Shown here: one piece after another, positions 1 through 64,000 of the stretch
Layout: every line of letters begins with the position of its first letter
How positions within the stretch are numbered: position 1 is the first letter of the stretch
Assembly: GCA_964023275.1 (NCBI GenBank)
Contig: OZ029920.1
Coordinates: 3,959,438-4,023,437 of the forward strand
From: Norana najaformis
Taxonomy: Eukaryota; Annelida; Clitellata; Crassiclitellata; Hormogastridae
Direction: 5' to 3'
DNA: 64,000 nucleotides
Notes under the pieces: generated by a model
The model's input: the letters and a program-made list of their open reading frames with translations, nothing else
The model's database searches: none
Told to the model about the DNA's origin: nothing
Position numbers and translations under genes: made by a program

Positions 1-280
1 GTGATTAGTGAATCCCTCTTTCTTTATCCATCCCTCGTCTGGTCACCACCCTATTAAAGACAGCGGTGAATGTCGAGACAGATTAACTTAGATACAAATT
101 TCTGACAACAGATCTAGCCATGACAACCATATGGCGTCGTTAATCTGTGGAACACAGAAAATAGTCTATGTCTTGTGTGTTCTGTTTTATAAGCCCTCAT
201 TGGATATTGTAAAGGAGGTCATTATAATAAGCAAGATGTCCTTCAACACCTGCTACTTCCATTTGTATAACACCGATAAA

Positions 281-583
281 CTGCGATATAAAGGTGTCTG
301 AGCATAACCTAATAGCGTTTAGTTAGTGTAAACGTTTAACGACATCGGATGACTGCAGGAGTCGTAGAAGTGGACCTTTCATTAATTTACATTTAAAATA
401 TGTGTATCATTTCCAAATTTTAGCGCCTAAATGAAGTCATCTGAAACTGGTTGAAAATTAATATTGAGCATTCAACGACATCTTGTGGCTAAAATTGTCA
501 CTGACGTTGGTCTTACCCTACATCCCTACATTCCCATTCATAAACTTAGTTGGTTTTAATCTGCAGTATTCGTTTAGAACTAC
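281..583 (+). repeat. Module A, first part
   Basis: The arm motif (gcgatataaaggtgtc) is followed by a core (tttaacgacatcggatg) and then by aatgaagtcatctgaaact, a second core (caacgacatcttgtggc) and a trailing cttacccta segment. The order matches 27337-27660 and 41800-42040 on the same strand. Bases 1-280 hold only diverged fragments of the same background. Long open frames are absent. Confidence 0.7.
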
Positions 584-587
584 AGAA

Positions 588-632
588 TGTGTGTGTGCAT
601 GCGTGCGTGCGCGTGCTCGTGTGCGTGTGTGT
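588..632. repeat. Imperfect (GT)n/(GC) microsatellite
   Basis: Alternating purine-pyrimidine run (gtgtgtgcatgcgtgcgtgc and on) inside module-derived DNA. An open frame through it is rich in Cys, Ala and Arg only because of the repeat. Confidence 0.85.
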
Positions 633-789
633 TGCTTAATGATGTATCGGAACTGTCTACTTTTTCATTCACTAACTTCATGGATCGTATTTAATCGTAG
701 TAGAAGTTCCATTGTTTAACATCTAATATACGGTGATATACGGCGGGTTTACCAACTACGGTCGTCTACGAGTCACCAATTACACGTCC

Positions 790-977
790 GCAGAACCACA
801 ACAAAATTCGGAGAACGCTTCTTTGCGGTTTTAAATGTGTCACTGGACACATTTAAAACACGGCTAAAAACTTTTCTTTTCAGCTTATCGTTCGACGGCT
901 GAACGCACTGGTGGATGTACAGCGCCCTTTTTTGACCTCGGTTGTGTTACGGCGCTAAATAAATTGTATTATTATTA

Positions 978-1024
<47 letters not shown>
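790..1024 (+). mobile_element. CR1/L2-like LINE 3' end with (TTA)n tail
   Basis: An open stretch at 837-902 reads LDTFKTRLKTFLFSLSFDG then stop, the usual C-terminus of CR1/L2-type reverse transcriptases (FKxRLKTxLF). A short 3' UTR follows, ending in acggcgctaaataaattg and a (TTA)n tail from about 967. A GGCGCTATAAATAAAT-like end with a TTA tail is typical of L2-like elements. Upstream coding sequence is lost, so this is a strongly 5'-truncated copy. Class call is by motif recognition only. Confidence 0.65.
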
Positions 1025-1025
<1 letters not shown>

Positions 1026-1143
1026 GTTATTACTGTTCCTTAAAATATTGCAGTTTTTAATAAGTTATTTTAACAGTTCGAAGCGTCATCTCAGGAGGGC
1101 TCAGAGCATGGTGGTTATGTCCCGTAGAGGCAGATGACATTTC

Positions 1144-1157
1144 CTTATTATTATTTA

Positions 1158-1199
<42 letters not shown>

Positions 1200-1305
1200 T
1201 ATTATTATTTATTATTATTTATTATTATTATTATTATTATCATCATCATTATTATTATTATCATTATTATTATTATTATTATTATCATTATTATTATTAT
1301 TATTA
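1144..1305. repeat. (TTA)n microsatellite
   Basis: About 160 bp of TTA/TTTA units with a few CAT interruptions. It ends directly against a truncated R113 copy at 1308, so the tract occupies the place of that copy's missing portion. Confidence 0.9.
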
Positions 1306-1307
1306 CT

Positions 1308-1386
1308 GCATCAAAGACCGGCCGTTGACGTCGCCCTTCTCCTTTGTCCAGGCTTGGGACTGGCACTACCCCACATTGCAGGAGTT
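1308..1386 (-). mobile_element. R113 copy, truncated at its tail side
   Basis: Reads gcatcaaagaccggccgttg then the CCTTCTCCTTTGTCCAGG block, ending caggagtt. The part from agtagttcc to cttatg is replaced by the TTA microsatellite. Confidence 0.7.
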
Positions 1387-1669
1387 ACTTAATCGTATTT
1401 TTTATTTCCAAAGTTTAACGACATCTTATGGCTAGAGTGGCCTTTGACGTCTTTAAAAATTCTAATTTAGGTAGAGTTTATTGTTCATAAGTTTCTGTTA
1501 TTGTTTTTAGTTCGTTTGTCTTGCTATTTTCAGTTCGTATTTCGCTGGTTGTCTTGGGGTTCTTGTGGCGTCTAGGTATTCTTTTGATGGCCATATCAGC
1601 TTTTTTCTGTTTTTCTTCAAATTGTTTTGTTTCTTTTTTTAATTATTTTTTTGGTGGCCGTAAAGGCTG

Positions 1670-1814
1670 TAAACTTAATCGTAGTTTTAGTAGTTCCTCA
1701 GTTTTAACGACAGCTTATGGCATCAAAGGCCGTTGTCGTCGCCCTCCTCCTTTATCCAGGCTTGGGACTGGCACTACCTCCGAACAAGGCAGTGGCGGAG
1801 TTTAAACTTAATCG
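1670..1814 (-). mobile_element. R113 copy with 12-bp flanking direct repeats
   Basis: Full-length copy (1689-1802) of the 113-bp family. The 12-mer TAAACTTAATCG occurs at 1670-1681 and again at 1803-1814, directly after the gagtt end. A short tagtttt tract lies between the left repeat and agtagttcc, consistent with a decayed tail. Sense strand here means the strand that reads AACTCCGCC to GAGGAACTACT. Confidence 0.75.
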
Positions 1815-1928
1815 CAATAACACTCATTCATTTATATAGCTTAATCGTAATAACAATCATTCATTTATACAGCCTTTCAAAATGCGGTTAAAAGGTGTAT
1901 AAACCTAATCAAATTGTAATTTGTAATC

Positions 1929-2038
1929 AGTAATTATTTGACAGTGGTCTCACTGGTTCGGGTCGGGAGTGCCTCTGATGAGTCTGTTCTTGAAGTGGCG
2001 TTTTATAAATGTCAGATTACAATTACAATTACAACATA
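1929..2038 (+). mobile_element. CR1-like LINE 3' tail, (ACAATT)n end
   Basis: Nearly identical to the complement of 63515-63620: ttatttgacagtggtctcac, then gagtgcctctgatgagt, cttgaagtggcg, and a tail of attacaattacaatt. Only the non-coding 3' end is present. Confidence 0.6.
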
Positions 2039-2039
2039 T

Positions 2040-3050
2040 TTGCCCTATTAGCCAACAATTGTTTTAGTGGAAGCATCACGTGTTAAAGGGCATCTTGTTT
2101 ATATAATTAGCTCTTCTGCGGTATCCCATGTGTGCTCATAAGACAGACCATACAATACAGAGAATAATTTCTATGATCCACAGTTTAACGACGCCATGTG
2201 GTTGCCAGGGCTAGAATTTTTGTCAGAATTTTGTATCTAAGTTACTCTTCCTCGGCACTCCCCGCTGTCCTTAGTAAGGTGATGCGAAGCCGAGGGATAG
2301 ATAAAGGAGGGCTTCGATAATTACCTTTGTTTTGACACTTCTTCGGTACACATAAACAAACTAACTACCGTTAAGTAGGGCAATCGGTGTTCCTGTATAG
2401 CACAAAAGGCGCTATATACTACTAGGTCAATGAAGACGCAATGCCGTTAAATGAAAACTACAAATCGCTAGTTTTTTCCACGCCTCTCCGGTATTGATGT
2501 AAGGTTTGGACACCTTTTAATCGCTTTCTCAGACGCCATATAAACATGACATTCCTGATATATGATGTTAGACAGTAGGCTTGATTAAACTACACATATC
2601 GTTTAGAAATCGAATACGAAAATTCAGTTAAGCAACCTTGGAAATACTTAAAGCATTATACGAAATTAATAGAAGTACTTAATGTTTATTAAACATATTT
2701 TATCCCCACTGAGGCTGTTAATGTCGACCTTAGCTTACATTTATAATTATCGTTATTGATGGGAAACAGTTGGTTAGGTTCTGCGTGTGTGCGGGGGCCT
2801 GGCAGATGGTGGCATTTCGTCTTTCGTCGGGTTGTGCCAGTCCTAAGCCAGGATAAAGGAGGAGGATGGCAACGGTTACCATTCTCGATTTTTGTCACAG
2901 CGTCGACGCTGACCGAAACTATTACAATGCCATGTAGTATTAGGAGAGAGTGGTGGAGTAGAAGCGATTAATAATGCCATCCGGGATTGTTGATAGAATA
3001 CCAACGATGTAGTTCCAGTGTTTAACGACATTTTATAGCACATTTTATAG
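2040..3050. other. Old module mosaic, no gene
   Basis: Contains a minus-arm motif near 2505 (ggacaccttttaatcgc), cores near 2195 and 3020, and two diverged R113 relatives (about 2245-2370 and 2830-2885). No coding segment is supported. Confidence 0.55.
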
Positions 3051-3056
3051 ATTAGC

Positions 3057-3166
3057 AGTAGTTCCTCAGTTTAACGACAGCTTATGGCATCAAAGGCCTT
3101 TGCCGTCGCCCTCCTCCTTTATCCAGGCTTGGGACTGGCACTACCCCAAACAAGGTAGTGGCGGAA
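3057..3166 (-). mobile_element. R113 copy, full length
   Basis: Starts agtagttcctcagtttaac and ends ggtagtggcgga. It is preceded by an old core (gtttaacgacattttatagc) at 3018. Confidence 0.8.
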
Positions 3167-3633
3167 ATCCTTATCATTAGAATTAATAAATACATATGAA
3201 AATTATACACCCATCTGTACATATGGATGCTGCCACTTATGTAAAGGAAAATGAGTCTAAATCCAGGTCCGACCTCTGTCTAGAAATTGTTGATACCACT
3301 GATAAATTCAAACATTGTCAACTTGTAATAGGATGGATTTCATGCCATATCGGGCTGTTTCGAAATGACTGCGGGTAATTTCGGTGTCAACGGGTTTTGA
3401 GAGCCAAATGATGTCATCAGACACTAGACACAGTACAGTCAGTGGGGATTCTTCTAGTCGGCTAATTTCAAACGAACCTCATGTTTTTAATGAATCTAAC
3501 ACCGTTTAGGGTCGCACAGTCTGCCCTTCTATGAAGTATAAAAGGCGCTATATTAAGTGTGTGAACAGATATTGAGAAGCCTTGAATGAAGAAAAAGCAT
3601 AATGGTGTTAAGACGACATTGTATAATGTAGGC

Positions 3634-3830
3634 TATGTATGTATGTATATATGTATGTAGGTAGGTATGCATGTATGTATGTATGTATATATGTATGTAG
3701 GTATGTATGCATGTATGTATGTATGTATGTATGTATGTAGGTATGTATGTATGTATGTATGTATGTATGTATGTAGGTATGTATGTATGTATGTATGTAT
3801 GTATGTATGTATGTGTGTGTGTGTGTGTAT
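3634..3830. repeat. (GTAT)n then (GT)n microsatellite
   Basis: About 195 bp of gtat/gtag tetranucleotides ending in tgtgtgtgtg. On the minus strand it gives spurious His/Thr/Tyr-rich open frames. Confidence 0.95.
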
Positions 3831-4115
3831 GCAACAAATGTAGTGGATTAAAGGGACAGGGTCGCTGAATAAAAATCGTTTTATATGGGCATTTACGTTT
3901 GCCAGATTGGGAGCACATAAAAATATGAGATGACATTTTTTATCCAAAACCGAGATTCAAATTGCCATCAAGATAAGGATTAGCTTTGCACAACTAACGA
4001 TCACAAAGACAATATTATTCTCATCATGATTATGATGATAACAGTGACGACGATAATTATACCTGGTGTCGTTGGTTAAATTAGTGGATATGAAGATAAT
4101 GATGACGACGACAAC

Positions 4116-4172
4116 AGTGGCGATGGCGGTGGCGATGGCAGTGGCGATGGCGGTGGCGGTGGCGATGGGGTG
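4116..4172. repeat. (GGCGAT)n minisatellite
   Basis: Alternating ggcggt and ggcgat hexamers. It sits at the position of the GGT tract in the module E copy at 25.8 kb. Confidence 0.8.
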
Positions 4173-4289
4173 GTGAAGATGATGATGGTACGAGATGCTC
4201 TGTTTTAGTATAAAATGTTTTACTACTGTGAAATATAGGTACTTTTCATGTGTATGCCAAAGTCACAAAAATGGTTAAACAGTTGAAAA

Positions 4290-5015
4290 TATAAATATTT
4301 TAGGCAATCTTGAGACACCTTTAAATCGCTTTCACAATCTTTATATATTCCTCATTTTCACATATTTAATTTTCCGACATGGCTTGGTTTTTGCGTGAGG
4401 TATTGTCGACGTAAACGTTCCTGGCAACCATAAGAATTAATGTCGTTACGAAGTCGAACAAGAAGTCACAAGAAACTTGGAAGAATAATATTAGGCTACG
4501 CTGAAGCACTTTGTTATTGCTTTTCCAAAAGTGATTAATTGTAAATTTTCCTTAAATCCCTAATTATGTCGGTGGAAGTATAAATGCAAGCGAAGGTCGA
4601 CGTTAAGGGTCTATGCGGCCATACTGTAAATGGTATTTTAACATATGATTCTCCTAATAAAATCAATAACTGCTAAAATATTTTAAGTGTTACTCTACCG
4701 ATATTTCAAAACGTCGGCTTTTGTCCGCCTAAACGATAAGCGTATGCTAAACCAGCTTAGCTGAGGAATGGGAAGGTAAGTAAGATCAGCATCAATTGTC
4801 ATAGCAGTCACGATATGTCGCTAAACACTCGATATCAATACTCAGCCAGTTTAAGATGACTTTGTTTCAAGGGCTGAAATTTGGGGATAGTACAAATTGT
4901 AAAGTAAATGGAAAATAAGTATTGATTAAATTCAAAGGAATTTAAAGCCATAAGATATCGCTAAACACTAATTCTACTTTTAAAAATTAGTTAACGCTTA
5001 TACACCTTTATATCG
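4290..5015 (-). repeat. Module A, near-complete copy
   Basis: From gagacacctttaaatcgc to acacctttatatcgct. Between these lie, in order, gaagtcgaacaagaagtc, aaggtcgacgttaag, ctaaaccagcttag, a core near 4800-4830 and a gctgaaatttggggatag segment. The order mirrors 23770-24450 and 26036-26690. Confidence 0.75.
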
Positions 5016-5240
5016 CTGTTCCTCAGAGTGGCACAACCCAACAAAAGACAAGATATCACCATTGCCAGGTCTCCGCACACAGGGAGAGCCTAACCACCGG
5101 TTTCCCATTAATAATTAATATTAAGTGTTTAACTACAACTTATGGTTGCAAAGGCCGTCCACGTCGAACTCATCATTTGTCAGCGACAAAAATCAGATAA
5201 CAATTGTACGAAATTGAACTTTATATAACCAAGGAAGGAA

Positions 5241-5320
5241 GCGATAAAAAGGTGTCTTAGCGTAACCTAATAATTTATTTTAAATATAATATTTAATTAT
5301 GTTTATGCACTTTTAAATCG
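5241..5320. repeat. Head-to-head arm dyad
   Basis: gcgataaaaaggtgtctta and its near-complement gcacttttaaatcgc face each other across an AT-rich spacer (taatttattttaaatataat). Spacer orientation is opposite to that of the copies at 7281 and 16145. Confidence 0.65.
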
Positions 5321-5367
5321 CTTTTCCCACAGAAATTACGTTGGAAATAAGTCCAGGTAAGAGGTGA

Positions 5368-5545
5368 GTTTAATCGAGGTCTGAAGGCCAAAAAAAGTCT
5401 TTGTTAAACGAATATTTGCAGGAAGAGAATGCCAGAGTCTAGGGCCAGCGAGAGCTGTCTTTGACACGGAATAGTCAGACAAAGACAGCCAGAAGACCTG
5501 GTCGAGTAGAGACAAGTCTTGGGGTCAGTTCAGAGGGAAGAAAGC
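5368..5545 (-). mobile_element. CR1/L2-like RT C-terminal fragment
   Basis: The minus strand at about 5466-5368 reads SKTALAGPRLWHSLPANIR, the AxPxLWNSLP motif of CR1/L2-type elements. Another frame upstream (higher coordinates) gives RSSGCLCLTIP, which fits the RSxxxLxxP block that precedes that motif. Frame changes between the blocks mark a decayed copy. Confidence 0.6.
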
Positions 5546-6249
5546 GAGGTTGGCTGAAAAAATTTCTATACAATAAGCCGAGACGATAAGATGTATAAAC
5601 GCCTAAAACAAACTTCTTTTAAGTATTGCAATATATAATTTAGCAGGATTTTCCAGTTTATTGCATTTTTGAACCAGCACCCGCAGCCGACCAGCTTCGC
5701 TTACATTTAATCCGCTTTGTGTACACTCATCATAACGGATGAGCGAAAATGCAACATATATTTTGTTGAAAAGCAATTAAACGGTGTATAAGTTAAGATA
5801 TCGACGTCCAAGGCCCTCTAGCAAATTAGATGTCATTAAACAATGGATGACAGTACTAATCGCTAGTACTCCACCACATTTTCCTACTAATACAACATGG
5901 CGTTGTAGTAGCTTAGGTCTAGCGTCGACCCTGCGTCATAACGAAGATGATAAGCGTTGACATCTTCGTCCATTATCGAGGCTTCGTACTGTCACAAACC
6001 AAGAAAAGACAAAACATAGCCATTGCAGGCCCCCGCAAACACGTAGAACCGTACCAACGGTTTACCAATCAATAATATTGTTCAGTCTTTAACGACGTCT
6101 TATGGCTGCAAAGGTTAAGTTAGTGACTGAAAAAGTAGACAGCTTCTATACATCATTAAGCAACACACACGCACATGCGAATGGGAAGCGAAAGCACCCA
6201 TGCCCACACACATACATACATTCTGTAGGTCTAAACGAATACTGTAGAT

Positions 6250-6490
6250 TAAATCAAGTTGATGAATGGGTTCTAGGGATGAAGGGTAAGACCAACGTCA
6301 ATTGCCCTTTTAGCCACAAGATGTCGTTAAAAAGTCGATATTAATTTTCGGCCAGTTTCAAATGACTTCATTTAGGAGCTAAACCTTGGGGATAATACAC
6401 ATGATAATTTAATTATAAATTAAAGAAAGATCGACTTCAACCACTCTTGCAGCCATCAGATGTCGTTAAACTCAAACGCTAATGAAACAT
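6250..6490 (-). repeat. Module A, partial
   Basis: gatgaatgggttctaggg, gccacaagatgtcgttaaa, ggccagtttcaaatgactt, then gaaagatcgacttcaac and a second core. Same order as the middle of 23770-24450. Confidence 0.6.
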
Positions 6491-6495
6491 TATAC

Positions 6496-6801
6496 CAGTT
6501 TAAAACAAATCTAAAATCTCATATACTCAATGCACGTAGTTAAGTATTTTTTTGGTGCTTAGTTAAGTGTTTTTGTTTTGTTTAGGTTTATGCAATGACA
6601 TTGATTACAATAATTACTTATATTTTAGATTATTAATTGTTTTACTCAGTATTATACTGTCACCTTTTTGTAATCCATGATGTAAATAGGTGACCTTAGT
6701 AGCGGAACTGTTTGTTCCTTTTAGGTCAGCCCATTGGCACCACTGTATGTGACAGACTATAATTGTACTTGTTAATTATTTTTGGTTGTCAATAAAAAAT
6801 A

Positions 6802-6829
<28 letters not shown>
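6496..6829 (+). mobile_element. LINE 3' end with AATAAA and (TC)n tail
   Basis: An open end reads QFKTNLKSHILNARS then stop, again a CR1/L2-style C-terminus. About 240 bp of 3' UTR follow, with aataaa at 6791-6796 and then a (TC)n tract at 6801-6829 that may be the element tail. No match to the other LINE tails in the window, so this would be a different family. Confidence 0.45.
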
Positions 6830-6832
<3 letters not shown>

Positions 6833-6885
6833 TATTAGGTAATGCTTAGACACCCTTATATCGCAGATTAACAGTGTTATGTAAA

Positions 6886-6995
6886 AACTCCGCGCCTTTT
6901 TGAGGGTAGTGCCAGTCCTAAGCCTCGATTAAAAGGAGGGCGACGGCAACGGCCTTTGATGCCATAAGCTGTCGTTAAACTGAGGAACTACTACT
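6886..6995 (+). mobile_element. R113 copy, full length
   Basis: aactccgcgcctttttgagg to gaggaactactact; the tail shows two to three ACT units. It lies just downstream of a minus-oriented arm at about 6845. Confidence 0.8.
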
Positions 6996-7134
6996 GAACT
7001 CTATCGTAAACAAGTCAATCCTGTGTGTAGAAGTTAAGATGTTGAAGTCAACCATGCGATGTCATTAAACATTGGATACTACTGTTAATCGTTAGTTCTC
7101 TTGCGTAAAGACCTAATAATACTACATGGTACGG

Positions 7135-7243
7135 TAGAAGATTCTGTCTAGCGATGCTGTGTCATAACCAAGATGATCTGCGTCCCTATCCTCCTTCTTT
7201 ATCCAGTCTTCGGACTGGTACCAGCCCAGTTGTGGAGTTTCGC
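7135..7243 (-). repeat. Old resident R113 relative
   Basis: tctgtctagcgatgctgtgt, then cctccttctttatccag and gttgtggagtttcgcg. It shares the second half of R113 but has a different core. It continues without a break into the arm of the 7281 dyad, so it is part of the background unit and not an insertion. Confidence 0.6.
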
Positions 7244-7280
7244 GAAAGCCTAAACTAAAACTAGGAGTATTTAGCATAAA

Positions 7281-7362
7281 AACGTTTTAAAGGTGTATTA
7301 AAAGAGTTAAATATCATTATTTATAATAAATTATTATGTTACTTTGACACCTTTATATCGCT
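7281..7362. repeat. Head-to-head arm dyad
   Basis: aacgttttaaaggtgtatta, spacer gagttaaatatcattat/ttataataaattatta, then tgacacctttatatcgct. Same spacer orientation as the dyads at 9269, 11845, 12141, 14148 and 16145. Confidence 0.7.
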
Positions 7363-7799
7363 GAATTCCGTCATTACATATTCTTAATTTTCGTTCAGTC
7401 GCTAGTGATCCTGTCTTTTCAATATTAAGTGTAAGTTAAAATGCCGACATCAACCACACGATGTAACTAAACAGTGGATACAACTAGTAATCGTTAGTTC
7501 TCATGCATTAAGGCTTACTAATACTAATTGTAGAATTTTCTGTCTAGCGACGCTGTCAAACGCAGATGATTAGCATCGCTATGCGCCTTCATCTGGGCAT
7601 CTGATGAGGAGGGATATTTCGTACCACCCGGAAGTAGGTAGTGTTAGAGTTTCGTGAGAGATTAAACGAGAATTGTTGTTATCATATGGCATAGACAAAC
7701 CGAATTCAAGGTTGATGAACAAAATAAAATATAAAATTTATTATAAATATTAGCTCTCATTTAGACCACTTAATGGCCCTTCTTTCCATTTTACTAGAA

Positions 7800-7837
7800 T
7801 TGCTTCCAGGTTTGGATTAAGATTTACTGATCTTAAA
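7800..7837 (+). mobile_element. SINE 3'-end relic
   Basis: attgcttccaggtttggatt then aagatttactgatc. It matches the 3' end of the tRNA-derived SINE at 10211-10358 and is followed by module B-like sequence. Confidence 0.45.
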
Positions 7838-8264
7838 GAAAATCAAACGCTGAAGAGAATTTCCGGCATTATTAATCTGCAAGTTAGCAAAAATATGGGC
7901 CTTTTGCTCCTTATAAGAAATTCCGCCAATACTCTTTAAGCATCAATGTTTAACGACAGCTTATGGCATCAACGGCCCTGTCATCCACAAGATGTCATTA
8001 AACGACAGATGAGGTAAGATAATGTCGACGCCAAGGACCAATCTAAACATAGAATACTAAAGATATATTTGAAACAATAGAAAAATACAGTACGGCAAAA
8101 TTGTAAGATGTGTGCAGTTTCAGCCTCTTCCAAAATGTAAGTGTAAGATCTACGTCAACGGTCACTCGAGAAACAGGTGTCTTAAACGCCAGCTAATGTA
8201 ATAAGCGTTGTTTCGACACCTTTAGATCGCTTTTCAGGAAATTATAAATAAATCATTTGTTCGT

Positions 8265-8391
8265 TCAACAAAGAAGATTCCGCCACTGCCTTGTTTGGGG
8301 GTAGTGCCAGTCCAAAGTCTGGATAAGGAGGAGCGCAACGGCCTTTGATGCCATAAGCTGTCGTTAAACTGAGGAACTACTCAACAGAGAA
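8265..8391 (+). mobile_element. R113 copy with 11-bp flanking repeats
   Basis: Element 8276-8380 lacks a few bases of the GGAGGAGGGCGACGG block. It is flanked by tcaacaaagaa (8265-8275) and tcaacagagaa (8381-8391), which differ at one base. Confidence 0.75.
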
Positions 8392-8830
8392 CTTGAGCAA
8401 ACAGTTGTGTCCCTCTCCAGCAAAGATCTGCGCCTTTTCTTACAATCACTATTCTCGTCGTCGTCGTCGTCGTCATCATCATCATCATCATCATCGTCGT
8501 CGTCGTCGTCATCATCATCATCACCTTTAAAATATTTCCGCAAATTTTTAAATGTCTACTAAAATCCACTAGCATTCAGCAGATCATTTTATGCAAATCT
8601 TTCTGAGGCATTTACAAATGTACGATTTTCCAACACCACTATTAATAGAATTCGTCAAGCCTCGTTTCCCTTCTTGAAGACAATTTTTCGGAACACAAGA
8701 ACAGTTTTTCAACTGAAGAAATCAATCCTCGTTGTATCAACATCCGCCTATAAACTCAACAGAGGTTGAATCTTAGTCGTTAAATAGCACTGAGTTCTTA
8801 GCAACATCGCAGTTTTTTTCTACCTTATCA
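8392..8830 (+). repeat. Module B copy with CGT/CAT tract
   Basis: ccctctccagcaaagatctg, a (CGT)n(CAT)n tract at 8456-8522, cattcagcagatcatttta, agaattcgtcaagcc and gcactgagttcttagcaaca. Closest relative at 35340-35770, where the same position has only short CAT/CGT runs. Confidence 0.65.
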
Positions 8831-9268
8831 TTTAAAGATATCCATCAACGCAATTAACGAATTCAGAAAAATGGTTTATTTATAATGTTGCTAAAAGCCA
8901 TTTAAAGGTGCCTAAACAAATCTTATATTATTAGTTGGTGTATACGACATCAGTTGCTCTTCGGGGCCAGGCGTTACCGTCGATCTTACACTTCCTTTTC
9001 GGGAGAGTCTGAAGCTGCAACCATCTTATATTATTGCACCACCGTTTTTGAATATTACTGTTCAAAATTTAACCTTACCATACTGAGTTTAACGACATCT
9101 TGTGATTTTCTGGTCTTTGACATATACCTAAAATTATTATTTTTTCTTATAGATGAAAAACCATAATCTTTGTTGGTAATTTTTGTTAAGAGACACTGTC
9201 ACAAAATTAAGAAAGGCGAGGTTTCGAATTAAACTAAACGAAAATTAGGAGTAGTTAGCGTCGTAAGA

Positions 9269-9350
9269 AGAGATTTAAAGATGCATAGACGCAGTTAAAT
9301 ATAGTATTTATAATGAATTTTTAGGTTACATCGACACACCTTTATATTGC
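9269..9350. repeat. Head-to-head arm dyad
   Basis: agatttaaagatgcatagac, spacer ending tttaggttacatcgac, then acacctttatattgc. The right half is nearly identical to 10826-10870, where the left half is missing and an R113 tail fragment abuts. Confidence 0.65.
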
Positions 9351-9400
9351 TTATTTCCTTTTGCTATATATTTATCACTTCGTTCAGTAGCTAATTATAA

Positions 9401-9513
9401 ACTACGTCACTGCCTTGTTTGAAGGTAGTGCCAGTCCCAAGCCTGGATAAAGGAGGAGGGCGACGGCAGCGGCCTTTGATACCATAATCTGTCGTTAAAC
9501 TGAGGAACTACTA
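9401..9513 (+). mobile_element. R113 copy, full length
   Basis: actacgtcactgccttgttt to gaggaactactagg. gtagcta occurs on both sides (about 9387 and 9514), a possible short target duplication. Confidence 0.75.
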
Positions 9514-9827
9514 GGTAGCTATTTCCAGAAATATCGGCATCAACGGTTCTCTCACTCAGATGACGTCCTTTAACATTGGATAATATTATTATTCGCTAAT
9601 TCTTTTCCACATTTGGCCTCATAATATTAAATGGTATTGTTGTAGTTTGGGCCTAACGAGGCTGTGAATAATCTAACCTAAGACTTCTTTAGCGTGTTTC
9701 TCATAATGCCGAAAGCATCAGTCGATAGTAGCTTAAAGTCAAAATGTTAGTCAAAAATCATAAACCCATCAAGAAACTAGAAGTTAGGCTACGGTGAGTA
9801 AGAAACGTAAGAAAGTTAAAGGTGATA

Positions 9828-9945
9828 TGTCCTAAGTTTAGACCTGAACGGCACTAAAGAATTGCCAGAACGAACTGAGCAAGGCAGTGAATTCCAAAGC
9901 CTTGGACCAGCTAACGAGAAGACCCGAGAGCCCAAAACTGTTCGG
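9828..9945 (-). mobile_element. CR1/L2-like RT C-terminal fragment
   Basis: Reads FSLAGPRLWNSLPCSVR and then PFRSKLRT on the minus strand in one frame. This is the standard C-terminal block of CR1/L2-type reverse transcriptases. Nothing upstream is preserved. Confidence 0.65.
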
Positions 9946-10210
9946 CTATCGGCTATAGGTCACGTTAAATTTTGAAAAAAAATTGTCAGGATGCCTGGGT
10001 TATTTATTGACGGTGTGAGGTAAGATCGAAAACAGCGGCGCTGGCCACTCATAAGACACATTGAACATTGTATACATCAGGCGGCGCTTGGACACCTTTA
10101 AATCGGTTTTCTGTATGTTATATAAGAAACTCATTCGGGTAATTTGAAATTTTAGTGCCTGTACGGTCTTTAGGTACCATAAGATGTCCTTAACCTTCGG
10201 AACCGCTAAT

Positions 10211-10356
10211 TGGGGCACGGTAGCTGATCGGATAGAGCGCTCGGATTGTGAAGCAGGGAGTACGGGTTCGAGCATCCCCTTACAGACGCAAACTGTGTAT
10301 GGAGCTTTAGCGAGTCCTTCATGTATGATTGCTTCGAGGTTTGGATTCAGATTTAC

Positions 10357-10358
<2 letters not shown>
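10211..10358 (+). mobile_element. tRNA-derived SINE, copy 1
   Basis: The head folds like a tRNA: A box tagctgatcgg at 10221-10231, B box gggttcgagca at 10264-10274, and an anticodon loop ttgtgaa. The body ends with gcttcgaggtttggattcag and atttactga, followed directly by a (GAT)n tract that serves as tail. Two more copies lie at 53917-54030 and 55904-56019. Confidence 0.75.
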
Positions 10359-10396
<38 letters not shown>

Positions 10397-10505
10397 AATG
10401 ATGATGATGATGATGATGATAATAATAATAATAATAATAATAGTAGTAGTAGTAGTAGTAGTGGTAGTAGTAGTAGTAACAACAACAACAACAACAACAA
10501 CAACA
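10358..10505. repeat. Compound microsatellite GAT-AAT-AGT-AAC
   Basis: Four successive trinucleotide blocks: (GAT)n, (AAT)n, (AGT)n, (AAC)n. Each switch changes one base of the unit, suggesting stepwise spread of point mutations. Six overlapping spurious open frames result. Confidence 0.95.
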
Positions 10506-10554
10506 ATTGTTACTTTCTACCATGTATAATGCAACAAATATACAAAATATAATT

Positions 10555-10770
10555 CGCCGAGCACTAATTGTCTCCCTCCTTAAAGAAATCAAACCCAGAG
10601 GAGATTTTCAGCATTATTGCAAGTTAGCAGATAAGTTCCCCTTATAACAAAATCTACCGATACTCTCTTTAAACGCTGAAGATAATATTTTTAAATTGTA
10701 TTTAAATGCTTATCGACATCTTGTAGCTCACATCGGAGTTTACTGCGACCTTTCCGCACAGATATCGTAG
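10555..10770 (+). repeat. Module B, distal part
   Basis: gccgagcactaattgtctcc, aaagaaatcaaacccagagg, gcaagttagcagataag, then tcgacatcttgtagctcac. It is the continuation of a module B unit interrupted by the SINE and its microsatellite tail. Confidence 0.55.
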
Positions 10771-10792
10771 GACACAGCATGGTGACTAATAA

Positions 10793-10812
10793 GTAGTAGT
10801 TCCTCAGTTTAT
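10793..10812 (-). mobile_element. R113 tail fragment
   Basis: aagtagtagttcctcagttt only, joined to the right half of an arm dyad. Confidence 0.5.
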
Positions 10813-11424
10813 AATGAATTGTAATACTTATAATGAATTTTTAGGTTACATCGACACACCTTTATATTGATTATTTGCTTTGCTATATATTTATCATTTC
10901 GTTTAGTAGCTAATGATCTTCGTTATGAAACAGCGTCGTTAAACAGAAACAGTCTCCAAACATTATAGTTGTTTTTCAGACAATGTAATTCAAGGTCGAC
11001 ATCAACGGCCTTTGACAGTCGCGAGATGTCGTTAAACAGTGGAACTACCACTAACGATTGTAGTAGCAGTCTGAAACGACAGATGAGGTAAGGTAATGTC
11101 GACGCCAAGAACCTGTCAAACATAGAATACTTATGGCATCAAAGGGTGTTGAATTCGTCGATCAGAAACGTTTTTGTAGTTTTCACAGCTTTTCGATAAT
11201 TGTTTTAACAAAGATGACTGTAACCATGAAAAAAGCAAACTAAAGGTGTCTAAACTCAAATTAATATTATTGCTAGTAATCCAAGTGCTGTAATGAAATC
11301 ATAAGTAACTTCAGATATTGATGTCAACGGCCCTGCCATCCAAAGATGTCATCAAGCAGTGGATACCATTATTAATCGCAAGTTCTCTACTCTTATAAAG
11401 TACAGTAAGGCGAATGTCAAGTGA

Positions 11425-11735
11425 TGTCGACGTCAACCGCACTGGCAGACACTGGATGTCGTTAAACACGGAATAATACTAAGATAGAGAACAGTTCGAA
11501 TTTTATAAGCCAAAATGATTATGTCATTTAAATAAGTGATTACCAAAAACAGTAAGCAAAGAGGGCTATAAAATGTATATGTGTAGCAAACAACTCACTT
11601 ACCGCCTGTGGCACAGTTTTTCAACAACAATGACTCTCTTAAGTTACTTCAAATCTAATTTCACTGATTGTTTCATCAGATAAATAGTTCTATTGTTTCT
11701 TAGACAATGTAATTCACGAGTATTGCTCATACTAC
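11425..11735 (+). repeat. Module F copy
   Basis: aataatactaagatagagaa, accgcctgtggcacag, ctaatttcactgattg and tctattgtttcttagac. Collinear with 15440-15725 and, inverted, with 48645-48930. Confidence 0.65.
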
Positions 11736-11844
11736 CCACATTGACGTCGCCCTCCGCCTTCGTACTGGCACCACTCGTATAAAGACAGTGGTGGATTTTT
11801 GATAGAGATTAAACGAAAACTAAAAGTATTTAGTCTCGAAAAAC

Positions 11845-11924
11845 CGACTTAACGGTGTATAAACAGAGTTAAATATGTTATTTATAATAAATTATTAGGC
11901 AACAGTTACACACCTTTTTATCGC
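11845..11924. repeat. Head-to-head arm dyad
   Basis: gacttaacggtgtataaac, spacer with ttataataaattattagg, then cacacctttttatcgct. Preceded by an old R113 relative (gccctccgccttcgtactgg at 11750). Confidence 0.7.
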
Positions 11925-11966
11925 TTATCTGCACCGTTATATAAAGTTCAATTCGTCCAATCGTAC

Positions 11967-12079
11967 AACTCCGCCACTGCCTTGTTTGGGGTAGTGTCAG
12001 TCCCAAGCCTGGATAAAGGAGGAGGGCGACGGCAACGGCCTTTGATGCCATAAGCTGTCGTTAAACTGAGGAACTACTA
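11967..12079 (+). mobile_element. R113 copy, full length
   Basis: aactccgccactgccttgtt to gaggaactactact. atcgta occurs on both sides (11960 and 12082). Confidence 0.85.
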
Positions 12080-12140
12080 CTATCGTATAATTTCGAGAAA
12101 AGGCCTATTTTGTGAGTTATGAGTATTTAGAATCGAAAAA

Positions 12141-12220
12141 TCCCTGAAAGGTGTATAAAGAAAGTTAAATATGATATACATAATAAATTATTCGGAAACC
12201 GTTGAACTCCTTTTTATTGC
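12141..12220. repeat. Head-to-head arm dyad
   Basis: ctgaaaggtgtataaag, spacer tacataataaattattc, then gaactcctttttattgc. Only about 300 bp after the previous dyad, with an R113 copy between them. Confidence 0.6.
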
Positions 12221-12248
12221 TTTTTCATTTTTATATATATTTTATTTC

Positions 12249-12356
12249 AGCCACTGCCTTGTTTGAGGGTAGGGCCAGTTCCAAGCCTGGATAAAGGAAG
12301 AGGGCGACTTCAACGGCCTTTATGCCATATGATGTCGTTAAACTAAGGAAATACAA
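12249..12356 (+). mobile_element. R113 copy, diverged
   Basis: gccactgccttgtttgaggg to ctaaggaaatacaact, with gacttcaacgg in place of gacggcaacgg. Confidence 0.7.
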
Positions 12357-12514
12357 CTAATAGCTACAATTTGACAAGTATCGCTTTTGTGAGTTAAGAT
12401 GTCGACGTCAACGGCAGTGTCAGCCACACGCTGTCAGTAAACAATGGATACCAGTAATAATCGCTAATTCTCCCGCATATAGGCCTATTAATATTTCATG
12501 GTATTGTTGTAGTT

Positions 12515-12620
12515 ACTATTTAACGATGCTGTGTCATAACAAAGTTTAATAGCGCCCCCCTCCTTTATGCATGCTTCAGTCTGGCACCACACCAAATAAA
12601 GGCAGTGACGGAGTTTAAGC
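12515..12620 (-). repeat. Old resident R113 relative
   Basis: tttaacgatgctgtgtcata, then cccctcctttatgcatgc and ggcagtgacggagttt. Same arrangement as 16385-16490. Confidence 0.55.
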
Positions 12621-12639
12621 AACGTTTTGTGAATGAACA

Positions 12640-13020
12640 CAAGAACACAAGAAAACAGTTTTGCCCTGTCCAGCCCAAATCTACGCTGTGATAATCGTCG
12701 TCGTCCTCCTCATTAATAATAGTCCCACCTTCTCAAGAAATTTTACCACGAATTTTTCAATCCAGCACCTTCTCATTTTCTCAAGTAGAACATACACCCA
12801 CTTTAGCCGTTCCTCTGTTTCCTCTCATCTCTGGTATTCTAACATCCTGACGTTGTTCTAAACATTGCACTTCTGGACAACTCATCTGGTTTGACGCAGC
12901 GCTAGTTAATAGGCTGGCGCCCTGAGCTTAGCATTTAAGTAGTGCCTGAGAAATTTCTCAATTTTTCCAATTATTATTACTACTGATAATATCAGGTTAC
13001 GATTAGACACCTTTAAATCG
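12640..13020 (+). repeat. Module B start joined to module G
   Basis: The front (gaacacaagaacacaagaaa, cagcccaaatctacgctgtg) is module B-like. From about 12735 it matches module G: ccactttagccgttcctctg, catcctgacgttgttc, cctgagcttagcatttaag, closing on a minus arm attagacacctttaaatcgc. Confidence 0.6.
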
Positions 13021-13047
13021 CTTTTTGAGGTCTTACTCCTCTAGTGC

Positions 13048-13140
13048 ATTTTAGACGGGTTGTGTCAATACCAAACCTAGATAAAGGAGGAGGGCTACGT
13101 CAACGGTCTTTGACGCCATACGAAGTTGTTTAAACTGTGG
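13048..13140 (+). mobile_element. R113 copy, strongly diverged
   Basis: gacgggttgtgtcaatacca, gataaaggaggagggctac, then ttgacgccatacgaagttg. The first 15 bp are missing. Confidence 0.5.
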
Positions 13141-13585
13141 TAACCTAATGGCCAGTGCCAAGAAATGAATCATCCATATATGTCATATATGTTCGGAAGT
13201 TCACCGTAACGACCCCTGCCGCCACAAATTGTCGTTGAAAACTGATTACGACTAACTTTAAAATAACATTCGGCTCCGATTTAGAGATATTCAAATTGCT
13301 CCTAACGATTTTATATCAGTTACTACAGTGCGGAGTTATGTTCAAATATTATGGAAGATGAGGGCGACATCAACGGCCCTGGCTGCTACAAATTTTAAAA
13401 ATTAATGTTGCAAATACGGAGGCTGTGTTCAAACACCTTTAAATCAGATTTTCCGAAGCTATATATTCTCCGTTTAAGGCACTAATTTGGTGGTTGCACG
13501 TTCTGGATCTTTTGAGAATAAAGTCGACATCCTGGCGGATAAAATGTGTGTGTTCAAATACGCGATTGAAATACTGTTACTAGAA

Positions 13586-13792
<207 letters not shown>

Positions 13793-14147
13793 GAATACTG
13801 TCCCCTTCCTCCTTTCTCCAGAATATCGGACTGACACCACCCAAGTAGCCGAGTACGGCGGAGTCACACTATTAGCTAAATTAGGATTATATTTAGAATG
13901 AAAGCACAATTTAAAGGTGTCTAAACAGAGCCGGTTGTTATTAATAAATTTTAGCGTTTAGAAGAGGATTGACTTTAAATGTAGTATTGGCTACTGTAAC
14001 TAATACTTGCACTTTTCACTGCCACTGCTTTGGAAAGAGGCGTGTATGTCCGTGTAATTTTCGCTTAGCGAAGCTGTGTCATATCGAAGGTGATTAGCAT
14101 CTTGCGAGAGGTTAAATGAAAATTAGGAGTGTTTAGAGCCGTGAAAA

Positions 14148-14226
14148 GTGATTCAAAGTTTGTAAACCGAGTTAAACATCATAGTTTAAATAAATTATGG
14201 TGTTACTTTTAGACACCTTTCTATCT
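14148..14226. repeat. Head-to-head arm dyad
   Basis: gtgattcaaagtttgtaaac, spacer gagttaaacatcatag, then tagacacctttctatc. Confidence 0.6.
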
Positions 14227-14279
14227 TTTTTACCCATAGATATTTATATAACTCATTTTCACTATATCGTACATTTATA

Positions 14280-14325
14280 ACCCACCACTGCCTTATTTAG
14301 GAGTAGTGCCAGTCCGAAGTCTTTG
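14280..14325 (+). mobile_element. R113 copy, first third only
   Basis: acccaccactgccttattta to agtgccagtccgaagtct, then joined to an old relative. Confidence 0.6.
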
Positions 14326-14681
14326 GCGGTTGTTTCTGTTTAACGACAGCGTGTCAAAACAAAGATAATTGGCATGGCCTTTGTCCTTCATCTAGGCTTC
14401 AAACTGTCACTACCCGACTAAAGCCACTGATAGCCTTTCGCGATAGGAGTATCTAGCATCGGAAAAGCGATTTAAAGACCTATTTAAAAACAGTTAAATT
14501 TAATATTTAAAACGAATTATTAGGTTATATCGATTCTTTCCAGCTTTATATGCATCTCGTTTTCATTTAATGGATAGCATGAAGCTATAGTAAACACTTA
14601 ATCCAATCGACGTCAGAGCCAAACAGAGGATACTATTATTAATCGCTAGTTCTCCGTGTAGGACCTATCAATTCTACATAG

Positions 14682-14815
14682 TGAGCGAGTGAGCGAGTGA
14701 GTGAGCGAGTGAGTGAGTGAGTGAGTGACAGAGTGAGTGACAGAGTGAGTGATTGAGTGAGTGAATGAGTGAGTGAGTGAGTAAGTGAGTAGGTGAGTAA
14801 GTAAGTAAGTATATT
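14682..14815. repeat. (GAGT)n microsatellite
   Basis: gagtgagtgagc-type units drifting into gtaagtaagt at the right end. Confidence 0.93.
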
Positions 14816-14879
14816 CTTTATTAACCAATAGCTAATCGCACATCGGTTTTCAAGTATTTAAGAACACAAGAACACATCT

Positions 14880-15250
14880 TCCTCCCTTATCCAAGCTTCG
14901 GACCAGCTTAGTTTATGAATGGAAAGGTAGTCATTATAAACGTCAATGATCCTAGCAGCAACAAAATGTCACTAAACTTTCGAATTTAATGTTCAACCAG
15001 TTTTACTGTAGATGACTTCATTTAAGCACCGAAATTTGAGAATCGAGCAAATGGTTCAGAAAATGAATATTAATAAGAAAAGGTCGACATCAACGGCAGT
15101 CCTGGGATGTCGTTAAACACTTAATAGTATTAAACGAATATTAGGTTTTCGCTCAGATTCAGGTGTACTGACATTGCGTGCGTTATACATGTAAGTACCT
15201 TAAATGATTTAAAATACACAGGTAACGCTTAAACATCTTTATATCGTTGC
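14880..15250 (-). repeat. Module A, distal part
   Basis: accagcttagtttatgaatg, a core with caaaatgtcactaaac, ccagttttactgtagatgac, aaaaggtcgacatcaacgg, closing on acgcttaaacatctttatat. Confidence 0.6.
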
Positions 15251-15439
15251 TTTTTGAAGCTAAATAAATTATTCGCCCCTCAATCGCCATCAAGAGTCAT
15301 TTTCGTTCAAAAATGCAAAGATGTAAAGATCTCTAAGCGTAATCTATTTATTTTATTTATTTAAAGCACATATAACGCGAGCGATGACCGTACACCTGAA
15401 TCTGAATCTAAATTACTCTTATTCCCCCTCAATCGCGCT

Positions 15440-15725
15440 GGCAGCCACGAGATGTCGTTAACCGCCGAATAATGCTAAGATAAAGAACGGTACGAATAAT
15501 AAAAGTAGAAATAATAACGCCATTTAAATTAGTGAGAATCAAAACAATACGAGAAAAATGTTATCAAATGTATATGACAACTGAATAACCGCCGATGCTA
15601 ATGTTTTTTAACAAGAATTACTTTCCCAGGTTATTTGTAAATGATTGAATCTAATTTCACTGCTAATATAATCAAGAGAGTTGTTCCATTATTTCTCAGA
15701 TAATAGAACTGACAAGCATTCGTAA
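15440..15725 (+). repeat. Module F copy
   Basis: aataatgctaagataaagaa, taaccgccgatgctaatg, ctaatttcactgctaat and ttccattatttctcagat; pairs with 11425-11735. Confidence 0.65.
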
Positions 15726-15900
15726 TCGTAATCGTAATCGTAATCTCGAGATTTCTACAGCGCTCAACAAAAGCTAAGTCGCGGGAACCAGCTTATTCAC
15801 AGGCGCTCAGTCAAAACAAAATCGATAGGCAAAAGGGTTCGGTTCCAGGTCAAGATCCAGGAGTCAGGCAGTCAGATAGTCGGACGGCTACGGTGGTTGC
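15725..15900 (+). repeat. Module C copy
   Basis: (cgtaat)n, gagatttctacagcgctcaa, then gcgctcagtcaaaacaaaat, gataggcaaaagggttcgg and aggtcaagatccagg. Also at 22390-22530 and 59880-60055, always on the plus strand. Confidence 0.65.
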
Positions 15901-16009
15901 TCATAATTCACACAACTCAAGTGACTCCATGCGTACTTACTGCTATTCTCATATGCGGATGCATTGGACCGCCGCTATTTTAGAGAGAGACGCGTAAATG
16001 AGTCTGATT

Positions 16010-16105
16010 TCCGTTTAACGACGTTGTGTCGTAACTAAGATGCTGGCGTCTCCCTCCTCCTTCACACTTGCACCACTCGAATAAGGGCGGCGTTGGAGTT
16101 TTGTG
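16010..16105 (-). repeat. Old resident R113 relative
   Basis: tttaacgacgttgtgtcgta, cgtctccctcctccttcac, then ggcggcgttggagttttgtg; runs directly into gagattaaacgaaaattag and the next arm. Confidence 0.6.
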
Positions 16106-16144
16106 AGAGATTAAACGAAAATTAGAAGTATTTAGCCTCGAAAA

Positions 16145-16227
16145 TTAGCACTTAAAGGTGTGCAAAGAGAGTTAAATATGATATTTGCAATAAATTATTA
16201 GGTAACGGTTAGACACCTTTTTATCGC
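16145..16227. repeat. Head-to-head arm dyad
   Basis: gcacttaaaggtgtgcaaag, spacer gttaaatatgatatttgc/aataaattattagg, then ttagacacctttttatcgct. Confidence 0.7.
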
Positions 16228-16519
16228 TTCTTTGCATTGCTTCATATTCGTTCAAAGGAATAATTTTACCAATGCATGCGAGTTAATAACGTCAACGTAA
16301 ACGGCACTGTCATTAAACAGTGGATAATATAATTGCTAATATTTCTCCGTGAAATAGGCCTATTATCATTTCATGGTGTTGTTGCAGTTTCTATTAAACG
16401 ATGTTCTGTCATAACAAAGTTTAATAGCTTCCCTCCTTCTTTATCCATGTTTCAAACTGTCACCACACCAAATAAAGGCAGTGGGGGATTTTCAGCAACG
16501 TTTTGTATGACGTGAGTTA

Positions 16520-16855
16520 ATACAAAAACACCAGGAACCAATTTCGCGCTGACCAGCCCAAATATACTCTTAGATCACCTCGTCGACATCAACATTATTT
16601 TTAAAAATTCCACTAATTTTCCATGGCTATTAAAAACATATAGCGTTCCACAGATGATTGTATACAGACCTGAACTAGATATTTACAGACGAACTATAAT
16701 ATTTCCATAGGCCACAATTAAAATAATATGTCAGCCAGCATCTGTTCCCTTTCCTGAAGAAGTTTAAACGCTGAGTTGATTTTAAAACAGCTTTCCTTCC
16801 AACTTAACAAATAAATAATCGTCATAACAAATTGCGCCAATACACTCAGTAAAAA
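16520..16855 (+). repeat. Module B copy
   Basis: accaatttcgcgctgaccag, cgttccacagatgattg, ctgaagaagtttaaacgctg, taataatcgtcataac; parallels 8392-8830 and 35340-35770. Confidence 0.55.
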
Positions 16856-16856
16856 T

Positions 16857-17010
16857 AGTAGTAGTTCCTCAGTTTAACGACAGCTTAAGGCATCAAAGGC
16901 CGTTGCCGTCGCCCTCCTCTTTTAACTAGGCTTGGGACTGGCACTACCCCCAAACAAGGCAGTGGTTGAGTTACTGGCTATCGAATAGTAAGTAAGTAGT
17001 TCCTCAGTTT
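16857..17010 (-). mobile_element. R113 copy plus second tail fragment
   Basis: Full copy at 16857-16972 (agtagtagttcctcag to ggcagtggttgagtt). A second start, gtaagtagttcctcagttta, follows at 16988-17010 and stops abruptly at a GC-rich segment, suggesting that a second R113 was cut by that insertion. Confidence 0.75.
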
Positions 17011-17029
17011 ATTTTTCCTTTCCAACACG

Positions 17030-17480
17030 GATTTACTGCAATTCGGACAGTTTCTTTGCCTGTTTTCGTGACCTTCTGTGCCTGGAAGAGTCCACCTACA
17101 GAGGGTGGACAGGCTTCCAGCTTGACTGTCGAGCCTCAGACCTTCAGGCCAACGCACGCCGTCTACGCCGGGGATTTGGTTGGTGGAGGAAGGGCGAAGA
17201 AAGTCTAAGGAGCGGCTCCGATTGTCAGCCACGGAATGGTTCAACTAACTAACGGCTTAACAATCTACCGGCCGGCGGGCGACGAATACCTGTCCGTCCT
17301 GCGTATATCCTTCGGATCGGGGAATATCTGAACGGCGCGTCGCTTTCCATCTGCGAGGGACTGCTGGACGGTGAGACAACCGTGTGCCATCGGCGGCGGA
17401 TCACATCGCCCATCGTCATTCCTCATCCTTGGTGCCACTTGCTTCAGGAACTTCGGGACTTCAGAACATTCCATCATCTT
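17030..17480. other. GC-rich segment, unidentified
   Basis: About 450 bp clearly richer in G+C than anything nearby, containing no arm or core motif. Its left edge cuts an R113 copy. Minus-strand frames of 70 and 88 codons are open, but I recognise no domain. It could be the 5' region of a retroelement or a fragment of unrelated sequence. Confidence 0.4.
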
Positions 17481-17635
17481 TTAACTCTAGTTGGGAATCT
17501 GTTGGTATGGCTTTGCGTGTGTGCGGGAGCTTGCCACTGGTGACTCTTCTAGTTGTCTTTTAGTTATCTGAGCTATGTTCACTTACGGGATACTATTCTG
17601 TTCTTAATAACACTTAACATCAACAGTGACTTTTG

Positions 17636-17732
17636 ATATCAAGTCTAGCGCAGTGAGCGCCACTGATTAGTCTTTGCTTGAAGAGGCGCTATACAAATTT
17701 AAAATTACAATTTCAATTACAATTACAAAATG
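17636..17732 (+). mobile_element. CR1-like LINE tail, diverged
   Basis: gcttgaagaggcgctataca then tacaatttcaattacaatta. Same architecture as 1929-2038 (cttgaagtggcg plus ACAATT tail) but more diverged. Confidence 0.5.
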
Positions 17733-17954
17733 TGACTTAAGGAAAGGTTGAAGTCAACGGCTTTGGAAGACATACGATCTCACTAAACATCAATTCTAAG
17801 GAAATATTTTGTGCAATATTTTATATCGTTCTTTCTCATATTTATTTTACTAATTCTTGCCTTCGTTCAAGCGATGATGGTCTGTGACTGTCTATTGTAC
17901 ATCGTCAACGACAAGGGACATGGTAGCCATACATAAGAACAGAGTTCCAAGTTT

Positions 17955-18215
17955 TCGAGATATCAAGATAAAAAACCCTGTTTCATCAAATCCTCCGCCT
18001 TTCCATTTCCGTTAACCTCAGCTCTTATGTTTCCTATCTTCTGTGGTATTGTCGCATCTTGGTATCGTTCGTCACGTGCTTTCTCTGGAGAACTCCCCTG
18101 ACTTACGCTCATGAATGGTGCTGAGTTTAGCTTTTGAATAGTGCTTAAGAAATACTTAACTTTATGACTAACTATTATCATTGAAATGAGGTTACGCTTA
18201 GACACCTTTAAATCG
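17955..18215 (+). repeat. Module G copy
   Basis: cctccgcctttccatttccg, ttatgtttcctatcttctg, ggagaactcccctgactta, gctgagtttagcttttgaat, closing on the arm gcttagacacctttaaatcg. Confidence 0.6.
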
Positions 18216-18262
18216 ATTTACCAGACGTCATATAACCCTCAGTTTCGCGCAACCGCGTGAAT

Positions 18263-18338
18263 AAACTCCGCCAGTCTTGCTGGGGGTAGTGCCTGTCCCA
18301 AGCCATAAGCTGTCGTTAAACATTGTAAGTACTACTAC
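18263..18338 (+). mobile_element. R113 copy with internal deletion
   Basis: aactccgccagtcttgctgg to cctgtcccaagcc is joined directly to ataagctgtcgttaaac. The GGATAAAGG to TTTGATG block is deleted, and the repeated GCC at the joint suggests slippage. Confidence 0.7.
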
Positions 18339-18659
18339 TTCGTTCTCTTGTCATTTGCTGTTTTCGCTCATTGTTTCATATGTTATAAGGTACAGACGAC
18401 GTAAAGACCATGGCGGTCAAAATATACGTTCTCAATCATTAGATACTATAACTGCTACTACTGCTGTTGGTGACGTAGACCTTACCATACTTTACCTCAT
18501 CAACCTAAAATATTAAATAGGTACTCAGCTTCAAAAACAGTTGAAGTATCTGCTTATAAGGTTAAGTTCCTACCACTGACTGCGGGTAACTTCGGCGTCA
18601 AAGGCTTTTAGAAGCCAAAAGATGTCGTTAAACACTAGACAGCATTTCTGAAATGTTAA

Positions 18660-18985
18660 AAGGCGCTAAATTAAGTTATGGACGCATGAGCAGATATTGA
18701 GAAGCCTTTTTAGGAAGAAAAAGCATGTTGATGTTAAGACGACTTCGTATTATTATTTATGCAAGCAGATTATAATTATTATCAAATAGGGAGCATAAAA
18801 CATTGAGACGAATTTAAATTTTAAAATGTTCTAACAACGTGTTTCAAGTTTACATTGGGGTGAACAATAGCATTGGATTTCTAATGGTAACAAATTTGAC
18901 ATCATTCTGGTTATAGTTATGATGATAACAACGCCGACGACGAGGTTCCTTGTTACTCTATATAAAGATGCTTCACTACTGTGAA
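18660..18985 (+). repeat. Module E copy
   Basis: aagcctttttaggaagaaaa, gttaagacgacttcgtatta, gttatagttatgatgataac, cttcactactgtgaaatat. The internal simple repeat is nearly absent here (acgccgacgacgag), giving a baseline for the expanded copies. Confidence 0.55.
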
Positions 18986-19079
18986 ATATTGAAACTTATC
19001 GATCTTATTAATTTTACTTATAATTAAAAATTATTATTAATTATTGATTATTAATCAATCATTATTACTTACTTACTTT

Positions 19080-19870
19080 TTAATGGTGCAGGTCGACGTT
19101 GGCGGCTTTGAAAGCCTCAAGACGACGTTAAACACGCAAATTTGTTAATAATGTTAATCGATATTTAGACACCTTTAAATCGTTTTTACGGACCTTATAT
19201 GTACTTAATATTCGTAAAATCCATAATTCTGATGAATTCGGAGCAATGACATATACGGTGGACTTAAATGGCCCTGGTAGCCTTAAATATTCGTTTTGTT
19301 ACAAGAAGATGGGTAGAAAAATATTGGGCTACACTGAGACACTTTCAAATTTGCTTTTCCACCCGTCATATTTTGTACATTTTTATCAAATCGCTAATTT
19401 CATGCGCGGTAACTATAAATATATGCGAAGGTCGACGTTAACGGACCCAGTGGCCATAAAATCCGTTTAAGACAGGCTTTTTCCATCAATATCGAAAATT
19501 TATGAAAATATTTCCTCGGTAACCTAACGGAGATTTTTATTTTCGAATTCTGTTGATCCAAACAACATGTGTAGATTGTTCCAACTTATCACACGTACGA
19601 GTAGGTTGGTGAGATCAACATCATTAGCCCTGCAGCCATAAGATGTCGCTAAACACATCATTTTTGAAACACTTGGATACATGTTGTTCAAGGGTAGTTC
19701 GATGTCCATATCTTTAGATGACTTAATTTAAGCGTTGAAGTTTGGGAATAGCACAAATGGTAATGTAAATGTAAGTTAAGGAAAGTTGAACGTAGCCACA
19801 AAACGCCAATACTAATAACACATACTAGATTAAACGCTTAGAAATTTTATATCGTCTTTCGTCGTAAATA
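19080..19870 (-). repeat. Module A, near-complete copy
   Basis: Opens with tttagacacctttaaatcg (19165), then agccttaaatattcgttttg, gaaggtcgacgttaacg, a ttttattttcgaattctgtt stretch, a core at 19630 and cgttgaagtttgggaatagc, closing at 19850. Several short open frames here are chance. Confidence 0.65.
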
Positions 19871-19908
19871 TACTGTATAACCTTATTTTTGTTACACTTC
19901 ACTTCCGT

Positions 19909-20114
19909 AACTCTGCCTCTGCCGTATTCGGGCAATGCCAGCCGCAAGCCTGGATAAAGGAAGAGGGCGACGTCAACGGCCTTTGATATCACAAGATGTC
20001 GTTAAACATTGAAAACTACTGTTAACTCGGTCACTGCCGTACTCGGGTAATGCCAGTCCCAAGCCTAGACAAAAGACGATGGCGATGAGATGTTGTTAAA
20101 CATTGGAACTACTT
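19909..20114 (+). mobile_element. Two R113-like copies in tandem
   Basis: First copy 19909-20021 (aactctgcctctgccgtatt to gaaaactactg) and second 20024-20114 (aactcggtcactgccgtact to ggaactact). Both have cgtcaacgg or shortened cores and a GTATTCGGGTAATGCC variant shared by the pair, so they probably arose by duplication. Confidence 0.65.
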
Positions 20115-20988
20115 TTGAATACATCTTGTGGCTTGCATATATCAATCCCTCATACAAGTCAACGAAAACAATGAGAATTACATTACAGCTTAAAAAGCGA
20201 TTAAAATGTGTGTAAATATGTTCTTCGTAATTATTGATGGCGAGTGTTTAACATCAGTTTATGGCTTCTCGTGCCGTTGACATCGACCTCACAATTACCC
20301 TAAGTTATTTCTGCCACTTACTAACAAATTAGCTATATATAGATACTTCAAAAGTGATTTAAAGGTGTCCAAACCGTTTACTAATAGTACTATGAAGTGT
20401 CTAATGACATCTTGTGGCTGTCAGCGCCTTTCTACGCTGACCTTATTTTATATTCTGTTTTAAAGTACCTTACTCTTAGATAAAACAAAATATTGCCTGC
20501 CTGGAGAGAGCGTGACTATTTCTGGTTTAATTAAATGTAATCTAAACTAAATTAGTCTAATCTAATTTGACCTTATCAAGTATAGTTTTAATTTATTCAT
20601 GAAATGTGTAATACCGTAGTTAGCGAAGTAGAGAGGGAATCATAATCAGCCGTGCGTACGTGCGTGCGAGCGTGCGAGCGTGCGAGTGGGCGTATGTGTG
20701 AGTGTGTGTTTAAAAACTGTACAATAAAGAAGTCAGCGCCAGAGACCATCAGCAAGACAGAAGGATTCCATCATCTGCCTCTGGTCTTCACAGAATACCT
20801 AGACTCCAAAAGAACCATCGGAAAACCAGCGAAATACGAACTGAAAATAGCAAGACGAACGAATTAAAAAGAAAAAAATAAACTTATGAACAAAAAACTT
20901 TACCTAAATGAGAATTTTTTATAAACGTCAACGGCCACTGTAGCTATAAGATGTCGTTAAACTTTGGAAATAATAATCACTTGATTTG

Positions 20989-21105
20989 AAGTCCGCCACT
21001 GCCTTGTTTGGAGGTAGTGCCTGTCCCAAGCATGGATGAAGGAGGAGGGCGAAGGCAACGGCCTTTGATGCCATAAGCTGTCGTTAAACTGAGGAACTAC
21101 TACTA
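20989..21105 (+). mobile_element. R113 copy, full length
   Basis: agtccgccactgccttgttt to gaggaactactactac, tail of three ACT units. Confidence 0.8.
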
Positions 21106-21107
21106 CA

Positions 21108-21242
21108 ACACCATTTAACTCCGCCACTGCCTTGTTTGTGGGTAGTGCCAGTCCCACTCCTGGATAAACAAGGAGCGCGACGGCAACGACCTTTGACGCC
21201 ATAAAATGTCGTTAAACTGAGGAACTGCTGCCTACACCATTT
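21108..21242 (+). mobile_element. R113 copy with perfect 9-bp flanking repeats
   Basis: Element 21117-21231, flanked by ACACCATTT at 21108-21116 and 21234-21242. It inserted just behind the preceding copy, whose tail lies inside the left flank. Confidence 0.8.
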
Positions 21243-21480
21243 TAAATAAAATTCGTGAAGTACTAACTGTTTCCTTTCTTGAAGGAAATCAGAAGCTAAG
21301 ACGTTTTTTCGGCCCTTGAAAAGAGTTTTGCAGCTTAACAAATTCATACGTTGTATACGAAATTCAGCCTATACACTCAATAAACATCGAAGCACATGCT
21401 GCTAAATTGCATTGAGTGCTGAGCGACATCTTGTCGCTGCCATCGCAGTTTATTTCGACCTTATTCTAAACAAAACGGCA
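21243..21480 (+). repeat. Module B, distal part
   Basis: taaaattcgtgaagtactaa, cctttcttgaaggaaatcag, ggcccttgaaaagagttttg, gctgagcgacatcttg. The R113 at 21117 inserted within this module. Confidence 0.5.
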
Positions 21481-22389
21481 ATTATCAGCGAAAAACAACT
21501 GATAGTAGTTCCATATGAAAAACAATTGATCGAACGAAAGTGAGAATTTATAAATGTCGGTAAAAGTGTTTTAACGGTGTCTAAACAAAGATTATAATTT
21601 TTGTTGGTGTATTACACATCAGTTTTTCGTGGGGCCTAAGCTGCTCACTTGCCGCTGATACTTGTTTTTTGTGAGTGCCTGAAGCTGCATATATCTTATG
21701 TTATTATCTCACCGTATTCAAACATCATGGTTCCAAATTTATCTTTAGTATTCTGCGTTTAACGACATCTTGTGGCTGGTATGACCCTTGACGTCAGCAT
21801 TACGTTATCTTATATATGAAAACTAAATATAATCTATGGCGCTGATATCTATTTATCGACGCTAGGTCATAACTAAGTTGTCTCCATCTTAAACGACGCT
21901 TCGGACTCGTGCTATAAGACTAAAAAGAGTCGCTGAGTTTTTTTAAAAGGTGTTCAAGAAAGACAAAGGAAATGATATTAAGATGACTTAATTTAAAACT
22001 GAAAATAGGTAAATTTAATTTGAAATTTAAACACAATACTGGTGTTCTAAAGCTGGAATCCAAAGTACCATTAAAATAATAATAATCAAGAAAATAACAG
22101 TGTGATGATGACGTTGATGCTGACAAATTTCAAAATAGCGTTGATTGCATAAACGATGATGATGACGATGTATATGATTACATTAATTATCATACCCATG
22201 ATGGTGTGCGTTGATTGTTGATGGGGAGAATCTAACAAGATGGATAACAAAAAAGAGAAATAAATATTAATAATTAATACTAAAATAAATTAAAAGAGTT
22301 CGAAGTTGTTAGTTACTGAATGATAAATAGATAATGATGGTTTCGAATAAGAACGTTTCTTTCTTATTTTAAAGTAGACGAGTAACAGC

Positions 22390-22530
22390 ATCGTAATCCT
22401 AATGGTATTCGTAATCCGGAGATTTCTACAGCGCCCCAACGAAAGCCACAGACGCTCAGTCAAAACAAAATCGATAGGCAAAGAGGGTACGGTTCCAGAT
22501 CAAGATCCAAATCAGGCAGAGAGAAAGCGT
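22390..22530 (+). repeat. Module C copy
   Basis: ggagatttctacagcgcccc, acgctcagtcaaaacaaaat, agagggtacggttccag. After 22530 the sequence diverges from the other two copies. Confidence 0.6.
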
Positions 22531-22760
22531 GGCAGATGGATGGTGTTTGGATCGGGGTGTGTAAAGATAAGGCCCCTTACCATGTAAGGCCCGGCCAAGT
22601 GTCCCTGCTGGCTTCCCTGAGATGGAGCCTGAGTCTGGATACCTAGACACGTCAACCTCGGCCATATCAACTTGATTTAGGATATCGATCTTTCAGAAGT
22701 TTCCATAGTGATAAACTCTTACACTATTGACAAATGGGAAATGAATACACTAATGACCAT

Positions 22761-23050
22761 CTCTCTCTCTGTCTGTCTCTATTTCTCTGTCTCTGTCTGT
22801 CTGTCTGTATGCCTGTCTGTCTGTCTGGTGTATGTGTGTCTGTGTGTCTGTCTGTGTGTCTGTCTGTCTATCTGTCTGTGTGTCTCTCTGTCTGTCTATC
22901 TGTCTGTGTCTGTTTGTCTGTCTGTCTGTGTGTGTCTGTCTGTCTGTGTGTCTGTCTGTCTATCTGTTTGTGTGTCTCTCTGTCTGTGTGTCTGTGTGTG
23001 TCTGTCTGTCTGTCTCTATCGCTCCCTCTTTCTCTGTATCTCTGTCTCAG
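22761..23050. repeat. (TCTG)n microsatellite
   Basis: Nearly 290 bp of ctgt/ctct/gtgt units. The three overlapping Cys/Leu/Ser/Val-rich frames are repeat artefacts. Confidence 0.95.
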
Positions 23051-23254
23051 CCTTTGTCTCTGCTTCTGTCTACCTCTCCTCTTCTAAGCACGATTATTAA
23101 GTACTTGGACTTTATTCGAAACAGTTTCAATGAATACAATTAAGATTGGGTCATATGTTTTTAAAGAACTTACAGGTCATTACTCCGCGTGGTTGAGTTG
23201 GACTTCTACGGTCATGGCAGCCATAAGATATCGTAAAAAAATTACTACCACTAA

Positions 23255-23273
23255 TGATGATGATAATAATAAT

Positions 23274-23337
<64 letters not shown>
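23255..23337. repeat. (AAT)n microsatellite
   Basis: gatgatgataataataatta followed by about 70 bp of pure AAT, ending against a minus arm at 23338 (ccttagacacctctaaatcg). Confidence 0.95.
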
Positions 23338-23338
<1 letters not shown>

Positions 23339-23459
23339 CTTAGACACCTCTAAATCGCTTTTTTAGGGATGCTACATAAATCCTACTCGTCAGTTTCGCA
23401 CAGTCATTCGATTCCTAAGGTAATGTAAAATAGGTAATGTAAAATTGACATAAATCCTG

Positions 23460-23700
23460 CTTCTGCTGCTGATGATGATGCTGCTGATGATGATGATGAG
23501 AAGGAGGAGGAGGAAGAGGAAGAAGAAGATGATGATGATAATGATGATGATGATGTCGACGACGTAATATTATGATGAGTGTAATCATAATGGAGGTAGT
23601 GTTGGACGAGATGATGGGGCTGATAATGAAGGTTGTGCTTCTGGTGATAAAGACGCCGGCCACGAGATCCTGTAAGAAATGCTTTATTAATTTCATGTAA
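23460..23700 (+). repeat. Module E with GAT/GAG tract
   Basis: A gctgatgatgatg and gaggaggaagagg tract (23460-23552), then gatgagtgtaatcataatgg, ggttgtgcttctggtgataa and gtaagaaatgctttatt. It is the reverse complement of 28110-28260. Confidence 0.6.
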
Positions 23701-23769
23701 GGTAGAGCTTACATGACTAAGTCGCAAAATGTTGTTAAACATATGAAATTTTCAGTTCTGTTAGGTTCC

Positions 23770-24450
23770 GTTTAGACACCTTTATATCGCTTTCACTCAC
23801 TTCATATAAACCTCAGTTTCGTAAATTGAGTTGTTCGGCTTGACGACGATCGGATACGAAGTAGGGTCGACGTGAACGCAATAAGAATTCGTTTCCTTAC
23901 GAAGTTGAAGAAACTTGGCAAAACAATGTAAGGCTACGCGTGGACACTTTGATATTGCTTTTCCAAACGTGTTATATTGTTAATATTCGTTACATCGCTA
24001 ACTGTTTCGACGGTAACTTTTAATATAAACGAAGGTTGATGTTTACGGACCCCGTGGCTATAAAATTTCGTAATACAAAAAAGATCCTTTTATTAATATC
24101 GATTTCTTCTTACGATGTTTTCCAGGTCACTTAAGTTAACAGAGATTTTATTTTCGGCTTTTGTAGGTCCAAACGACCTATGTAGGTGAGACCAGCTTAG
24201 CTTTTGTATGGGAAATTGGGCAAGATCAAAGTCAATGGTCCTGGAAGTCGCAAGATGTCGTTAAACACTCGATATTATTATTCAACCAGTTTTAGAAGGC
24301 TTCTTCTAGGATCTTAAAAATGGGTATAGTGCAGATGGCTAAGAAAGTTTGAATTAAGAAAAGGTCGACGTCCACGGCTCTGGCAGCCATGAGATGTCGT
24401 TAAAAATACTAATGCTAAACATTTATATAAGGTCACGCCTAGACACCTTT
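23770..24450 (-). repeat. Module A, complete copy
   Basis: The clearest minus-strand copy: tttagacacctttatatcgc, aagaattcgtttccttacga, gcgtggacactttgatattg, a tagtccaaacg-like segment (gtaggtccaaacgacctatg), gtgagaccagcttag, core caagatgtcgttaaacactc, aaaaggtcgacgtccacgg, closing tagacacctttatatcgtt. It contains arm, half-arm and three cores. Confidence 0.75.
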
Positions 24451-24864
24451 ATATCGTTGTTTCTCTAAATAAGATTTTCGTTTCGTTGTATATGTATGAG
24501 ATATCTTTAAACCCTCAGTCTCTGTTGATCTTCGCCGTTATTTATCTCCAACTGTAATTCAGCACATAATGCTGAAAATAACTAATAGTAATAGTAATAA
24601 AAATAATAATAGTTATTAAGTATCACAACAGCAAAATTATTTTAAAAAAATAACAAAGCGAATAAGAATAATAGTAGGCCTACTTCTAACTTATTAACTC
24701 TAACAGCGCCGTTAGGGAACTAGTAAGCAAAAGCATGTTCCTTTCGGAAAGCCAGAATAATATCTAATAGTCACAATAATAGCTAAAAGCGGCGTACGAA
24801 TTATTATTATTATTATTATTAACACATTTAATTAAATAATTAATTACCTAATTAATTAATTAGC

Positions 24865-25200
<336 letters not shown>

Positions 25201-25356
25201 ACACCATTTAATCGTTATTTTCGGTTAGGTATAAGCCTTTCTCATTTTCGTATCTCATTTTCGTATATAATTCTTCAGAAGTCAACGGCCACTGTAGCCA
25301 TAAGATGTCGTTAAACTTTTGAAATAAATAAATTAAGTATCTAATTCTTCAGGTTT

Positions 25357-25496
25357 ATTCACAGGTAAAACTCCGCCACTGCCTTATTTGGGGGCAGTGC
25401 CAGTCCCAAGCCTGGATAAAGGAGGAGGGCGACGGCAACGGTCTTTGACGCCATAATCTGTCGTTAAAGTGAGGAACTACTACCATTCATAGGTAA
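25357..25496 (+). mobile_element. R113 copy with 12-bp flanking repeats
   Basis: Element 25369-25484, with attcacaggtaa at 25357-25368 and attcataggtaa at 25485-25496 (one mismatch). The element body is close to consensus. Confidence 0.8.
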
Positions 25497-25649
25497 GGTA
25501 AAGTTGACATAAACGCTTGGCGGCCAAAGTATGAGTTAAGACGACTTCACATAATTATGTTTCAAAGCAGAAATTCGAATTAAGCGAGCAGGGTCGAGGC
25601 CATACTTTCGGTATATAATACTAGGGTACATGCATATTTGCATTTTCCA

Positions 25650-25985
25650 GATTATGAATATGAATATGTAACGTTATGAGACGAATTTAAATGAAAATAT
25701 TTTATCTAACAACATCATTCTGATCATAATTATGATGATAACAGTGACGACGATAGTTATTCTGGTGTTGTTGGTTTTAGTCGTGGATATGATGACGATG
25801 GTGGTGGCGGTGATGCCAGTGATTGTGGTGGTGGTGATGGTGGTTGTGGTGGTGGTGACGACAACGACGACGGCGGTGGTGGCGGTGGCGGTGGAGGTGG
25901 TGGTGGTGGTGCTTACGCCAACGACTAGATGCTCTGTTACTGTAAGAAAATGCTTTACTAATGTGAAATGTAGGTACTTGGTAAT
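25650..25985 (+). repeat. Module E with GGT tract
   Basis: gatcataattatgatgataa, cagtgacgacgatagttatt, a GGT/GGC tract at about 25799-25915, ctagatgctctgttactgta and actaatgtgaaatgtaggta. Its microsatellite sits at the same site as in the other E copies. Confidence 0.65.
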
Positions 25986-26035
25986 CAAAAGATGTTGTTT
26001 AACACTTGAAATTTTTAATATCGTTATTCAAAGTT

Positions 26036-26690
26036 TAGACACCTTTAAATCCCGTTCAGTAACTTTATATATTCCTCATTTACGTTATTCAATTAATTGT
26101 TCTTTTGTCCTTTTATTAACGGCCAAGGAAGAATTCGTTTCGTCACGAAGTCAAAATACAAGTCGTAAGAAACTTATAGTAGATGACGCTTTGAATTCCT
26201 TCTCCAAACTTTTTATATTATCAGTTTCCGTTAAATCGCTAATTTATCGGCGATTATTATAAGTGAAAGCGAAGGGAGACGTTAATGGCTCCAGTGGCCA
26301 AAATGTCGTTAATCGTAGGACATTTCTAGTTATTATAGATTGTTGCCTAAAATATTTCTTGGGCTATTTAACCTAAAATTTTATTTTTGGCTTTTATATG
26401 TATAAACGATATCTGTATATTGACCCAGCTTAGTTTACGCACGGGAAAATGTGGTAAGATCACGATCAAAGATCCTAGCAGTCGCAAGATGTCACTGAAC
26501 ACTCGATGTTAAAATGCAACCAGTTTTAGATGATTTCGTTTAACCGCTAAAATTTGGCAATGGTGCAAATGCCTCAGAAAATGCAAATTAGATAAGTGTC
26601 GACTTTAACGTCTTTAGGAACCATAAGATATCGTTTAGCACTTATTTCTCATAACAAAATATTAGTTTGAGCTCAGACACCTTTATATAT
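26036..26690 (-). repeat. Module A, complete copy
   Basis: tttagacacctttaaatccc, gaagaattcgtttcgtcacg, gaaagcgaagggagacgtta, ttttatttttggcttttata, cccagcttagtttacgc, core gcaagatgtcactgaac, closing cagacacctttatatatcg. It directly follows module E. Confidence 0.7.
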
Positions 26691-26764
26691 CGTTATTCCT
26701 AGTTAATAATTTGGTGATCCTTATCTCCGGATAAGCTCTAGCAGCCAGTGTCTTTAAACGTGTA

Positions 26765-27055
26765 ATACTGAAGTCGAACGCTTTCAAGAAGTCAAATCCT
26801 CCCACTTCTAATTTGCCTCAAGCTAAAACACAACCCACTTTAACAGTTCCTGTGTTTCCTCAACTCTGTGGTCGTCTAGCATCCTGATTTTGTTCTTCAT
26901 ATAACATCTTGGAGAACTCGTCTGACTTGAACCATCTCTAGTAAATAGGCTGTTGTCCTGAGCTTAGCATTTAAGTAGCGCTTGAGCAGCTACAAATTGC
27001 TAAACACTTGATATTACAAATGAAGAGGCTGTGTTTAGACACCTTTAAATCACTT
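26765..27055 (+). repeat. Module G copy
   Basis: cacaacccactttaacagtt, gcatcctgattttgttc, gtcctgagcttagcatttaa, then core and arm gtttagacacctttaaatca. Confidence 0.65.
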
Positions 27056-27336
27056 TTGAGGACGCTATATATATATATATATTCCTTATTTTTTCCTTAC
27101 GTTATTTGCTGCCTGTTGTCTAGTGCAACGTTGATAATTATTAGTATTACGTGTTGCTCAAGTAGCATTGCATCCTGAGTTACAGTTAACGAGAAATAAG
27201 GGCAAAATAAAACGGTTGGACTCTAATACTGTACTGAGAGTTTAAAAACATCTCATGATATGGCTTACACAGCCGTTGACGTCAAGCTCTATATGAACAA
27301 ATCATCAAAGAACGAACATCTTATGTAGCATGGAGA

Positions 27337-28045
27337 GATAACGATATAAAGGTGTCTAAGTGTAGCCCCATACAACTTTTTAGCATTAGTATCTTTTTTA
27401 ACGACATCTCATGGCTGCCAGAGCTGCGCATGTCGACCTTTTCTTAATTTAAACTTTCTTAGCCATCTGCACTATTCCCATATTTAAGAACCTAGACAAA
27501 GCCATCAAAAACTGGTTGAATATTAATATCGAGTGTTTAAAGACACCTTGTGACTGCCAGGACCATTGACACTGATCTTGCCTACTTTCCCGTATACATA
27601 AGCTACATCTAAGCTGGTCTCACCTACACACATGTCGTTTGGACCTACAAAAGCCGAAAATAAAATCTCGGTTAATTGACCCGGAAAATATTTTAAGAGA
27701 AGCAATCGATATGAATAAAGGAATCTTTTGTATGACGACATTTTATGAGTTATCTTTACAACCTTCGTTTACATTAAAAGATACCATCGAAACCATTAGG
27801 GACGTAACGAAAATTTACAATATAACACGTTTGAAAAAGCATTATCAAAGGGCCCACGCGTAGCCATATATTATTCTCCCAAGTTTCTTGCGACTTCTTG
27901 TTCGACTTCGTAACGAAACGAATTCTTATTTCCATTCAGGTCTACCATTCCTCAGTTAAGATCGTTATAAGAGTTAAATACTCAATTTTCGAAAATGAGA
28001 TTTATATGAAATGAGTGAAAGCGTTTTAAAGGTGTCTAAACGATG
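27337..28045 (+). repeat. Module A, complete plus-strand copy
   Basis: acgatataaaggtgtctaag, ctcatggctgccagagc, aaactggttgaatattaata, gtgactgccaggaccattg, gtttggacctacaaaagccg, tgacccggaaaatattttaa, tcttgcgacttcttgttcga, closing gcgttttaaaggtgtctaaa. It is the best reference for the plus orientation. Confidence 0.75.
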
Positions 28046-28084
28046 CCTAACAGAAATGAAAATTTCAACTGTTGAACAACATTT

Positions 28085-28250
28085 TGTGACTTCGACATGT
28101 AGGCTCTACCTTACATGAAAATAGTAAAGCATTTCTTACAGTAACTTAGCACCTCGTGGCCGGCGTCATCATCACCAGAAGCACAACAACCTTCATTATC
28201 AAATAGCAAACCCATCATCACATCCAACACCACCTCCATCATGATTACAC
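28085..28250 (-). repeat. Module E fragment
   Basis: agtaaagcatttcttacagt, cgtggccggcgtcatcatca, acctccatcatgattacact. It is the complement of 23565-23700 and abuts the CAT/TTC-rich 3' tail of the RTE element. Confidence 0.6.
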
Positions 28251-28300
28251 TCATCATCATCATCTTCTTCTTTTTCATCATCATCTTCTTCTTCTTCTTT

Positions 28301-28338
<38 letters not shown>

Positions 28339-28349
28339 ACATCACCTTG

Positions 28350-31201
28350 TCACCTTGTGCTGTCAGCTCTTTGAGCTCTAGCGACCGCCATGATCAATCT
28401 TCTCCATTTCTTTCTTTCCAATGTCGCGTCCCTTAGTTGTGCCAAGTTCATTCCAGTTGCTTCGTGTATCTTGTCCATCCATTTTTTCCTTGGTCTCCCT
28501 TGTTTTCTCTTTCCCTCTCCACAAGCCAGCATCATTTCTTTTTCCAATCCATCTGATCTCATAACATGTCCAAAGAACCTCAGCTTTGATTTTAGCACTG
28601 TTTGTTGTAACGTCTCATCTTGCTCAATTCCAATCGCCTTGCGTACCCATTCATTAGTCCTTTTCTCCGTCCATGATATTCTCAGCATCTTCCTCCATAT
28701 CCACATTTCACAAGCATTGATTTTTTTCTCTATTTTCTTGGTCATTGTCCACGTCTCACTGCCATATGTTACTGTTGGTATAATCAAGGCCCTCACCAAT
28801 CTTTTTTTTTGTGTCTGTGCTCACATGTTTGTCTTTCCATATTTTTTCTAGTCCATTCATTGCGGCTTTTCCAATCGCCACCCTTCGGTTTATTTCCATA
28901 TCGCACTTTCCTTCTCTTTCTACTACTGATCCCAAGAATGTAAAGCTTGTTACCATCTCTAATTCCTCTCCATCCACCATAAAACTGCCCTCCTCAGCTG
29001 TTGTCATGATCTTCGTTTTCTTTATATTGAAGTATAGTCCTGCTTTCTCGCTCTCTCTCTTCAGCCTTCTTATCAGTTCTACCAGATCTGTTTTTACCTG
29101 CTAATAGTGTTGTGTCATCTGCGTATCTCAGATTATTCAATGTTCTTCCCGCTATCTTTACTCCCTCTTTTGCTCCATCCATTTCCGCCATCCTCATTAT
29201 CCTTTCTGCATATAGGTTAAATAGGAATGGGGACAGAATGCATCCCTGCCTCACTCCTTTCTTTATTTTGATTCTTTCAGTATCTCCAAATTCAGTTCTT
29301 ATTACCGCAGTCTGTTCTTCGTACAATCCCTTAAGAAGTTGTATCAAGTGCCTTGGTATTCCCATTTCTATTAAGGTTTTCCACATCAACTCATGATCAA
29401 TGCAATCGAATGCCTTACTATAGTCAATGAAGCATATGTATAATTTTTGTCCATACTCCTTTTGTCTCTCCATTATCCACCGCATGTTGGCGATATGATC
29501 ACGAGTTCCGCGGGATTTCCTAAATCCTGCTTGGTTATCTGGAAGCTCCCTCTCTATTATGTTCTCCATTCTTTTATGTATTATTTTAAGTAGTATTTTA
29601 CTTATGTGCGAAATCATTGCTATGGTCCTGTAGTTTTCACACTCTCTCGCATCTCCTTTTTTGAATATAGGGATAAAGATTGAGCTCTTCCAATCCTCTG
29701 GCCATTTTCCGGTTATCCATATGATATTGCACATTTCTGTTATTGTCTTTGTCATTGCGCCATCTCCTGCTTTTACCATTTCTATGGGTATCCCATCCGG
29801 ACCCGGCGCTTTATTGTCCTTCAGTTGTCTAATTGCCCATTCCACCTCTGCTTCCAAAACGTCCGGTTCCTTTTCGTGTTCTGATGTATCGATTCGTTCT
29901 TTCATTACTCTCCTATCTTCACTGTACAGCTCCTCTGTGTATTCTTTCCATCTGTTCTTCATTTCCTCTTCGTCTGCGATTATGTGTCCATCCCTTGACC
30001 TCAGTGATCCCATTCTTGGTGTGAATTTTCTCGTTATTTCCCTCACTTTTGAAAACATTTCTTTAGTTCTTCCTTTCTTTCCCTCTTCCTCCATTTCCTT
30101 GCACATTGCATTTAGATGTTTTTCTTTGTCTATACGTGCTTGCTTTTGGAATGCTCTATTCATTTCTCGTAACTTGTTTTTGTCTCCTTCTTTTTTTGCC
30201 TCCTTTCTTTCTACAGCTATGTTGATAGCATCTTTCGATAGCCACGGGGTTGTTGTGACTTTCTTTTTCTTCGGAATGTGTTTCTCAGCAGTTTCTAGTA
30301 TTATTCCCTTCACCTTCTCCCACAGATTGTTCGTGTCTTCATCTATCACCGTCTCGTCCCTCTCTAATATTTCAAACCTATTCCTTATTTCCGTTCTGTA
30401 TTCCGGTGTGATTCCTTTACAGTCATACCTGTTCAGTCTTTCACCTTTTTTCAATTTCTTCAGTTTCATTTGCACTGTTGCCACTAATAATTCATGATCA
30501 GTTCCGCAGTCCGCGCCTGGTCTCGTTCTTACATCCCTTATCGTACTTTTCCATCTTTTGTTTATCGGTATGTAATCTATCTGATTCCGATATTTCCCAT
30601 CTGGTGACGTCCAAGTGTACAGTCGTCTTTTTGGCTGTTCGAACCATGTATTCATTATTCCCAAGCTGTTTCCATCGCAAAACTCTACTAATCTTTCTCC
30701 TGCCTCATTTTGTTCTCCTAGTCCATGTCCTCCAATCGTGTCCCTTGCTCCTCCGTCACACTTTCCCACCTTCGCATTGAAGTCACCAATAACCATTATT
30801 ATATCTCCCTTAGGGATTCTGTCTATTTTACTTTGCAGTTCATTGTAGAACTTTTCATGCTCTTCTTCTTTTGCTATCGATGTTGGTGCATACATCTGTA
30901 CAATTGTTATATTAACTTTCTTTCCACGAAATCTTACGCTCAGTATTCTGTCACTCACCGTGTCATATCCCATTATTGCATTTGCACTTGTCTGGTCACA
31001 CATGATTGCCACCCCATTTCGTCCTTTTTCCTCCTGCCCTGACATTATTATCTTATAACCATTCCAATTGAAATGTCCTTGTCCTTTCCACCTTGTCTCG
31101 CTTAATCCCATGACTGATATTTCAAGTCGCTTCATCTCTCTCTGTATGATGTCCATCTTTCCGCTCTGCATACTGCGCACATTCCACATACCTATCTTCA
31201 T
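28350..31201 (-). pseudogene. RTE ORF2: endonuclease-reverse transcriptase, two frameshifts
   Basis: Would nick target DNA and copy its own RNA into the nick (target-primed reverse transcription). Start at 31201 (MKIGMWNVRS). Endonuclease motifs: LSETRW (33-38), MYAPT (103-107), GDFN (139-142), NQIDYI (206-211), TDHELL (234-239). Reverse transcriptase motifs: KAPGPDGIP (464-472), PIFKKGD (511-517), QAGFRKSRGT (557-566), FIDYSKAFD (591-599), GVRQGCILSP (649-658), YADD (693-696). After YADD the frame shifts in a five-A run (about 29088-29092). It continues at 29007-28810 (FTFLGSVVE), shifts again in a nine-A run (28802-28810) and resumes at 28799-28350 (YGSETWTM, LRFFGHVMR, GRPRKKW). Each break is explained by one extra A, so it is either a young pseudogene or has assembly indels. 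Confidence 0.88.
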
Positions 31202-31208
31202 CTTCTGC

Positions 31209-31520
31209 TTACAGCTCAGGTTGAGTCTGCTTTCTGGTGCGATCCGCCTCTGGACGTCCTTTCGGCTTTAGTCCCGTTGCTTCATTAGACCGGATTGCTC
31301 TTGACTCTCCATCTCGCTCTTTCCCAGTAGCTGTTAAGTCGCTCTCCGGCCTGGGAGTCTCACCATCTGCGACTATTGTTTTGCATGAATTGTCTTTTCT
31401 CATGACGGTTTTCTTGGCACTTTCACAGGGGTGGTTTGCCATTGCCTTCCCCTGGTTTTGCCTGCCGTGCCCGTTCGTTCCCCTTCTCATAATGAAAAGG
31501 GTACTAACAGTCTGCACCAC
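31209..31520 (-). CDS. Possible RTE ORF1, 103 codons
   Basis: Open frame from 31520, ending with TAA at 31209-31211, seven nt before the ORF2 start and in another frame. RTE elements can carry a short, variable first frame placed this way, so reinitiation at ORF2 is plausible. The protein is basic and rich in Lys, Arg, Thr and Glu, without a domain I recognise. The frame starts inside the segment bounded by the 31.5-kb inverted repeat, so its true start is uncertain. It could equally be non-coding 5' UTR. Confidence 0.35.
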   Translation of the reverse strand: MVQTVSTLFIMRRGTNGHGRQNQGKAMANHPCESAKKTVMRKDNSCKTIVADGETPRPESDLTATGKERDGESRAIRSNEATGLKPKGRPEADRTRKQTQPEL

Positions 31521-31684
31521 GTGAAGGTGGGCACGGAGGACTTTGATTCATCAGCCCAGGTCGGTTCCGAGTCTACGTTCAAAAGATACGTCGGTCGGGT
31601 CTCCTCCCTGTTTTACTATAGGCAAGCTATAGTGGCTGACGAACCTTATCAGACCTTAGACTGTTAGTACCCTTTTCATTATGA
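31487..31684. repeat. 27-bp perfect inverted repeat at RTE 5' end
   Basis: Arms 31487-31513 (tcataatgaaaagggtacta and on) and 31658-31684 are exact reverse complements, with a 144-bp loop. The outer arm coincides with the inferred 5' end of the element. Confidence 0.9.
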
Positions 31685-31740
31685 TGCCATAAGATGTCGT
31701 TAAACACTGGCACTACTACTATCACATTTCTTAAATGCAA

Positions 31741-31828
31741 CTGCCTTTAGTCGGGTAGTGCCAGTCCCACGCCTGGATAAAGGAGGAGGCCTTTGATAAG
31801 ATGTCGCTAAACATTGGAACTACTTACT
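31741..31828 (+). mobile_element. R113 copy, diverged and shortened
   Basis: tgcctttagtcgggtagtgc, gcctggataaaggaggaggc, then tttgataagatgtcgctaaa. The GACGGCAACGG block is lost. An isolated core (gatgccataagatgtcgtta) precedes it at 31683. Confidence 0.6.
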
Positions 31829-32100
31829 AATCATTGGGTCAAAGTCACCTGCACAGAAAAAGGTTAGTTCTCTTTCAGCCATGCAGACATAGTAAGGTCT
31901 AGGAGGAAGTTGGCGACAATAATCATCTTCAACAGGACACAAGCTAGCTAAAATAAAACAGCTACTCATGTAGTATTATTAGGCTAATATGGAGGTGAAC
32001 TGGTGAATAGTAAAAGTACCCACTGTTTAATGAGATCTCGTGGTTGACGTCGGCATCTTTACGTTCACGAAGAATTGATGGAGTAATTCCAGCCATAAGA

Positions 32101-32213
32101 AGTAGTTCCTCAGTTTAACGGCAGCTTATGTCAGCAAAGGACGTTGCCGTCGCCCTCCTCCTTTATCCAGGCTTGGGACTGGCAATATCCTGAACAAGGC
32201 AGTGGCGGAGTTT
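32101..32213 (-). mobile_element. R113 copy, full length
   Basis: agtagttcctcagtttaacg to ggcagtggcggagtt, with small changes (cggcagcttatgtcagc, ggcaatatcctg). Confidence 0.8.
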
Positions 32214-32411
32214 TCGAGTCATTAAAGAAATTTGAGAAATATAATTATAGCAGTCGAAAGATGCGATGTAAAATGGCTAACTGCAAACTAATTATTTATT
32301 ATAAATATTATAATTTAACCATTTTTACATACCTTTATTTCGCTTTTTCAATGATCTATACTAAAGTATGCTTATAATAGTGAGAACTGTCACAAAAAGT
32401 TTTTTCAGTCG

Positions 32412-32457
32412 TCGTCAACGGCCTTTGATGCCATAATATGTCGTTAAACTGGGGGAG
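32412..32457 (+). mobile_element. R113 tail-half fragment
   Basis: gtcaacggcctttgatgcca to gtcgttaaactggggg only. Confidence 0.5.
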
Positions 32458-32743
32458 CCTCGTCTATCGCTATTCTATCCCACTGCTTTTAGTCGGAGAT
32501 ATTATTAAATTCAGCAGAGCCGAATGATATTAATAAAGTTAAATATTACGTGAGAATTATGCTTTTTAAGGGTTTCAATAATTATCAGCTCCACGATAAA
32601 TCTTGCATTGCATAAATTGATTTATTAACATATATTACATCGTGGCTGACACGACCGTTGACGTCGACATTATTAACTTACAGCACATTTTTTTGGATAG
32701 TGATATTTCCAATGACATAATTGTTATATATAGAAATGAGGAG

Positions 32744-32975
32744 CGGCGATATAAAGGTGTCTAATCGTAACCCGATAATTTACTATAAATATAATATTTA
32801 ACTCTGTTAGTTCACTTTTTATTCGCTTTTTGATGGTGTATACTCCTAATTTTTGTTAACTCTCTCACAAATGCCCAATTGCTTTCAGTTGGGTGGTGCT
32901 GGTCTGAAGCCCGGATAAAAGACGAGGGCGTCCCGAATCACATTTGTTATGACACTACGTCGGTAAACACGAACT
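32744..32975. repeat. Arm dyad followed by old R113 relative
   Basis: gcgatataaaggtgtctaat faces ttcactttttattcgct (32744-32827) with the spacer in the orientation seen at 5241. From 32875, gcccaattgctttcagttgg, gctggtctgaagcccggata and tgttatgacactacgtcgg form an old relative of R113 in plus sense. Confidence 0.6.
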
Positions 32976-33084
32976 AACTTCCTACCGTTTACTAGCATTA
33001 AATGCGGTATAGACTGCTATACTATTATTAGAGATTCAACATCAAACGTTAAACATAAACTACCAATTGCTTCATTCTTTCCAC

Positions 33085-34205
33085 GTCCTTCAGGTTCAAA
33101 AGGTCGACATTGACGGCCCTGGGAGTCGTAAGAATTTCGCTTCGTTATAAGTCTAACAAGAAGTCGCAAGACATTTGGGAGAATATTAGTAGGCAACGCT
33201 GAGACTCTTTCAAATTGCTTCTCGTACGTTTTATATATGCACATTTTCGATAAATCGCTAATTGTTTCTCCAGTAACTATAAATGTAAGCGAAGATCGAC
33301 GATAACGGCCTCTGCTGCGATAAAATGTCTTTAAACACGTGGTACTCCTACTATGGTCGATTACTTCTTAAAATATTTCCTGTTTTACTTAACCGAAATT
33401 TATGAATGTGAAAGTAGGTAAGACCAACGGCCTGGAAGCCACAAGATGCCTTTGAACACTCGATGTTATTATAAAACCAGTTTAGAGGTCTTTGGTTAAG
33501 CACTTAAATTTGGGAATAATAGAAATTGCAAGGAAAATACAAATAAAGGAAAGGTCGACTTGAAGGTCTCTGGCAGCTACCAGATGTCGTTAAAGATTAT
33601 TTATACTAAAATATAGCAGATTATGCTTCATCATCATCATCATCATGATCCATTGTCACTTGTCTCCACAGTTCCCGATCTTGTGCTGTTCTTATCAAGG
33701 CGTGCAAGTCTTGCTTACACCAATCCCTTATATCATCTGTCCACTCCCTGTTAGGTCTTCCTCGTCTCCCATTTCCGTCCATAATTCCCATCATCACACT
33801 TTTTATTTTTCTACTGTCATCCATCCTGCATATATGTCCAAACAAGCGTAATTTCCTTCTCATTATTACTTGTATTAGATCTTCTTTTATTATCAGTCTT
33901 CTTCGGACCTCCGTATTTGTTACCTTCATTGTCAAATTCAGATGTAATATTCGTCTATAGCAGTACATTTCAAATGCTAATATCTTATCTTTATCCGTCT
34001 TTTTGATTGTCCATGCGTACAGAGCTGTGCCAAACACACATATTTTCAAGACGTTTAGTTTGGTCTTGTGGCTGATTTTCCTGCTTTTCCAGATGTTGTT
34101 TAGCCCTGCCATAACTCCTTTTGCCTTTACCAATCTTGCCTTTATTTCTTTTGCGCAATCATTATTCCATGTCATAGATTATGCTTAGACACCTTTTATC
34201 GTTGC
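33085..34205 (-). repeat. Module A, split by an RTE insertion
   Basis: gttcaaaaggtcgacattga, gtctaacaagaagtcgcaag, gctgagactctttcaaattg, gcgaagatcgacgataacgg, cactcgatgttattataaaa, ggaaaggtcgacttgaagg, then tagcagattatgctt. After the RTE fragment the module resumes with agattatgcttagacacctt. Removing 33629-34186 restores the usual module A end. Confidence 0.75.
33618..34186 (-). mobile_element. 5'-truncated RTE copy with perfect 11-bp TSD
   Basis: Element 33629-34175 is flanked by AGATTATGCTT at 33618-33628 and 34176-34186. It encodes only the last 184 codons of ORF2: WTIKKTDKDK, YCYRRILHLN, RRKLRLFGHI and GRRGRPNREW, the C-terminal region typical of RTE elements. The frame runs into a (GAT)n tail read as Asp codons, so the natural stop is lost or lies at the tail. 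It belongs to a different RTE family from the 28-31 kb element and matches 55355-55903, lacking three codons (Cys-Glu-Ala) found there. Confidence 0.9.
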
Positions 34206-34269
34206 TTCTCAATGTTTTATAAATGTTATTTCCATTAAATCTCATGAAGCTTCTTAATTGCATTTCTCA

Positions 34270-34385
34270 AACTCCGCCACTGCTTTTTTCGGGGGTAGTG
34301 CCAATCCCAAGCCTGGATAAAGGAGGAGGGCGACGGAAAAGGCCTTTGATGCCATAAGCTGTCGTTAAACAGTGGTAATACTACT
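34270..34385 (+). mobile_element. R113 copy, full length
   Basis: aactccgccactgctttttt to gtggtaatactactattt. The end follows the module style (acagtggtaatactact) and not the usual actgaggaactact. Confidence 0.75.
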
Positions 34386-34439
34386 ATTTCCATTGTCTGG
34401 TGAACGTCAATGGCTCTGCCAGCCATAAAATGTCTTTAA

Positions 34440-34760
34440 ACACTCGAAATAGTCATGCGTTTTCAAGGATTCCTACCCTAAACCATTGAGTCCTCTACCT
34501 TCCCGTTTGTCTCAACCTAAACACAACCCACTAGAACAATTCCACTGTCTCCCTTATCTTTCGTTTTCTGACATCGTCATTTTGTTCTTCGTTGGTTATT
34601 AAGATAACCTTGCACTGAGCAACTCGTCTTACTTTACGTAGCCCTTGTGAATCGGCTTATGCCCTGAGCGTAGTTTTTAATTAGCACTTCCTAAAAGTTC
34701 AAATTAACGATTTACGATCAGTTCTGAAAATAGCAGGCTTTTTAGACACCTTTAAATCCT
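34440..34760 (+). repeat. Module G copy
   Basis: cacaacccactagaacaatt, tgacatcgtcattttgttct, gccctgagcgtagtttttaa, closing tttagacacctttaaatcc. Confidence 0.6.
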
Positions 34761-34795
34761 TTTTCCGGCGTCATGAATGACTCAGTTTCGCTCAC

Positions 34796-34937
34796 TCACA
34801 ACTTGGAACTCCGTGACTGCCTTGTTTGGAGATAGTGCCAGTCACAAGCCCGGATAAAGGAGGAGGGCGACAGCAATGGCCTTTGATGCCATAAGCTGTC
34901 GTTAAACTGAGGAACTACCACTACTATTCACAACTTG
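34796..34937 (+). mobile_element. R113 copy with perfect 10-bp TSD
   Basis: Element 34806-34927 (aactccgtgactgccttgtt to aactaccactactat), flanked by TCACAACTTG at 34796-34805 and 34928-34937. It inserted just downstream of a module G/arm sequence. This is the cleanest evidence that the family transposes through staggered nicks. Confidence 0.85.
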
Positions 34938-35048
34938 AGCTCCTTCGCTGCCTTCCTTTAGTCGGGTAGTGCTAGTCCCAAGCTTGGATAAAGAGTGACG
35001 TCAACGACCTTTGATGCCATAAGATGTCGTTACACATTGGAACTACTT
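34938..35048 (+). mobile_element. R113-like copy, older
   Basis: cgctgccttcctttagtcgg, agtcccaagcttggataaag, agtgacgtcaacgacctttg, then gttacacattggaactactt. It belongs to the TTAGTCGGGTAGTG subtype also seen at 31741. Confidence 0.65.
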
Positions 35049-35224
35049 CAATCCCCAGTACCATTGTACGGTAAGTTAAAATGTTGACGATGACATCCCC
35101 GTCAGCCACACGATCTCAATTGACAGATCTCATTCTTACTTTTTTTGGTAGAGTGGATGCTATTATTAGATTCTAGATCCCCTCCATGTAGGCTTATTAA
35201 TGCTACATGGTTCTGACGTAGTTT

Positions 35225-35770
35225 CTCTCTAGCGACGCATGGCCATAACGAAGATATTTAGCGTCGCCATCCTTCTCTTTAATCCAGGCTTTAGACTGGC
35301 ATCACCAGAAGAAAGGCATTGATGTAGTTTCAGCAGCTGGTTGCTTGAATGGATTTAATAAAAGAACAGAAGAAAACATATTTCCCTCTCCAGCCAAGAT
35401 CTACGCCTTGTGATAATCATCGTTGTCGTCATCATTATTAATCTTTAAAGATTTCCACAACTAAAAACCGTTAGCGTTCAGGAGATCATTTTATACAAAC
35501 CTTTTCCAGGTGTTTAAGGACGTACTATAATATTTTCCTACACCACAATTACTAGAACTTCGTCAAGCACAAACTGTTTGCCTTCCTGAAGAAAATCAAA
35601 CGCAGAGTCGATTTTCGGGCATTTTATAAAAACATTTTTGCAAGTTGGCAAGTAAATGCGCGTTATAACAACATCCACCATTACGTTGAAAAGAGGCCGA
35701 AGCTCCAGTTGTTAAATGACATTTAGCGCTTAGAGACATCTTGTGGCTGCCAGCGCAGTTTACTTCGACC
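35225..35770 (+). repeat. Old R113 relative followed by module B
   Basis: 35225-35335 (minus sense): cgacgcatggccataacgaa, gcgtcgccatccttctcttt, ggcattgatgtagtttc. 35340-35770: ccctctccagccaagatcta, gttcaggagatcattttata, agaacttcgtcaagcac, gagacatcttgtggctgcca. This is the most complete module B without a large microsatellite. Confidence 0.6.
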
Positions 35771-36461
35771 TAGGGTGCTTCGTCAGTGAACGATTGAATG
35801 AAAAATGAATAACCTGTATAACACCTCAGTTTCTCGAGGGCATTTGGACCGTGGACGTCGATCTCATTCTTACTTTTTTTTGGCAGAGCCCGAAGCTGCA
35901 CACGTATTTTTACCCTGCAGTTTTATATATTGTTGTTCGAGAATTATCTTTAGTATGATAAGTTTAACGACATCTTGCGGCTGGCTGGGTCGTGAATAAT
36001 AATAGCATTAATAGCCTTTCAAAATGCCTATCAAAATTATTAATAACAATGCCAGTTCTCATATGTACTACTTAATATTATTAATTTATGCAAATCGAGA
36101 TTCGTTGAGCCGCACATATTATAAATCTTTTTAAAGGACAAGACTCTCCTGAACGCCAAAATTATTAATAACGTTGGGGTTTGTTTAAACACCTTTAAAC
36201 TGGTTTTACGTGACCCTATATAAAAGCCTAATTCGTTTAACCGCCATTAGGTGGTGCGTCGCTCAATGTATTGCACGGTTAACGTTAACGGCCCGGGTAG
36301 CCATAATAATTTATTATAGAATCGAATGAAACGTTGTTTTAGGCGTTAGTATAATATCTAAGAGTCTCTGGATTAATTGTGTATAAGACTACAGTTCTGC
36401 CTACCTCACTTTCTTCACTCTGTACGGACTGCCAAGACTTGTCTCTGCTTAGCCAAGTCGT

Positions 36462-36620
36462 CTGAATGTCAAGATGTGACTTTTTCTCGTACAAGAACAG
36501 CTCTCGGTAGGCCTGCCTTTTCTGTCGCTGGTCCAAGACTCTGGAACTTTCTTCCAGCAAATGCTCGTTCGGCAAAATCTTTTTCGGCCTTCACGTCTCA
36601 AAAGTCGCCTATTCCTGGAC
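36462..36620 (+). mobile_element. CR1/L2-like RT C-terminal fragment
   Basis: Reads SRTRTALGRPAFSVAGPRLW, then NFLPANAR, the conserved end of CR1/L2-type reverse transcriptases. About 95 codons are open, but no start, no catalytic region and no 3' tail are present. It is flanked by module DNA with a core at about 36670. Confidence 0.7.
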
Positions 36621-37312
36621 TCATTTCCATTGTAAGGCTGCTTAGCTTATGTATGGGGAGATGAGGTAAGGTCGACGTCAACGGTCATGCCAACCACAAG
36701 CTGTTGCTAAACACACGCTATTGATTTTCATTAACTTTCTGCATCTGTTTACTAAAGCTTTGGACTTCCGGAATAGGAAATAAAAATGTAAGATAAAAGC
36801 CTATTATGTCGTTGGTATGACAGTCAAAAGATCTCGTTATGCAAGCGATTTTAATAATATTCTACTCTGTTTTGACACCTCTGAGTCACTTTATCGCATT
36901 TATACACCTCTGTTTTGTGAACAGTAAACACTAATTAAATAAGAACTTTAAAATTGCGCAGGTTGTCCAGGTAAATCGAAGACTCGCCGCTCATAAGATG
37001 ACGTTCACAAAACGATTATAAATCGAGCTGCATTTAGATACCTTTATATCGCTGTTCCAGATCCTATATAAAACTCATTAGCCCAATATACGGACCCATT
37101 TACAATAATTTACAGTAATATGTATACATGGAGAAATCGAGTTACACTATGTAAAAATGATACTGAAATTATATACGAAATATTTAAATTGATGAGGCCA
37201 AATTTAATTTCAATATCGATTATACTTTCATTATACATGATATATCCTTAAAAGTACTAATTTTATTTTAATTTATTTGAAAATTTACAAATTTTATTGG
37301 TAAATTGTAATC

Positions 37313-37322
37313 NNNNNNNNNN
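37313..37322. other. Assembly gap (10 N)
   Basis: Ten Ns of arbitrary length. Sequence to the left (37080-37312) is very AT-rich and lacks module motifs; to the right a plus-oriented arm (gcgatttaaaggtgtctaag) starts at 37334. Confidence 0.99.
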
Positions 37323-37332
37323 AACGATTGTA

Positions 37333-37860
37333 GAAGCGATTTAAAGGTGTCTAAGTGCAACCGTGTAGGGAAAGAAACTTCACTTAACGAAGTCTTGCGG
37401 TTCTCAGTACCACTCACGTCGACCGATGTTTAGTTAATTTTTTATTTGCAATTACTGCCGTTCAGCGCTTCCACGAAGTTCATTTAAAACTTGTTGAAAA
37501 TCCAATATATGTCTTTATCTCGTAGTTGGGATGGCGCCGACGTCAACTAACCCTACTTTCCATACATAAACTAAGCTTTCTCAGTATACAGATGCCGTTT
37601 AGACCCAATGGCTCTTAAAATATACACTATTTACATTTTTTTGTATTCGTTCTAGTAGTTGTAGTAATAGTGGTATTAGTAATTTGGTAGAGGTAGCACC
37701 AGCAGCATAATCAGTAATAGCAGAGACTGTAATAATTATCTACTGTTTGGAGACATATCTTGACCTCCGGGATTTTTACGTCGATTAAATCTCATCGCAG
37801 GCGCAACACCAACGAGCGATTAAGCGAAAAAATATGAGGCATATATAGCTTCGGAAGAAG
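37333..37860 (+). repeat. Module A, partial
   Basis: agcgatttaaaggtgtctaa, cacgtcgaccgatgtttag, aaacttgttgaaaatccaat, taaactaagctttctcag; closed by gtgttaaaggtgtctaaact at 37861. Confidence 0.6.
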
Positions 37861-38205
37861 TGTGTTAAAGGTGTCTAAACTACCAGGTCCGTTCATGTCG
37901 AACTCACCTTCCATGATACTTAAACTTTATACAGCACTATGGTGACTGAACGAAACGAGGCATATGCAAATCAAATTAAAATTAAATCAGATTAAATCAA
38001 ATTAATTCAAATTAAAACAAATTTGAAGGACCATAGGCAGCAGCCGCATATTATCACAGACGTATTCGGAGTAACGTAACTTCATTCTATCCATTTTCAT
38101 ACGATTTCTTATTCGACATCGTAACGAACCGAATCTTTCTGGGCGGTTCACGTATACTTTACCTCAAAGGATCAACGATTGATTTCACTACCGACTTTAA
38201 GAAAA

Positions 38206-38208
<3 letters not shown>

Positions 38209-38279
<71 letters not shown>
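38209..38279. repeat. (TA)n microsatellite
   Basis: About 70 bp of TA with a central tat-tat interruption that makes it symmetrical. Confidence 0.95.
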
Positions 38280-38284
<5 letters not shown>

Positions 38285-38409
38285 GTTGAATAGAATTTAG
38301 AGGTTTCTAAGCACTTAACATTATCAAAAAAAAAATTCGACTGTAAATCGACATCTTGTGGCTTCTAAAGCCGCCAACGGCGACCTTTACCAATCACCTT
38401 TTAGCGCCA

Positions 38410-38730
38410 ATATTTCAGCATGATAAAGCATCTTAAAATTGAGTAACAAGGACCTAATCGTCTTTGTTATCATCATAAGTCTTATAATTGGAAATGATGT
38501 CGTTTTTGTTATCAATAGCAATGCAATGCTTCTGTTCGCCGTAATTTAACTTGAATCTCGATGCTGGAACGATTTCTAATTTAAATTCGTCTCAATGTCA
38601 TATGTTTGTTACCCTGAAATGCATTAAATCTCCTTGAACACATAATCAAAAGATGTCGAGTTAACAACATTATGCTTTCTCTTCCTTCAAATCTCCCCAA
38701 CATCTGTTCAAACACTAAATATAGCGCCTT
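38410..38730 (-). repeat. Module E copy, inverted
   Basis: atttaaattcgtctcaatgt, aacattatgctttctcttcc, ttcaaatctccccaacatct; mirrors 18660-18985 with no expanded microsatellite. Confidence 0.5.
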
Positions 38731-39009
38731 TTATACCATATAGAAGCATTGACTACGAACACTTATAGAGTGTCAAAATTAAATAAAGCATCAAGTTTGT
38801 TTTCAACATGACAACTTGTAGAATATCCCAACTGGAATTCAGTGCCGAACCAAAAGATTGACACCCATATTATTGTGTCTGGTGATCAATGACGTCTCTT
38901 GGATACAAAAATCCTTCCACACCGAACTTACACACCGGCAATGGAGTAAACACCTTTATTTTAAGTAGCGTAGCAAATACTTCAATCACAAATCAGTTTA
39001 CTAATATAG

Positions 39010-39240
39010 AAGCCTGGATAAAGGAGGCGACGGTAACGGCCTTTGATGCCATAAGCTGTCGTTAAACTGAGGAACTACTAGTATAGAAAACTCCGCCACT
39101 GTCTTGTTATGGGGGTAGTGCCAGTCCCAAGCCTGTATAAAAGAGGAGGGCGACGGCAACGGCCTTTGATGCCATAAGCTGCCGTTAAACTCATGAACCG
39201 CTACTACTAGTATAGAAACTCCGCCACTGCTTTGTTCCAC
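39010..39240 (+). mobile_element. Three R113 copies sharing one flanking sequence
   Basis: A copy missing its first third (39010-39080), a full copy (39089-39207) and a 24-bp start fragment (39217-39240). The 11-mer ctagtatagaa separates first from second and second from third, and ctaatatagaa precedes the first. This is either repeated insertion at the same target or local tandem duplication. Confidence 0.8.
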
Positions 39241-39529
39241 ACCATCACATAAGATGATTTTTAGAAATGTATAATGCATAAGGCTGCGCTTAGACACCTT
39301 TAAATCGATTTTCCCGATTGTGTATAAGAATTATTTTTGTTGCTCGGTTAGTTTAACGTCTCATGCAAATGTCAAAATCAAGATGTGATAATAGCGATTT
39401 AGAAAAGTGAGAATTATATATAATCTGTAAAACCGATTTAAAGGTGTCTTAACTTCACCTAACAATAATAAATTCAAGTGTACATTTGATGACTTCCAAC
39501 GCCGATGGCGTCGACCTGTACCATGCATT

Positions 39530-39900
39530 AATACTACCTATATTTTAAAGTAGAAAGGCATTTTTTACAGTAACAGAGCATCTCGTCGTCGTCGGCGTTA
39601 TCATCATCATCATCATCATCATCACCACCACCACTACCACCAAGACCTCCATCTTCATTGTCATCATCATCATCGTGAACATCATCACAAGTACTACAAT
39701 CATCATCATCATCAACACCACCATCGCCTCGAGGCATCATCCATCATGATTTTCATCCTCATCATTATCGTCATGATCGTGATCGTGATCATGATCATGA
39801 TCATGATCATGATCATCATTATCACCACCACCACCAGCGCAACAATCATCACCAAAATTACCATCGTAAACGCGACCACCACCAACACCAGGATCACAAT
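39530..39900 (-). repeat. Module E, inverted, with CAT and GATCAT tracts
   Basis: aggcattttttacagtaaca, gagcatctcgtcgtcgtcgg, several CAT/CAC runs and a (GATCAT)n run at 39778-39815, which is itself a chain of TGATCA palindromes. Confidence 0.65.
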
Positions 39901-39904
39901 CGGA

Positions 39905-40397
39905 TGAGGATAGCGTCGTTAATCATCTTTGCTACGACAACAATGAGCAAAAAATTCATTTCAAAACCCGTCTTATAGTTCACAAAGAACTACATAGAAA
40001 TCATCCGATCCAACTACATTCCATGTTCACCCCTTCACATCAGTAGACATTGCACTCGATCATTGGTCACCGTGACTCTCGCTCTGCGCTGTACCCGAAC
40101 AGTGTTGAGCTTTTGAGCATGATCGGTAGCTGGTCCAAGGCTTTGGAGTTCACTGCCAAGTTCTATTTCGTTCTGTCTATTGTTTGATGTCATCCAGGTC
40201 TAAATTTAAGATACATCTCTTTCAACTTCCTTACCCGTCGTGGCCTGGTTTCTGGTTTCTCTGACCTATTAGAATCCCACCCGCGATCTCTAACGATTTA
40301 TGATTATCGACTGCGATTTCGACTTGAAGCAACAATCCACTGATAACTTGGACATTATGATAATAGTTTAGATTAGATTAGATTAGATTAGATTAGA
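39905..40397 (+). mobile_element. CR1/L2-like LINE 3' end with (TTAGA)n tail
   Basis: Frames give SVAGPRLWSSLPSSI and RSKFKIHLFQLPYP, then a 3' UTR with gataacttggacattatgat and a (TTAGA)n tail at 40367-40397. A paralogue lies at 43430-43935. Frameshifts and stops interrupt it. Confidence 0.65.
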
Positions 40398-41075
40398 CAC
40401 AGCTTCGCTAGACAGAAATAACTACAATACCATGTAATGTTATTAGGCCAATGTGGGATAGAATTAGCAAATAATAATACTATACACTGTTTAATAATGT
40501 CGTCATGTGATTGAAGAACCGTTCTTGACGATTTCTTAAAGATTCACAGATCATCGTAAAAAACTAGAATTCATTGATTAACGACATCTTGTGGATTTTT
40601 AGAGTTGAAATCGATCTTACCCTTGTTGTGGGATATGCAACAGACCTCTGAATAAACTGAACAAAATGAACGAAAAAGTCACTTATATATAGTAATTAAA
40701 AGACACAATAAAAAGGTGTCTCAAAAATAATCATTACAAATATTATATTGTAAATATTATATTTTATCGCTTCTTTCGACGCTATTAATTCCTAATTTTC
40801 GTTCTTTTCGCGCGAAAATCCGCCACTGCCTTTATTCGGGCGTTGACAGACAGACCCAAGCTTAGATCAAAGAGGAGGAAGAGCAGCTAATCATCTGCGC
40901 TAGACGGAAATTACCACCAAAGATTATAGTTATTTTTTCGTTTCTAAGATAACGTAAGGTAAAGTCTATGTCAATCGCCCTAGAGTCGCAAGATATCGTT
41001 AAACAATTGAAACAATTGAAACTACTAATTCAGATTATAGGAGGAGTCTAAAACGAAAAACGAGTTAAGGGACTA
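40398..41075. repeat. Segment duplicated at 43936-44505
   Basis: cagcttcgctagacagaaat, gaaccgttcttgacgatttc, a degenerate arm dyad (40708-40772), an old R113 relative in plus sense (40817-40885), ggaaattaccaccaaagatt and ggaggagtctaaaacga. All recur in the same order about 3.4-3.5 kb downstream. Confidence 0.65.
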
Positions 41076-41081
41076 GCGGTT

Positions 41082-41160
41082 AGTAGTTCCTCAGTTTAAC
41101 GACATCCTTTATACAGGCTTGGGACTGGCAGTACACCCCAAACAAGGCAGTGGCGGAATT
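41082..41160 (-). mobile_element. R113 copy with internal deletion
   Basis: agtagttcctcagtttaacg then gacatcctttatacaggctt; about 36 bp from the core to CCTCCT are missing. Ends ggcagtggcggaatt. Confidence 0.7.
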
Positions 41161-41304
41161 AAAACAAGGCAGTATATAATTGAAGCCGATGCTATTAGTG
41201 GTTTAACAAAAATATGTTACATTACGTTATAAAGAAAGTACCTGAGTCAAACCCCGAAACTGAACGAAAATAAGGTTTATGGCGTGCCCAAAAACAACGT
41301 TAGA

Positions 41305-42320
41305 AAGGTGTCTAAGCGTTTCCCAATTTTTTAAAATGAGTTTTAATTGTTTAACGACATATTGTAGCTGCAAACGCCATTTGACGTCGACCTTCCTAAA
41401 ATTAACATTTTCCTGATCGTTTGTAATAGTGTTTTCTTAAATTTCAGCGCTGAAATGAAGTCATCTATAAGTTACCATCATGATTGTGGCATGCTCTTCT
41501 CTGAAACTTGGCCGTTTCTGCAACCCGCAACCATCCGTCTCCCTTTCTGGGCTTCTCCACAGGCCCTAAGTAACCCGAAGTTTAGAAACGCAGGTCGGCT
41601 TCCATCGAAACATCTAAAACTGGTTGAATATTTCGAGAAAAGATGGAACTCTAGTGCTGAAAGTTTAAAAACATCTTATGGCTTCCAGAGCCATTGCCGT
41701 CGACTACACGTTATCTGATAGATTAGCGAAGCTTTAACGTAATTTAGATAATTATATGTAACAAAAGGAAAAAGCATATAAAGGTGTCTAAGTGTAACTT
41801 AATATATTTCATCAGTATCAGTGTTTCACCCCAGTTTTGGGCGCCTAAAGCCGCTATGGTCGACATTTCCTTAATTTACATTTAATTTACCGCTTGTGCT
41901 ATCCCCAAATATCAGCGCTTAAAAGTAGTCATCTAATTTGGTTGAAAATTAATATCGTGTGTCTAACGACATCTTGCGGCATTAATCTTACCCTCTCTTC
42001 CCTTTCATAAACTAATCTGGTCTAATGATCTATGCTTCTCGTTTAGACCTACGAAAGCAGAAACTAAAAACTCCGCTTAAGTTAGAAAGGAAATAGTTTG
42101 AGCAATAATCGATATTAGTAGGAATACCATATCTTCAAAGAGATTTTATGGCGACTGATGCCTTTAACGTTGACCTTCGCTGATGTTTATAGTTAGCGCT
42201 TATGCAATTAGCGATTAACGAAAACATATAATTTAAAAAGGGTAGAAACGCAATTTCAAAGTGTCTCAGCGAAGCTTAATACGAATCTATACAGTTTCTT
42301 ACAACTTATTATTCGATTTC
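41305..42320 (+). repeat. Module A, complete, with internal insertion
   Basis: ttagaaaggtgtctaagcgt, core gtttaacgacatattgtagc, tcagcgctgaaatgaagtca, [insertion 41466-41612], aaaactggttgaatatttcg, further cores at 41665 and 41945, aacaatcgatattagtagga-like segment at 42105, acaacttattattcgatttc. It spans slightly more than one unit. Confidence 0.7.
41466..41612. mobile_element. Short insertion in module A, unclassified
   Basis: Module A normally reads gaagtcatctaaaactgg. Here about 150 bp lie between gaagtcatct and aaaactgg, with catct repeated at the right edge. The right part (aacccgaagtttagaaacgc) recurs at 51255-51300 in the same module position. No coding motif seen. Confidence 0.5.
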
Positions 42321-42807
42321 GTAACGAAACGAATTCTTATCGTTCCCTCTGCAACCACGTCGAACTCACCTTACATAAAGATCAAACGGGTCGTTCGGCT
42401 GAGGCGCATACACTACCCCCATGAACACACGACAGTATACACTGTTTAACACCCAACTTCAGTTGACACTCATTGACCGATCCGTGCAGAATGGAGGGCT
42501 TAGTGCGCGCCAGGTGGGGTGGTATTCCACGGATGGTCACTCAAGTTGCTTTAATTTGCTACGTGGTAAAAATAAGGCCAAGTGGTCAACGACTTGGATT
42601 TGGTTTTTCTGTAGCTCCATCGAAATTAGGATCAGACGATTGGTAAGTGAGAAGAATTGGGAGGATAAGCTGCTTCGGCGCCGTTGCTTAATCTGGAAAT
42701 GGAACCAATCACCATTAGTAACCGAATCTTCTCTGTCTCTCTCTCTCTCTCTCTTTGAATATGTTTCACTCTTTTTGTCTGTTCCTCTCATTCTCTTTCT
42801 CGTCTCT

Positions 42808-42976
42808 CAGTCAGTGAGTCAATGAGTCAGTCAGTCAGTCAGTCAGTCAGTCAGTCAGGCTGGCAGGCAAGTAGGCAGGCAGACAGACAGACAGGCAGAC
42901 AACCTGTCGGTCACCAATCCAGATAGCTCTCCTACCAACCTGTCTGTCTGTCTGTATGTATGTCTGTCTGTCTGTC
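42808..42976. repeat. (CAGT)n, (CAGG)n and (CTGT)n tracts
   Basis: cagtcagtcagt, then ggcaggcagacagacagac, a 25-bp unique gap, and ctgtctgtctgt. The CAGACAGA and TCTGTCTG halves are inverted, so the region can fold on itself. Confidence 0.85.
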
Positions 42977-43036
42977 TTTCTGGTGCCTGTGTTATCCAAC
43001 TTGTTAGATTTCTTCATTAACAAACAATTAATACAC

Positions 43037-43180
43037 AATCACGATCATCACCACAACCACCACCACCATCACCATCGCTATCACAATTAGCGTCACCACA
43101 AACACCGCCAACATCATTATCGTCGTCGTTGTGGTCATCATGCCAAAACATCATCATCATAATCATCATCTTCATCGTCA
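43037..43180. repeat. CAC/CAT/CGT-rich tract
   Basis: Imperfect trinucleotide mixture (accaccaccatcacc, cgtcgtcgttgtgg, catcatcatcataatc). Resembles the expanded part of module E. Confidence 0.7.
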
Positions 43181-43429
43181 ACGCCATGATCAAATTTGTT
43201 GCCATCATTGTCCTATTTTCTTCAACATTATTATTTTATGACTGCTTCAATTCCACCATTTGCAACACAAACTTTTCCTTGAAATTAAATAATATAACAC
43301 ACCGTTATTTGAATATTGAATATATCTCGTTGCTACTAAAAGAAATTCTCTTAATGCCATGCAGTATGCCATCTTTGCTTCATCTTCCTGCAACGCCTTA
43401 ATTGGCGTGGTCCCAATCTGAGGCTTAGC

Positions 43430-43935
43430 TCAACGAGGATGAATGCGTCGCTAGTCATCTTCGTTAGGACACTGAGCAAAGAATTCATTTCAAAATCTGT
43501 CTTATAGTCGACAATTTATTACATTTAAATCTGCCGACCTACCTACCTTCCATGCTCACCCCTACCACAAATTGATATTTCTCTCGATCAGTGGACACTG
43601 TTACTCTTGCTGTACTCTATACCCGAAAAGCGTTGGGACCTCGTGCCCTTTCGGTTGCTGGTTCAAATCTTTGGAATTCACTGCCGGTTCAATTCGTTCT
43701 GTCAATTCTACGATGTCATTCAGGTCTAAACTTAAGATTCACCTGTTTCAACTTCCTTACCAGCCGTTGCCTGGCTTCTGTTTTCTCTGGCCTATCGGAA
43801 TCCCACCCGGTTAACTCAGCGGTTTATGATTATTGACTGAGAATTTGACTTGAAGCAAACATCGACTGATAACTTGGACATTATGATAGACGCGCTACAG
43901 AAGTCTTAGTTTAGATAAGATTAGATAAGACGCAG
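43430..43935 (+). mobile_element. CR1/L2-like LINE 3' end, paralogue of 39905
   Basis: ALSVAGSNLWNSLPVQF in one frame and FRSKLKIHLFQLPYQ in another, then cggtttatgattattgactg and gataacttggacattatgat. The TTAGA tail is reduced to two imperfect units (43911-43932). Confidence 0.68.
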
Positions 43936-44145
43936 CCTCGCTAGACCGAAATTACTACAATACCGTTTAATATTATTAGGCCAACGTCGGGATAATTGGC
44001 GATTAGTAATAGCATCCACTGTTTAATGACGACGTGATTGACAGATACGTTCTTGACGCTGTGTTAACGATTCACACATTATTATAAAAATGCTGTAGTT
44101 CCTCATTTTAACGAACGAAAATGGTTATATATAGCAATGGAAGTA

Positions 44146-44345
44146 AGCAATAAAAAGGTGTCTCAAACATAATCTAAAAGTTTATTAGAAATATTATATT
44201 TAATAGCGTTTATACATCTTTATATCGCTTCTTTCGACGCTAAATACTCCTAATTTTCGCTTAATCTCACATGAAACTCCGTCAATGACTTTATTCAGGT
44301 GGTGCCTCTTCCAATCCTAGATCGAGGTGGAGGAAGAGATGTTAA
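44146..44345. repeat. Arm dyad and old R113 relative
   Basis: gcaataaaaaggtgtctcaa faces tacatctttatatcgct (44146-44231). The right arm extends outward through tcgacgctaaatactcctaa to ttttcgcttaatctcac, matching the complement of the left outer arm at 16108. Then an old R113 relative begins at 44274. Confidence 0.7.
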
Positions 44346-44766
44346 TCATTACGCTTCACGGAAATTACCACCAAAGATTATAGTTAATTTTCATTTATTA
44401 GGTAACGTCGACGTCAACAGCTCTGACAGTCGCAAGATGTTGTTAAACAATTGAAACTGCTAATAAAGATTATAGGAAGAGTCTAAAACGACAGCGAGTT
44501 AAGGTAATGTCGACTTCAAGCTTCCTGGAAGTCACAAAATGTCGCTAAACTCATGATAGTAAAGATAAATTTTGAACAGTAATATTTAAATACTGTAGGG
44601 TAAGGTATGTGCTTCCAAAAAGTAAGTTTAAGATCGATAGTATCGGTCTGTCTCCAACCAAATATTAATGTCCTATGCATAAACTAATATTATGAGCTAT
44701 GTTTCGACACCTTTAAGTCGTATTTATACGAACTATAAATCCCTTATTTGCGCAATCACAAGATGA

Positions 44767-44807
44767 AACTCCGCCACTGCCTTCTTTGGGGGTAGTGCCA
44801 GTCCCAG
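44767..44807 (+). mobile_element. R113 start fragment
   Basis: aactccgccactgccttctt to ccagtcccag; the tail half is missing, and unrelated sequence leads to the ACGG array. Confidence 0.7.
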
Positions 44808-44962
44808 AATGCAACGCAAACACTGAGAAGATTCCTTCAATGGGCGCAATATGAAGTCTAATGTTACATTTACAAACATTCAGTTGGAGATGGAGATAAT
44901 TACAGAGGCAGGCAGAGAAACAGACACACAGCAAGGATACATAGAAAGAGAAGAGTTACAGC

Positions 44963-45134
44963 GAACGGACGAACGGACGGACGGACGGACGGACGGACGG
45001 ACGGACGGACGGACGGACGGACGGACGGACGGACGGACGGACGGACGGACGGACGGACGGACGGACGGACGGACGGACGGACGGACGGACGGACGGACGG
45101 ACGGACGGACGGACGGACGGACGGACGGACGGAC
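44963..45134. repeat. (ACGG)n microsatellite
   Basis: About 170 bp of a pure GC-containing tetranucleotide, the most homogeneous tract in the window after the AT and CAT arrays. Confidence 0.97.
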
Positions 45135-45419
45135 GCTTCTTTCACGAATTATGGTGGTGAGAGTCCAAAGCCTGGATGAAGAAAGTGGGCGACGTTAATC
45201 GTTTTCGTTATGACACGGCGTCGTTAAACGGAGATTACACGCAATTACACGCCTCTCTGCAAAGCTAACGCGGTTGTAGTTTAGCGGTATGTTTCCATCA
45301 AGACACTTCTGTGTCAACTTTAGGTATGAATTTCTATGGCTGCCAAAGCTCCTCAGGTTGACCGTAACACGATACCATGTAACAATTACGTTTTAATGCG
45401 TCGGGAATTCACGTTCGAA

Positions 45420-46070
45420 AGAAATTCAATTTAAAGGTGTCTTAAACAGTACCGTGGTGGTGGTGGTGGTTGTTGTTGTTGTTGTTGTTGTTGTATGTTT
45501 TGCGACATCTTCTGGCCCCCAGAGCAGTTGACGTCGAGTTTCGCTTATCTCGTTGTAGTCTGACGTCAGTTTCCGCTGTTTTAATCGCTAGCGTAACGAC
45601 ATCTTGTGGCATCAAAGGCTGTTGGAAGTCGATTGGAAAAAAATTGTACAGTTTTCACTGCTGAGGCATTAAAATGTTTTTATGTAACGTTATGAACGAT
45701 AATTTGTCTAATCACAGCCTCATTAATTGTATATTAATAGCCTTAACAACTTGAGACTGTTGGAGCCGCTGATGTCATCCTTGATATCTTGATACAAAGA
45801 TTTTGGACAAAACTCAGACATATAAAACGAAGAAAAATGCGATTTAAAGGTGTCTAGGCGCAGCCTGATATTATCAGTGCTAATCGCAATCGCGAAGTTG
45901 AGAATTTATGAAGTGCTACTTTAGTGCTAAGTTCAGGCACCATCCTATTCACGAGCGCTGCGTCAAGTCAGATGAGTAGTACAGAGCCATCACGCGAAGA
46001 ACAAATTCAAAATGGCAAAACCAGAGAACCAGATAAAGGGTGACAAAGTACACTGTTAACCTGCGTTACG
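45420..46070 (+). repeat. Module J copy
   Basis: tttaaaggtgtcttaaacag, GGT/TGT tract (45453-45495), core cgacatcttgtggcatcaaa, ttaatagccttaacaactt, agcgatttaaa-like arm at 45840, gctgcgtcaagtcagatgag, cacgcgaagaacaaa. Collinear with 48900-49500. Confidence 0.65.
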
Positions 46071-46229
46071 TTTGGTTTGAGAGAAAAGGAAGGCGTGGAT
46101 TTTGATGGAAAAGGTTAGAATTTATGCCACTCAAATAAACCGCCTTCAAGCTATCAAGAATGCTTTTATAGTTAGATGAAAGGGCAATGAGTGAAATCGA
46201 CGAATTTACATAAACCAAAGGTACAATAG

Positions 46230-46480
46230 ATTAGCTAAGATTAGGTAAGGTAAGGTAATGTATTTAAGTTAAGGCTAATCAAGGAATGAGAAGGTAGGGA
46301 AGTGTGTGAGGAAAGGGAAAATACAGTCAGATCTGGGAAGACGAGACAAGGTAAGATGGGCAAGGTAAAGGAAGGTAATTGCCACATGTAAAACTAGTCC
46401 ACACCCTAACTAATCCTACATTATCTTTGTTCACCTCACCTAAAATCACTGAACGTAAATCACCTCCTCCTCTCACCTTA
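46230..46480. other. Purine-rich ggtaa-type stretch, no gene
   Basis: Loose repeats of aaggtaaggtaatg and ggtaaagg, then a pyrimidine-rich cctcacctaaaatc half. Nothing else seen. Confidence 0.4.
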
Positions 46481-46800
46481 ACTCAAATTAACATCGCCAA
46501 GGCCACCTGTCCACACCCGATGCACTCTTTGTTCTGAATGTGAATGTCGCATGCGGACTACTGCACCGCGCCAAGTAATCCATAGGGCGACGCAGTTGGC
46601 GCCACAAGCACGCCGTCTATGAAGACATGCGGAGAAACGCCTCAGGCATAGAGATCCAATTAGCAAGAGATAGGATCAATCTGTGCGCGGCATGCGCCAC
46701 CTAGCGGTCGCTAGTAATCAGTTTACTCTCGTCCGTAGACCATTTCTGCGAGGATAAGCAACGCGGACGTGCTGGAATATTCGCTCGAAGGAAGGTTTTG
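46480..46800. other. GC-rich segment, unidentified
   Basis: Richer in G+C than its surroundings, without arm or core motifs; includes ggcgacgcagttggcgcc and gcatgcgccacctagcgg. Longest frame is about 60 codons. I recognise nothing in it. Confidence 0.35.
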
Positions 46801-47379
46801 TGCAACAAACGCGTGGATTCAGAAGCTGCAAAGTAAATTTTTAATCATTTGTAATCTTAGAAAACTGGTGGAATCATCTGCGAAGCTAGGTCATGGTAAG
46901 GTAACGTGAGCTATAATGCAATAAGTATGGCAAGATTAGTTAATATTTTAGCTTGTATTGATGTGATAAATTAATCAACGCCAGTTTTTGAAAGCATTAG
47001 CGTTGAATGACTGACGACAGCTTGTGGCTGCGAGGACTGTTCACGTCAACTTTAAATCCGCTGAGGCTTAAAAAACAACCAACGATTAAGCGAAACGACG
47101 GATTTAATATGTCAGAAAATGAAATTTAAGGGTGTCTAAGAGTTTTATTTGTTTCGTATAAAAACGACAACTTCGTGACGCACTGTTGTTTAACATTTTC
47201 TTACGTCACATATTATTTCACTCACATGCTATTTAGTGAGCACAACTAGATAAAAGGATGGAGAGCGCGATTTAAAGGTGTAAAAGCATAAGGCTAATTT
47301 TAGAACTAGTATCCAGAGTTGAACAGTGATTTTACGACATTGATAACAAACTTTGCTTCCAGCATGCTTTTTCACGGGT

Positions 47380-47620
47380 TTTATAAACGAATTGAACCGG
47401 TTGAAAATAGCAAAGGAATCATTGTTACGGATATTGTTACATTACGCTGCATTTATTTAGCGTTTAATCGGATACCTCATTATAAGCCTTTTATCTATTC
47501 TTAGAAATTCCACATCATCTTTGTAATACAACACCATCATAAATCGGTAGCGCACCAGTACAAATCTATAAATCCAGTCCATCCGAAAGGGCGAGAACAA
47601 AGGGGTAAGTGAGGAAACCT
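47380..47620 (+). repeat. Module I copy
   Basis: ttacgctgcatttatttagc, cttttatctattcttag, ggtagcgcaccagtacaaat, ccagtccatccgaaagggcg. Paralogue at 56990-57220. Confidence 0.65.
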
Positions 47621-47828
47621 ACGACTTAAGTTAAACCCGACTGTCACGTCTCGAACAGAACTGTCAACTAATTTCGGAAATGGGTCATTCTATGTCAAAT
47701 CAACCAATGGTCCCCAACACACCACCTCAGAATTCGATGATATTGGGTCAGTTTGTATATAAACATGTCTTAGGTGGCCATGCAAAATATTAGCTCTTAA
47801 TGTTGTCAAGATATGACCAGTTTTATAC

Positions 47829-47848
47829 GGGGGGGGGGGGGGGGGGGG
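47829..47848. repeat. 20-bp poly(G) run
   Basis: Twenty consecutive G in otherwise unique AT-rich sequence that also contains gggtcattctatgtcaaatc. Long G runs are error-prone, so the length is uncertain. Confidence 0.9.
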
Positions 47849-48004
47849 TATAGCGACAGCACGAGAACGACTTAATTCTGGAGAGTTTTTGATTACGAAT
47901 AACTTCGGAATTATGTTAAATACAGCTGTCAGATTTTCACTAGACTATCAGCTCTTTGACTTGATTCTAACCATGTAAAAACGATGCGTTGTCCAGCTAA
48001 CCTT

Positions 48005-48305
48005 CTTCATCCTCCGGAATGCCCATAGCACAAAGCCTCGAGTTTTCTTTTCTGTGGGTCTATGTTTCCGATCCATATAAGACCACGCTCCATATCACTG
48101 TTTTCACCATTCTCTTCCATAGGTTCCTGTTCGGTCCTCTTCTCATTAATTCTTTCCACTTCATAAAAGCGCCTTTTGCCATCGCTATCCTTTTGACTTG
48201 ACATTTTACATCTGTTGTAATCATACTTCATAACAAGTTTTACATTCTTCTTAAGCAGCACATCTGCCTGACCTGTTCCAACTCTTCACCATTAACTACT
48301 ATTCT
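48005..48305 (-). mobile_element. RTE-like RT C-terminal remnant
   Basis: Minus strand reads VVNGEELEQV in one frame, then in another KRIAMAKGAFMKWKELM and WKRMVKTVIWSVVLYGSET. The IWSVVLYGSET block preceding WT is characteristic of RTE-type elements. It has at least two frameshifts and a stop. It is distinct from the other two RTE families in the window. Confidence 0.65.
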
Positions 48306-48339
48306 TCCTGTTGTTTCTTCTTTTCTGCTTATCAATCGG

Positions 48340-48470
48340 AATTCGAAACGACTTCTCCAAGAGTCAATGATTTATGACTGTTATTTTTACTGGAAGCGAT
48401 CATCGACTGGAGCCTTTGACATTATGATAACAGCGCTATAGCAGCCTTCACGTTAGAAATGTTGTAGTAG
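48340..48470 (+). mobile_element. CR1/L2-like 3' UTR remnant
   Basis: gtcaatgatttatgactgtt, actggaagcgatcatcgact, gacattatgataacagcgct. Matches the 3' UTR at 43810-43910; coding part lost. A (GTAGCA)n run follows at 48467-48496. Confidence 0.5.
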
Positions 48471-48644
48471 CAGTAGCAGTAGCAGTAGCAGTAGTAGTAT
48501 CGAGTGTTTGAAGATACATATTTTGTCCGTCATAACCTTGACGTCGACTTTGCGTCAACGATTCCTCTCATTAAGTGCCGAGTCAATGTAAGTATAGCAG
48601 TATATATGCAGCTGGTCAGTTGAGTTAAGTGAACTAAGAGCAAC

Positions 48645-48930
48645 ACTTGTTGATTCCATTGTTTGAGAAATATTGGAACTATTTACCTCATGAAATTTGC
48701 AGTGAAATTAAATCTTATAATTTTAAAATTATTTAAGAAAGTCATTGTTGTTAAAAAACGGTAGCATCGGCGGTTACTGAGTTGTTTGTTATAAACACAT
48801 ACATTTGATAACCCTCTTCGATTACCGTTTTTTGATTCTCACTAATTTAAAACCCATTATTAGTTCAGCTATTATTCTTCGTATTGTTCTCCATCTTAGT
48901 ATTATTCGGTGTTTAACGACATCCAATGAT
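48645..48930 (-). repeat. Module F copy, inverted
   Basis: attccattgtttgagaaata, cagtgaaattaaatctt, gcatcggcggttactgag, attctcactaatttaa. Complement of 15440-15725. Confidence 0.6.
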
Positions 48931-49500
48931 TGACGTCGACCTCACTTTACATTCGGCTTAGTGTACATAATATGGCCAGCGATAGAGTAGTTTCCATAGT
49001 TTAACATCTTGTGGCATCAAAGGCGATTGGGAAAAATTTGTAGTTTTTACTATTTTGCATCTGTGACTAGCTATTGATCAGTATGAATAAGAGCATAATG
49101 TCAATGACTTGAATTTAAAAGTCCATACACAACCTGATTAATAGATTATATATTAAGACCTTAACAACTTATGGATCGCAGGGCCCTTAAAGTCGACTTT
49201 GACTAACATATGTCCATAAGAAAGATTGATTAACTTGCGATTAAACGCATTAGCCATATATAACGTCACGAGAAGCGTTTTCAAGGTGTCTAAGCACAGC
49301 CTGATACAAGTAGTATTCGTAAAGTTGGAAATTTCTGAAACGCTACTTGAAAGCTGTGCTTAGAGCATAAGCCAATTGAAGAAAGCTGCGTCAAGTCAGA
49401 TCAGTTGTCCAGAGACACCATGCGAAGAACAAAAAAGCAGGACGCCAGAAAATCAGAGATGGAAAAAACGAAAAACTGTCAAAGTGGGTTTTATTTAAGT
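48900..49500 (+). repeat. Module J copy
   Basis: gtttaacatcttgtggcatc, aagaccttaacaacttatgg, gcgttttcaaggtgtctaag, gctgcgtcaagtcagatcag, catgcgaagaacaaaaaagc. Parallels 45520-46070. Confidence 0.65.
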
Positions 49501-49559
49501 TGAGAGAAATGAGAAGACGGAGGATTTGATAGATCAGGCTAAAATTCTTGCAGAGATGG

Positions 49560-50000
49560 GACTCTAGTGGTGAGAGCTTAACGACATCTTGTGACTGCTA
49601 GAATGGAAAAACCACTGAACTTCATAAATAAACTAAGTTATTTCAATCTACAAATGCCGTTCACATCCACAGAAGCCGACAAGGATAATCTAGTTTGATT
49701 ATCACTGGAAGTAATTAAAGAAACAATCGATATTAGTTGGAGTAACATATCGTTAAAGACATTTTATGGCCGTTAACGTCGACCTTCGCTTACATGTTTT
49801 ATCTTATCTCTGATCTTCTGGCGTCCTGCTTACAAGTTAGAGAATTAATTAGAATTTAAATTAAAAATGTTAGGCAAAGCAATAACGATTGCAACCACAG
49901 CGACAAACTGAACACGAAAATAATATTGACGATTTTAAGAATAAGGGGAATATATAATGTTTCTGAAAGCGATTTAAAGGTGTCTAAAGACTGGAACATT
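49560..50000 (+). repeat. Module A, middle and end
   Basis: agcttaacgacatcttgtga, aaactaagttatttcaatct, gaagtaattaaagaaacaat, cgttaacgtcgaccttcgct, closing gcgatttaaaggtgtctaaa at 49972. Confidence 0.6.
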
Positions 50001-50009
50001 CATTAACTT

Positions 50010-50240
50010 GAGTGTTTAACGATACCTTGCGGCTTCCAGGCCCCTAGGTCGACCTGTAACCTACATTTTACAATGGTAAAGCATTTTCTTACTCTAATAG
50101 AGCATCTCTTCGTCGTCGTTGTCATCATCATCAGCAGCAGCAGCATCGCCACCATCATCGCCATCATCACCGCCACCATCAACAACACATAAAACCATTG
50201 TTACCACGGTGACTATTATTAGAATAAAATGGTTTCCTTA
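50010..50240 (-). repeat. Module E, inverted, short CAT tract
   Basis: gcattttcttactctaatag, agcatctcttcgtcgtcgtt, then cagcagcagcatcgccacc. CAG interruptions distinguish it from the other E copies. Confidence 0.55.
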
Positions 50241-50354
50241 CTCATCTTTAATGCAATGCTACTTTTCACCATAAGGTAATTTTTTGTATTCGCTATAATA
50301 GAACAAATTTCTACCGGTTGAACGACACTAACTTTTATAACGATCAGATTAAGC

Positions 50355-50965
50355 GAAATAAAGGTGTCGAAGCGTAACATAATCTGTCTTATTAGTATAA
50401 GTGTTCAACGATATCTTATAGCTGCCAGATACGTTTTCATAGAACTGTCCTAAATTAACATTATCCTAACCAGTGGCATTGACCCCAAATTTCAGCGCTT
50501 AAATAGAGTCATCTAAAACTGGATGAATAATAATATCCAGGGTCTATCGCCATCTTGTGGCTGCCAGAATAATTGATGTCTTTTCTATCCACCTTCCTAT
50601 AAATTAATTAAGCCGGTTTTATCTACACGTGTCATTTAGACCTTCAGAAACCGGAAACGAAAATCTAGGTTTATAATTTTTGCAGCAATCGATATTAATA
50701 GAAGTTTCCTATGTTTAGCCACATTTTATGGCCACTGGAGACTTTAATGTTGACCTTCACTTACACTTATAATTATTATTCGTCGATACAGTAAGCGATT
50801 TAACAAAAGTTTACATTATGTCTCAGCAGAGCTTCTTCCCAGTTTCTAATGACATGATAATCGATTTTGAAACGAAACGAATTCCGATGGTAACGTTTAC
50901 ATTTGCGATGCCGAACCAAGAAACACACTTAACTAAAATGAGAAATTATATATATAACGCAAATG
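50355..50965 (+). repeat. Module A copy
   Basis: gcgaaataaaggtgtcgaag, tcagcgcttaaatagagtca, aactggatgaataataatat, gctgccagaataattgatgt, gcagcaatcgatattaatag, ttatggccactggagacttt, caaagtttacat and ggttttaaaggtgtttaag at the end. Confidence 0.7.
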
Positions 50966-51079
50966 GACGGGTTTTAAAGGTGTTTAAGCACTGGCTCATT
51001 ATTAATGAATTTGAATATGTAACGACATCTTGTGACTTCCAAAGCCGCTGACGTCTACCTGTAACTTAAATCGGAGGAC

Positions 51080-51320
51080 AACTAAATTTCATATTAGTAA
51101 AGCATAACTTTACAGTAACAGAGCATCTTGTCTTGCTCGTCGTCATCATCATCGTCTTCGTCGTCATCATCACCATCAGCATCATCATCTGCGGCATTGC
51201 TCCTCCCCACAACCCGAAAGCAGCCGTTGCTAATCTGGTTTCGTCTCCTGGCCGTAACTAGCCCGAAGTTTAGTGGGCGCAGGTTAGCTTCCTCCCCTGT
51301 AACATCTCAAACTGGTTGAA
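51080..51320 (-). repeat. Module E, inverted, joined to short insertion and module A
   Basis: gtaaagcataactttacagt, gagcatcttgtcttgctcg, CAT/CGT tract to about 51190, then aacccgaaagcagccg, actagcccgaagtttagtgg and acatctcaaactggttgaat, which parallels 41540-41640. Confidence 0.55.
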
Positions 51321-51324
51321 TATA

Positions 51325-51706
51325 CACTGTGTCCGGAAAAATTCCAAGGCTTTACGGTAAATATGAAAATAATTAGTAAACATTAATCGATTTTTAAAAT
51401 TCCAAAAACAGTTTAATCCTGAAATATATAATTACCAACAAAATTCTTTGTAATTTATTAACGGCCCCCGTTTAAAATTACGTCACAGTGACGTATTTGA
51501 ATTTTATATTTTGTAAAGAAAGTTGCTAGAAAAATGGCGTTCAGCGAGGAAGACAAAATTGTTATAAATTTTTTACGCCAAAACAACAATTATAGTGCAA
51601 ATAATATTTCAGGATTAAACTGTTTTTGGAATTTTTAAAATCGATTAATGTTTACTAATTATTTTCATATTTACCGTAAAGCCTTGGAATTTTTCCGGAC
51701 ACAGTG
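51325..51706 (+). mobile_element. Mariner-type MITE, 382 bp, 103-bp TIRs
   Basis: Terminal inverted repeats at 51325-51427 and 51604-51706 (starting CACTGTGTCCGGAAAAATTC) match over about 103 bp with the central TTTTTAAAA/TTTTAAAAA the only difference seen. TA dinucleotides flank both ends (51323-51324, 51707-51708). TA duplication is the rule for the Tc1/mariner superfamily. The target is module A: the paralogue at 41629-41645 reads gttgaatatttcgagaaaag without the insert. The high arm identity suggests recent activity or arm conversion. Confidence 0.92.
51534..51606 (+). pseudogene. Start of a mariner-like transposase, internally deleted
   Basis: Within the MITE an ATG opens MAFSEEDKIVINFLRQNNNY, about 24 codons resembling the first helix of the DNA-binding domain of mariner-like transposases. 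The frame then enters the right terminal repeat, so the catalytic DDE part is absent. It shows that the MITE is a deletion derivative of an autonomous element. The family assignment rests on recognition of this short peptide plus the TA target site. Confidence 0.6.
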
Positions 51707-51709
51707 TAG

Positions 51710-52200
51710 ATATCGAGAAAACGTAGAGCTCTTGATGTATCGAGTGTTTAATACCATGAAATGGTTGTCAGAGCCGTTAACGTCGGCTAAACACAAGGAT
51801 CAGATGTCAAGTTTTGACTAAAACAAGGTTTATATAATTCCGAGAAACAGCGATATATAGGTGTCTAAAAGTCACCAATTCTATTTTTTTAAATTAGTGC
51901 TTAACAACACCCTGTGGATTGCCGAGCTATTGATATCGATATTTCCTTAATCTACATTTTAATAACAATGTGTAGTAGTATTCCCAAATTTCATCGCCTA
52001 AATGATGTCATCTAGAAATTGTTGAATATTAATACCGAGTACATAACAACATCTTGTGGCTGCGAGGATCATTAACACTGATCTCACCCAACCTTGCCAT
52101 TCCTAAACTAAGCCGGGTCTAACCTACACTTGTCGTAGTAGTCGTAGTAGTAGCTGTTGTCGTTGTTGCTGCTGCTGTAGTTGTGGTGGTAGTTATAGAG
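51710..52200 (+). repeat. Module A continuation
   Basis: tatcgagtgtttaataccat, arm gcgatatataggtgtctaaa, gatgtcatctagaaattgtt, catcttgtggctgcgaggat, aagccgggtctaacctacac, ending in a gtcgtagtagtag run. Confidence 0.6.
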
Positions 52201-52292
52201 GCAGCAGGAGCAGTAGTAGTATATATGGTTTTAACGCATTCATTTTGGCCACTGGGGTTTTACCTAATTTTCAACTATTTAGCGGTTAACAG

Positions 52293-52399
52293 CAGTAGTT
52301 AATTTTGATGCTTATGGCATCAAAGGCCTTTGCCGTCGCCCTCCTCCTTTATCCAAGCTTGGGACTGGCACTACCCCCAAACAAGGCAGTGGCAGAGTT
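52293..52399 (-). mobile_element. R113 copy, tail shortened
   Basis: agtagttaattttgatgctt and then an intact body to ggcagtggcagagttt. The cctcagtttaacgacag piece is replaced by taattttgat. Confidence 0.75.
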
Positions 52400-52930
52400 T
52401 TTGTTAACCAGACAAATATGGGGAATATATTGCGTCGAAGAAAGTGATTTAAAGGTGTATAAGCTACCAATTCCGTTGATGTCGAAATTAGCCTTTCATA
52501 ATATTATGAACTTTACAGCGCATTGTCGTGACTGAACGAAAACCAGGCATATGTTAAAAGCAGTTTGCAGGTCTCTAAACATAAAACGAATATTATTACC
52601 GAAGAATTTGTATTCAGTATTTAACGACTTGTGGTGGCTTGACTTGTGGTGGGTGACGCCCATTCAAACGGGCAGCGGTGATGAGGGATCTCACTCCATT
52701 AATATATCGAAATATGAGCAGCGTTTTGGACATACGATCTCTATAGAAACACCCGTACTTTAAATTTACATTTGACAGGACCGTCGACGTCGATTATAAG
52801 AAACACCTGGGGATGGATATTCTGTTGGCGCTGGCGTTAAACATCTTATGCCTAAAATGCCCGTTGACGTCGATTAGTAATTTTTACAGTACTGTTCTCG
52901 CTGTTTTATCGAACTAGGTTTAACGACAGT

Positions 52931-53757
52931 GAGCACACAAGAGTGGCTTGGTAGACTAGTGAAAACTCGATGCCCACTTAATGTATCTAGTTTTAGCAAT
53001 TTACTTTTCAGTGAATCATTTTTTGTTATAATTTTAATTCCTTTATCAGTTCGAACAATTTTTTCCACATTTCCTCCTGCTTTATCACAAATCTCCTTAT
53101 TTAATTGTCTTGGTTTAGTTTTGAAAAACTGAACAAATTCTCCTTTCTCGCCTGCATGTATACCGTGCGAGATAAAGTTTATCTTAACTGTAGCTTTTGC
53201 TGTTCAGTCAAAGGTCGTCTGGATTGTGTAATTGTGCTTGATTTTGCTAAATTTGATTTTGACGATGTGTTTTCAGAGTCTCCAATACTTTTAGTATTCC
53301 CTAAGTGTTTGCTCATTATCAGTTGGGATTCATATTCATCAGATGATCTCACAAATCCTAACTCATCGTTTTCTGTTCTTGCTAATTATTTTTCACTTTC
53401 AGTTTCACGGACTTGAACAGTATTTATATCATCAGAAAATTTAACATTTCTAGCATCTTCTGTAGTTCCAATTTCTTTACTTCGTTTATTCTTAAGATTT
53501 CTGGGCCGAGGCCTCTTACTGTTGTTTTGTTTCTGTTCGGTTTCAAATTTAGTCTTCCAGAAAAGTTCTTTCATCGTCTTTTTTCGTGTTTCAGTTGTAG
53601 CTTCTGAGTCTTTCTTTTTTCCAAGTTCTACATCATTGTCATCATTTGATTCTTCGGTGTCACTCCAAGTGTCGTTACTGTCCTGGTCATTGTCGTCCGT
53701 TTTGAATTTTCCACTCTCACCCTGGTGATTTACAAGAGATTCTTTCTGAGAAGAAGA
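52931..53757 (-). pseudogene. Possible non-LTR retrotransposon ORF1 remnant
   Basis: Minus strand. An acidic, low-complexity N-terminal part (QDSNDTWSDTEESNDDNDV, from 53700) leads into a Lys-rich part (KRPRPRNLKNKRSKEI). After stops and a frameshift comes HGIHAGEKGEFVQF and EKIVRTDKGIKIITKNDSLK. The last block, with KIVRTDKG and a downstream HRVFTSLPSH, resembles the RRM-like region of ORF1 proteins of some non-LTR elements (pattern VRRxxxGxLL...VxVxPH). The left edge abuts a core (gtttaacgacag at 52919). A decayed host-gene fragment is the alternative. Confidence 0.4.
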
Positions 53758-53762
53758 AGTCT

Positions 53763-53916
53763 ATATATATATATTATATATTATATATATATTCTCAGTA
53801 AATCTGATTAACTGATAACATATATATAAATCTGATTTACTGATAATATATATATAATATGTAATTCAGATTTACTGACTATATATATATATATATATAG
53901 TCAGTAAATCTGAATT
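53763..53916. repeat. AT-rich palindrome block
   Basis: Alternating TA runs separated by four copies, in both orientations, of cagtaaatctga. The last 54 bp (53863-53916) are a perfect palindrome: aattcagatttactgact, 18 bp of alternating AT, and the exact complement. Confidence 0.9.
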
Positions 53917-54030
53917 TGAGACTCGAAGCACTTGCGAGAGAAGGACTAGCAGCCGTCTCAGGGGAGGAGGCTCGAACCCGTACTCTCCGCGTCACAAGCG
54001 GAGCGCTCTATCCAATCGGCTACTATGCCC
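53917..54030 (-). mobile_element. tRNA-derived SINE, copy 2
   Basis: B box at 53969-53979 and A box at 54012-54022 (minus strand gggttcgagcc and tagccgattgg). A five-base anticodon stem (tccgc/gcgga) encloses the loop ttgtgac, nominal anticodon GTG. Its 3' end (attcagatttactga) is the inner arm of the adjoining palindrome. Best-preserved tRNA fold of the three copies. The T stem is mispaired, so it is not an intact tRNA gene. Confidence 0.8.
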
Positions 54031-54114
54031 AAATTAGTAGTTTAGTTCCTGTGTTTAACTACATCTTAGGGCATCAAACCCTCATTGGAAAGGGATTATG
54101 ACTATAGCTCCAAG

Positions 54115-54530
54115 AAACAACTATATAAAGGTGTCTAAGCGCAGCATAATAGGCCTATATTTCTTACTATTAATGTTTAACGACATCTATTGACTATTCA
54201 GATCACTGACGTTGATCTTCCCTACCTTCCTATACATAACTTGATTCAATCTATCGATGCTTTCAGAACTACTGGAGCCAAAAATGCAACTCTCGGTTAA
54301 GTACCACAGGAAATAGTTAAAAAAACAATCGATATCATTAGAAGTATCTTATGGCTAATCGCATTTTATGGCTGTTGGGACCGTAAACTTCGACTTCCAC
54401 TTACGTTTATAATTACCGCCGATACTGGCGGTGGTTTAACGAGACGCTTAAAATCGAACCTATCGACGGAACGAAAATAAGGACTATATTGTTTCAAGAA
54501 GCCAAGATAGAAAGGTGTCTAAGCGTACTC
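54115..54530 (+). repeat. Module A copy
   Basis: ctatataaaggtgtctaagc, gtttaacgacatctattgac, tctcggttaagtaccacagg, aacaatcgatatcattagaa, gcattttatggctgttggga, closing gatagaaaggtgtctaagcg. The first third is absent. Confidence 0.65.
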
Positions 54531-54667
54531 GAACTATTTCATGAGTATTAAGTGTTTAAAGGCTACATTGTAGCCGTTTATGTCGACCTCTCTTTAAATA
54601 ACATTTCACAACAATTAGCAGAAGGTCTATTCCTAAATGTCAACGCTGAAATAAAGTCATCTAAAAC

Positions 54668-54980
<313 letters not shown>

Positions 54981-55066
54981 GAATGGCGTCAAAGACCGTT
55001 GACGTCGCCCTCCTCCTTTCTGTCGGCTTGGGTCTGGCAATACACGAGTACGGCAGTGGTATGGTT
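54981..55066 (-). mobile_element. R113 copy, tail replaced by (CAT)n
   Basis: gaatggcgtcaaagaccgtt then gacgtcgccctcctccttt, ending ggcagtggtatggttt. It breaks at the same internal point (GGCATCAAAG) as the copy at 1308. Confidence 0.7.
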
Positions 55067-55354
55067 TAACTAGTAAGCTGTAGTAGAACCGAAAGTTTAA
55101 TGACATGATATGGCAGCAGTTGCTGCTGACAGCCGTTGACAACAAGTAAAGTTGCAATTAAACAAACCAGTACACTTTAAACTTAAACCGAAGAGGTCGT
55201 CAATTATCATAAAATCCTGTGAAGAATAGCAGAGCACTTGAATATAGCCTACGATTCCTCGCTCAGTCTTTGGACATATGGCATGTTAACAAATGCATTA
55301 CTTACTTACTTACTACTGATTGTATTACACATCAGATAATGGAGATTAACATTA

Positions 55355-55903
55355 TTTAATGGATGATTGATGCGAACAGCTGCGACAGGCTGCAGGAAAA
55401 TGTGTGCGGACTGAACCTACTTGCCGAACATGCTGGACTAAAAATAAATGTGGATAAAACAAAAACAATGGTATTTGGCAAGGAGACAATAACATGGAAA
55501 TTAAAGTGCAACATGAGGTGACTGAAAATGTAAAGGAGTTTGTGCACTTAGGAAGTCTCATGACATGGAATAATGATTGCGCAAAAGACATAAAGGCAAG
55601 AATAGTAAAGGCAAAAGGAGTTATGGCAGGGCTAAACAACTTCTGGAAAAGCAGGAAAATCAGCCACAAGACCAAACTAAACGTCTTGAAAGCATGTGTG
55701 TTTAGCACAGCTCTGTACGCATGTGAGGCATGGACAATCAAAAAGACGGATAAAGATAAGATATTAGCATTTGAAATGTACTGCTATAGACGAATATTAC
55801 ATCTGAATTGGACAATGAAGGTTACAAATACGGAGGTCCGAAGAAGACTGAGCATAAAAGAAGATCTAATACAAGTAATAATGAGAAGGAAATTACGCTT
55901 GTT
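55355..55903 (+). mobile_element. RTE fragment, same family as 33.6 kb
   Basis: Begins in the region after the catalytic YADD motif (LQENVCGLNLLAEHAGLKIN), shifts frame at about 55494, then reads NVKEFVHLGSLMTWNND, CEAWTIKKTDKDK, YCYRRILHLNWT and RRKLRLF. It stops at a junction with a SINE, so the last part and the tail are missing. In the overlap with 33629-34175 only about eight residues of some 115 differ, apart from a three-codon gap. Confidence 0.85.
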
Positions 55904-56019
55904 TGTAAGTAAAGGACTTGCTCAAGGACTCCATATAGTAACCGTCTTAGGGGCGGAGGTTCGAACCCGTACTCTCCGCGTTACAAGCCGATCGCTCTTA
56001 TCAATCGGCTGATGTTGCA
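55904..56019 (-). mobile_element. tRNA-derived SINE, copy 3
   Basis: B box aggttcgaaccc complement at 55957-55968, A box complement tcaatcggctg at 56001-56011, loop ttgtaac. The body (gagtccttgagcaagtcctt) ends at the RTE junction. It lacks the 3' end found in copies 1 and 2. Confidence 0.75.
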
Positions 56020-56029
56020 AAAGATATGG

Positions 56030-56600
56030 CAAAGCAAGGCAAGATGATTTATATAGCGCCGCATCGGATATCTACTCAGGAGCTGAATATGTAGGTAATA
56101 TGCTTTTAACGACATTACTTTGCCTCTCAAATGTTCTTTGGTACTCATTTACCGAACCCAACAGAATGTAGGTCTGAGTTAGCAACTGCGCAACGCGGTC
56201 TGATATTGCATGGGTGGTCTCCAATAAAAAATGCTAGCTGGACTGGGGTCGACTGATAAGCGCCAAGCCGTCACCCGCTTCAAATCAAATGACTTTAAAC
56301 ATAAGTTGCATAATAATTAAAATCTAATCTGAAGTTCGTGATCACTGGTTGTGTATTTGTATTTAGCAAAGCATTTATGTTGCGCCATTTTAAATTCTCT
56401 GAAGCTTTGCATACACGGCTATTTCACTGGTCCGAAAGAATGTGAATAAGGTTAAACGGAATTTGAATGTTGAATATTCAAACAGTACGTAACTTTATAT
56501 TATGAATTCAAAGAATTATCCAGTAGGAAGTTTCGATGCATCAGAAATCCGATGTGCATGTATTGATATGCTGTATAAATTTAGTAACCGAGTTTCAGTA
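56030..56600. other. Unassigned AT-rich sequence
   Basis: Contains aaagatatggcaaagcaagg, a gtcgactgataagcgccaag stretch and no arm motif until 56720. No coding segment, no LINE motif seen. Confidence 0.35.
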
Positions 56601-56609
56601 ACCATTAGT

Positions 56610-57000
56610 GTCGAGTGTTTAACGACATATTTTAGCCGCCACATGTGTTAACATCGAGTCTACATTTGCATACATTCGTCAACGCCGCAACCAGTGGATC
56701 TGCCGAGCGAACACATTTTATTTATAACTCGGTGGAAAACGATTTAAAGGTGTCTAAACTTAGCCTAATATTAAAAGCAGTCGCAAGTGCTTAGCGACAT
56801 CGTTCGTTAGCAAGAATTGTTTTACGTGAAACTTAAAAGTTTTATTAAGCGAACACTAGGTACACTTCAATTTCGATAAAGCTATTTAAAGGTGTCGTGA
56901 GCAATATTAGTTATGGTTTCGAGTGTTGTTCGCCATCTTGCGACTGCCAAAGTTTTTGACATCGAACTTTCCTTCTGCAGTATATATGCAAAAGCCTTAG
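56610..57000 (+). repeat. Short modules with three arms
   Basis: Core gtttaacgacatattttagc (56617), arm acgatttaaaggtgtctaaa (56731), core gcttagcgacatcg (56788), arm gctatttaaaggtgtcg (56880), core catcttgcgactgccaaag. Arm-core spacing is only about 60-130 bp here. Confidence 0.6.
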
Positions 57001-57220
57001 CAACATCTTTTAAAACTATACGGGTATTGCAACATTACACTCCATTTATTTAACGCTTGATAGGATATCCAACTACAAGATCATTTACCTATTCTCAAAA
57101 ATTCCACACCGTCTTCGTCACACATCACCAGGCATAAATCTACGGCGCACCAATGCATATCTGAAACTTCAGTCCATTCGAATGCGCGAGGCAAATGGGA
57201 TAAGGGAGTCTAGCAGTTAA
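56990..57220 (+). repeat. Module I copy
   Basis: ttacactccatttatttaac, catttacctattctcaaaaa, acggcgcaccaatgcatatc, cagtccattcgaatgcgcg. Aligns with 47440-47620. Confidence 0.65.
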
Positions 57221-57344
57221 ATAATTTATGGAATATTCGTCCATTTTTAAAACTAATAAACTGACCAGAATATTACCAGGAACAGTTTGAAGATGTTGGT
57301 GATGATGAAAACGAAGATGCTGACCGTGTAATGTATATCCTAAA

Positions 57345-57349
<5 letters not shown>

Positions 57350-57410
<61 letters not shown>

Positions 57411-57475
57411 AAAGGAGGAGGGCGACGTCAGCGGCTCTTGATGCCATAAAATGTCGTTAAACATTGAAACTACTA
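57350..57475 (+). mobile_element. (GAT)n array merging into R113
   Basis: (GAT)n at 57350-57410 runs straight into aaaggaggagggcgacgtca, and the copy continues to gttaaacattgaaactact (57475). In intact copies this spot reads cctggataaagg, so the array continues the GAT already present there. Confidence 0.8.
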
Positions 57476-57698
57476 TTAATCGCTGTTGTAAGACTGGATC
57501 ACATTGTTGATGTCGACGTTAACAACTCTCTGGCAGCCAAAAGATGTCGTTAATATACAAGAAACTGGCTGTAAAGATAAAAAACAATGACGTTCCATAG
57601 CAGGCATCGTAAGTCCACGATTGGACCAACTGCCTCGTTGATCCACTCAGTGAAGCGCAGGTAAAAGTCTCCAGCATCCTTTGTTGTTGTTGTTGATG

Positions 57699-57701
57699 AT
57701 G

Positions 57702-57766
<65 letters not shown>
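57699..57766. repeat. (GAT)n microsatellite
   Basis: Preceded by ttgttgttgttgatgatgtg. Both strands give spurious Asp, Ser and Ile runs. Confidence 0.95.
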
Positions 57767-57936
57767 TAGAGGAACACATGGAAGAGGAGGTGGAGGAGGA
57801 TGACGATGTCTACGGTGACTGTATTTCAGGAGTGGGCCGTTGAGGGTGACAAGCTTAGTGATCCAGGCGGTTTACCGCACGAAGTTCTAGTCAGTATTAA
57901 GGAGTATTTCGGTATCAAGGTAAGTCAGGTTAGTTG

Positions 57937-57990
57937 TTCGTCTTGACTGGCGGGTTCGAACCTACGTATTGACGTTCTCAATACAGGACA
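57937..57990 (-). mobile_element. Possible SINE/tRNA-like remnant
   Basis: Minus strand holds aggttcgaacccgcc (B-box like) after a perfect 7-bp hairpin gtattga/tcaatac at the place of an anticodon arm. No clear A box. Not the same sequence as the three SINE copies. Confidence 0.35.
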
Positions 57991-58149
57991 CTTGGGCAAG
58001 ACATTAACACAAGACTTCCTAACTCCGTTCATTTGATTCATCTTGTCATTTTCACACAGTACCTCTTTATAACCAAAAAATAAATTCATAAATGAATGAA
58101 TTCCGGTTGTCAATCAATCAGTCGATCAGTCAATAAGTCAATCCAATAT

Positions 58150-58800
58150 TAAGTAAACAATAAATCAATTTTCCAGAACCTTTTATTTGATCCTGTGTGG
58201 TCAACACAGAGTTATAGACTAAGTCAGCCTACACAACTGTGGCGTAAAAACGACGCCACCTAACGAATGCTTTGATTCACTTCTTTTTCATTCGCTAGGT
58301 GGAGCCCTTCAGTCGGCGTCAGAGTTTCGAGTCCATTAATTGTTATTAACGCAACTCGTCGAATTCTTTGTCTTAGGGCGATGGTAGCCTGGCTCTTATG
58401 AATCGGGTCGGAAAACCTCACACGGATGTCTCCATCCTCATCAAGGTTGTTACAGCTATAGAATTTGATCAATCCCTGAAAGTCCATAAGCCAACTCCTC
58501 GAGGCAGCCGTGGATGCAAAGAGTTATTGAGTTCCCTAGCTTGACATTAACATGCAAAGGAGGGTATTCGTTTTATGGCAGTGAGTTGAAGGGGCTGTAC
58601 GACTCCAGCGGGGTAACCACTAGACAATCTATCACTCGTCCCTTTAACCCCAAAAGAAGAAGAAGAGGAGGAGTCCCTTGGGCTAGACCCGAGGCAGGCA
58701 TGGACATGAAGTGTCAGCGACTTCATGTTTCTTAGCCTCGGCTTATGGGGGCGGTTGGCCAGTCCATCCATCGCCGCCTGATCTTCACAATAATACTGAA
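58150..58800. other. Segment without module motifs, with nested hairpin
   Basis: Moderately GC-rich and free of arm/core motifs. Minus-strand frame 58487-58260 (75 codons) and plus frame 58514-58735 (73 codons, with PKRRRRGG) are open but unrecognised. A nested hairpin lies at 58689-58741: outer arms ccgaggc/gcctcgg, inner arms acatgaagt/acttcatgt, loop gtcagcg. Probably a fragment of another mobile element. Confidence 0.4.
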
Positions 58801-58881
58801 GTACGGTCAGTGTACTGATTATAGGTGAGTTGTTTAGGAGCAGAAATCTTGAAGAAATCTCTTGCCCTGGTTGGATTTACT

Positions 58882-58912
58882 ACTACCACAGCTACTGCTA
58901 CTGCTACTACTA

Positions 58913-58995
<83 letters not shown>

Positions 58996-59030
58996 GCTAC
59001 TACTACTACTACTACCACTAAAACTACTAC
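58882..59030. repeat. (ACT)n microsatellite
   Basis: About 150 bp of ACT with GCT and CCT variants. The unit is the same as the R113 tail, but no R113 body is attached. Confidence 0.95.
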
Positions 59031-59565
59031 TGCTGCTTTTACTAATACAATGTTATTGCCAGGTGCTAAAAAGACATGGAGCTATTCCGTTTCTGGAGAC
59101 TAATTTTCCTCACATGGCTCAGGTATACCATCTTCTTGAAGCGCCGACTTACTTACTCTCAATTCCGGTTTCAAGCTTTGCCTCTTTTCATCTGTTTGCT
59201 TCAGTTCATCGCAGAAATCAATGCCATTAACGAAGGTAAACGAGACGAAGGTAAAAAATTCAGAAATTTAAGGTAAGGTTGACGATAACTGCTCTGACAG
59301 CCACAAAATGTTGTTGATATTAGGCTGTTTTTAGACACCTTTAAAGCGATTATTTCGAAGTTATTTAGTCTTCCGATTTTCTGAAAACCAGTGTTCTGGT
59401 ACCAAAAGAGTTTACGTCGACGTATAAAGGCCTTGGCAGTGGCAAGACGTCATTGAAAATTAAATTGTACTATAAATTTAACTCCGTTTAGACACCTTTA
59501 TATCATTATTTTCGATGGTATAAAGTTGTCGTTTACAGGTTGTCCCCGTTTGTATTTAATCGTGA

Positions 59566-59670
59566 ACGCTGCAACTGCTGTACTTGGGTAGTGCCGTCCT
59601 AAGCCTGGAAAGAGTAGCGCCTTTGATGTCTTAAGATTTTGTTAAACATTGAAACTACTACTAATCGTAA
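59566..59670 (+). mobile_element. R113-like copy, diverged
   Basis: cgctgcaactgctgtacttg, tgccgtcctaagcctggaaa, gcctttgatgtcttaag, then attgaaactactactaatcg. A second, weaker relative follows at 59765-59860. Confidence 0.55.
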
Positions 59671-59879
59671 TCACCGTCAAGTCAGCGAAAACTGTACAAT
59701 TGTTTTCAATAGAAGTGAAGGCCTTTGATGCCATAAGATGGGAAACTGTGGGAAACTTTAACCGCTGTTCAGCAATCGCCGAACTCGGACGGTGCCAGTT
59801 CCAAGACAGGAAAATAGCGGTGGTCGACGCTAATTATCGTTGTTATGACGCAGTGTCGTCAAACAGCAACTAATGCTAT

Positions 59880-60055
59880 TTATTGCTGGCGCTCAGTCAA
59901 AACGAAATGGATAGGCGGGAAGGATCCGGTTCCAGGTCAAGATCCAGAAGTCAGACAAGCAGTCATACGTCTACGGTGGATATTGTCTGGAATTGTATCT
60001 GCAGGAGAGAGAAAAGGGGGAGAAGACGATATCTCCGTTAAACAGGAGCGCCTAC
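59880..60055 (+). repeat. Module C copy
   Basis: gcgctcagtcaaaacgaaat, gataggcgggaaggatccgg, caggtcaagatccagaagtc, tctacggtggatattg. Confidence 0.6.
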
Positions 60056-60362
60056 ACTGAATACAGACAAAATGTTGGCCAAGTTATCTAAGTAATTATG
60101 ATGGTGTATTTCGGTGATGCGCTGAGTCTGTAATCCAACGGTTGCAGTTTCGTCTCTGCTGTGAGTACTCTGTGTAAAGACTTTGAAAAGCATGTTTACT
60201 CGCATTTGTATTCAGCTCACAGGCAAGTTTGCTGACCTTGAGCAGGTATTAAGCGCAATTCATAAATGATGAGCCAAATTAATTGCTTACATAACTGTAT
60301 GCCACATTAGTTGAATAGCTCGGAATAGAACTTCCCTTGTGGCACTAACAGTAAGCAGACTT

Positions 60363-60432
60363 TCTGTCTGTCTGTCTGTGTGTCTGTCTGTCTGGTTGTC
60401 TGTGTGTCTGTGTGTCTGTCTGTCTGTCTGTA
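60363..60432. repeat. (TCTG)n microsatellite
   Basis: ctgtctgtctgtgtgtc units; a smaller relative of the tract at 22.8-23.0 kb. Confidence 0.92.
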
Positions 60433-60642
60433 GGCCAATTCGAAGTCTAGAAGTGTGTGATTGCTGTTTGCAACTTATTTGCAATGTCTAAGCGCTTTTA
60501 GGTGTTTAACTATTATTATTATTATTATTATTTATTATTGGTTATTGATATGTTAACTGGATGTAAAATGAAATTGTTGAACTCGAGTGTTTAACGACAT
60601 CTTGTGGCTGCCACAGCGTTGCTCAGCTTTATCCATTCTAGT

Positions 60643-60755
60643 AGTAGTTCCTCAGTTTAACGACACCTTATGGCAACAAAGGCCGTTGCCGTCGCCCTCC
60701 TCCTTTATCCAGGCTTTGGACTGGCACTACCCCCAAACAAGGCAGTGGCAAAGTT
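60643..60755 (-). mobile_element. R113 copy, full length
   Basis: agtagttcctcagtttaacg to ggcagtggcaaagtt; preceded by an old core gtgtttaacgacatcttgtg at 60590, so young and old forms of the core sit 60 bp apart. Confidence 0.85.
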
Positions 60756-61164
60756 TAAACTTTGAGTACCACACAAAGTGAGATTTATATAATATAAAAA
60801 AACGATTTAAAGGTGTCTAAGAAGAGCATAGTGTCATTTTCAAGAGCTCAATGACAGCTTGTAGTTGCCCGAGCTGGCGACGTCGACCTCTCTACACAAA
60901 GCCAAACAATAACCTGCGATTGGTAGGTAGTCTGTGCTTAAGGATGTTGAGTAATAGAGAAGATTATTATCGTCGGTGTTAACTACGGCCAGACGAATGA
61001 ACGGAAACGACGAACAAATAACACCGAAGAAGGCATTCAATTATTATCAGTAATTTAGTAGTATTTACTTTTGACAAGAACGTCAACTGCATCGACTCAT
61101 CATATCACATAGTTTTGCAAAAGAGCATAGTTAGTCATCGTTTAAACGGAAACGACGTATATAT

Positions 61165-61277
61165 AGTAGTTCCTCAGTTTAACGACAGCTTATGGCATCA
61201 AAGGCCGTTGCCGTCGCCCTCCTCCTTTATCCAGGCTTGGGACTGGCACTACCCCCAAACAAGGCAGTGGCGGAGTT
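61165..61277 (-). mobile_element. R113 copy, consensus-like (113 bp)
   Basis: The copy closest to what I take as consensus: agtagttcctcagtttaacg, gcatcaaaggccgttgccgt, ccaggcttgggactggcact, ggcagtggcggagtt. It splits a tatata stretch just upstream of an arm (aaacgctatttaatggtgtc). Confidence 0.88.
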
Positions 61278-61354
61278 ATAATTATATAAAATATATAAAC
61301 GTATATATAAAATCGAGAAACGCTATTTAATGGTGTCTAAGTGCAGCTTAATAG

Positions 61355-61723
61355 TGTTACGCCGGTAAATCGTTGCTCTTTCTCTCTGGCGTTTTCTCGG
61401 GAGGCCTTGGAGGAGGAAGCTGTCAGTTTGGCAAGTGTATGTTGAGGATTCGAACCCAAAACGGTCTGGTGTGTGAACCGACCGCTAAAGGCTTGTTCCC
61501 CATAATAGACTGGTGTTTTCTCACCTAACCTCACACTTCGACGGAGAGGAGGAAGCGCCTTAAATTCACCAGATGGCTTCGTGGAGTCCGTGGTTGCCGA
61601 GTAGGAAACTGTCCCCATTTGGGAACAAGGGTTCCATTTGACCTTCCCGACAGACTTATCCTCTACAGTTAAAAGAGGGCGCTCTATGAAGTCTGAGGAG
61701 GACGTTAGATCACTCTTCACCAT
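61355..61723 (-). CDS. Second frame in the 61.4-kb insertion
   Basis: Open from 61723 past the insertion end; overlaps the previous frame by a few bases. Contains PPLRRSVRLGEKTPVYYGEQ, which resembles the Arg/Pro/Tyr-rich tail of some LTR-element polyproteins (RRSxRxxKxPxxYG). If so, the insertion joins the start of gag to the end of pol by a large deletion. Speculative. Confidence 0.25.
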
Positions 61724-61983
61724 CTTACTTGTTCGAGCTGAGAAGCGGCTAATAAATCTTCCTTTATCTCCATCAATTGAATTTTTTGGCGCTGTATCAA
61801 TTCTTCTCTCAACAGGGCCTGATTTTCACTTGATTCGTTCTGGCGCTGTATTAATTCATCTCTCAGCCGATTCTGGTCCACTATCAGCGTAGTGATGGAT
61901 TCCGCCAAACACGCTAAACTTTTCAACAGGTCTGATACGGAATCTGGCGCAACTAATTCCTTGGCAAATTCAGACGCAGCCAT
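61717..61983 (-). CDS. Coiled-coil frame in the 61.4-kb insertion
   Basis: 88 codons from MAASEFAKELVAPDSV. A predicted helical region follows, with a duplicated block RDELIQRQNESSENQ / REELIQRQK, rich in Gln, Glu and Leu. Its position after a PBS-like site and its composition fit the start of a gag-like protein. A GTAAGA right after the CAA of the C-terminal LEQ could be a splice donor. I do not recognise the family. Confidence 0.35.
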   Translation of the reverse strand: MAASEFAKELVAPDSVSDLLKSLACLAESITTLIVDQNRLRDELIQRQNESSENQALLREELIQRQKIQLMEIKEDLLAASQLEQVRW

Positions 61984-62495
61984 ATTTTAAAATTTATATT
62001 TTAATCTTAATTAAGGTAAACACTTATCTCAATTTCAGTGTACAAAAATCTACACAACAATTATACAATGTCCCTATCTACGTCAGATTTCTACATTAAA
62101 ACTAATTCTAGGCCTTCAGACATGGATCACAATAAATTTGACCAGAAAAGAAATGTTTAACTCCCCTGCTCAAAGAAAGTCGATTCGATCTACACGGAAG
62201 ACCAAGCGTTGATCTTGTCATCTACGGTAGATTTGACTAAGCACGGCCATACACAACGACAAGTAACCGACTGTCGGCGGAAACCTCGTGTACGATCGAA
62301 GTTTCTCGAGAAATATATCGATTTTCGATGCATTTCGACTCAACCGTTCCTTAAACTACGACACTCTATTGAACTTATCGGCAAGATCGTCAATTAGATG
62401 CTGAAATTACAGAAATCGACGATTCTTGCTTAAATCGTTCTCGCCGAAACGATACCTCGGCGCCAACTGAAGAGATTCGCGCTCAATGTGCCAAT

Positions 62496-62496
<1 letters not shown>

Positions 62497-62527
<31 letters not shown>

Positions 62528-62531
62528 TATA
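62497..62531. repeat. (TA)n microsatellite
   Basis: Short TA tract with one TG, inside the 61.4-62.7 kb insertion. Confidence 0.9.
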
Positions 62532-62689
62532 ATCTAAATATATACGTGGGAAACAACCGACATCCTGGGTGGTCTAGCCAAACATTGATCGCATGGACTA
62601 ACATCACTACCATTACCTGCCTGCAACGCATTATCTACTGAGCATTAATATATCGCCCGCCGATAGAACTCGGTTTTCGTAACAATAGC

Positions 62690-63500
62690 ACATTAGCAGC
62701 CAGTGTTTACCGACATCTTACGACTACCAAGGACTTGGATATCGACGATACTCTAAACGACACAAATTTAAATTAGTAGCAAGTAAACGAAGAAGACAAG
62801 AACACGTTGGAAAAAAAAAACGATTCAAATGTGTCTACGCTAAGCCATTTATCTAAAGCAATGGTATCAATCGTATAGCGACATCTTGTAGCTGATAAGG
62901 GCGTTGACGCCGACCTTACTTTACCTTGCGATTGCGCCCTGCAACACATGTAGTGACCTGAAGTTGTTTAACGACGCTTTGCTATGACAAAGATTAATGG
63001 GCAACCAACACCGTTTGCGCCAACTTCGTTTCATGTAGTTCTGGCGGATCAGGATCACGACGAGCTTAATATGTTGAACGAAAACGACGCACATATAAGA
63101 TCGGAAAACACGATTTAAAGGTGTCTTAGCCCAGTCTACTAACAGTACAATTGTCAGCGAGTCTTTAACAACATCTGATGAATACCAAGGAAATGGATCT
63201 CGACGATACTATCACAAATAATTAGCGAGAGAACAAGAACGAATGTAGTTCTGGCGGATCAGGAGTAGGTATAAGATCGACGTCACCAGCCTTGGATCCC
63301 ACGAGCAACTGAGGCTTTATACGCCAACTAATATTTTATGCTGCTTTTCGACACCTTTAAATCGCTTTTATACGCGTTATAAATCCTTCATTTTGTTACT
63401 TGCGTGGATTGAGCGCTTCTTCTCGTGCGTTTAGAGCAAGGTCGATGTAAACTTTGATGTTTGCAACAAGATGTCACCAAGCACTTGATGATTTTAACAA
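62690..63500 (+). repeat. Module mosaic
   Basis: Core gtgtttaccgacatcttacg (62703), arm acgattcaaatgtgtctacg (62820), core agcgacatcttgtagctgat (62876), arm acgatttaaaggtgtcttag (63111), core 63160, then a minus arm cgacacctttaaatcgctt (63349). gttctggcggatcagga occurs twice (63041 and 63248). Confidence 0.6.
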
Positions 63501-63514
63501 CCTAGGGTACAGTC

Positions 63515-64000
63515 TTCGTAATTGTAGTTGTAATCTGACATTTATAAAGCGCCACTTCAAGCATAAACTCATCAGAGGAGCTCCCGACTCAAACAAGTGA
63601 GACCACTGTCAAATAACAGACTTCAGGCGCTTGCGAAACTGCGGAAGAGACAAACTGAGGAATTCAAGCCGGAGATCTCGGGAAAGGCGATTCCAGCTAT
63701 TAGGTTCAACAGAGGCAAAGCTTCTAGGCTGAGCTGTAGCACTGCGCATACGAAGGACTGGTCAGGAGCCCAAGGTCAGCCGATCGGCGAGTGCTACGGC
63801 TCGGAAACAAAGAGATCGAAATGCAGAAGTCCCTAAGGTATGATGGAGCAGAGCCAACGAGACAATTACGCATAAGGGTTAGGATATTGAACCGAATGCA
63901 CTGCTGAATGGGGAGCCAGTGCAAAGTATCCCGCATAAAGGAAGTTATATTGCCATGCCTACGGCCACCTCCATTAAGACGGGCAGCGGTATTGAGAACA
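63515..64000 (-). mobile_element. CR1/L2-like LINE, 3' part, runs off the window
   Basis: Minus strand opens VLNTAARLNGGGRRHGNITS, then LHWLPIQQCIRFNIL, GSAPSYLRDF and RSTRRSADLGLL. A further frame gives RSFASVEPNSWNRLSREI. This is the C-terminal thumb region of CR1/L2-type reverse transcriptases (LHWLPV, APxYL, RSxxxxxLL). A 3' UTR matching 1929-2038 and an ACAATT-type tail end at about 63515. A stop and frame shift show decay. Upstream sequence lies beyond the window end. Confidence 0.8.

Follow-up and report, generated by a model that had tools for sequence, protein, structure and literature searches.

R113, a 113-base dispersed repeat with a predicted twister ribozyme head and the insertion marks of a retroposon

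Copies and layout of R113

The window, a 64,000-nucleotide stretch of Norana najaformis contig OZ029920.1, contains 59 copies of R113, a repeat of 113 bases with many copies in one large genome. The copies were merged from 61 HSPs (BLASTN, query 61165-61277, E<=1e-3), with 36 in plus and 23 in minus sense, and the reversed window used as a control gave no hits. A first-pass annotation of this DNA had described about 37 copies dispersed in both orientations and sharply bounded at both sides; the orientations and ends are as described, and the count is revised upward. Both ends are reached by 21 of the 59 copies, two of which (18264 and 41082) have internal deletions. Read in sense, R113 runs from AACTCCGCC to GAGGAACTACT. 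The sense strand, the ribozyme and the stem-loop were all absent from the earlier annotation.

The reference copy (61165..61277) has its sense on the minus strand, with nt 1 at 61277 and nt 113 at 61165. Its head is the core of a twister ribozyme (nt 1-61, 61217..61277, minus), comprising P2, P3, P4 and the conserved loops, with P1 lying outside. The 3' half is formed by a stem-loop followed by (ACT)n: the stem-loop (nt 62-95, 61183..61216, minus) pairs CGACGGC with GCTGTCG and has an inner stem GGC/GCC, and the terminal segment TTAAACTGAGGAACTACT (61165..61182, minus) is extended by additional ACT units in many copies. The predicted scissile phosphate, U(61278)|A(61277) (61277..61278, minus), placed from the RF03160 alignment and literature passages, is the 5' end of the element.

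Further full copies lie on the plus strand at 6886..6992, 9400..9512, 11967..12078 (twister 61.4 bits), 25369..25481 and 34270..34382, and on the minus strand at 1689..1802, 16860..16972, 32101..32212 and 60643..60755. Those at 3057..3168 (minus) and 8276..8381 (plus) differ in the first three bases, and a more diverged copy at 12244..12354 (plus) also differs in its first bases. Copies also adjoin one another on the plus strand, as two diverged copies at 19909..20085 (19909-20020, 20024-20085), as tandem pairs at 20989..21229 (128-bp period) and 34807..35047 (34807-34918 and the more diverged 34940-35047), and as tandem copies at 39010..39198, where ACTAGTATAGAA is repeated at the junctions.

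A second twister-headed family combines a similar head with a different 3' stem-loop (12512..12615, minus). Whole or partial members are found on the minus strand at 5914-6000, 7140-7227, 16387-16491 and 35221-35329, and on the plus strand at 32891-32974 and 45153-45235.

Target duplications and tandem runs

R113 carries the marks of LINE-type insertion, namely target duplications and a short 3' repeat tail. Within the window, 7 of 19 full copies have a duplication score of at least 8, against 0.5 expected when left flanks are matched with right flanks at random, and the summed score has a permutation p of 5e-5; one of these seven, at copy 19909, is a false duplication that matches part of a neighboring element, and another, at 39089, is repeated in a local array. 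All five flanking repeats listed by the first-pass annotation were found: CGATTAAGTTTA (= TAAACTTAATCG), 12 bp, at 1689..1802; ACACCATTT on the second copy of the 20989 pair; TCACAACTTG at 34807-34918; and two with one mismatch each, TCAACAAAGAA/TCAACAGAGAA (8265/8381) and ATTCACAGGTAA/ATTCATAGGTAA (25357/25485). That annotation had read them as products of retroposition with a short repeat-like 3' tail, and had proposed comparing genomic flanks with random expectation. The comparison agrees with the window: 15 of 41 genomic copies score at least 9, where 0.12 are expected, and in 16 of the 17 scoring at least 8 the duplication ends no more than 2 nt from A+1. The target duplications of R113, mostly 9-16 bp and variable in length, are real.

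Some copies occur in tandem. Of the 181 exact copies in which position -1 is T or A, 23 lie in runs, defined as copies on the same strand no more than 200 bp apart, and 158 lie outside. Exact runs have periods of 124 bp (C12:26.419 Mb) and 125 bp (C13:4.406 Mb), with further pairs at 99-131 bp, and among 77 full copies there are five same-strand neighbors spaced by 15-23 bp. These arrays would suit a retrozyme-like cycle, in which tandem multimers are cut by the twister to units, ligated into circles and reverse-transcribed; metazoan hammerhead retrozymes are described in passages of PMC7229834 as tandem repeats expressed as circular RNA. We nevertheless consider such a cycle unlikely for R113, given the large majority of exact copies that lie outside runs. 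Copies with clear duplications mostly start at A+1 and have a short ACT tail adjoining the duplication, which fits a linear RNA, and the spacers in the pairs 20989/21117 and 39010/39089 consist of tail plus target sequence. As far as those passages go, metazoan non-LTR retrozymes resemble R113 in being short, non-autonomous ribozyme elements with some tandem copies, but they carry type I hammerheads in 150-450 bp tandem repeats, whereas R113 is mainly single and has a LINE-like tail.

The twister head and the 5' end

R113 nt 1-61 match RF03160, the type-P1 twister ribozyme, except that stem P1 is missing (67.8 bits, E 3e-13), and this match, at 61213-61282, is the only one of 24 in the window at E<=0.5 to exceed the gathering cut-off of 67.2 bits; of the remainder, 20 have E<=0.0013 and three are weak (E 0.045-0.25). 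In the genome, all 62 scored candidates match RF03160 and 30 loci exceed the cut-off, while none of 14 control genomes has a match. No hammerhead is present among the Rfam matches in the window at E<=0.5.

The sharp 5' end of R113, A+1, coincides with the predicted twister cut site (U|A). Twisters are described in literature passages as cleaving at a U-A site with A1 as general acid. The 5' strand of P1 belongs to the variable flanking sequence and not to the element. Among 236 exact genomic copies (exact matches to nt 1-75), position -1 is T in 86 and A in 95. Of 27 head copies taken from the window, 23 start with AA, with no conserved sequence before it and A14 T6 G2 C1 at -1, and the first bases of the other four differ. 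Genomic copies start with A in 40 of 41 cases and with AA in 39, counts that are partly by construction, as copies were chosen via alignments reaching nt 1-4. Three old head-containing repeats (12431-12715, 16307-16597 and 35185-35442) are also similar over about 100 bp upstream of A+1. The ribozyme, which the first-pass annotation lacked, would account for the fixed 5' end.

Alternatively, the head could be a relic, inherited and now without a role, in which case a transcription start or a reverse-transcriptase stop would set the 5' end. P1 is missing, U stands at -1 in only a minority of copies, and variation tests do not support selection on the core: compensatory change in the twister helices is almost absent (five cells, not above shuffles), leaving covariation uninformative, and the lower variability of conserved twister positions overall (p 0.018) is lost when the P3 loop is excluded (p 0.23). 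However, P1-less twisters are reported to cleave at near wild-type rate (passages of PMC5408937 and PMC6154101), and a passage of PMC5408937 describes the nucleotide just before the cut as nonconserved. The end of the element is the predicted cut site, and the next base upstream is unfixed across the 236 exact copies. A relic thus appears improbable, somewhat more so than the circular-RNA cycle.

The 3' module, promoter and route of spread

The stem-loop of the R113 type is common to many repeats, and most of its compensatory changes separate one of two kinds of module from the other. Across all 70 modules, unselected, 71.6% of cells are paired, where slid controls reach no more than 51.5%, and 109 cells are changed on both sides against 57.8 in shuffles (0/500). 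This count is weaker than the result from alignment A3, which contains both kinds (81% paired, score 0.450 vs 0.236) and was hand-picked: it took in 23 of 42 first-kind and 20 of 28 second-kind modules, and the second-kind modules were chosen partly with pair counts already known. RNAalifold gave no pairs in alignment A1 and three in A3. Taken alone, the second kind shows no pairing above shuffles (120/500), and the count of pairs with changes on both sides exceeds neither shuffles nor slid controls.

The structured 3' module fits the earlier suggestion of a minimal LINE-tail parasite, but the R113 tail was found on none of the few LINE ends examined, and the RTEs of the window are without it. 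In one RTE family, two copies have 15-17 letters of the twister core in common with R113, and their twister scores are weak (24.9 and 27.4 bits, below the cut-off). Exact-pattern scans of viral contigs and genome contigs returned nothing. An RTE in the window has close relatives by protein search.

As the first-pass annotation had stated, no A or B box is found. In sense, the best A box match is 6/9 (shuffle p 0.97) and the best B box match 7/10 (p 0.32) against the consensus sequences, and antisense R113 has neither box; an internal Pol III promoter, as a SINE in the strict sense would have, was not found. None of the Rfam matches in the window at E<=0.5 is to tRNA, 5S or 7SL, and a SINE of these types was rejected on both grounds. 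An ordinary SINE with an unrecognized internal promoter is very unlikely on the same evidence, even if promoter and ribozyme may overlap, as passages on trypanosomatid Pr77 describe. Least probable of all, despite some tandem arrays, is a satellite, which the first-pass annotation would have concluded from missing duplications or mainly tandem copies and which is rejected as the main mode, or a DNA transposon remnant, also rejected: R113 is dispersed on both strands, its duplications vary in length, and its ends, read from sequence, do not match as inverted repeats.

Our preferred reading, to which we assign a probability of roughly three in four, is that R113 is a promoterless, non-autonomous retroposon of two RNA parts, a P1-less twister and a LINE-recognized 3' half. 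R113 RNA would arise by read-through transcription of the host, and it is possible that it is copied from Pol II transcripts. The twister head would cut immediately 5' of A+1, irrespective of the host base at -1, so that the freed RNA begins at a precise position. A LINE reverse transcriptase would recognize the stem-loop and the following TTAAAC...GGAACT(ACT)n and insert a copy of the RNA by target-primed reverse transcription at a nick in the target, leaving duplications. Predicted self-cutting at the start of R113 would explain spread without a promoter of its own. Observed support comes from the match to the ribozyme, an element end that coincides with the predicted cut site, variation at -1, the duplicated target sites, and preservation of the stem-loop across two kinds of module.

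R113 is best read as probably working like the Drosophila R2 SIDE, with a twister replacing the HDV-like ribozyme. In passages of PMC3414825, R2 SIDEs and R2/R1 hybrid SIDEs join a 5' self-cleaving ribozyme to a LINE 3' end, are freed from a cotranscript and are mobilized by a LINE, as modeled for R113; the R2 SIDE uses the R2 ribozyme and inserts into rRNA genes, whereas R113 carries a twister, lies at dispersed sites, and has a presumed LINE partner. One sentence of PMC7761336, citing work "in preparation", describes RTE retrotransposons headed by a truncated twister that is reportedly competent. These non-LTR elements resemble R113 in having a truncated twister as their 5' end, but R113, at 113 nt, is too short to encode a reverse transcriptase. 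In trypanosomatids, according to passages of PMC4035085 and PMC8190864, LINE and SINE-like elements of the L1Tc/ingi clade share the ribozyme-bearing 5' stretch Pr77, which differs from the R113 head in being an HDV-like ribozyme and in also activating transcription. Beyond the sentence on RTE twisters, full-text searches, with most subscription papers and bioRxiv preprints outside their scope, found no short twister-headed retroposon.

A passage of PMC5408937, a review from 2016, describes what natural twisters do in biology as largely speculative. A predicted cut site that is the end of a mobile element with 236 exact copies in one genome gives the twister a concrete, testable role, and the model offers short retroposons a promoter-free route of spread. 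It is interesting to speculate, at about even odds, that at least two short retroposon families in this genome define their 5' ends with a portable natural twister that lacks P1 and needs neither promoter nor fixed upstream base, that all their new insertions are at once self-releasing from host RNA, and that young copies amass in distal chromosome regions. Exact R113 copies cluster near contig ends, with 67 of 98 within 5 Mb where 22 are expected. Long repeats of about 1 kb (23470-24482 and others) also bear the R113 3' module, and may be parents of R113 or later composites.

R113 copies and their 5' half

BLASTN with the reference copy of the 113-bp element R113 (61165-61277, minus strand) found 61 HSPs within the window, merging into 59 copies on both strands, and none in the reversed window, which bears out the dispersed repeat of the first-pass annotation. 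Both ends are reached by 21 copies, two of these with internal deletions, and the sense strand runs from AACTCCGCC through to GAGGAACTACT(ACT)n. The surrounding genome (608 Mb, 17 contigs; the window is C8:3959438-4023437) contains 236 occurrences of the exact 75-mer of nt 1-75 (reversed control: 0).

The 5' half of R113 is a predicted twister ribozyme. An Rfam scan (E<=0.5) gave 24 window matches to RF03160, the type-P1 twister. The reference copy scores 67.8 bits (E 3e-13; curated cut-off 67.2), and the other 23 matches lie below the cut-off, 20 at E<=0.0013 and three at E 0.045-0.25. Stems P2 to P4 and the conserved loops are all within the alignment; P1 falls outside R113. Genome-wide, 62 of 62 scored candidates match RF03160, 30 of them above the cut-off; these were drawn from 42,432 first-look candidates, a figure that is not a copy number. 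None of 14 control genomes gave a match. Helix cells are paired in 89.3% of cases, vs at most 47.7% when slid, and compensatory changes are too few to serve as evidence.

Published work places twister cleavage between a U and an A (PMC6154101), on the 5' side of A1, the general acid (PMC9901934), and the first base of R113 is the A of the predicted step (A+1). Excluding four with differing first bases, 23 of the 27 window heads begin AA with nothing common upstream (-1 base: A14, T6, G2, C1). The 30 genomic loci above the cut-off hold 42 full copies, 41 with sufficient flank; all but one of the 41 begin with A, and in 39 a second A follows. T precedes A+1 in 35, these loci being ranked by an Rfam score that favors U there. 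Start counts from window and loci are partly by construction, the copies having been chosen via alignments extending to nt 1-4, and the 236 exact copies are better evidence: their -1 base is T in 86, A in 95, and C or G in 55. Because it varies in this way, the -1 base is taken as part of the target. In three old head-containing repeats the similarity continues past A+1 into roughly 100 bp of upstream sequence, which counts against a universal sharp edge and is as would be expected for copies of a larger composite. A review (PMC5408937) describes cleavage at an almost wild-type rate for twisters without P1, terms the -1 base nonconserved, and notes that 2-aminopurine is tolerated there, so that a copy beginning at A+1 could still cut at a new site.

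The 3' stem-loop module

R113 nt 62-95 form a predicted stem-loop, the element as a whole folding just modestly better than shuffles (z -1.41). The 3' module is common to many other repeats: matches of >=16/20 to one of its 20-mers number 92 in the window (reversed window 0, shuffled window 0). A second family combines a twister head of the same kind with a different stem-loop of equal length. Across all 70 modules, unselected, 71.6% of cells are paired (27.6-51.5% when slid) and 109 cells are changed on both sides (57.8 in shuffles), neither figure being attained in 500 shuffles. First-kind stem-loops alone are 76.8% paired, attained by 8 of 500 shuffles, and second-kind stem-loops 64.3%, attained by 120 of 500. 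The support thus rests on the difference between one kind and the other, and this may represent few events. Counted as pairs, changes on both sides number 9, vs 9.1 in shuffles. Higher figures came from 43 hand-picked modules of both kinds (81.2% paired, score 0.450 vs 0.236), and 42 aligned first-kind modules were 82.3% paired. RNAalifold returned zero pairs on one stem-loop alignment (A1) and the inner three pairs on that of the hand-picked set (A3).

The motif is also internal to five old repeats of about 1 kb that start in (TGA/TGG)n runs: 4123-5024 (+), 23470-24482 (+), 25789-26709 (+), 27311-28344 (-), and 54174-54937 (-). The last of these is immediately preceded by a twister head with some 104 TGA units.

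Target duplications and mode of spread

Target duplications far above chance, in the window and at the 30 genomic loci, uphold the earlier reading of R113 as a retroposon. Of 19 full copies in the window, seven reach a duplication score of at least 8, against an expectation of 0.5 (permutation p 5e-5). Among these seven, the duplication at 19909 is false, its match belonging to a neighboring element, and that at 39089 recurs within an array. Among the genomic copies, 15 of 41 score >=9 (0.12 expected), the summed score being reached by 0 of 20,000 permutations; one of these duplications lies within a microsatellite (L023) and another contains tail letters (L028). For the 17 genomic copies scoring >=8, the duplication is 10-15 bp long in 14 and ends <=2 nt from A+1 in 16. 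A 200-kb interior sample, taken at round positions, contains only two full copies (84% and 75% identity), too few for a null test; each is flanked by a direct repeat of 9-11 bp whose end lies 2-4 nt ahead of A+1.

R113 is best read as a ribozyme-headed non-autonomous retrotransposon, a kind already known, with a predicted twister as its ribozyme. Most likely, it spreads from read-through RNA that would run across a copy and be cleaved by the twister before A+1. The released RNA would bear a LINE-type stem-loop and ACU tail, and a LINE reverse transcriptase would copy it into a nick. The same logic applies to R2 SIDEs, for which a 5' ribozyme and a 3' end are described as sufficient (PMC3414825). 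The twister-headed route likely explains the lack of a promoter in R113.

Spread by circular RNA is a live rival, because tandem runs and pairs are observed. Among the 181 exact copies whose -1 base is T or A, 23 belong to same-strand runs at spacings <=200 bp, one of these runs having a 124-bp period on contig C12 and another a 125-bp period on C13; the 55 copies with C or G were left out of this count. Five pairs among 77 full copies from window and loci lie 15-23 bp apart, approximately a tail plus a duplication. Tandem arrangement is, however, not the main pattern of R113 copies. Exact copies also recur every 724-726 bp at C12:27.277-27.280 Mb and at irregular short spacing at C17:17.646-17.649 Mb, which suggests longer arrays containing R113.

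With LINE copying of twister-cut RNA as the preferred route, RTE LINEs of this genome may use a similar one with another ribozyme. In three RTE copies with long open frames located elsewhere in the genome (L051, L052, L054), the 5' region starts with a weak HDV-like fold (scores of 27.3, 20.6, and 24.3 bits; E values of 0.01, 0.57, and 0.21; all below the cut-off of 44). Two of the three have flanks that, judged by eye, agree on either side over 9-10 bp (TACATAAAGT, L051/L053; ATGAAGCGA, L054/L055). The 5' UTR of two copies of one RTE family contains a segment weakly resembling twister, in agreement with a remark in PMC7761336; the segment shares 17 identical letters with R113 from nt 31 (15 where the fetched piece stops), and is a possible source of the R113 head. 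Of the RTE ends examined, some finish in (TGA)n or (ATG)n and others without a repeat. One other reverse-transcriptase family (L056/L057) gave zero ribozyme matches at E<=1. The R113 tail was absent from the few LINE ends examined. The window itself contains an RTE-type LINE at 28251-31556 (-) (RVT_1 E 4.9e-29) with a (TGA)n tail; its 5' end (31465-31556) has a weak HDV-like match to drz-agam-1 (16.2 bits vs a cut-off of 37, E 2).

Chromosomal distribution

Exact R113 copies and the best twister matches concentrate near contig ends, whereas reverse-transcriptase domains do not. On contigs C1-C9, 67 of 98 listed exact copies lie within 5 Mb of an end (22.0 expected), tandem copies in these counts not being independent; C2 (0 of 4) and C9 (0 of 7) are exceptions. 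The top 62 twister matches include 50 on contigs of known length, 39 of them within 5 Mb (12.8 expected). The corresponding figure for reverse-transcriptase domains is 30 of 125 on contigs of known length, from 150 scored (32 expected). The 200-kb interior sample holds five R113 HSPs and four 3'-module 20-mers, vs 92 of the latter in the 64-kb window.
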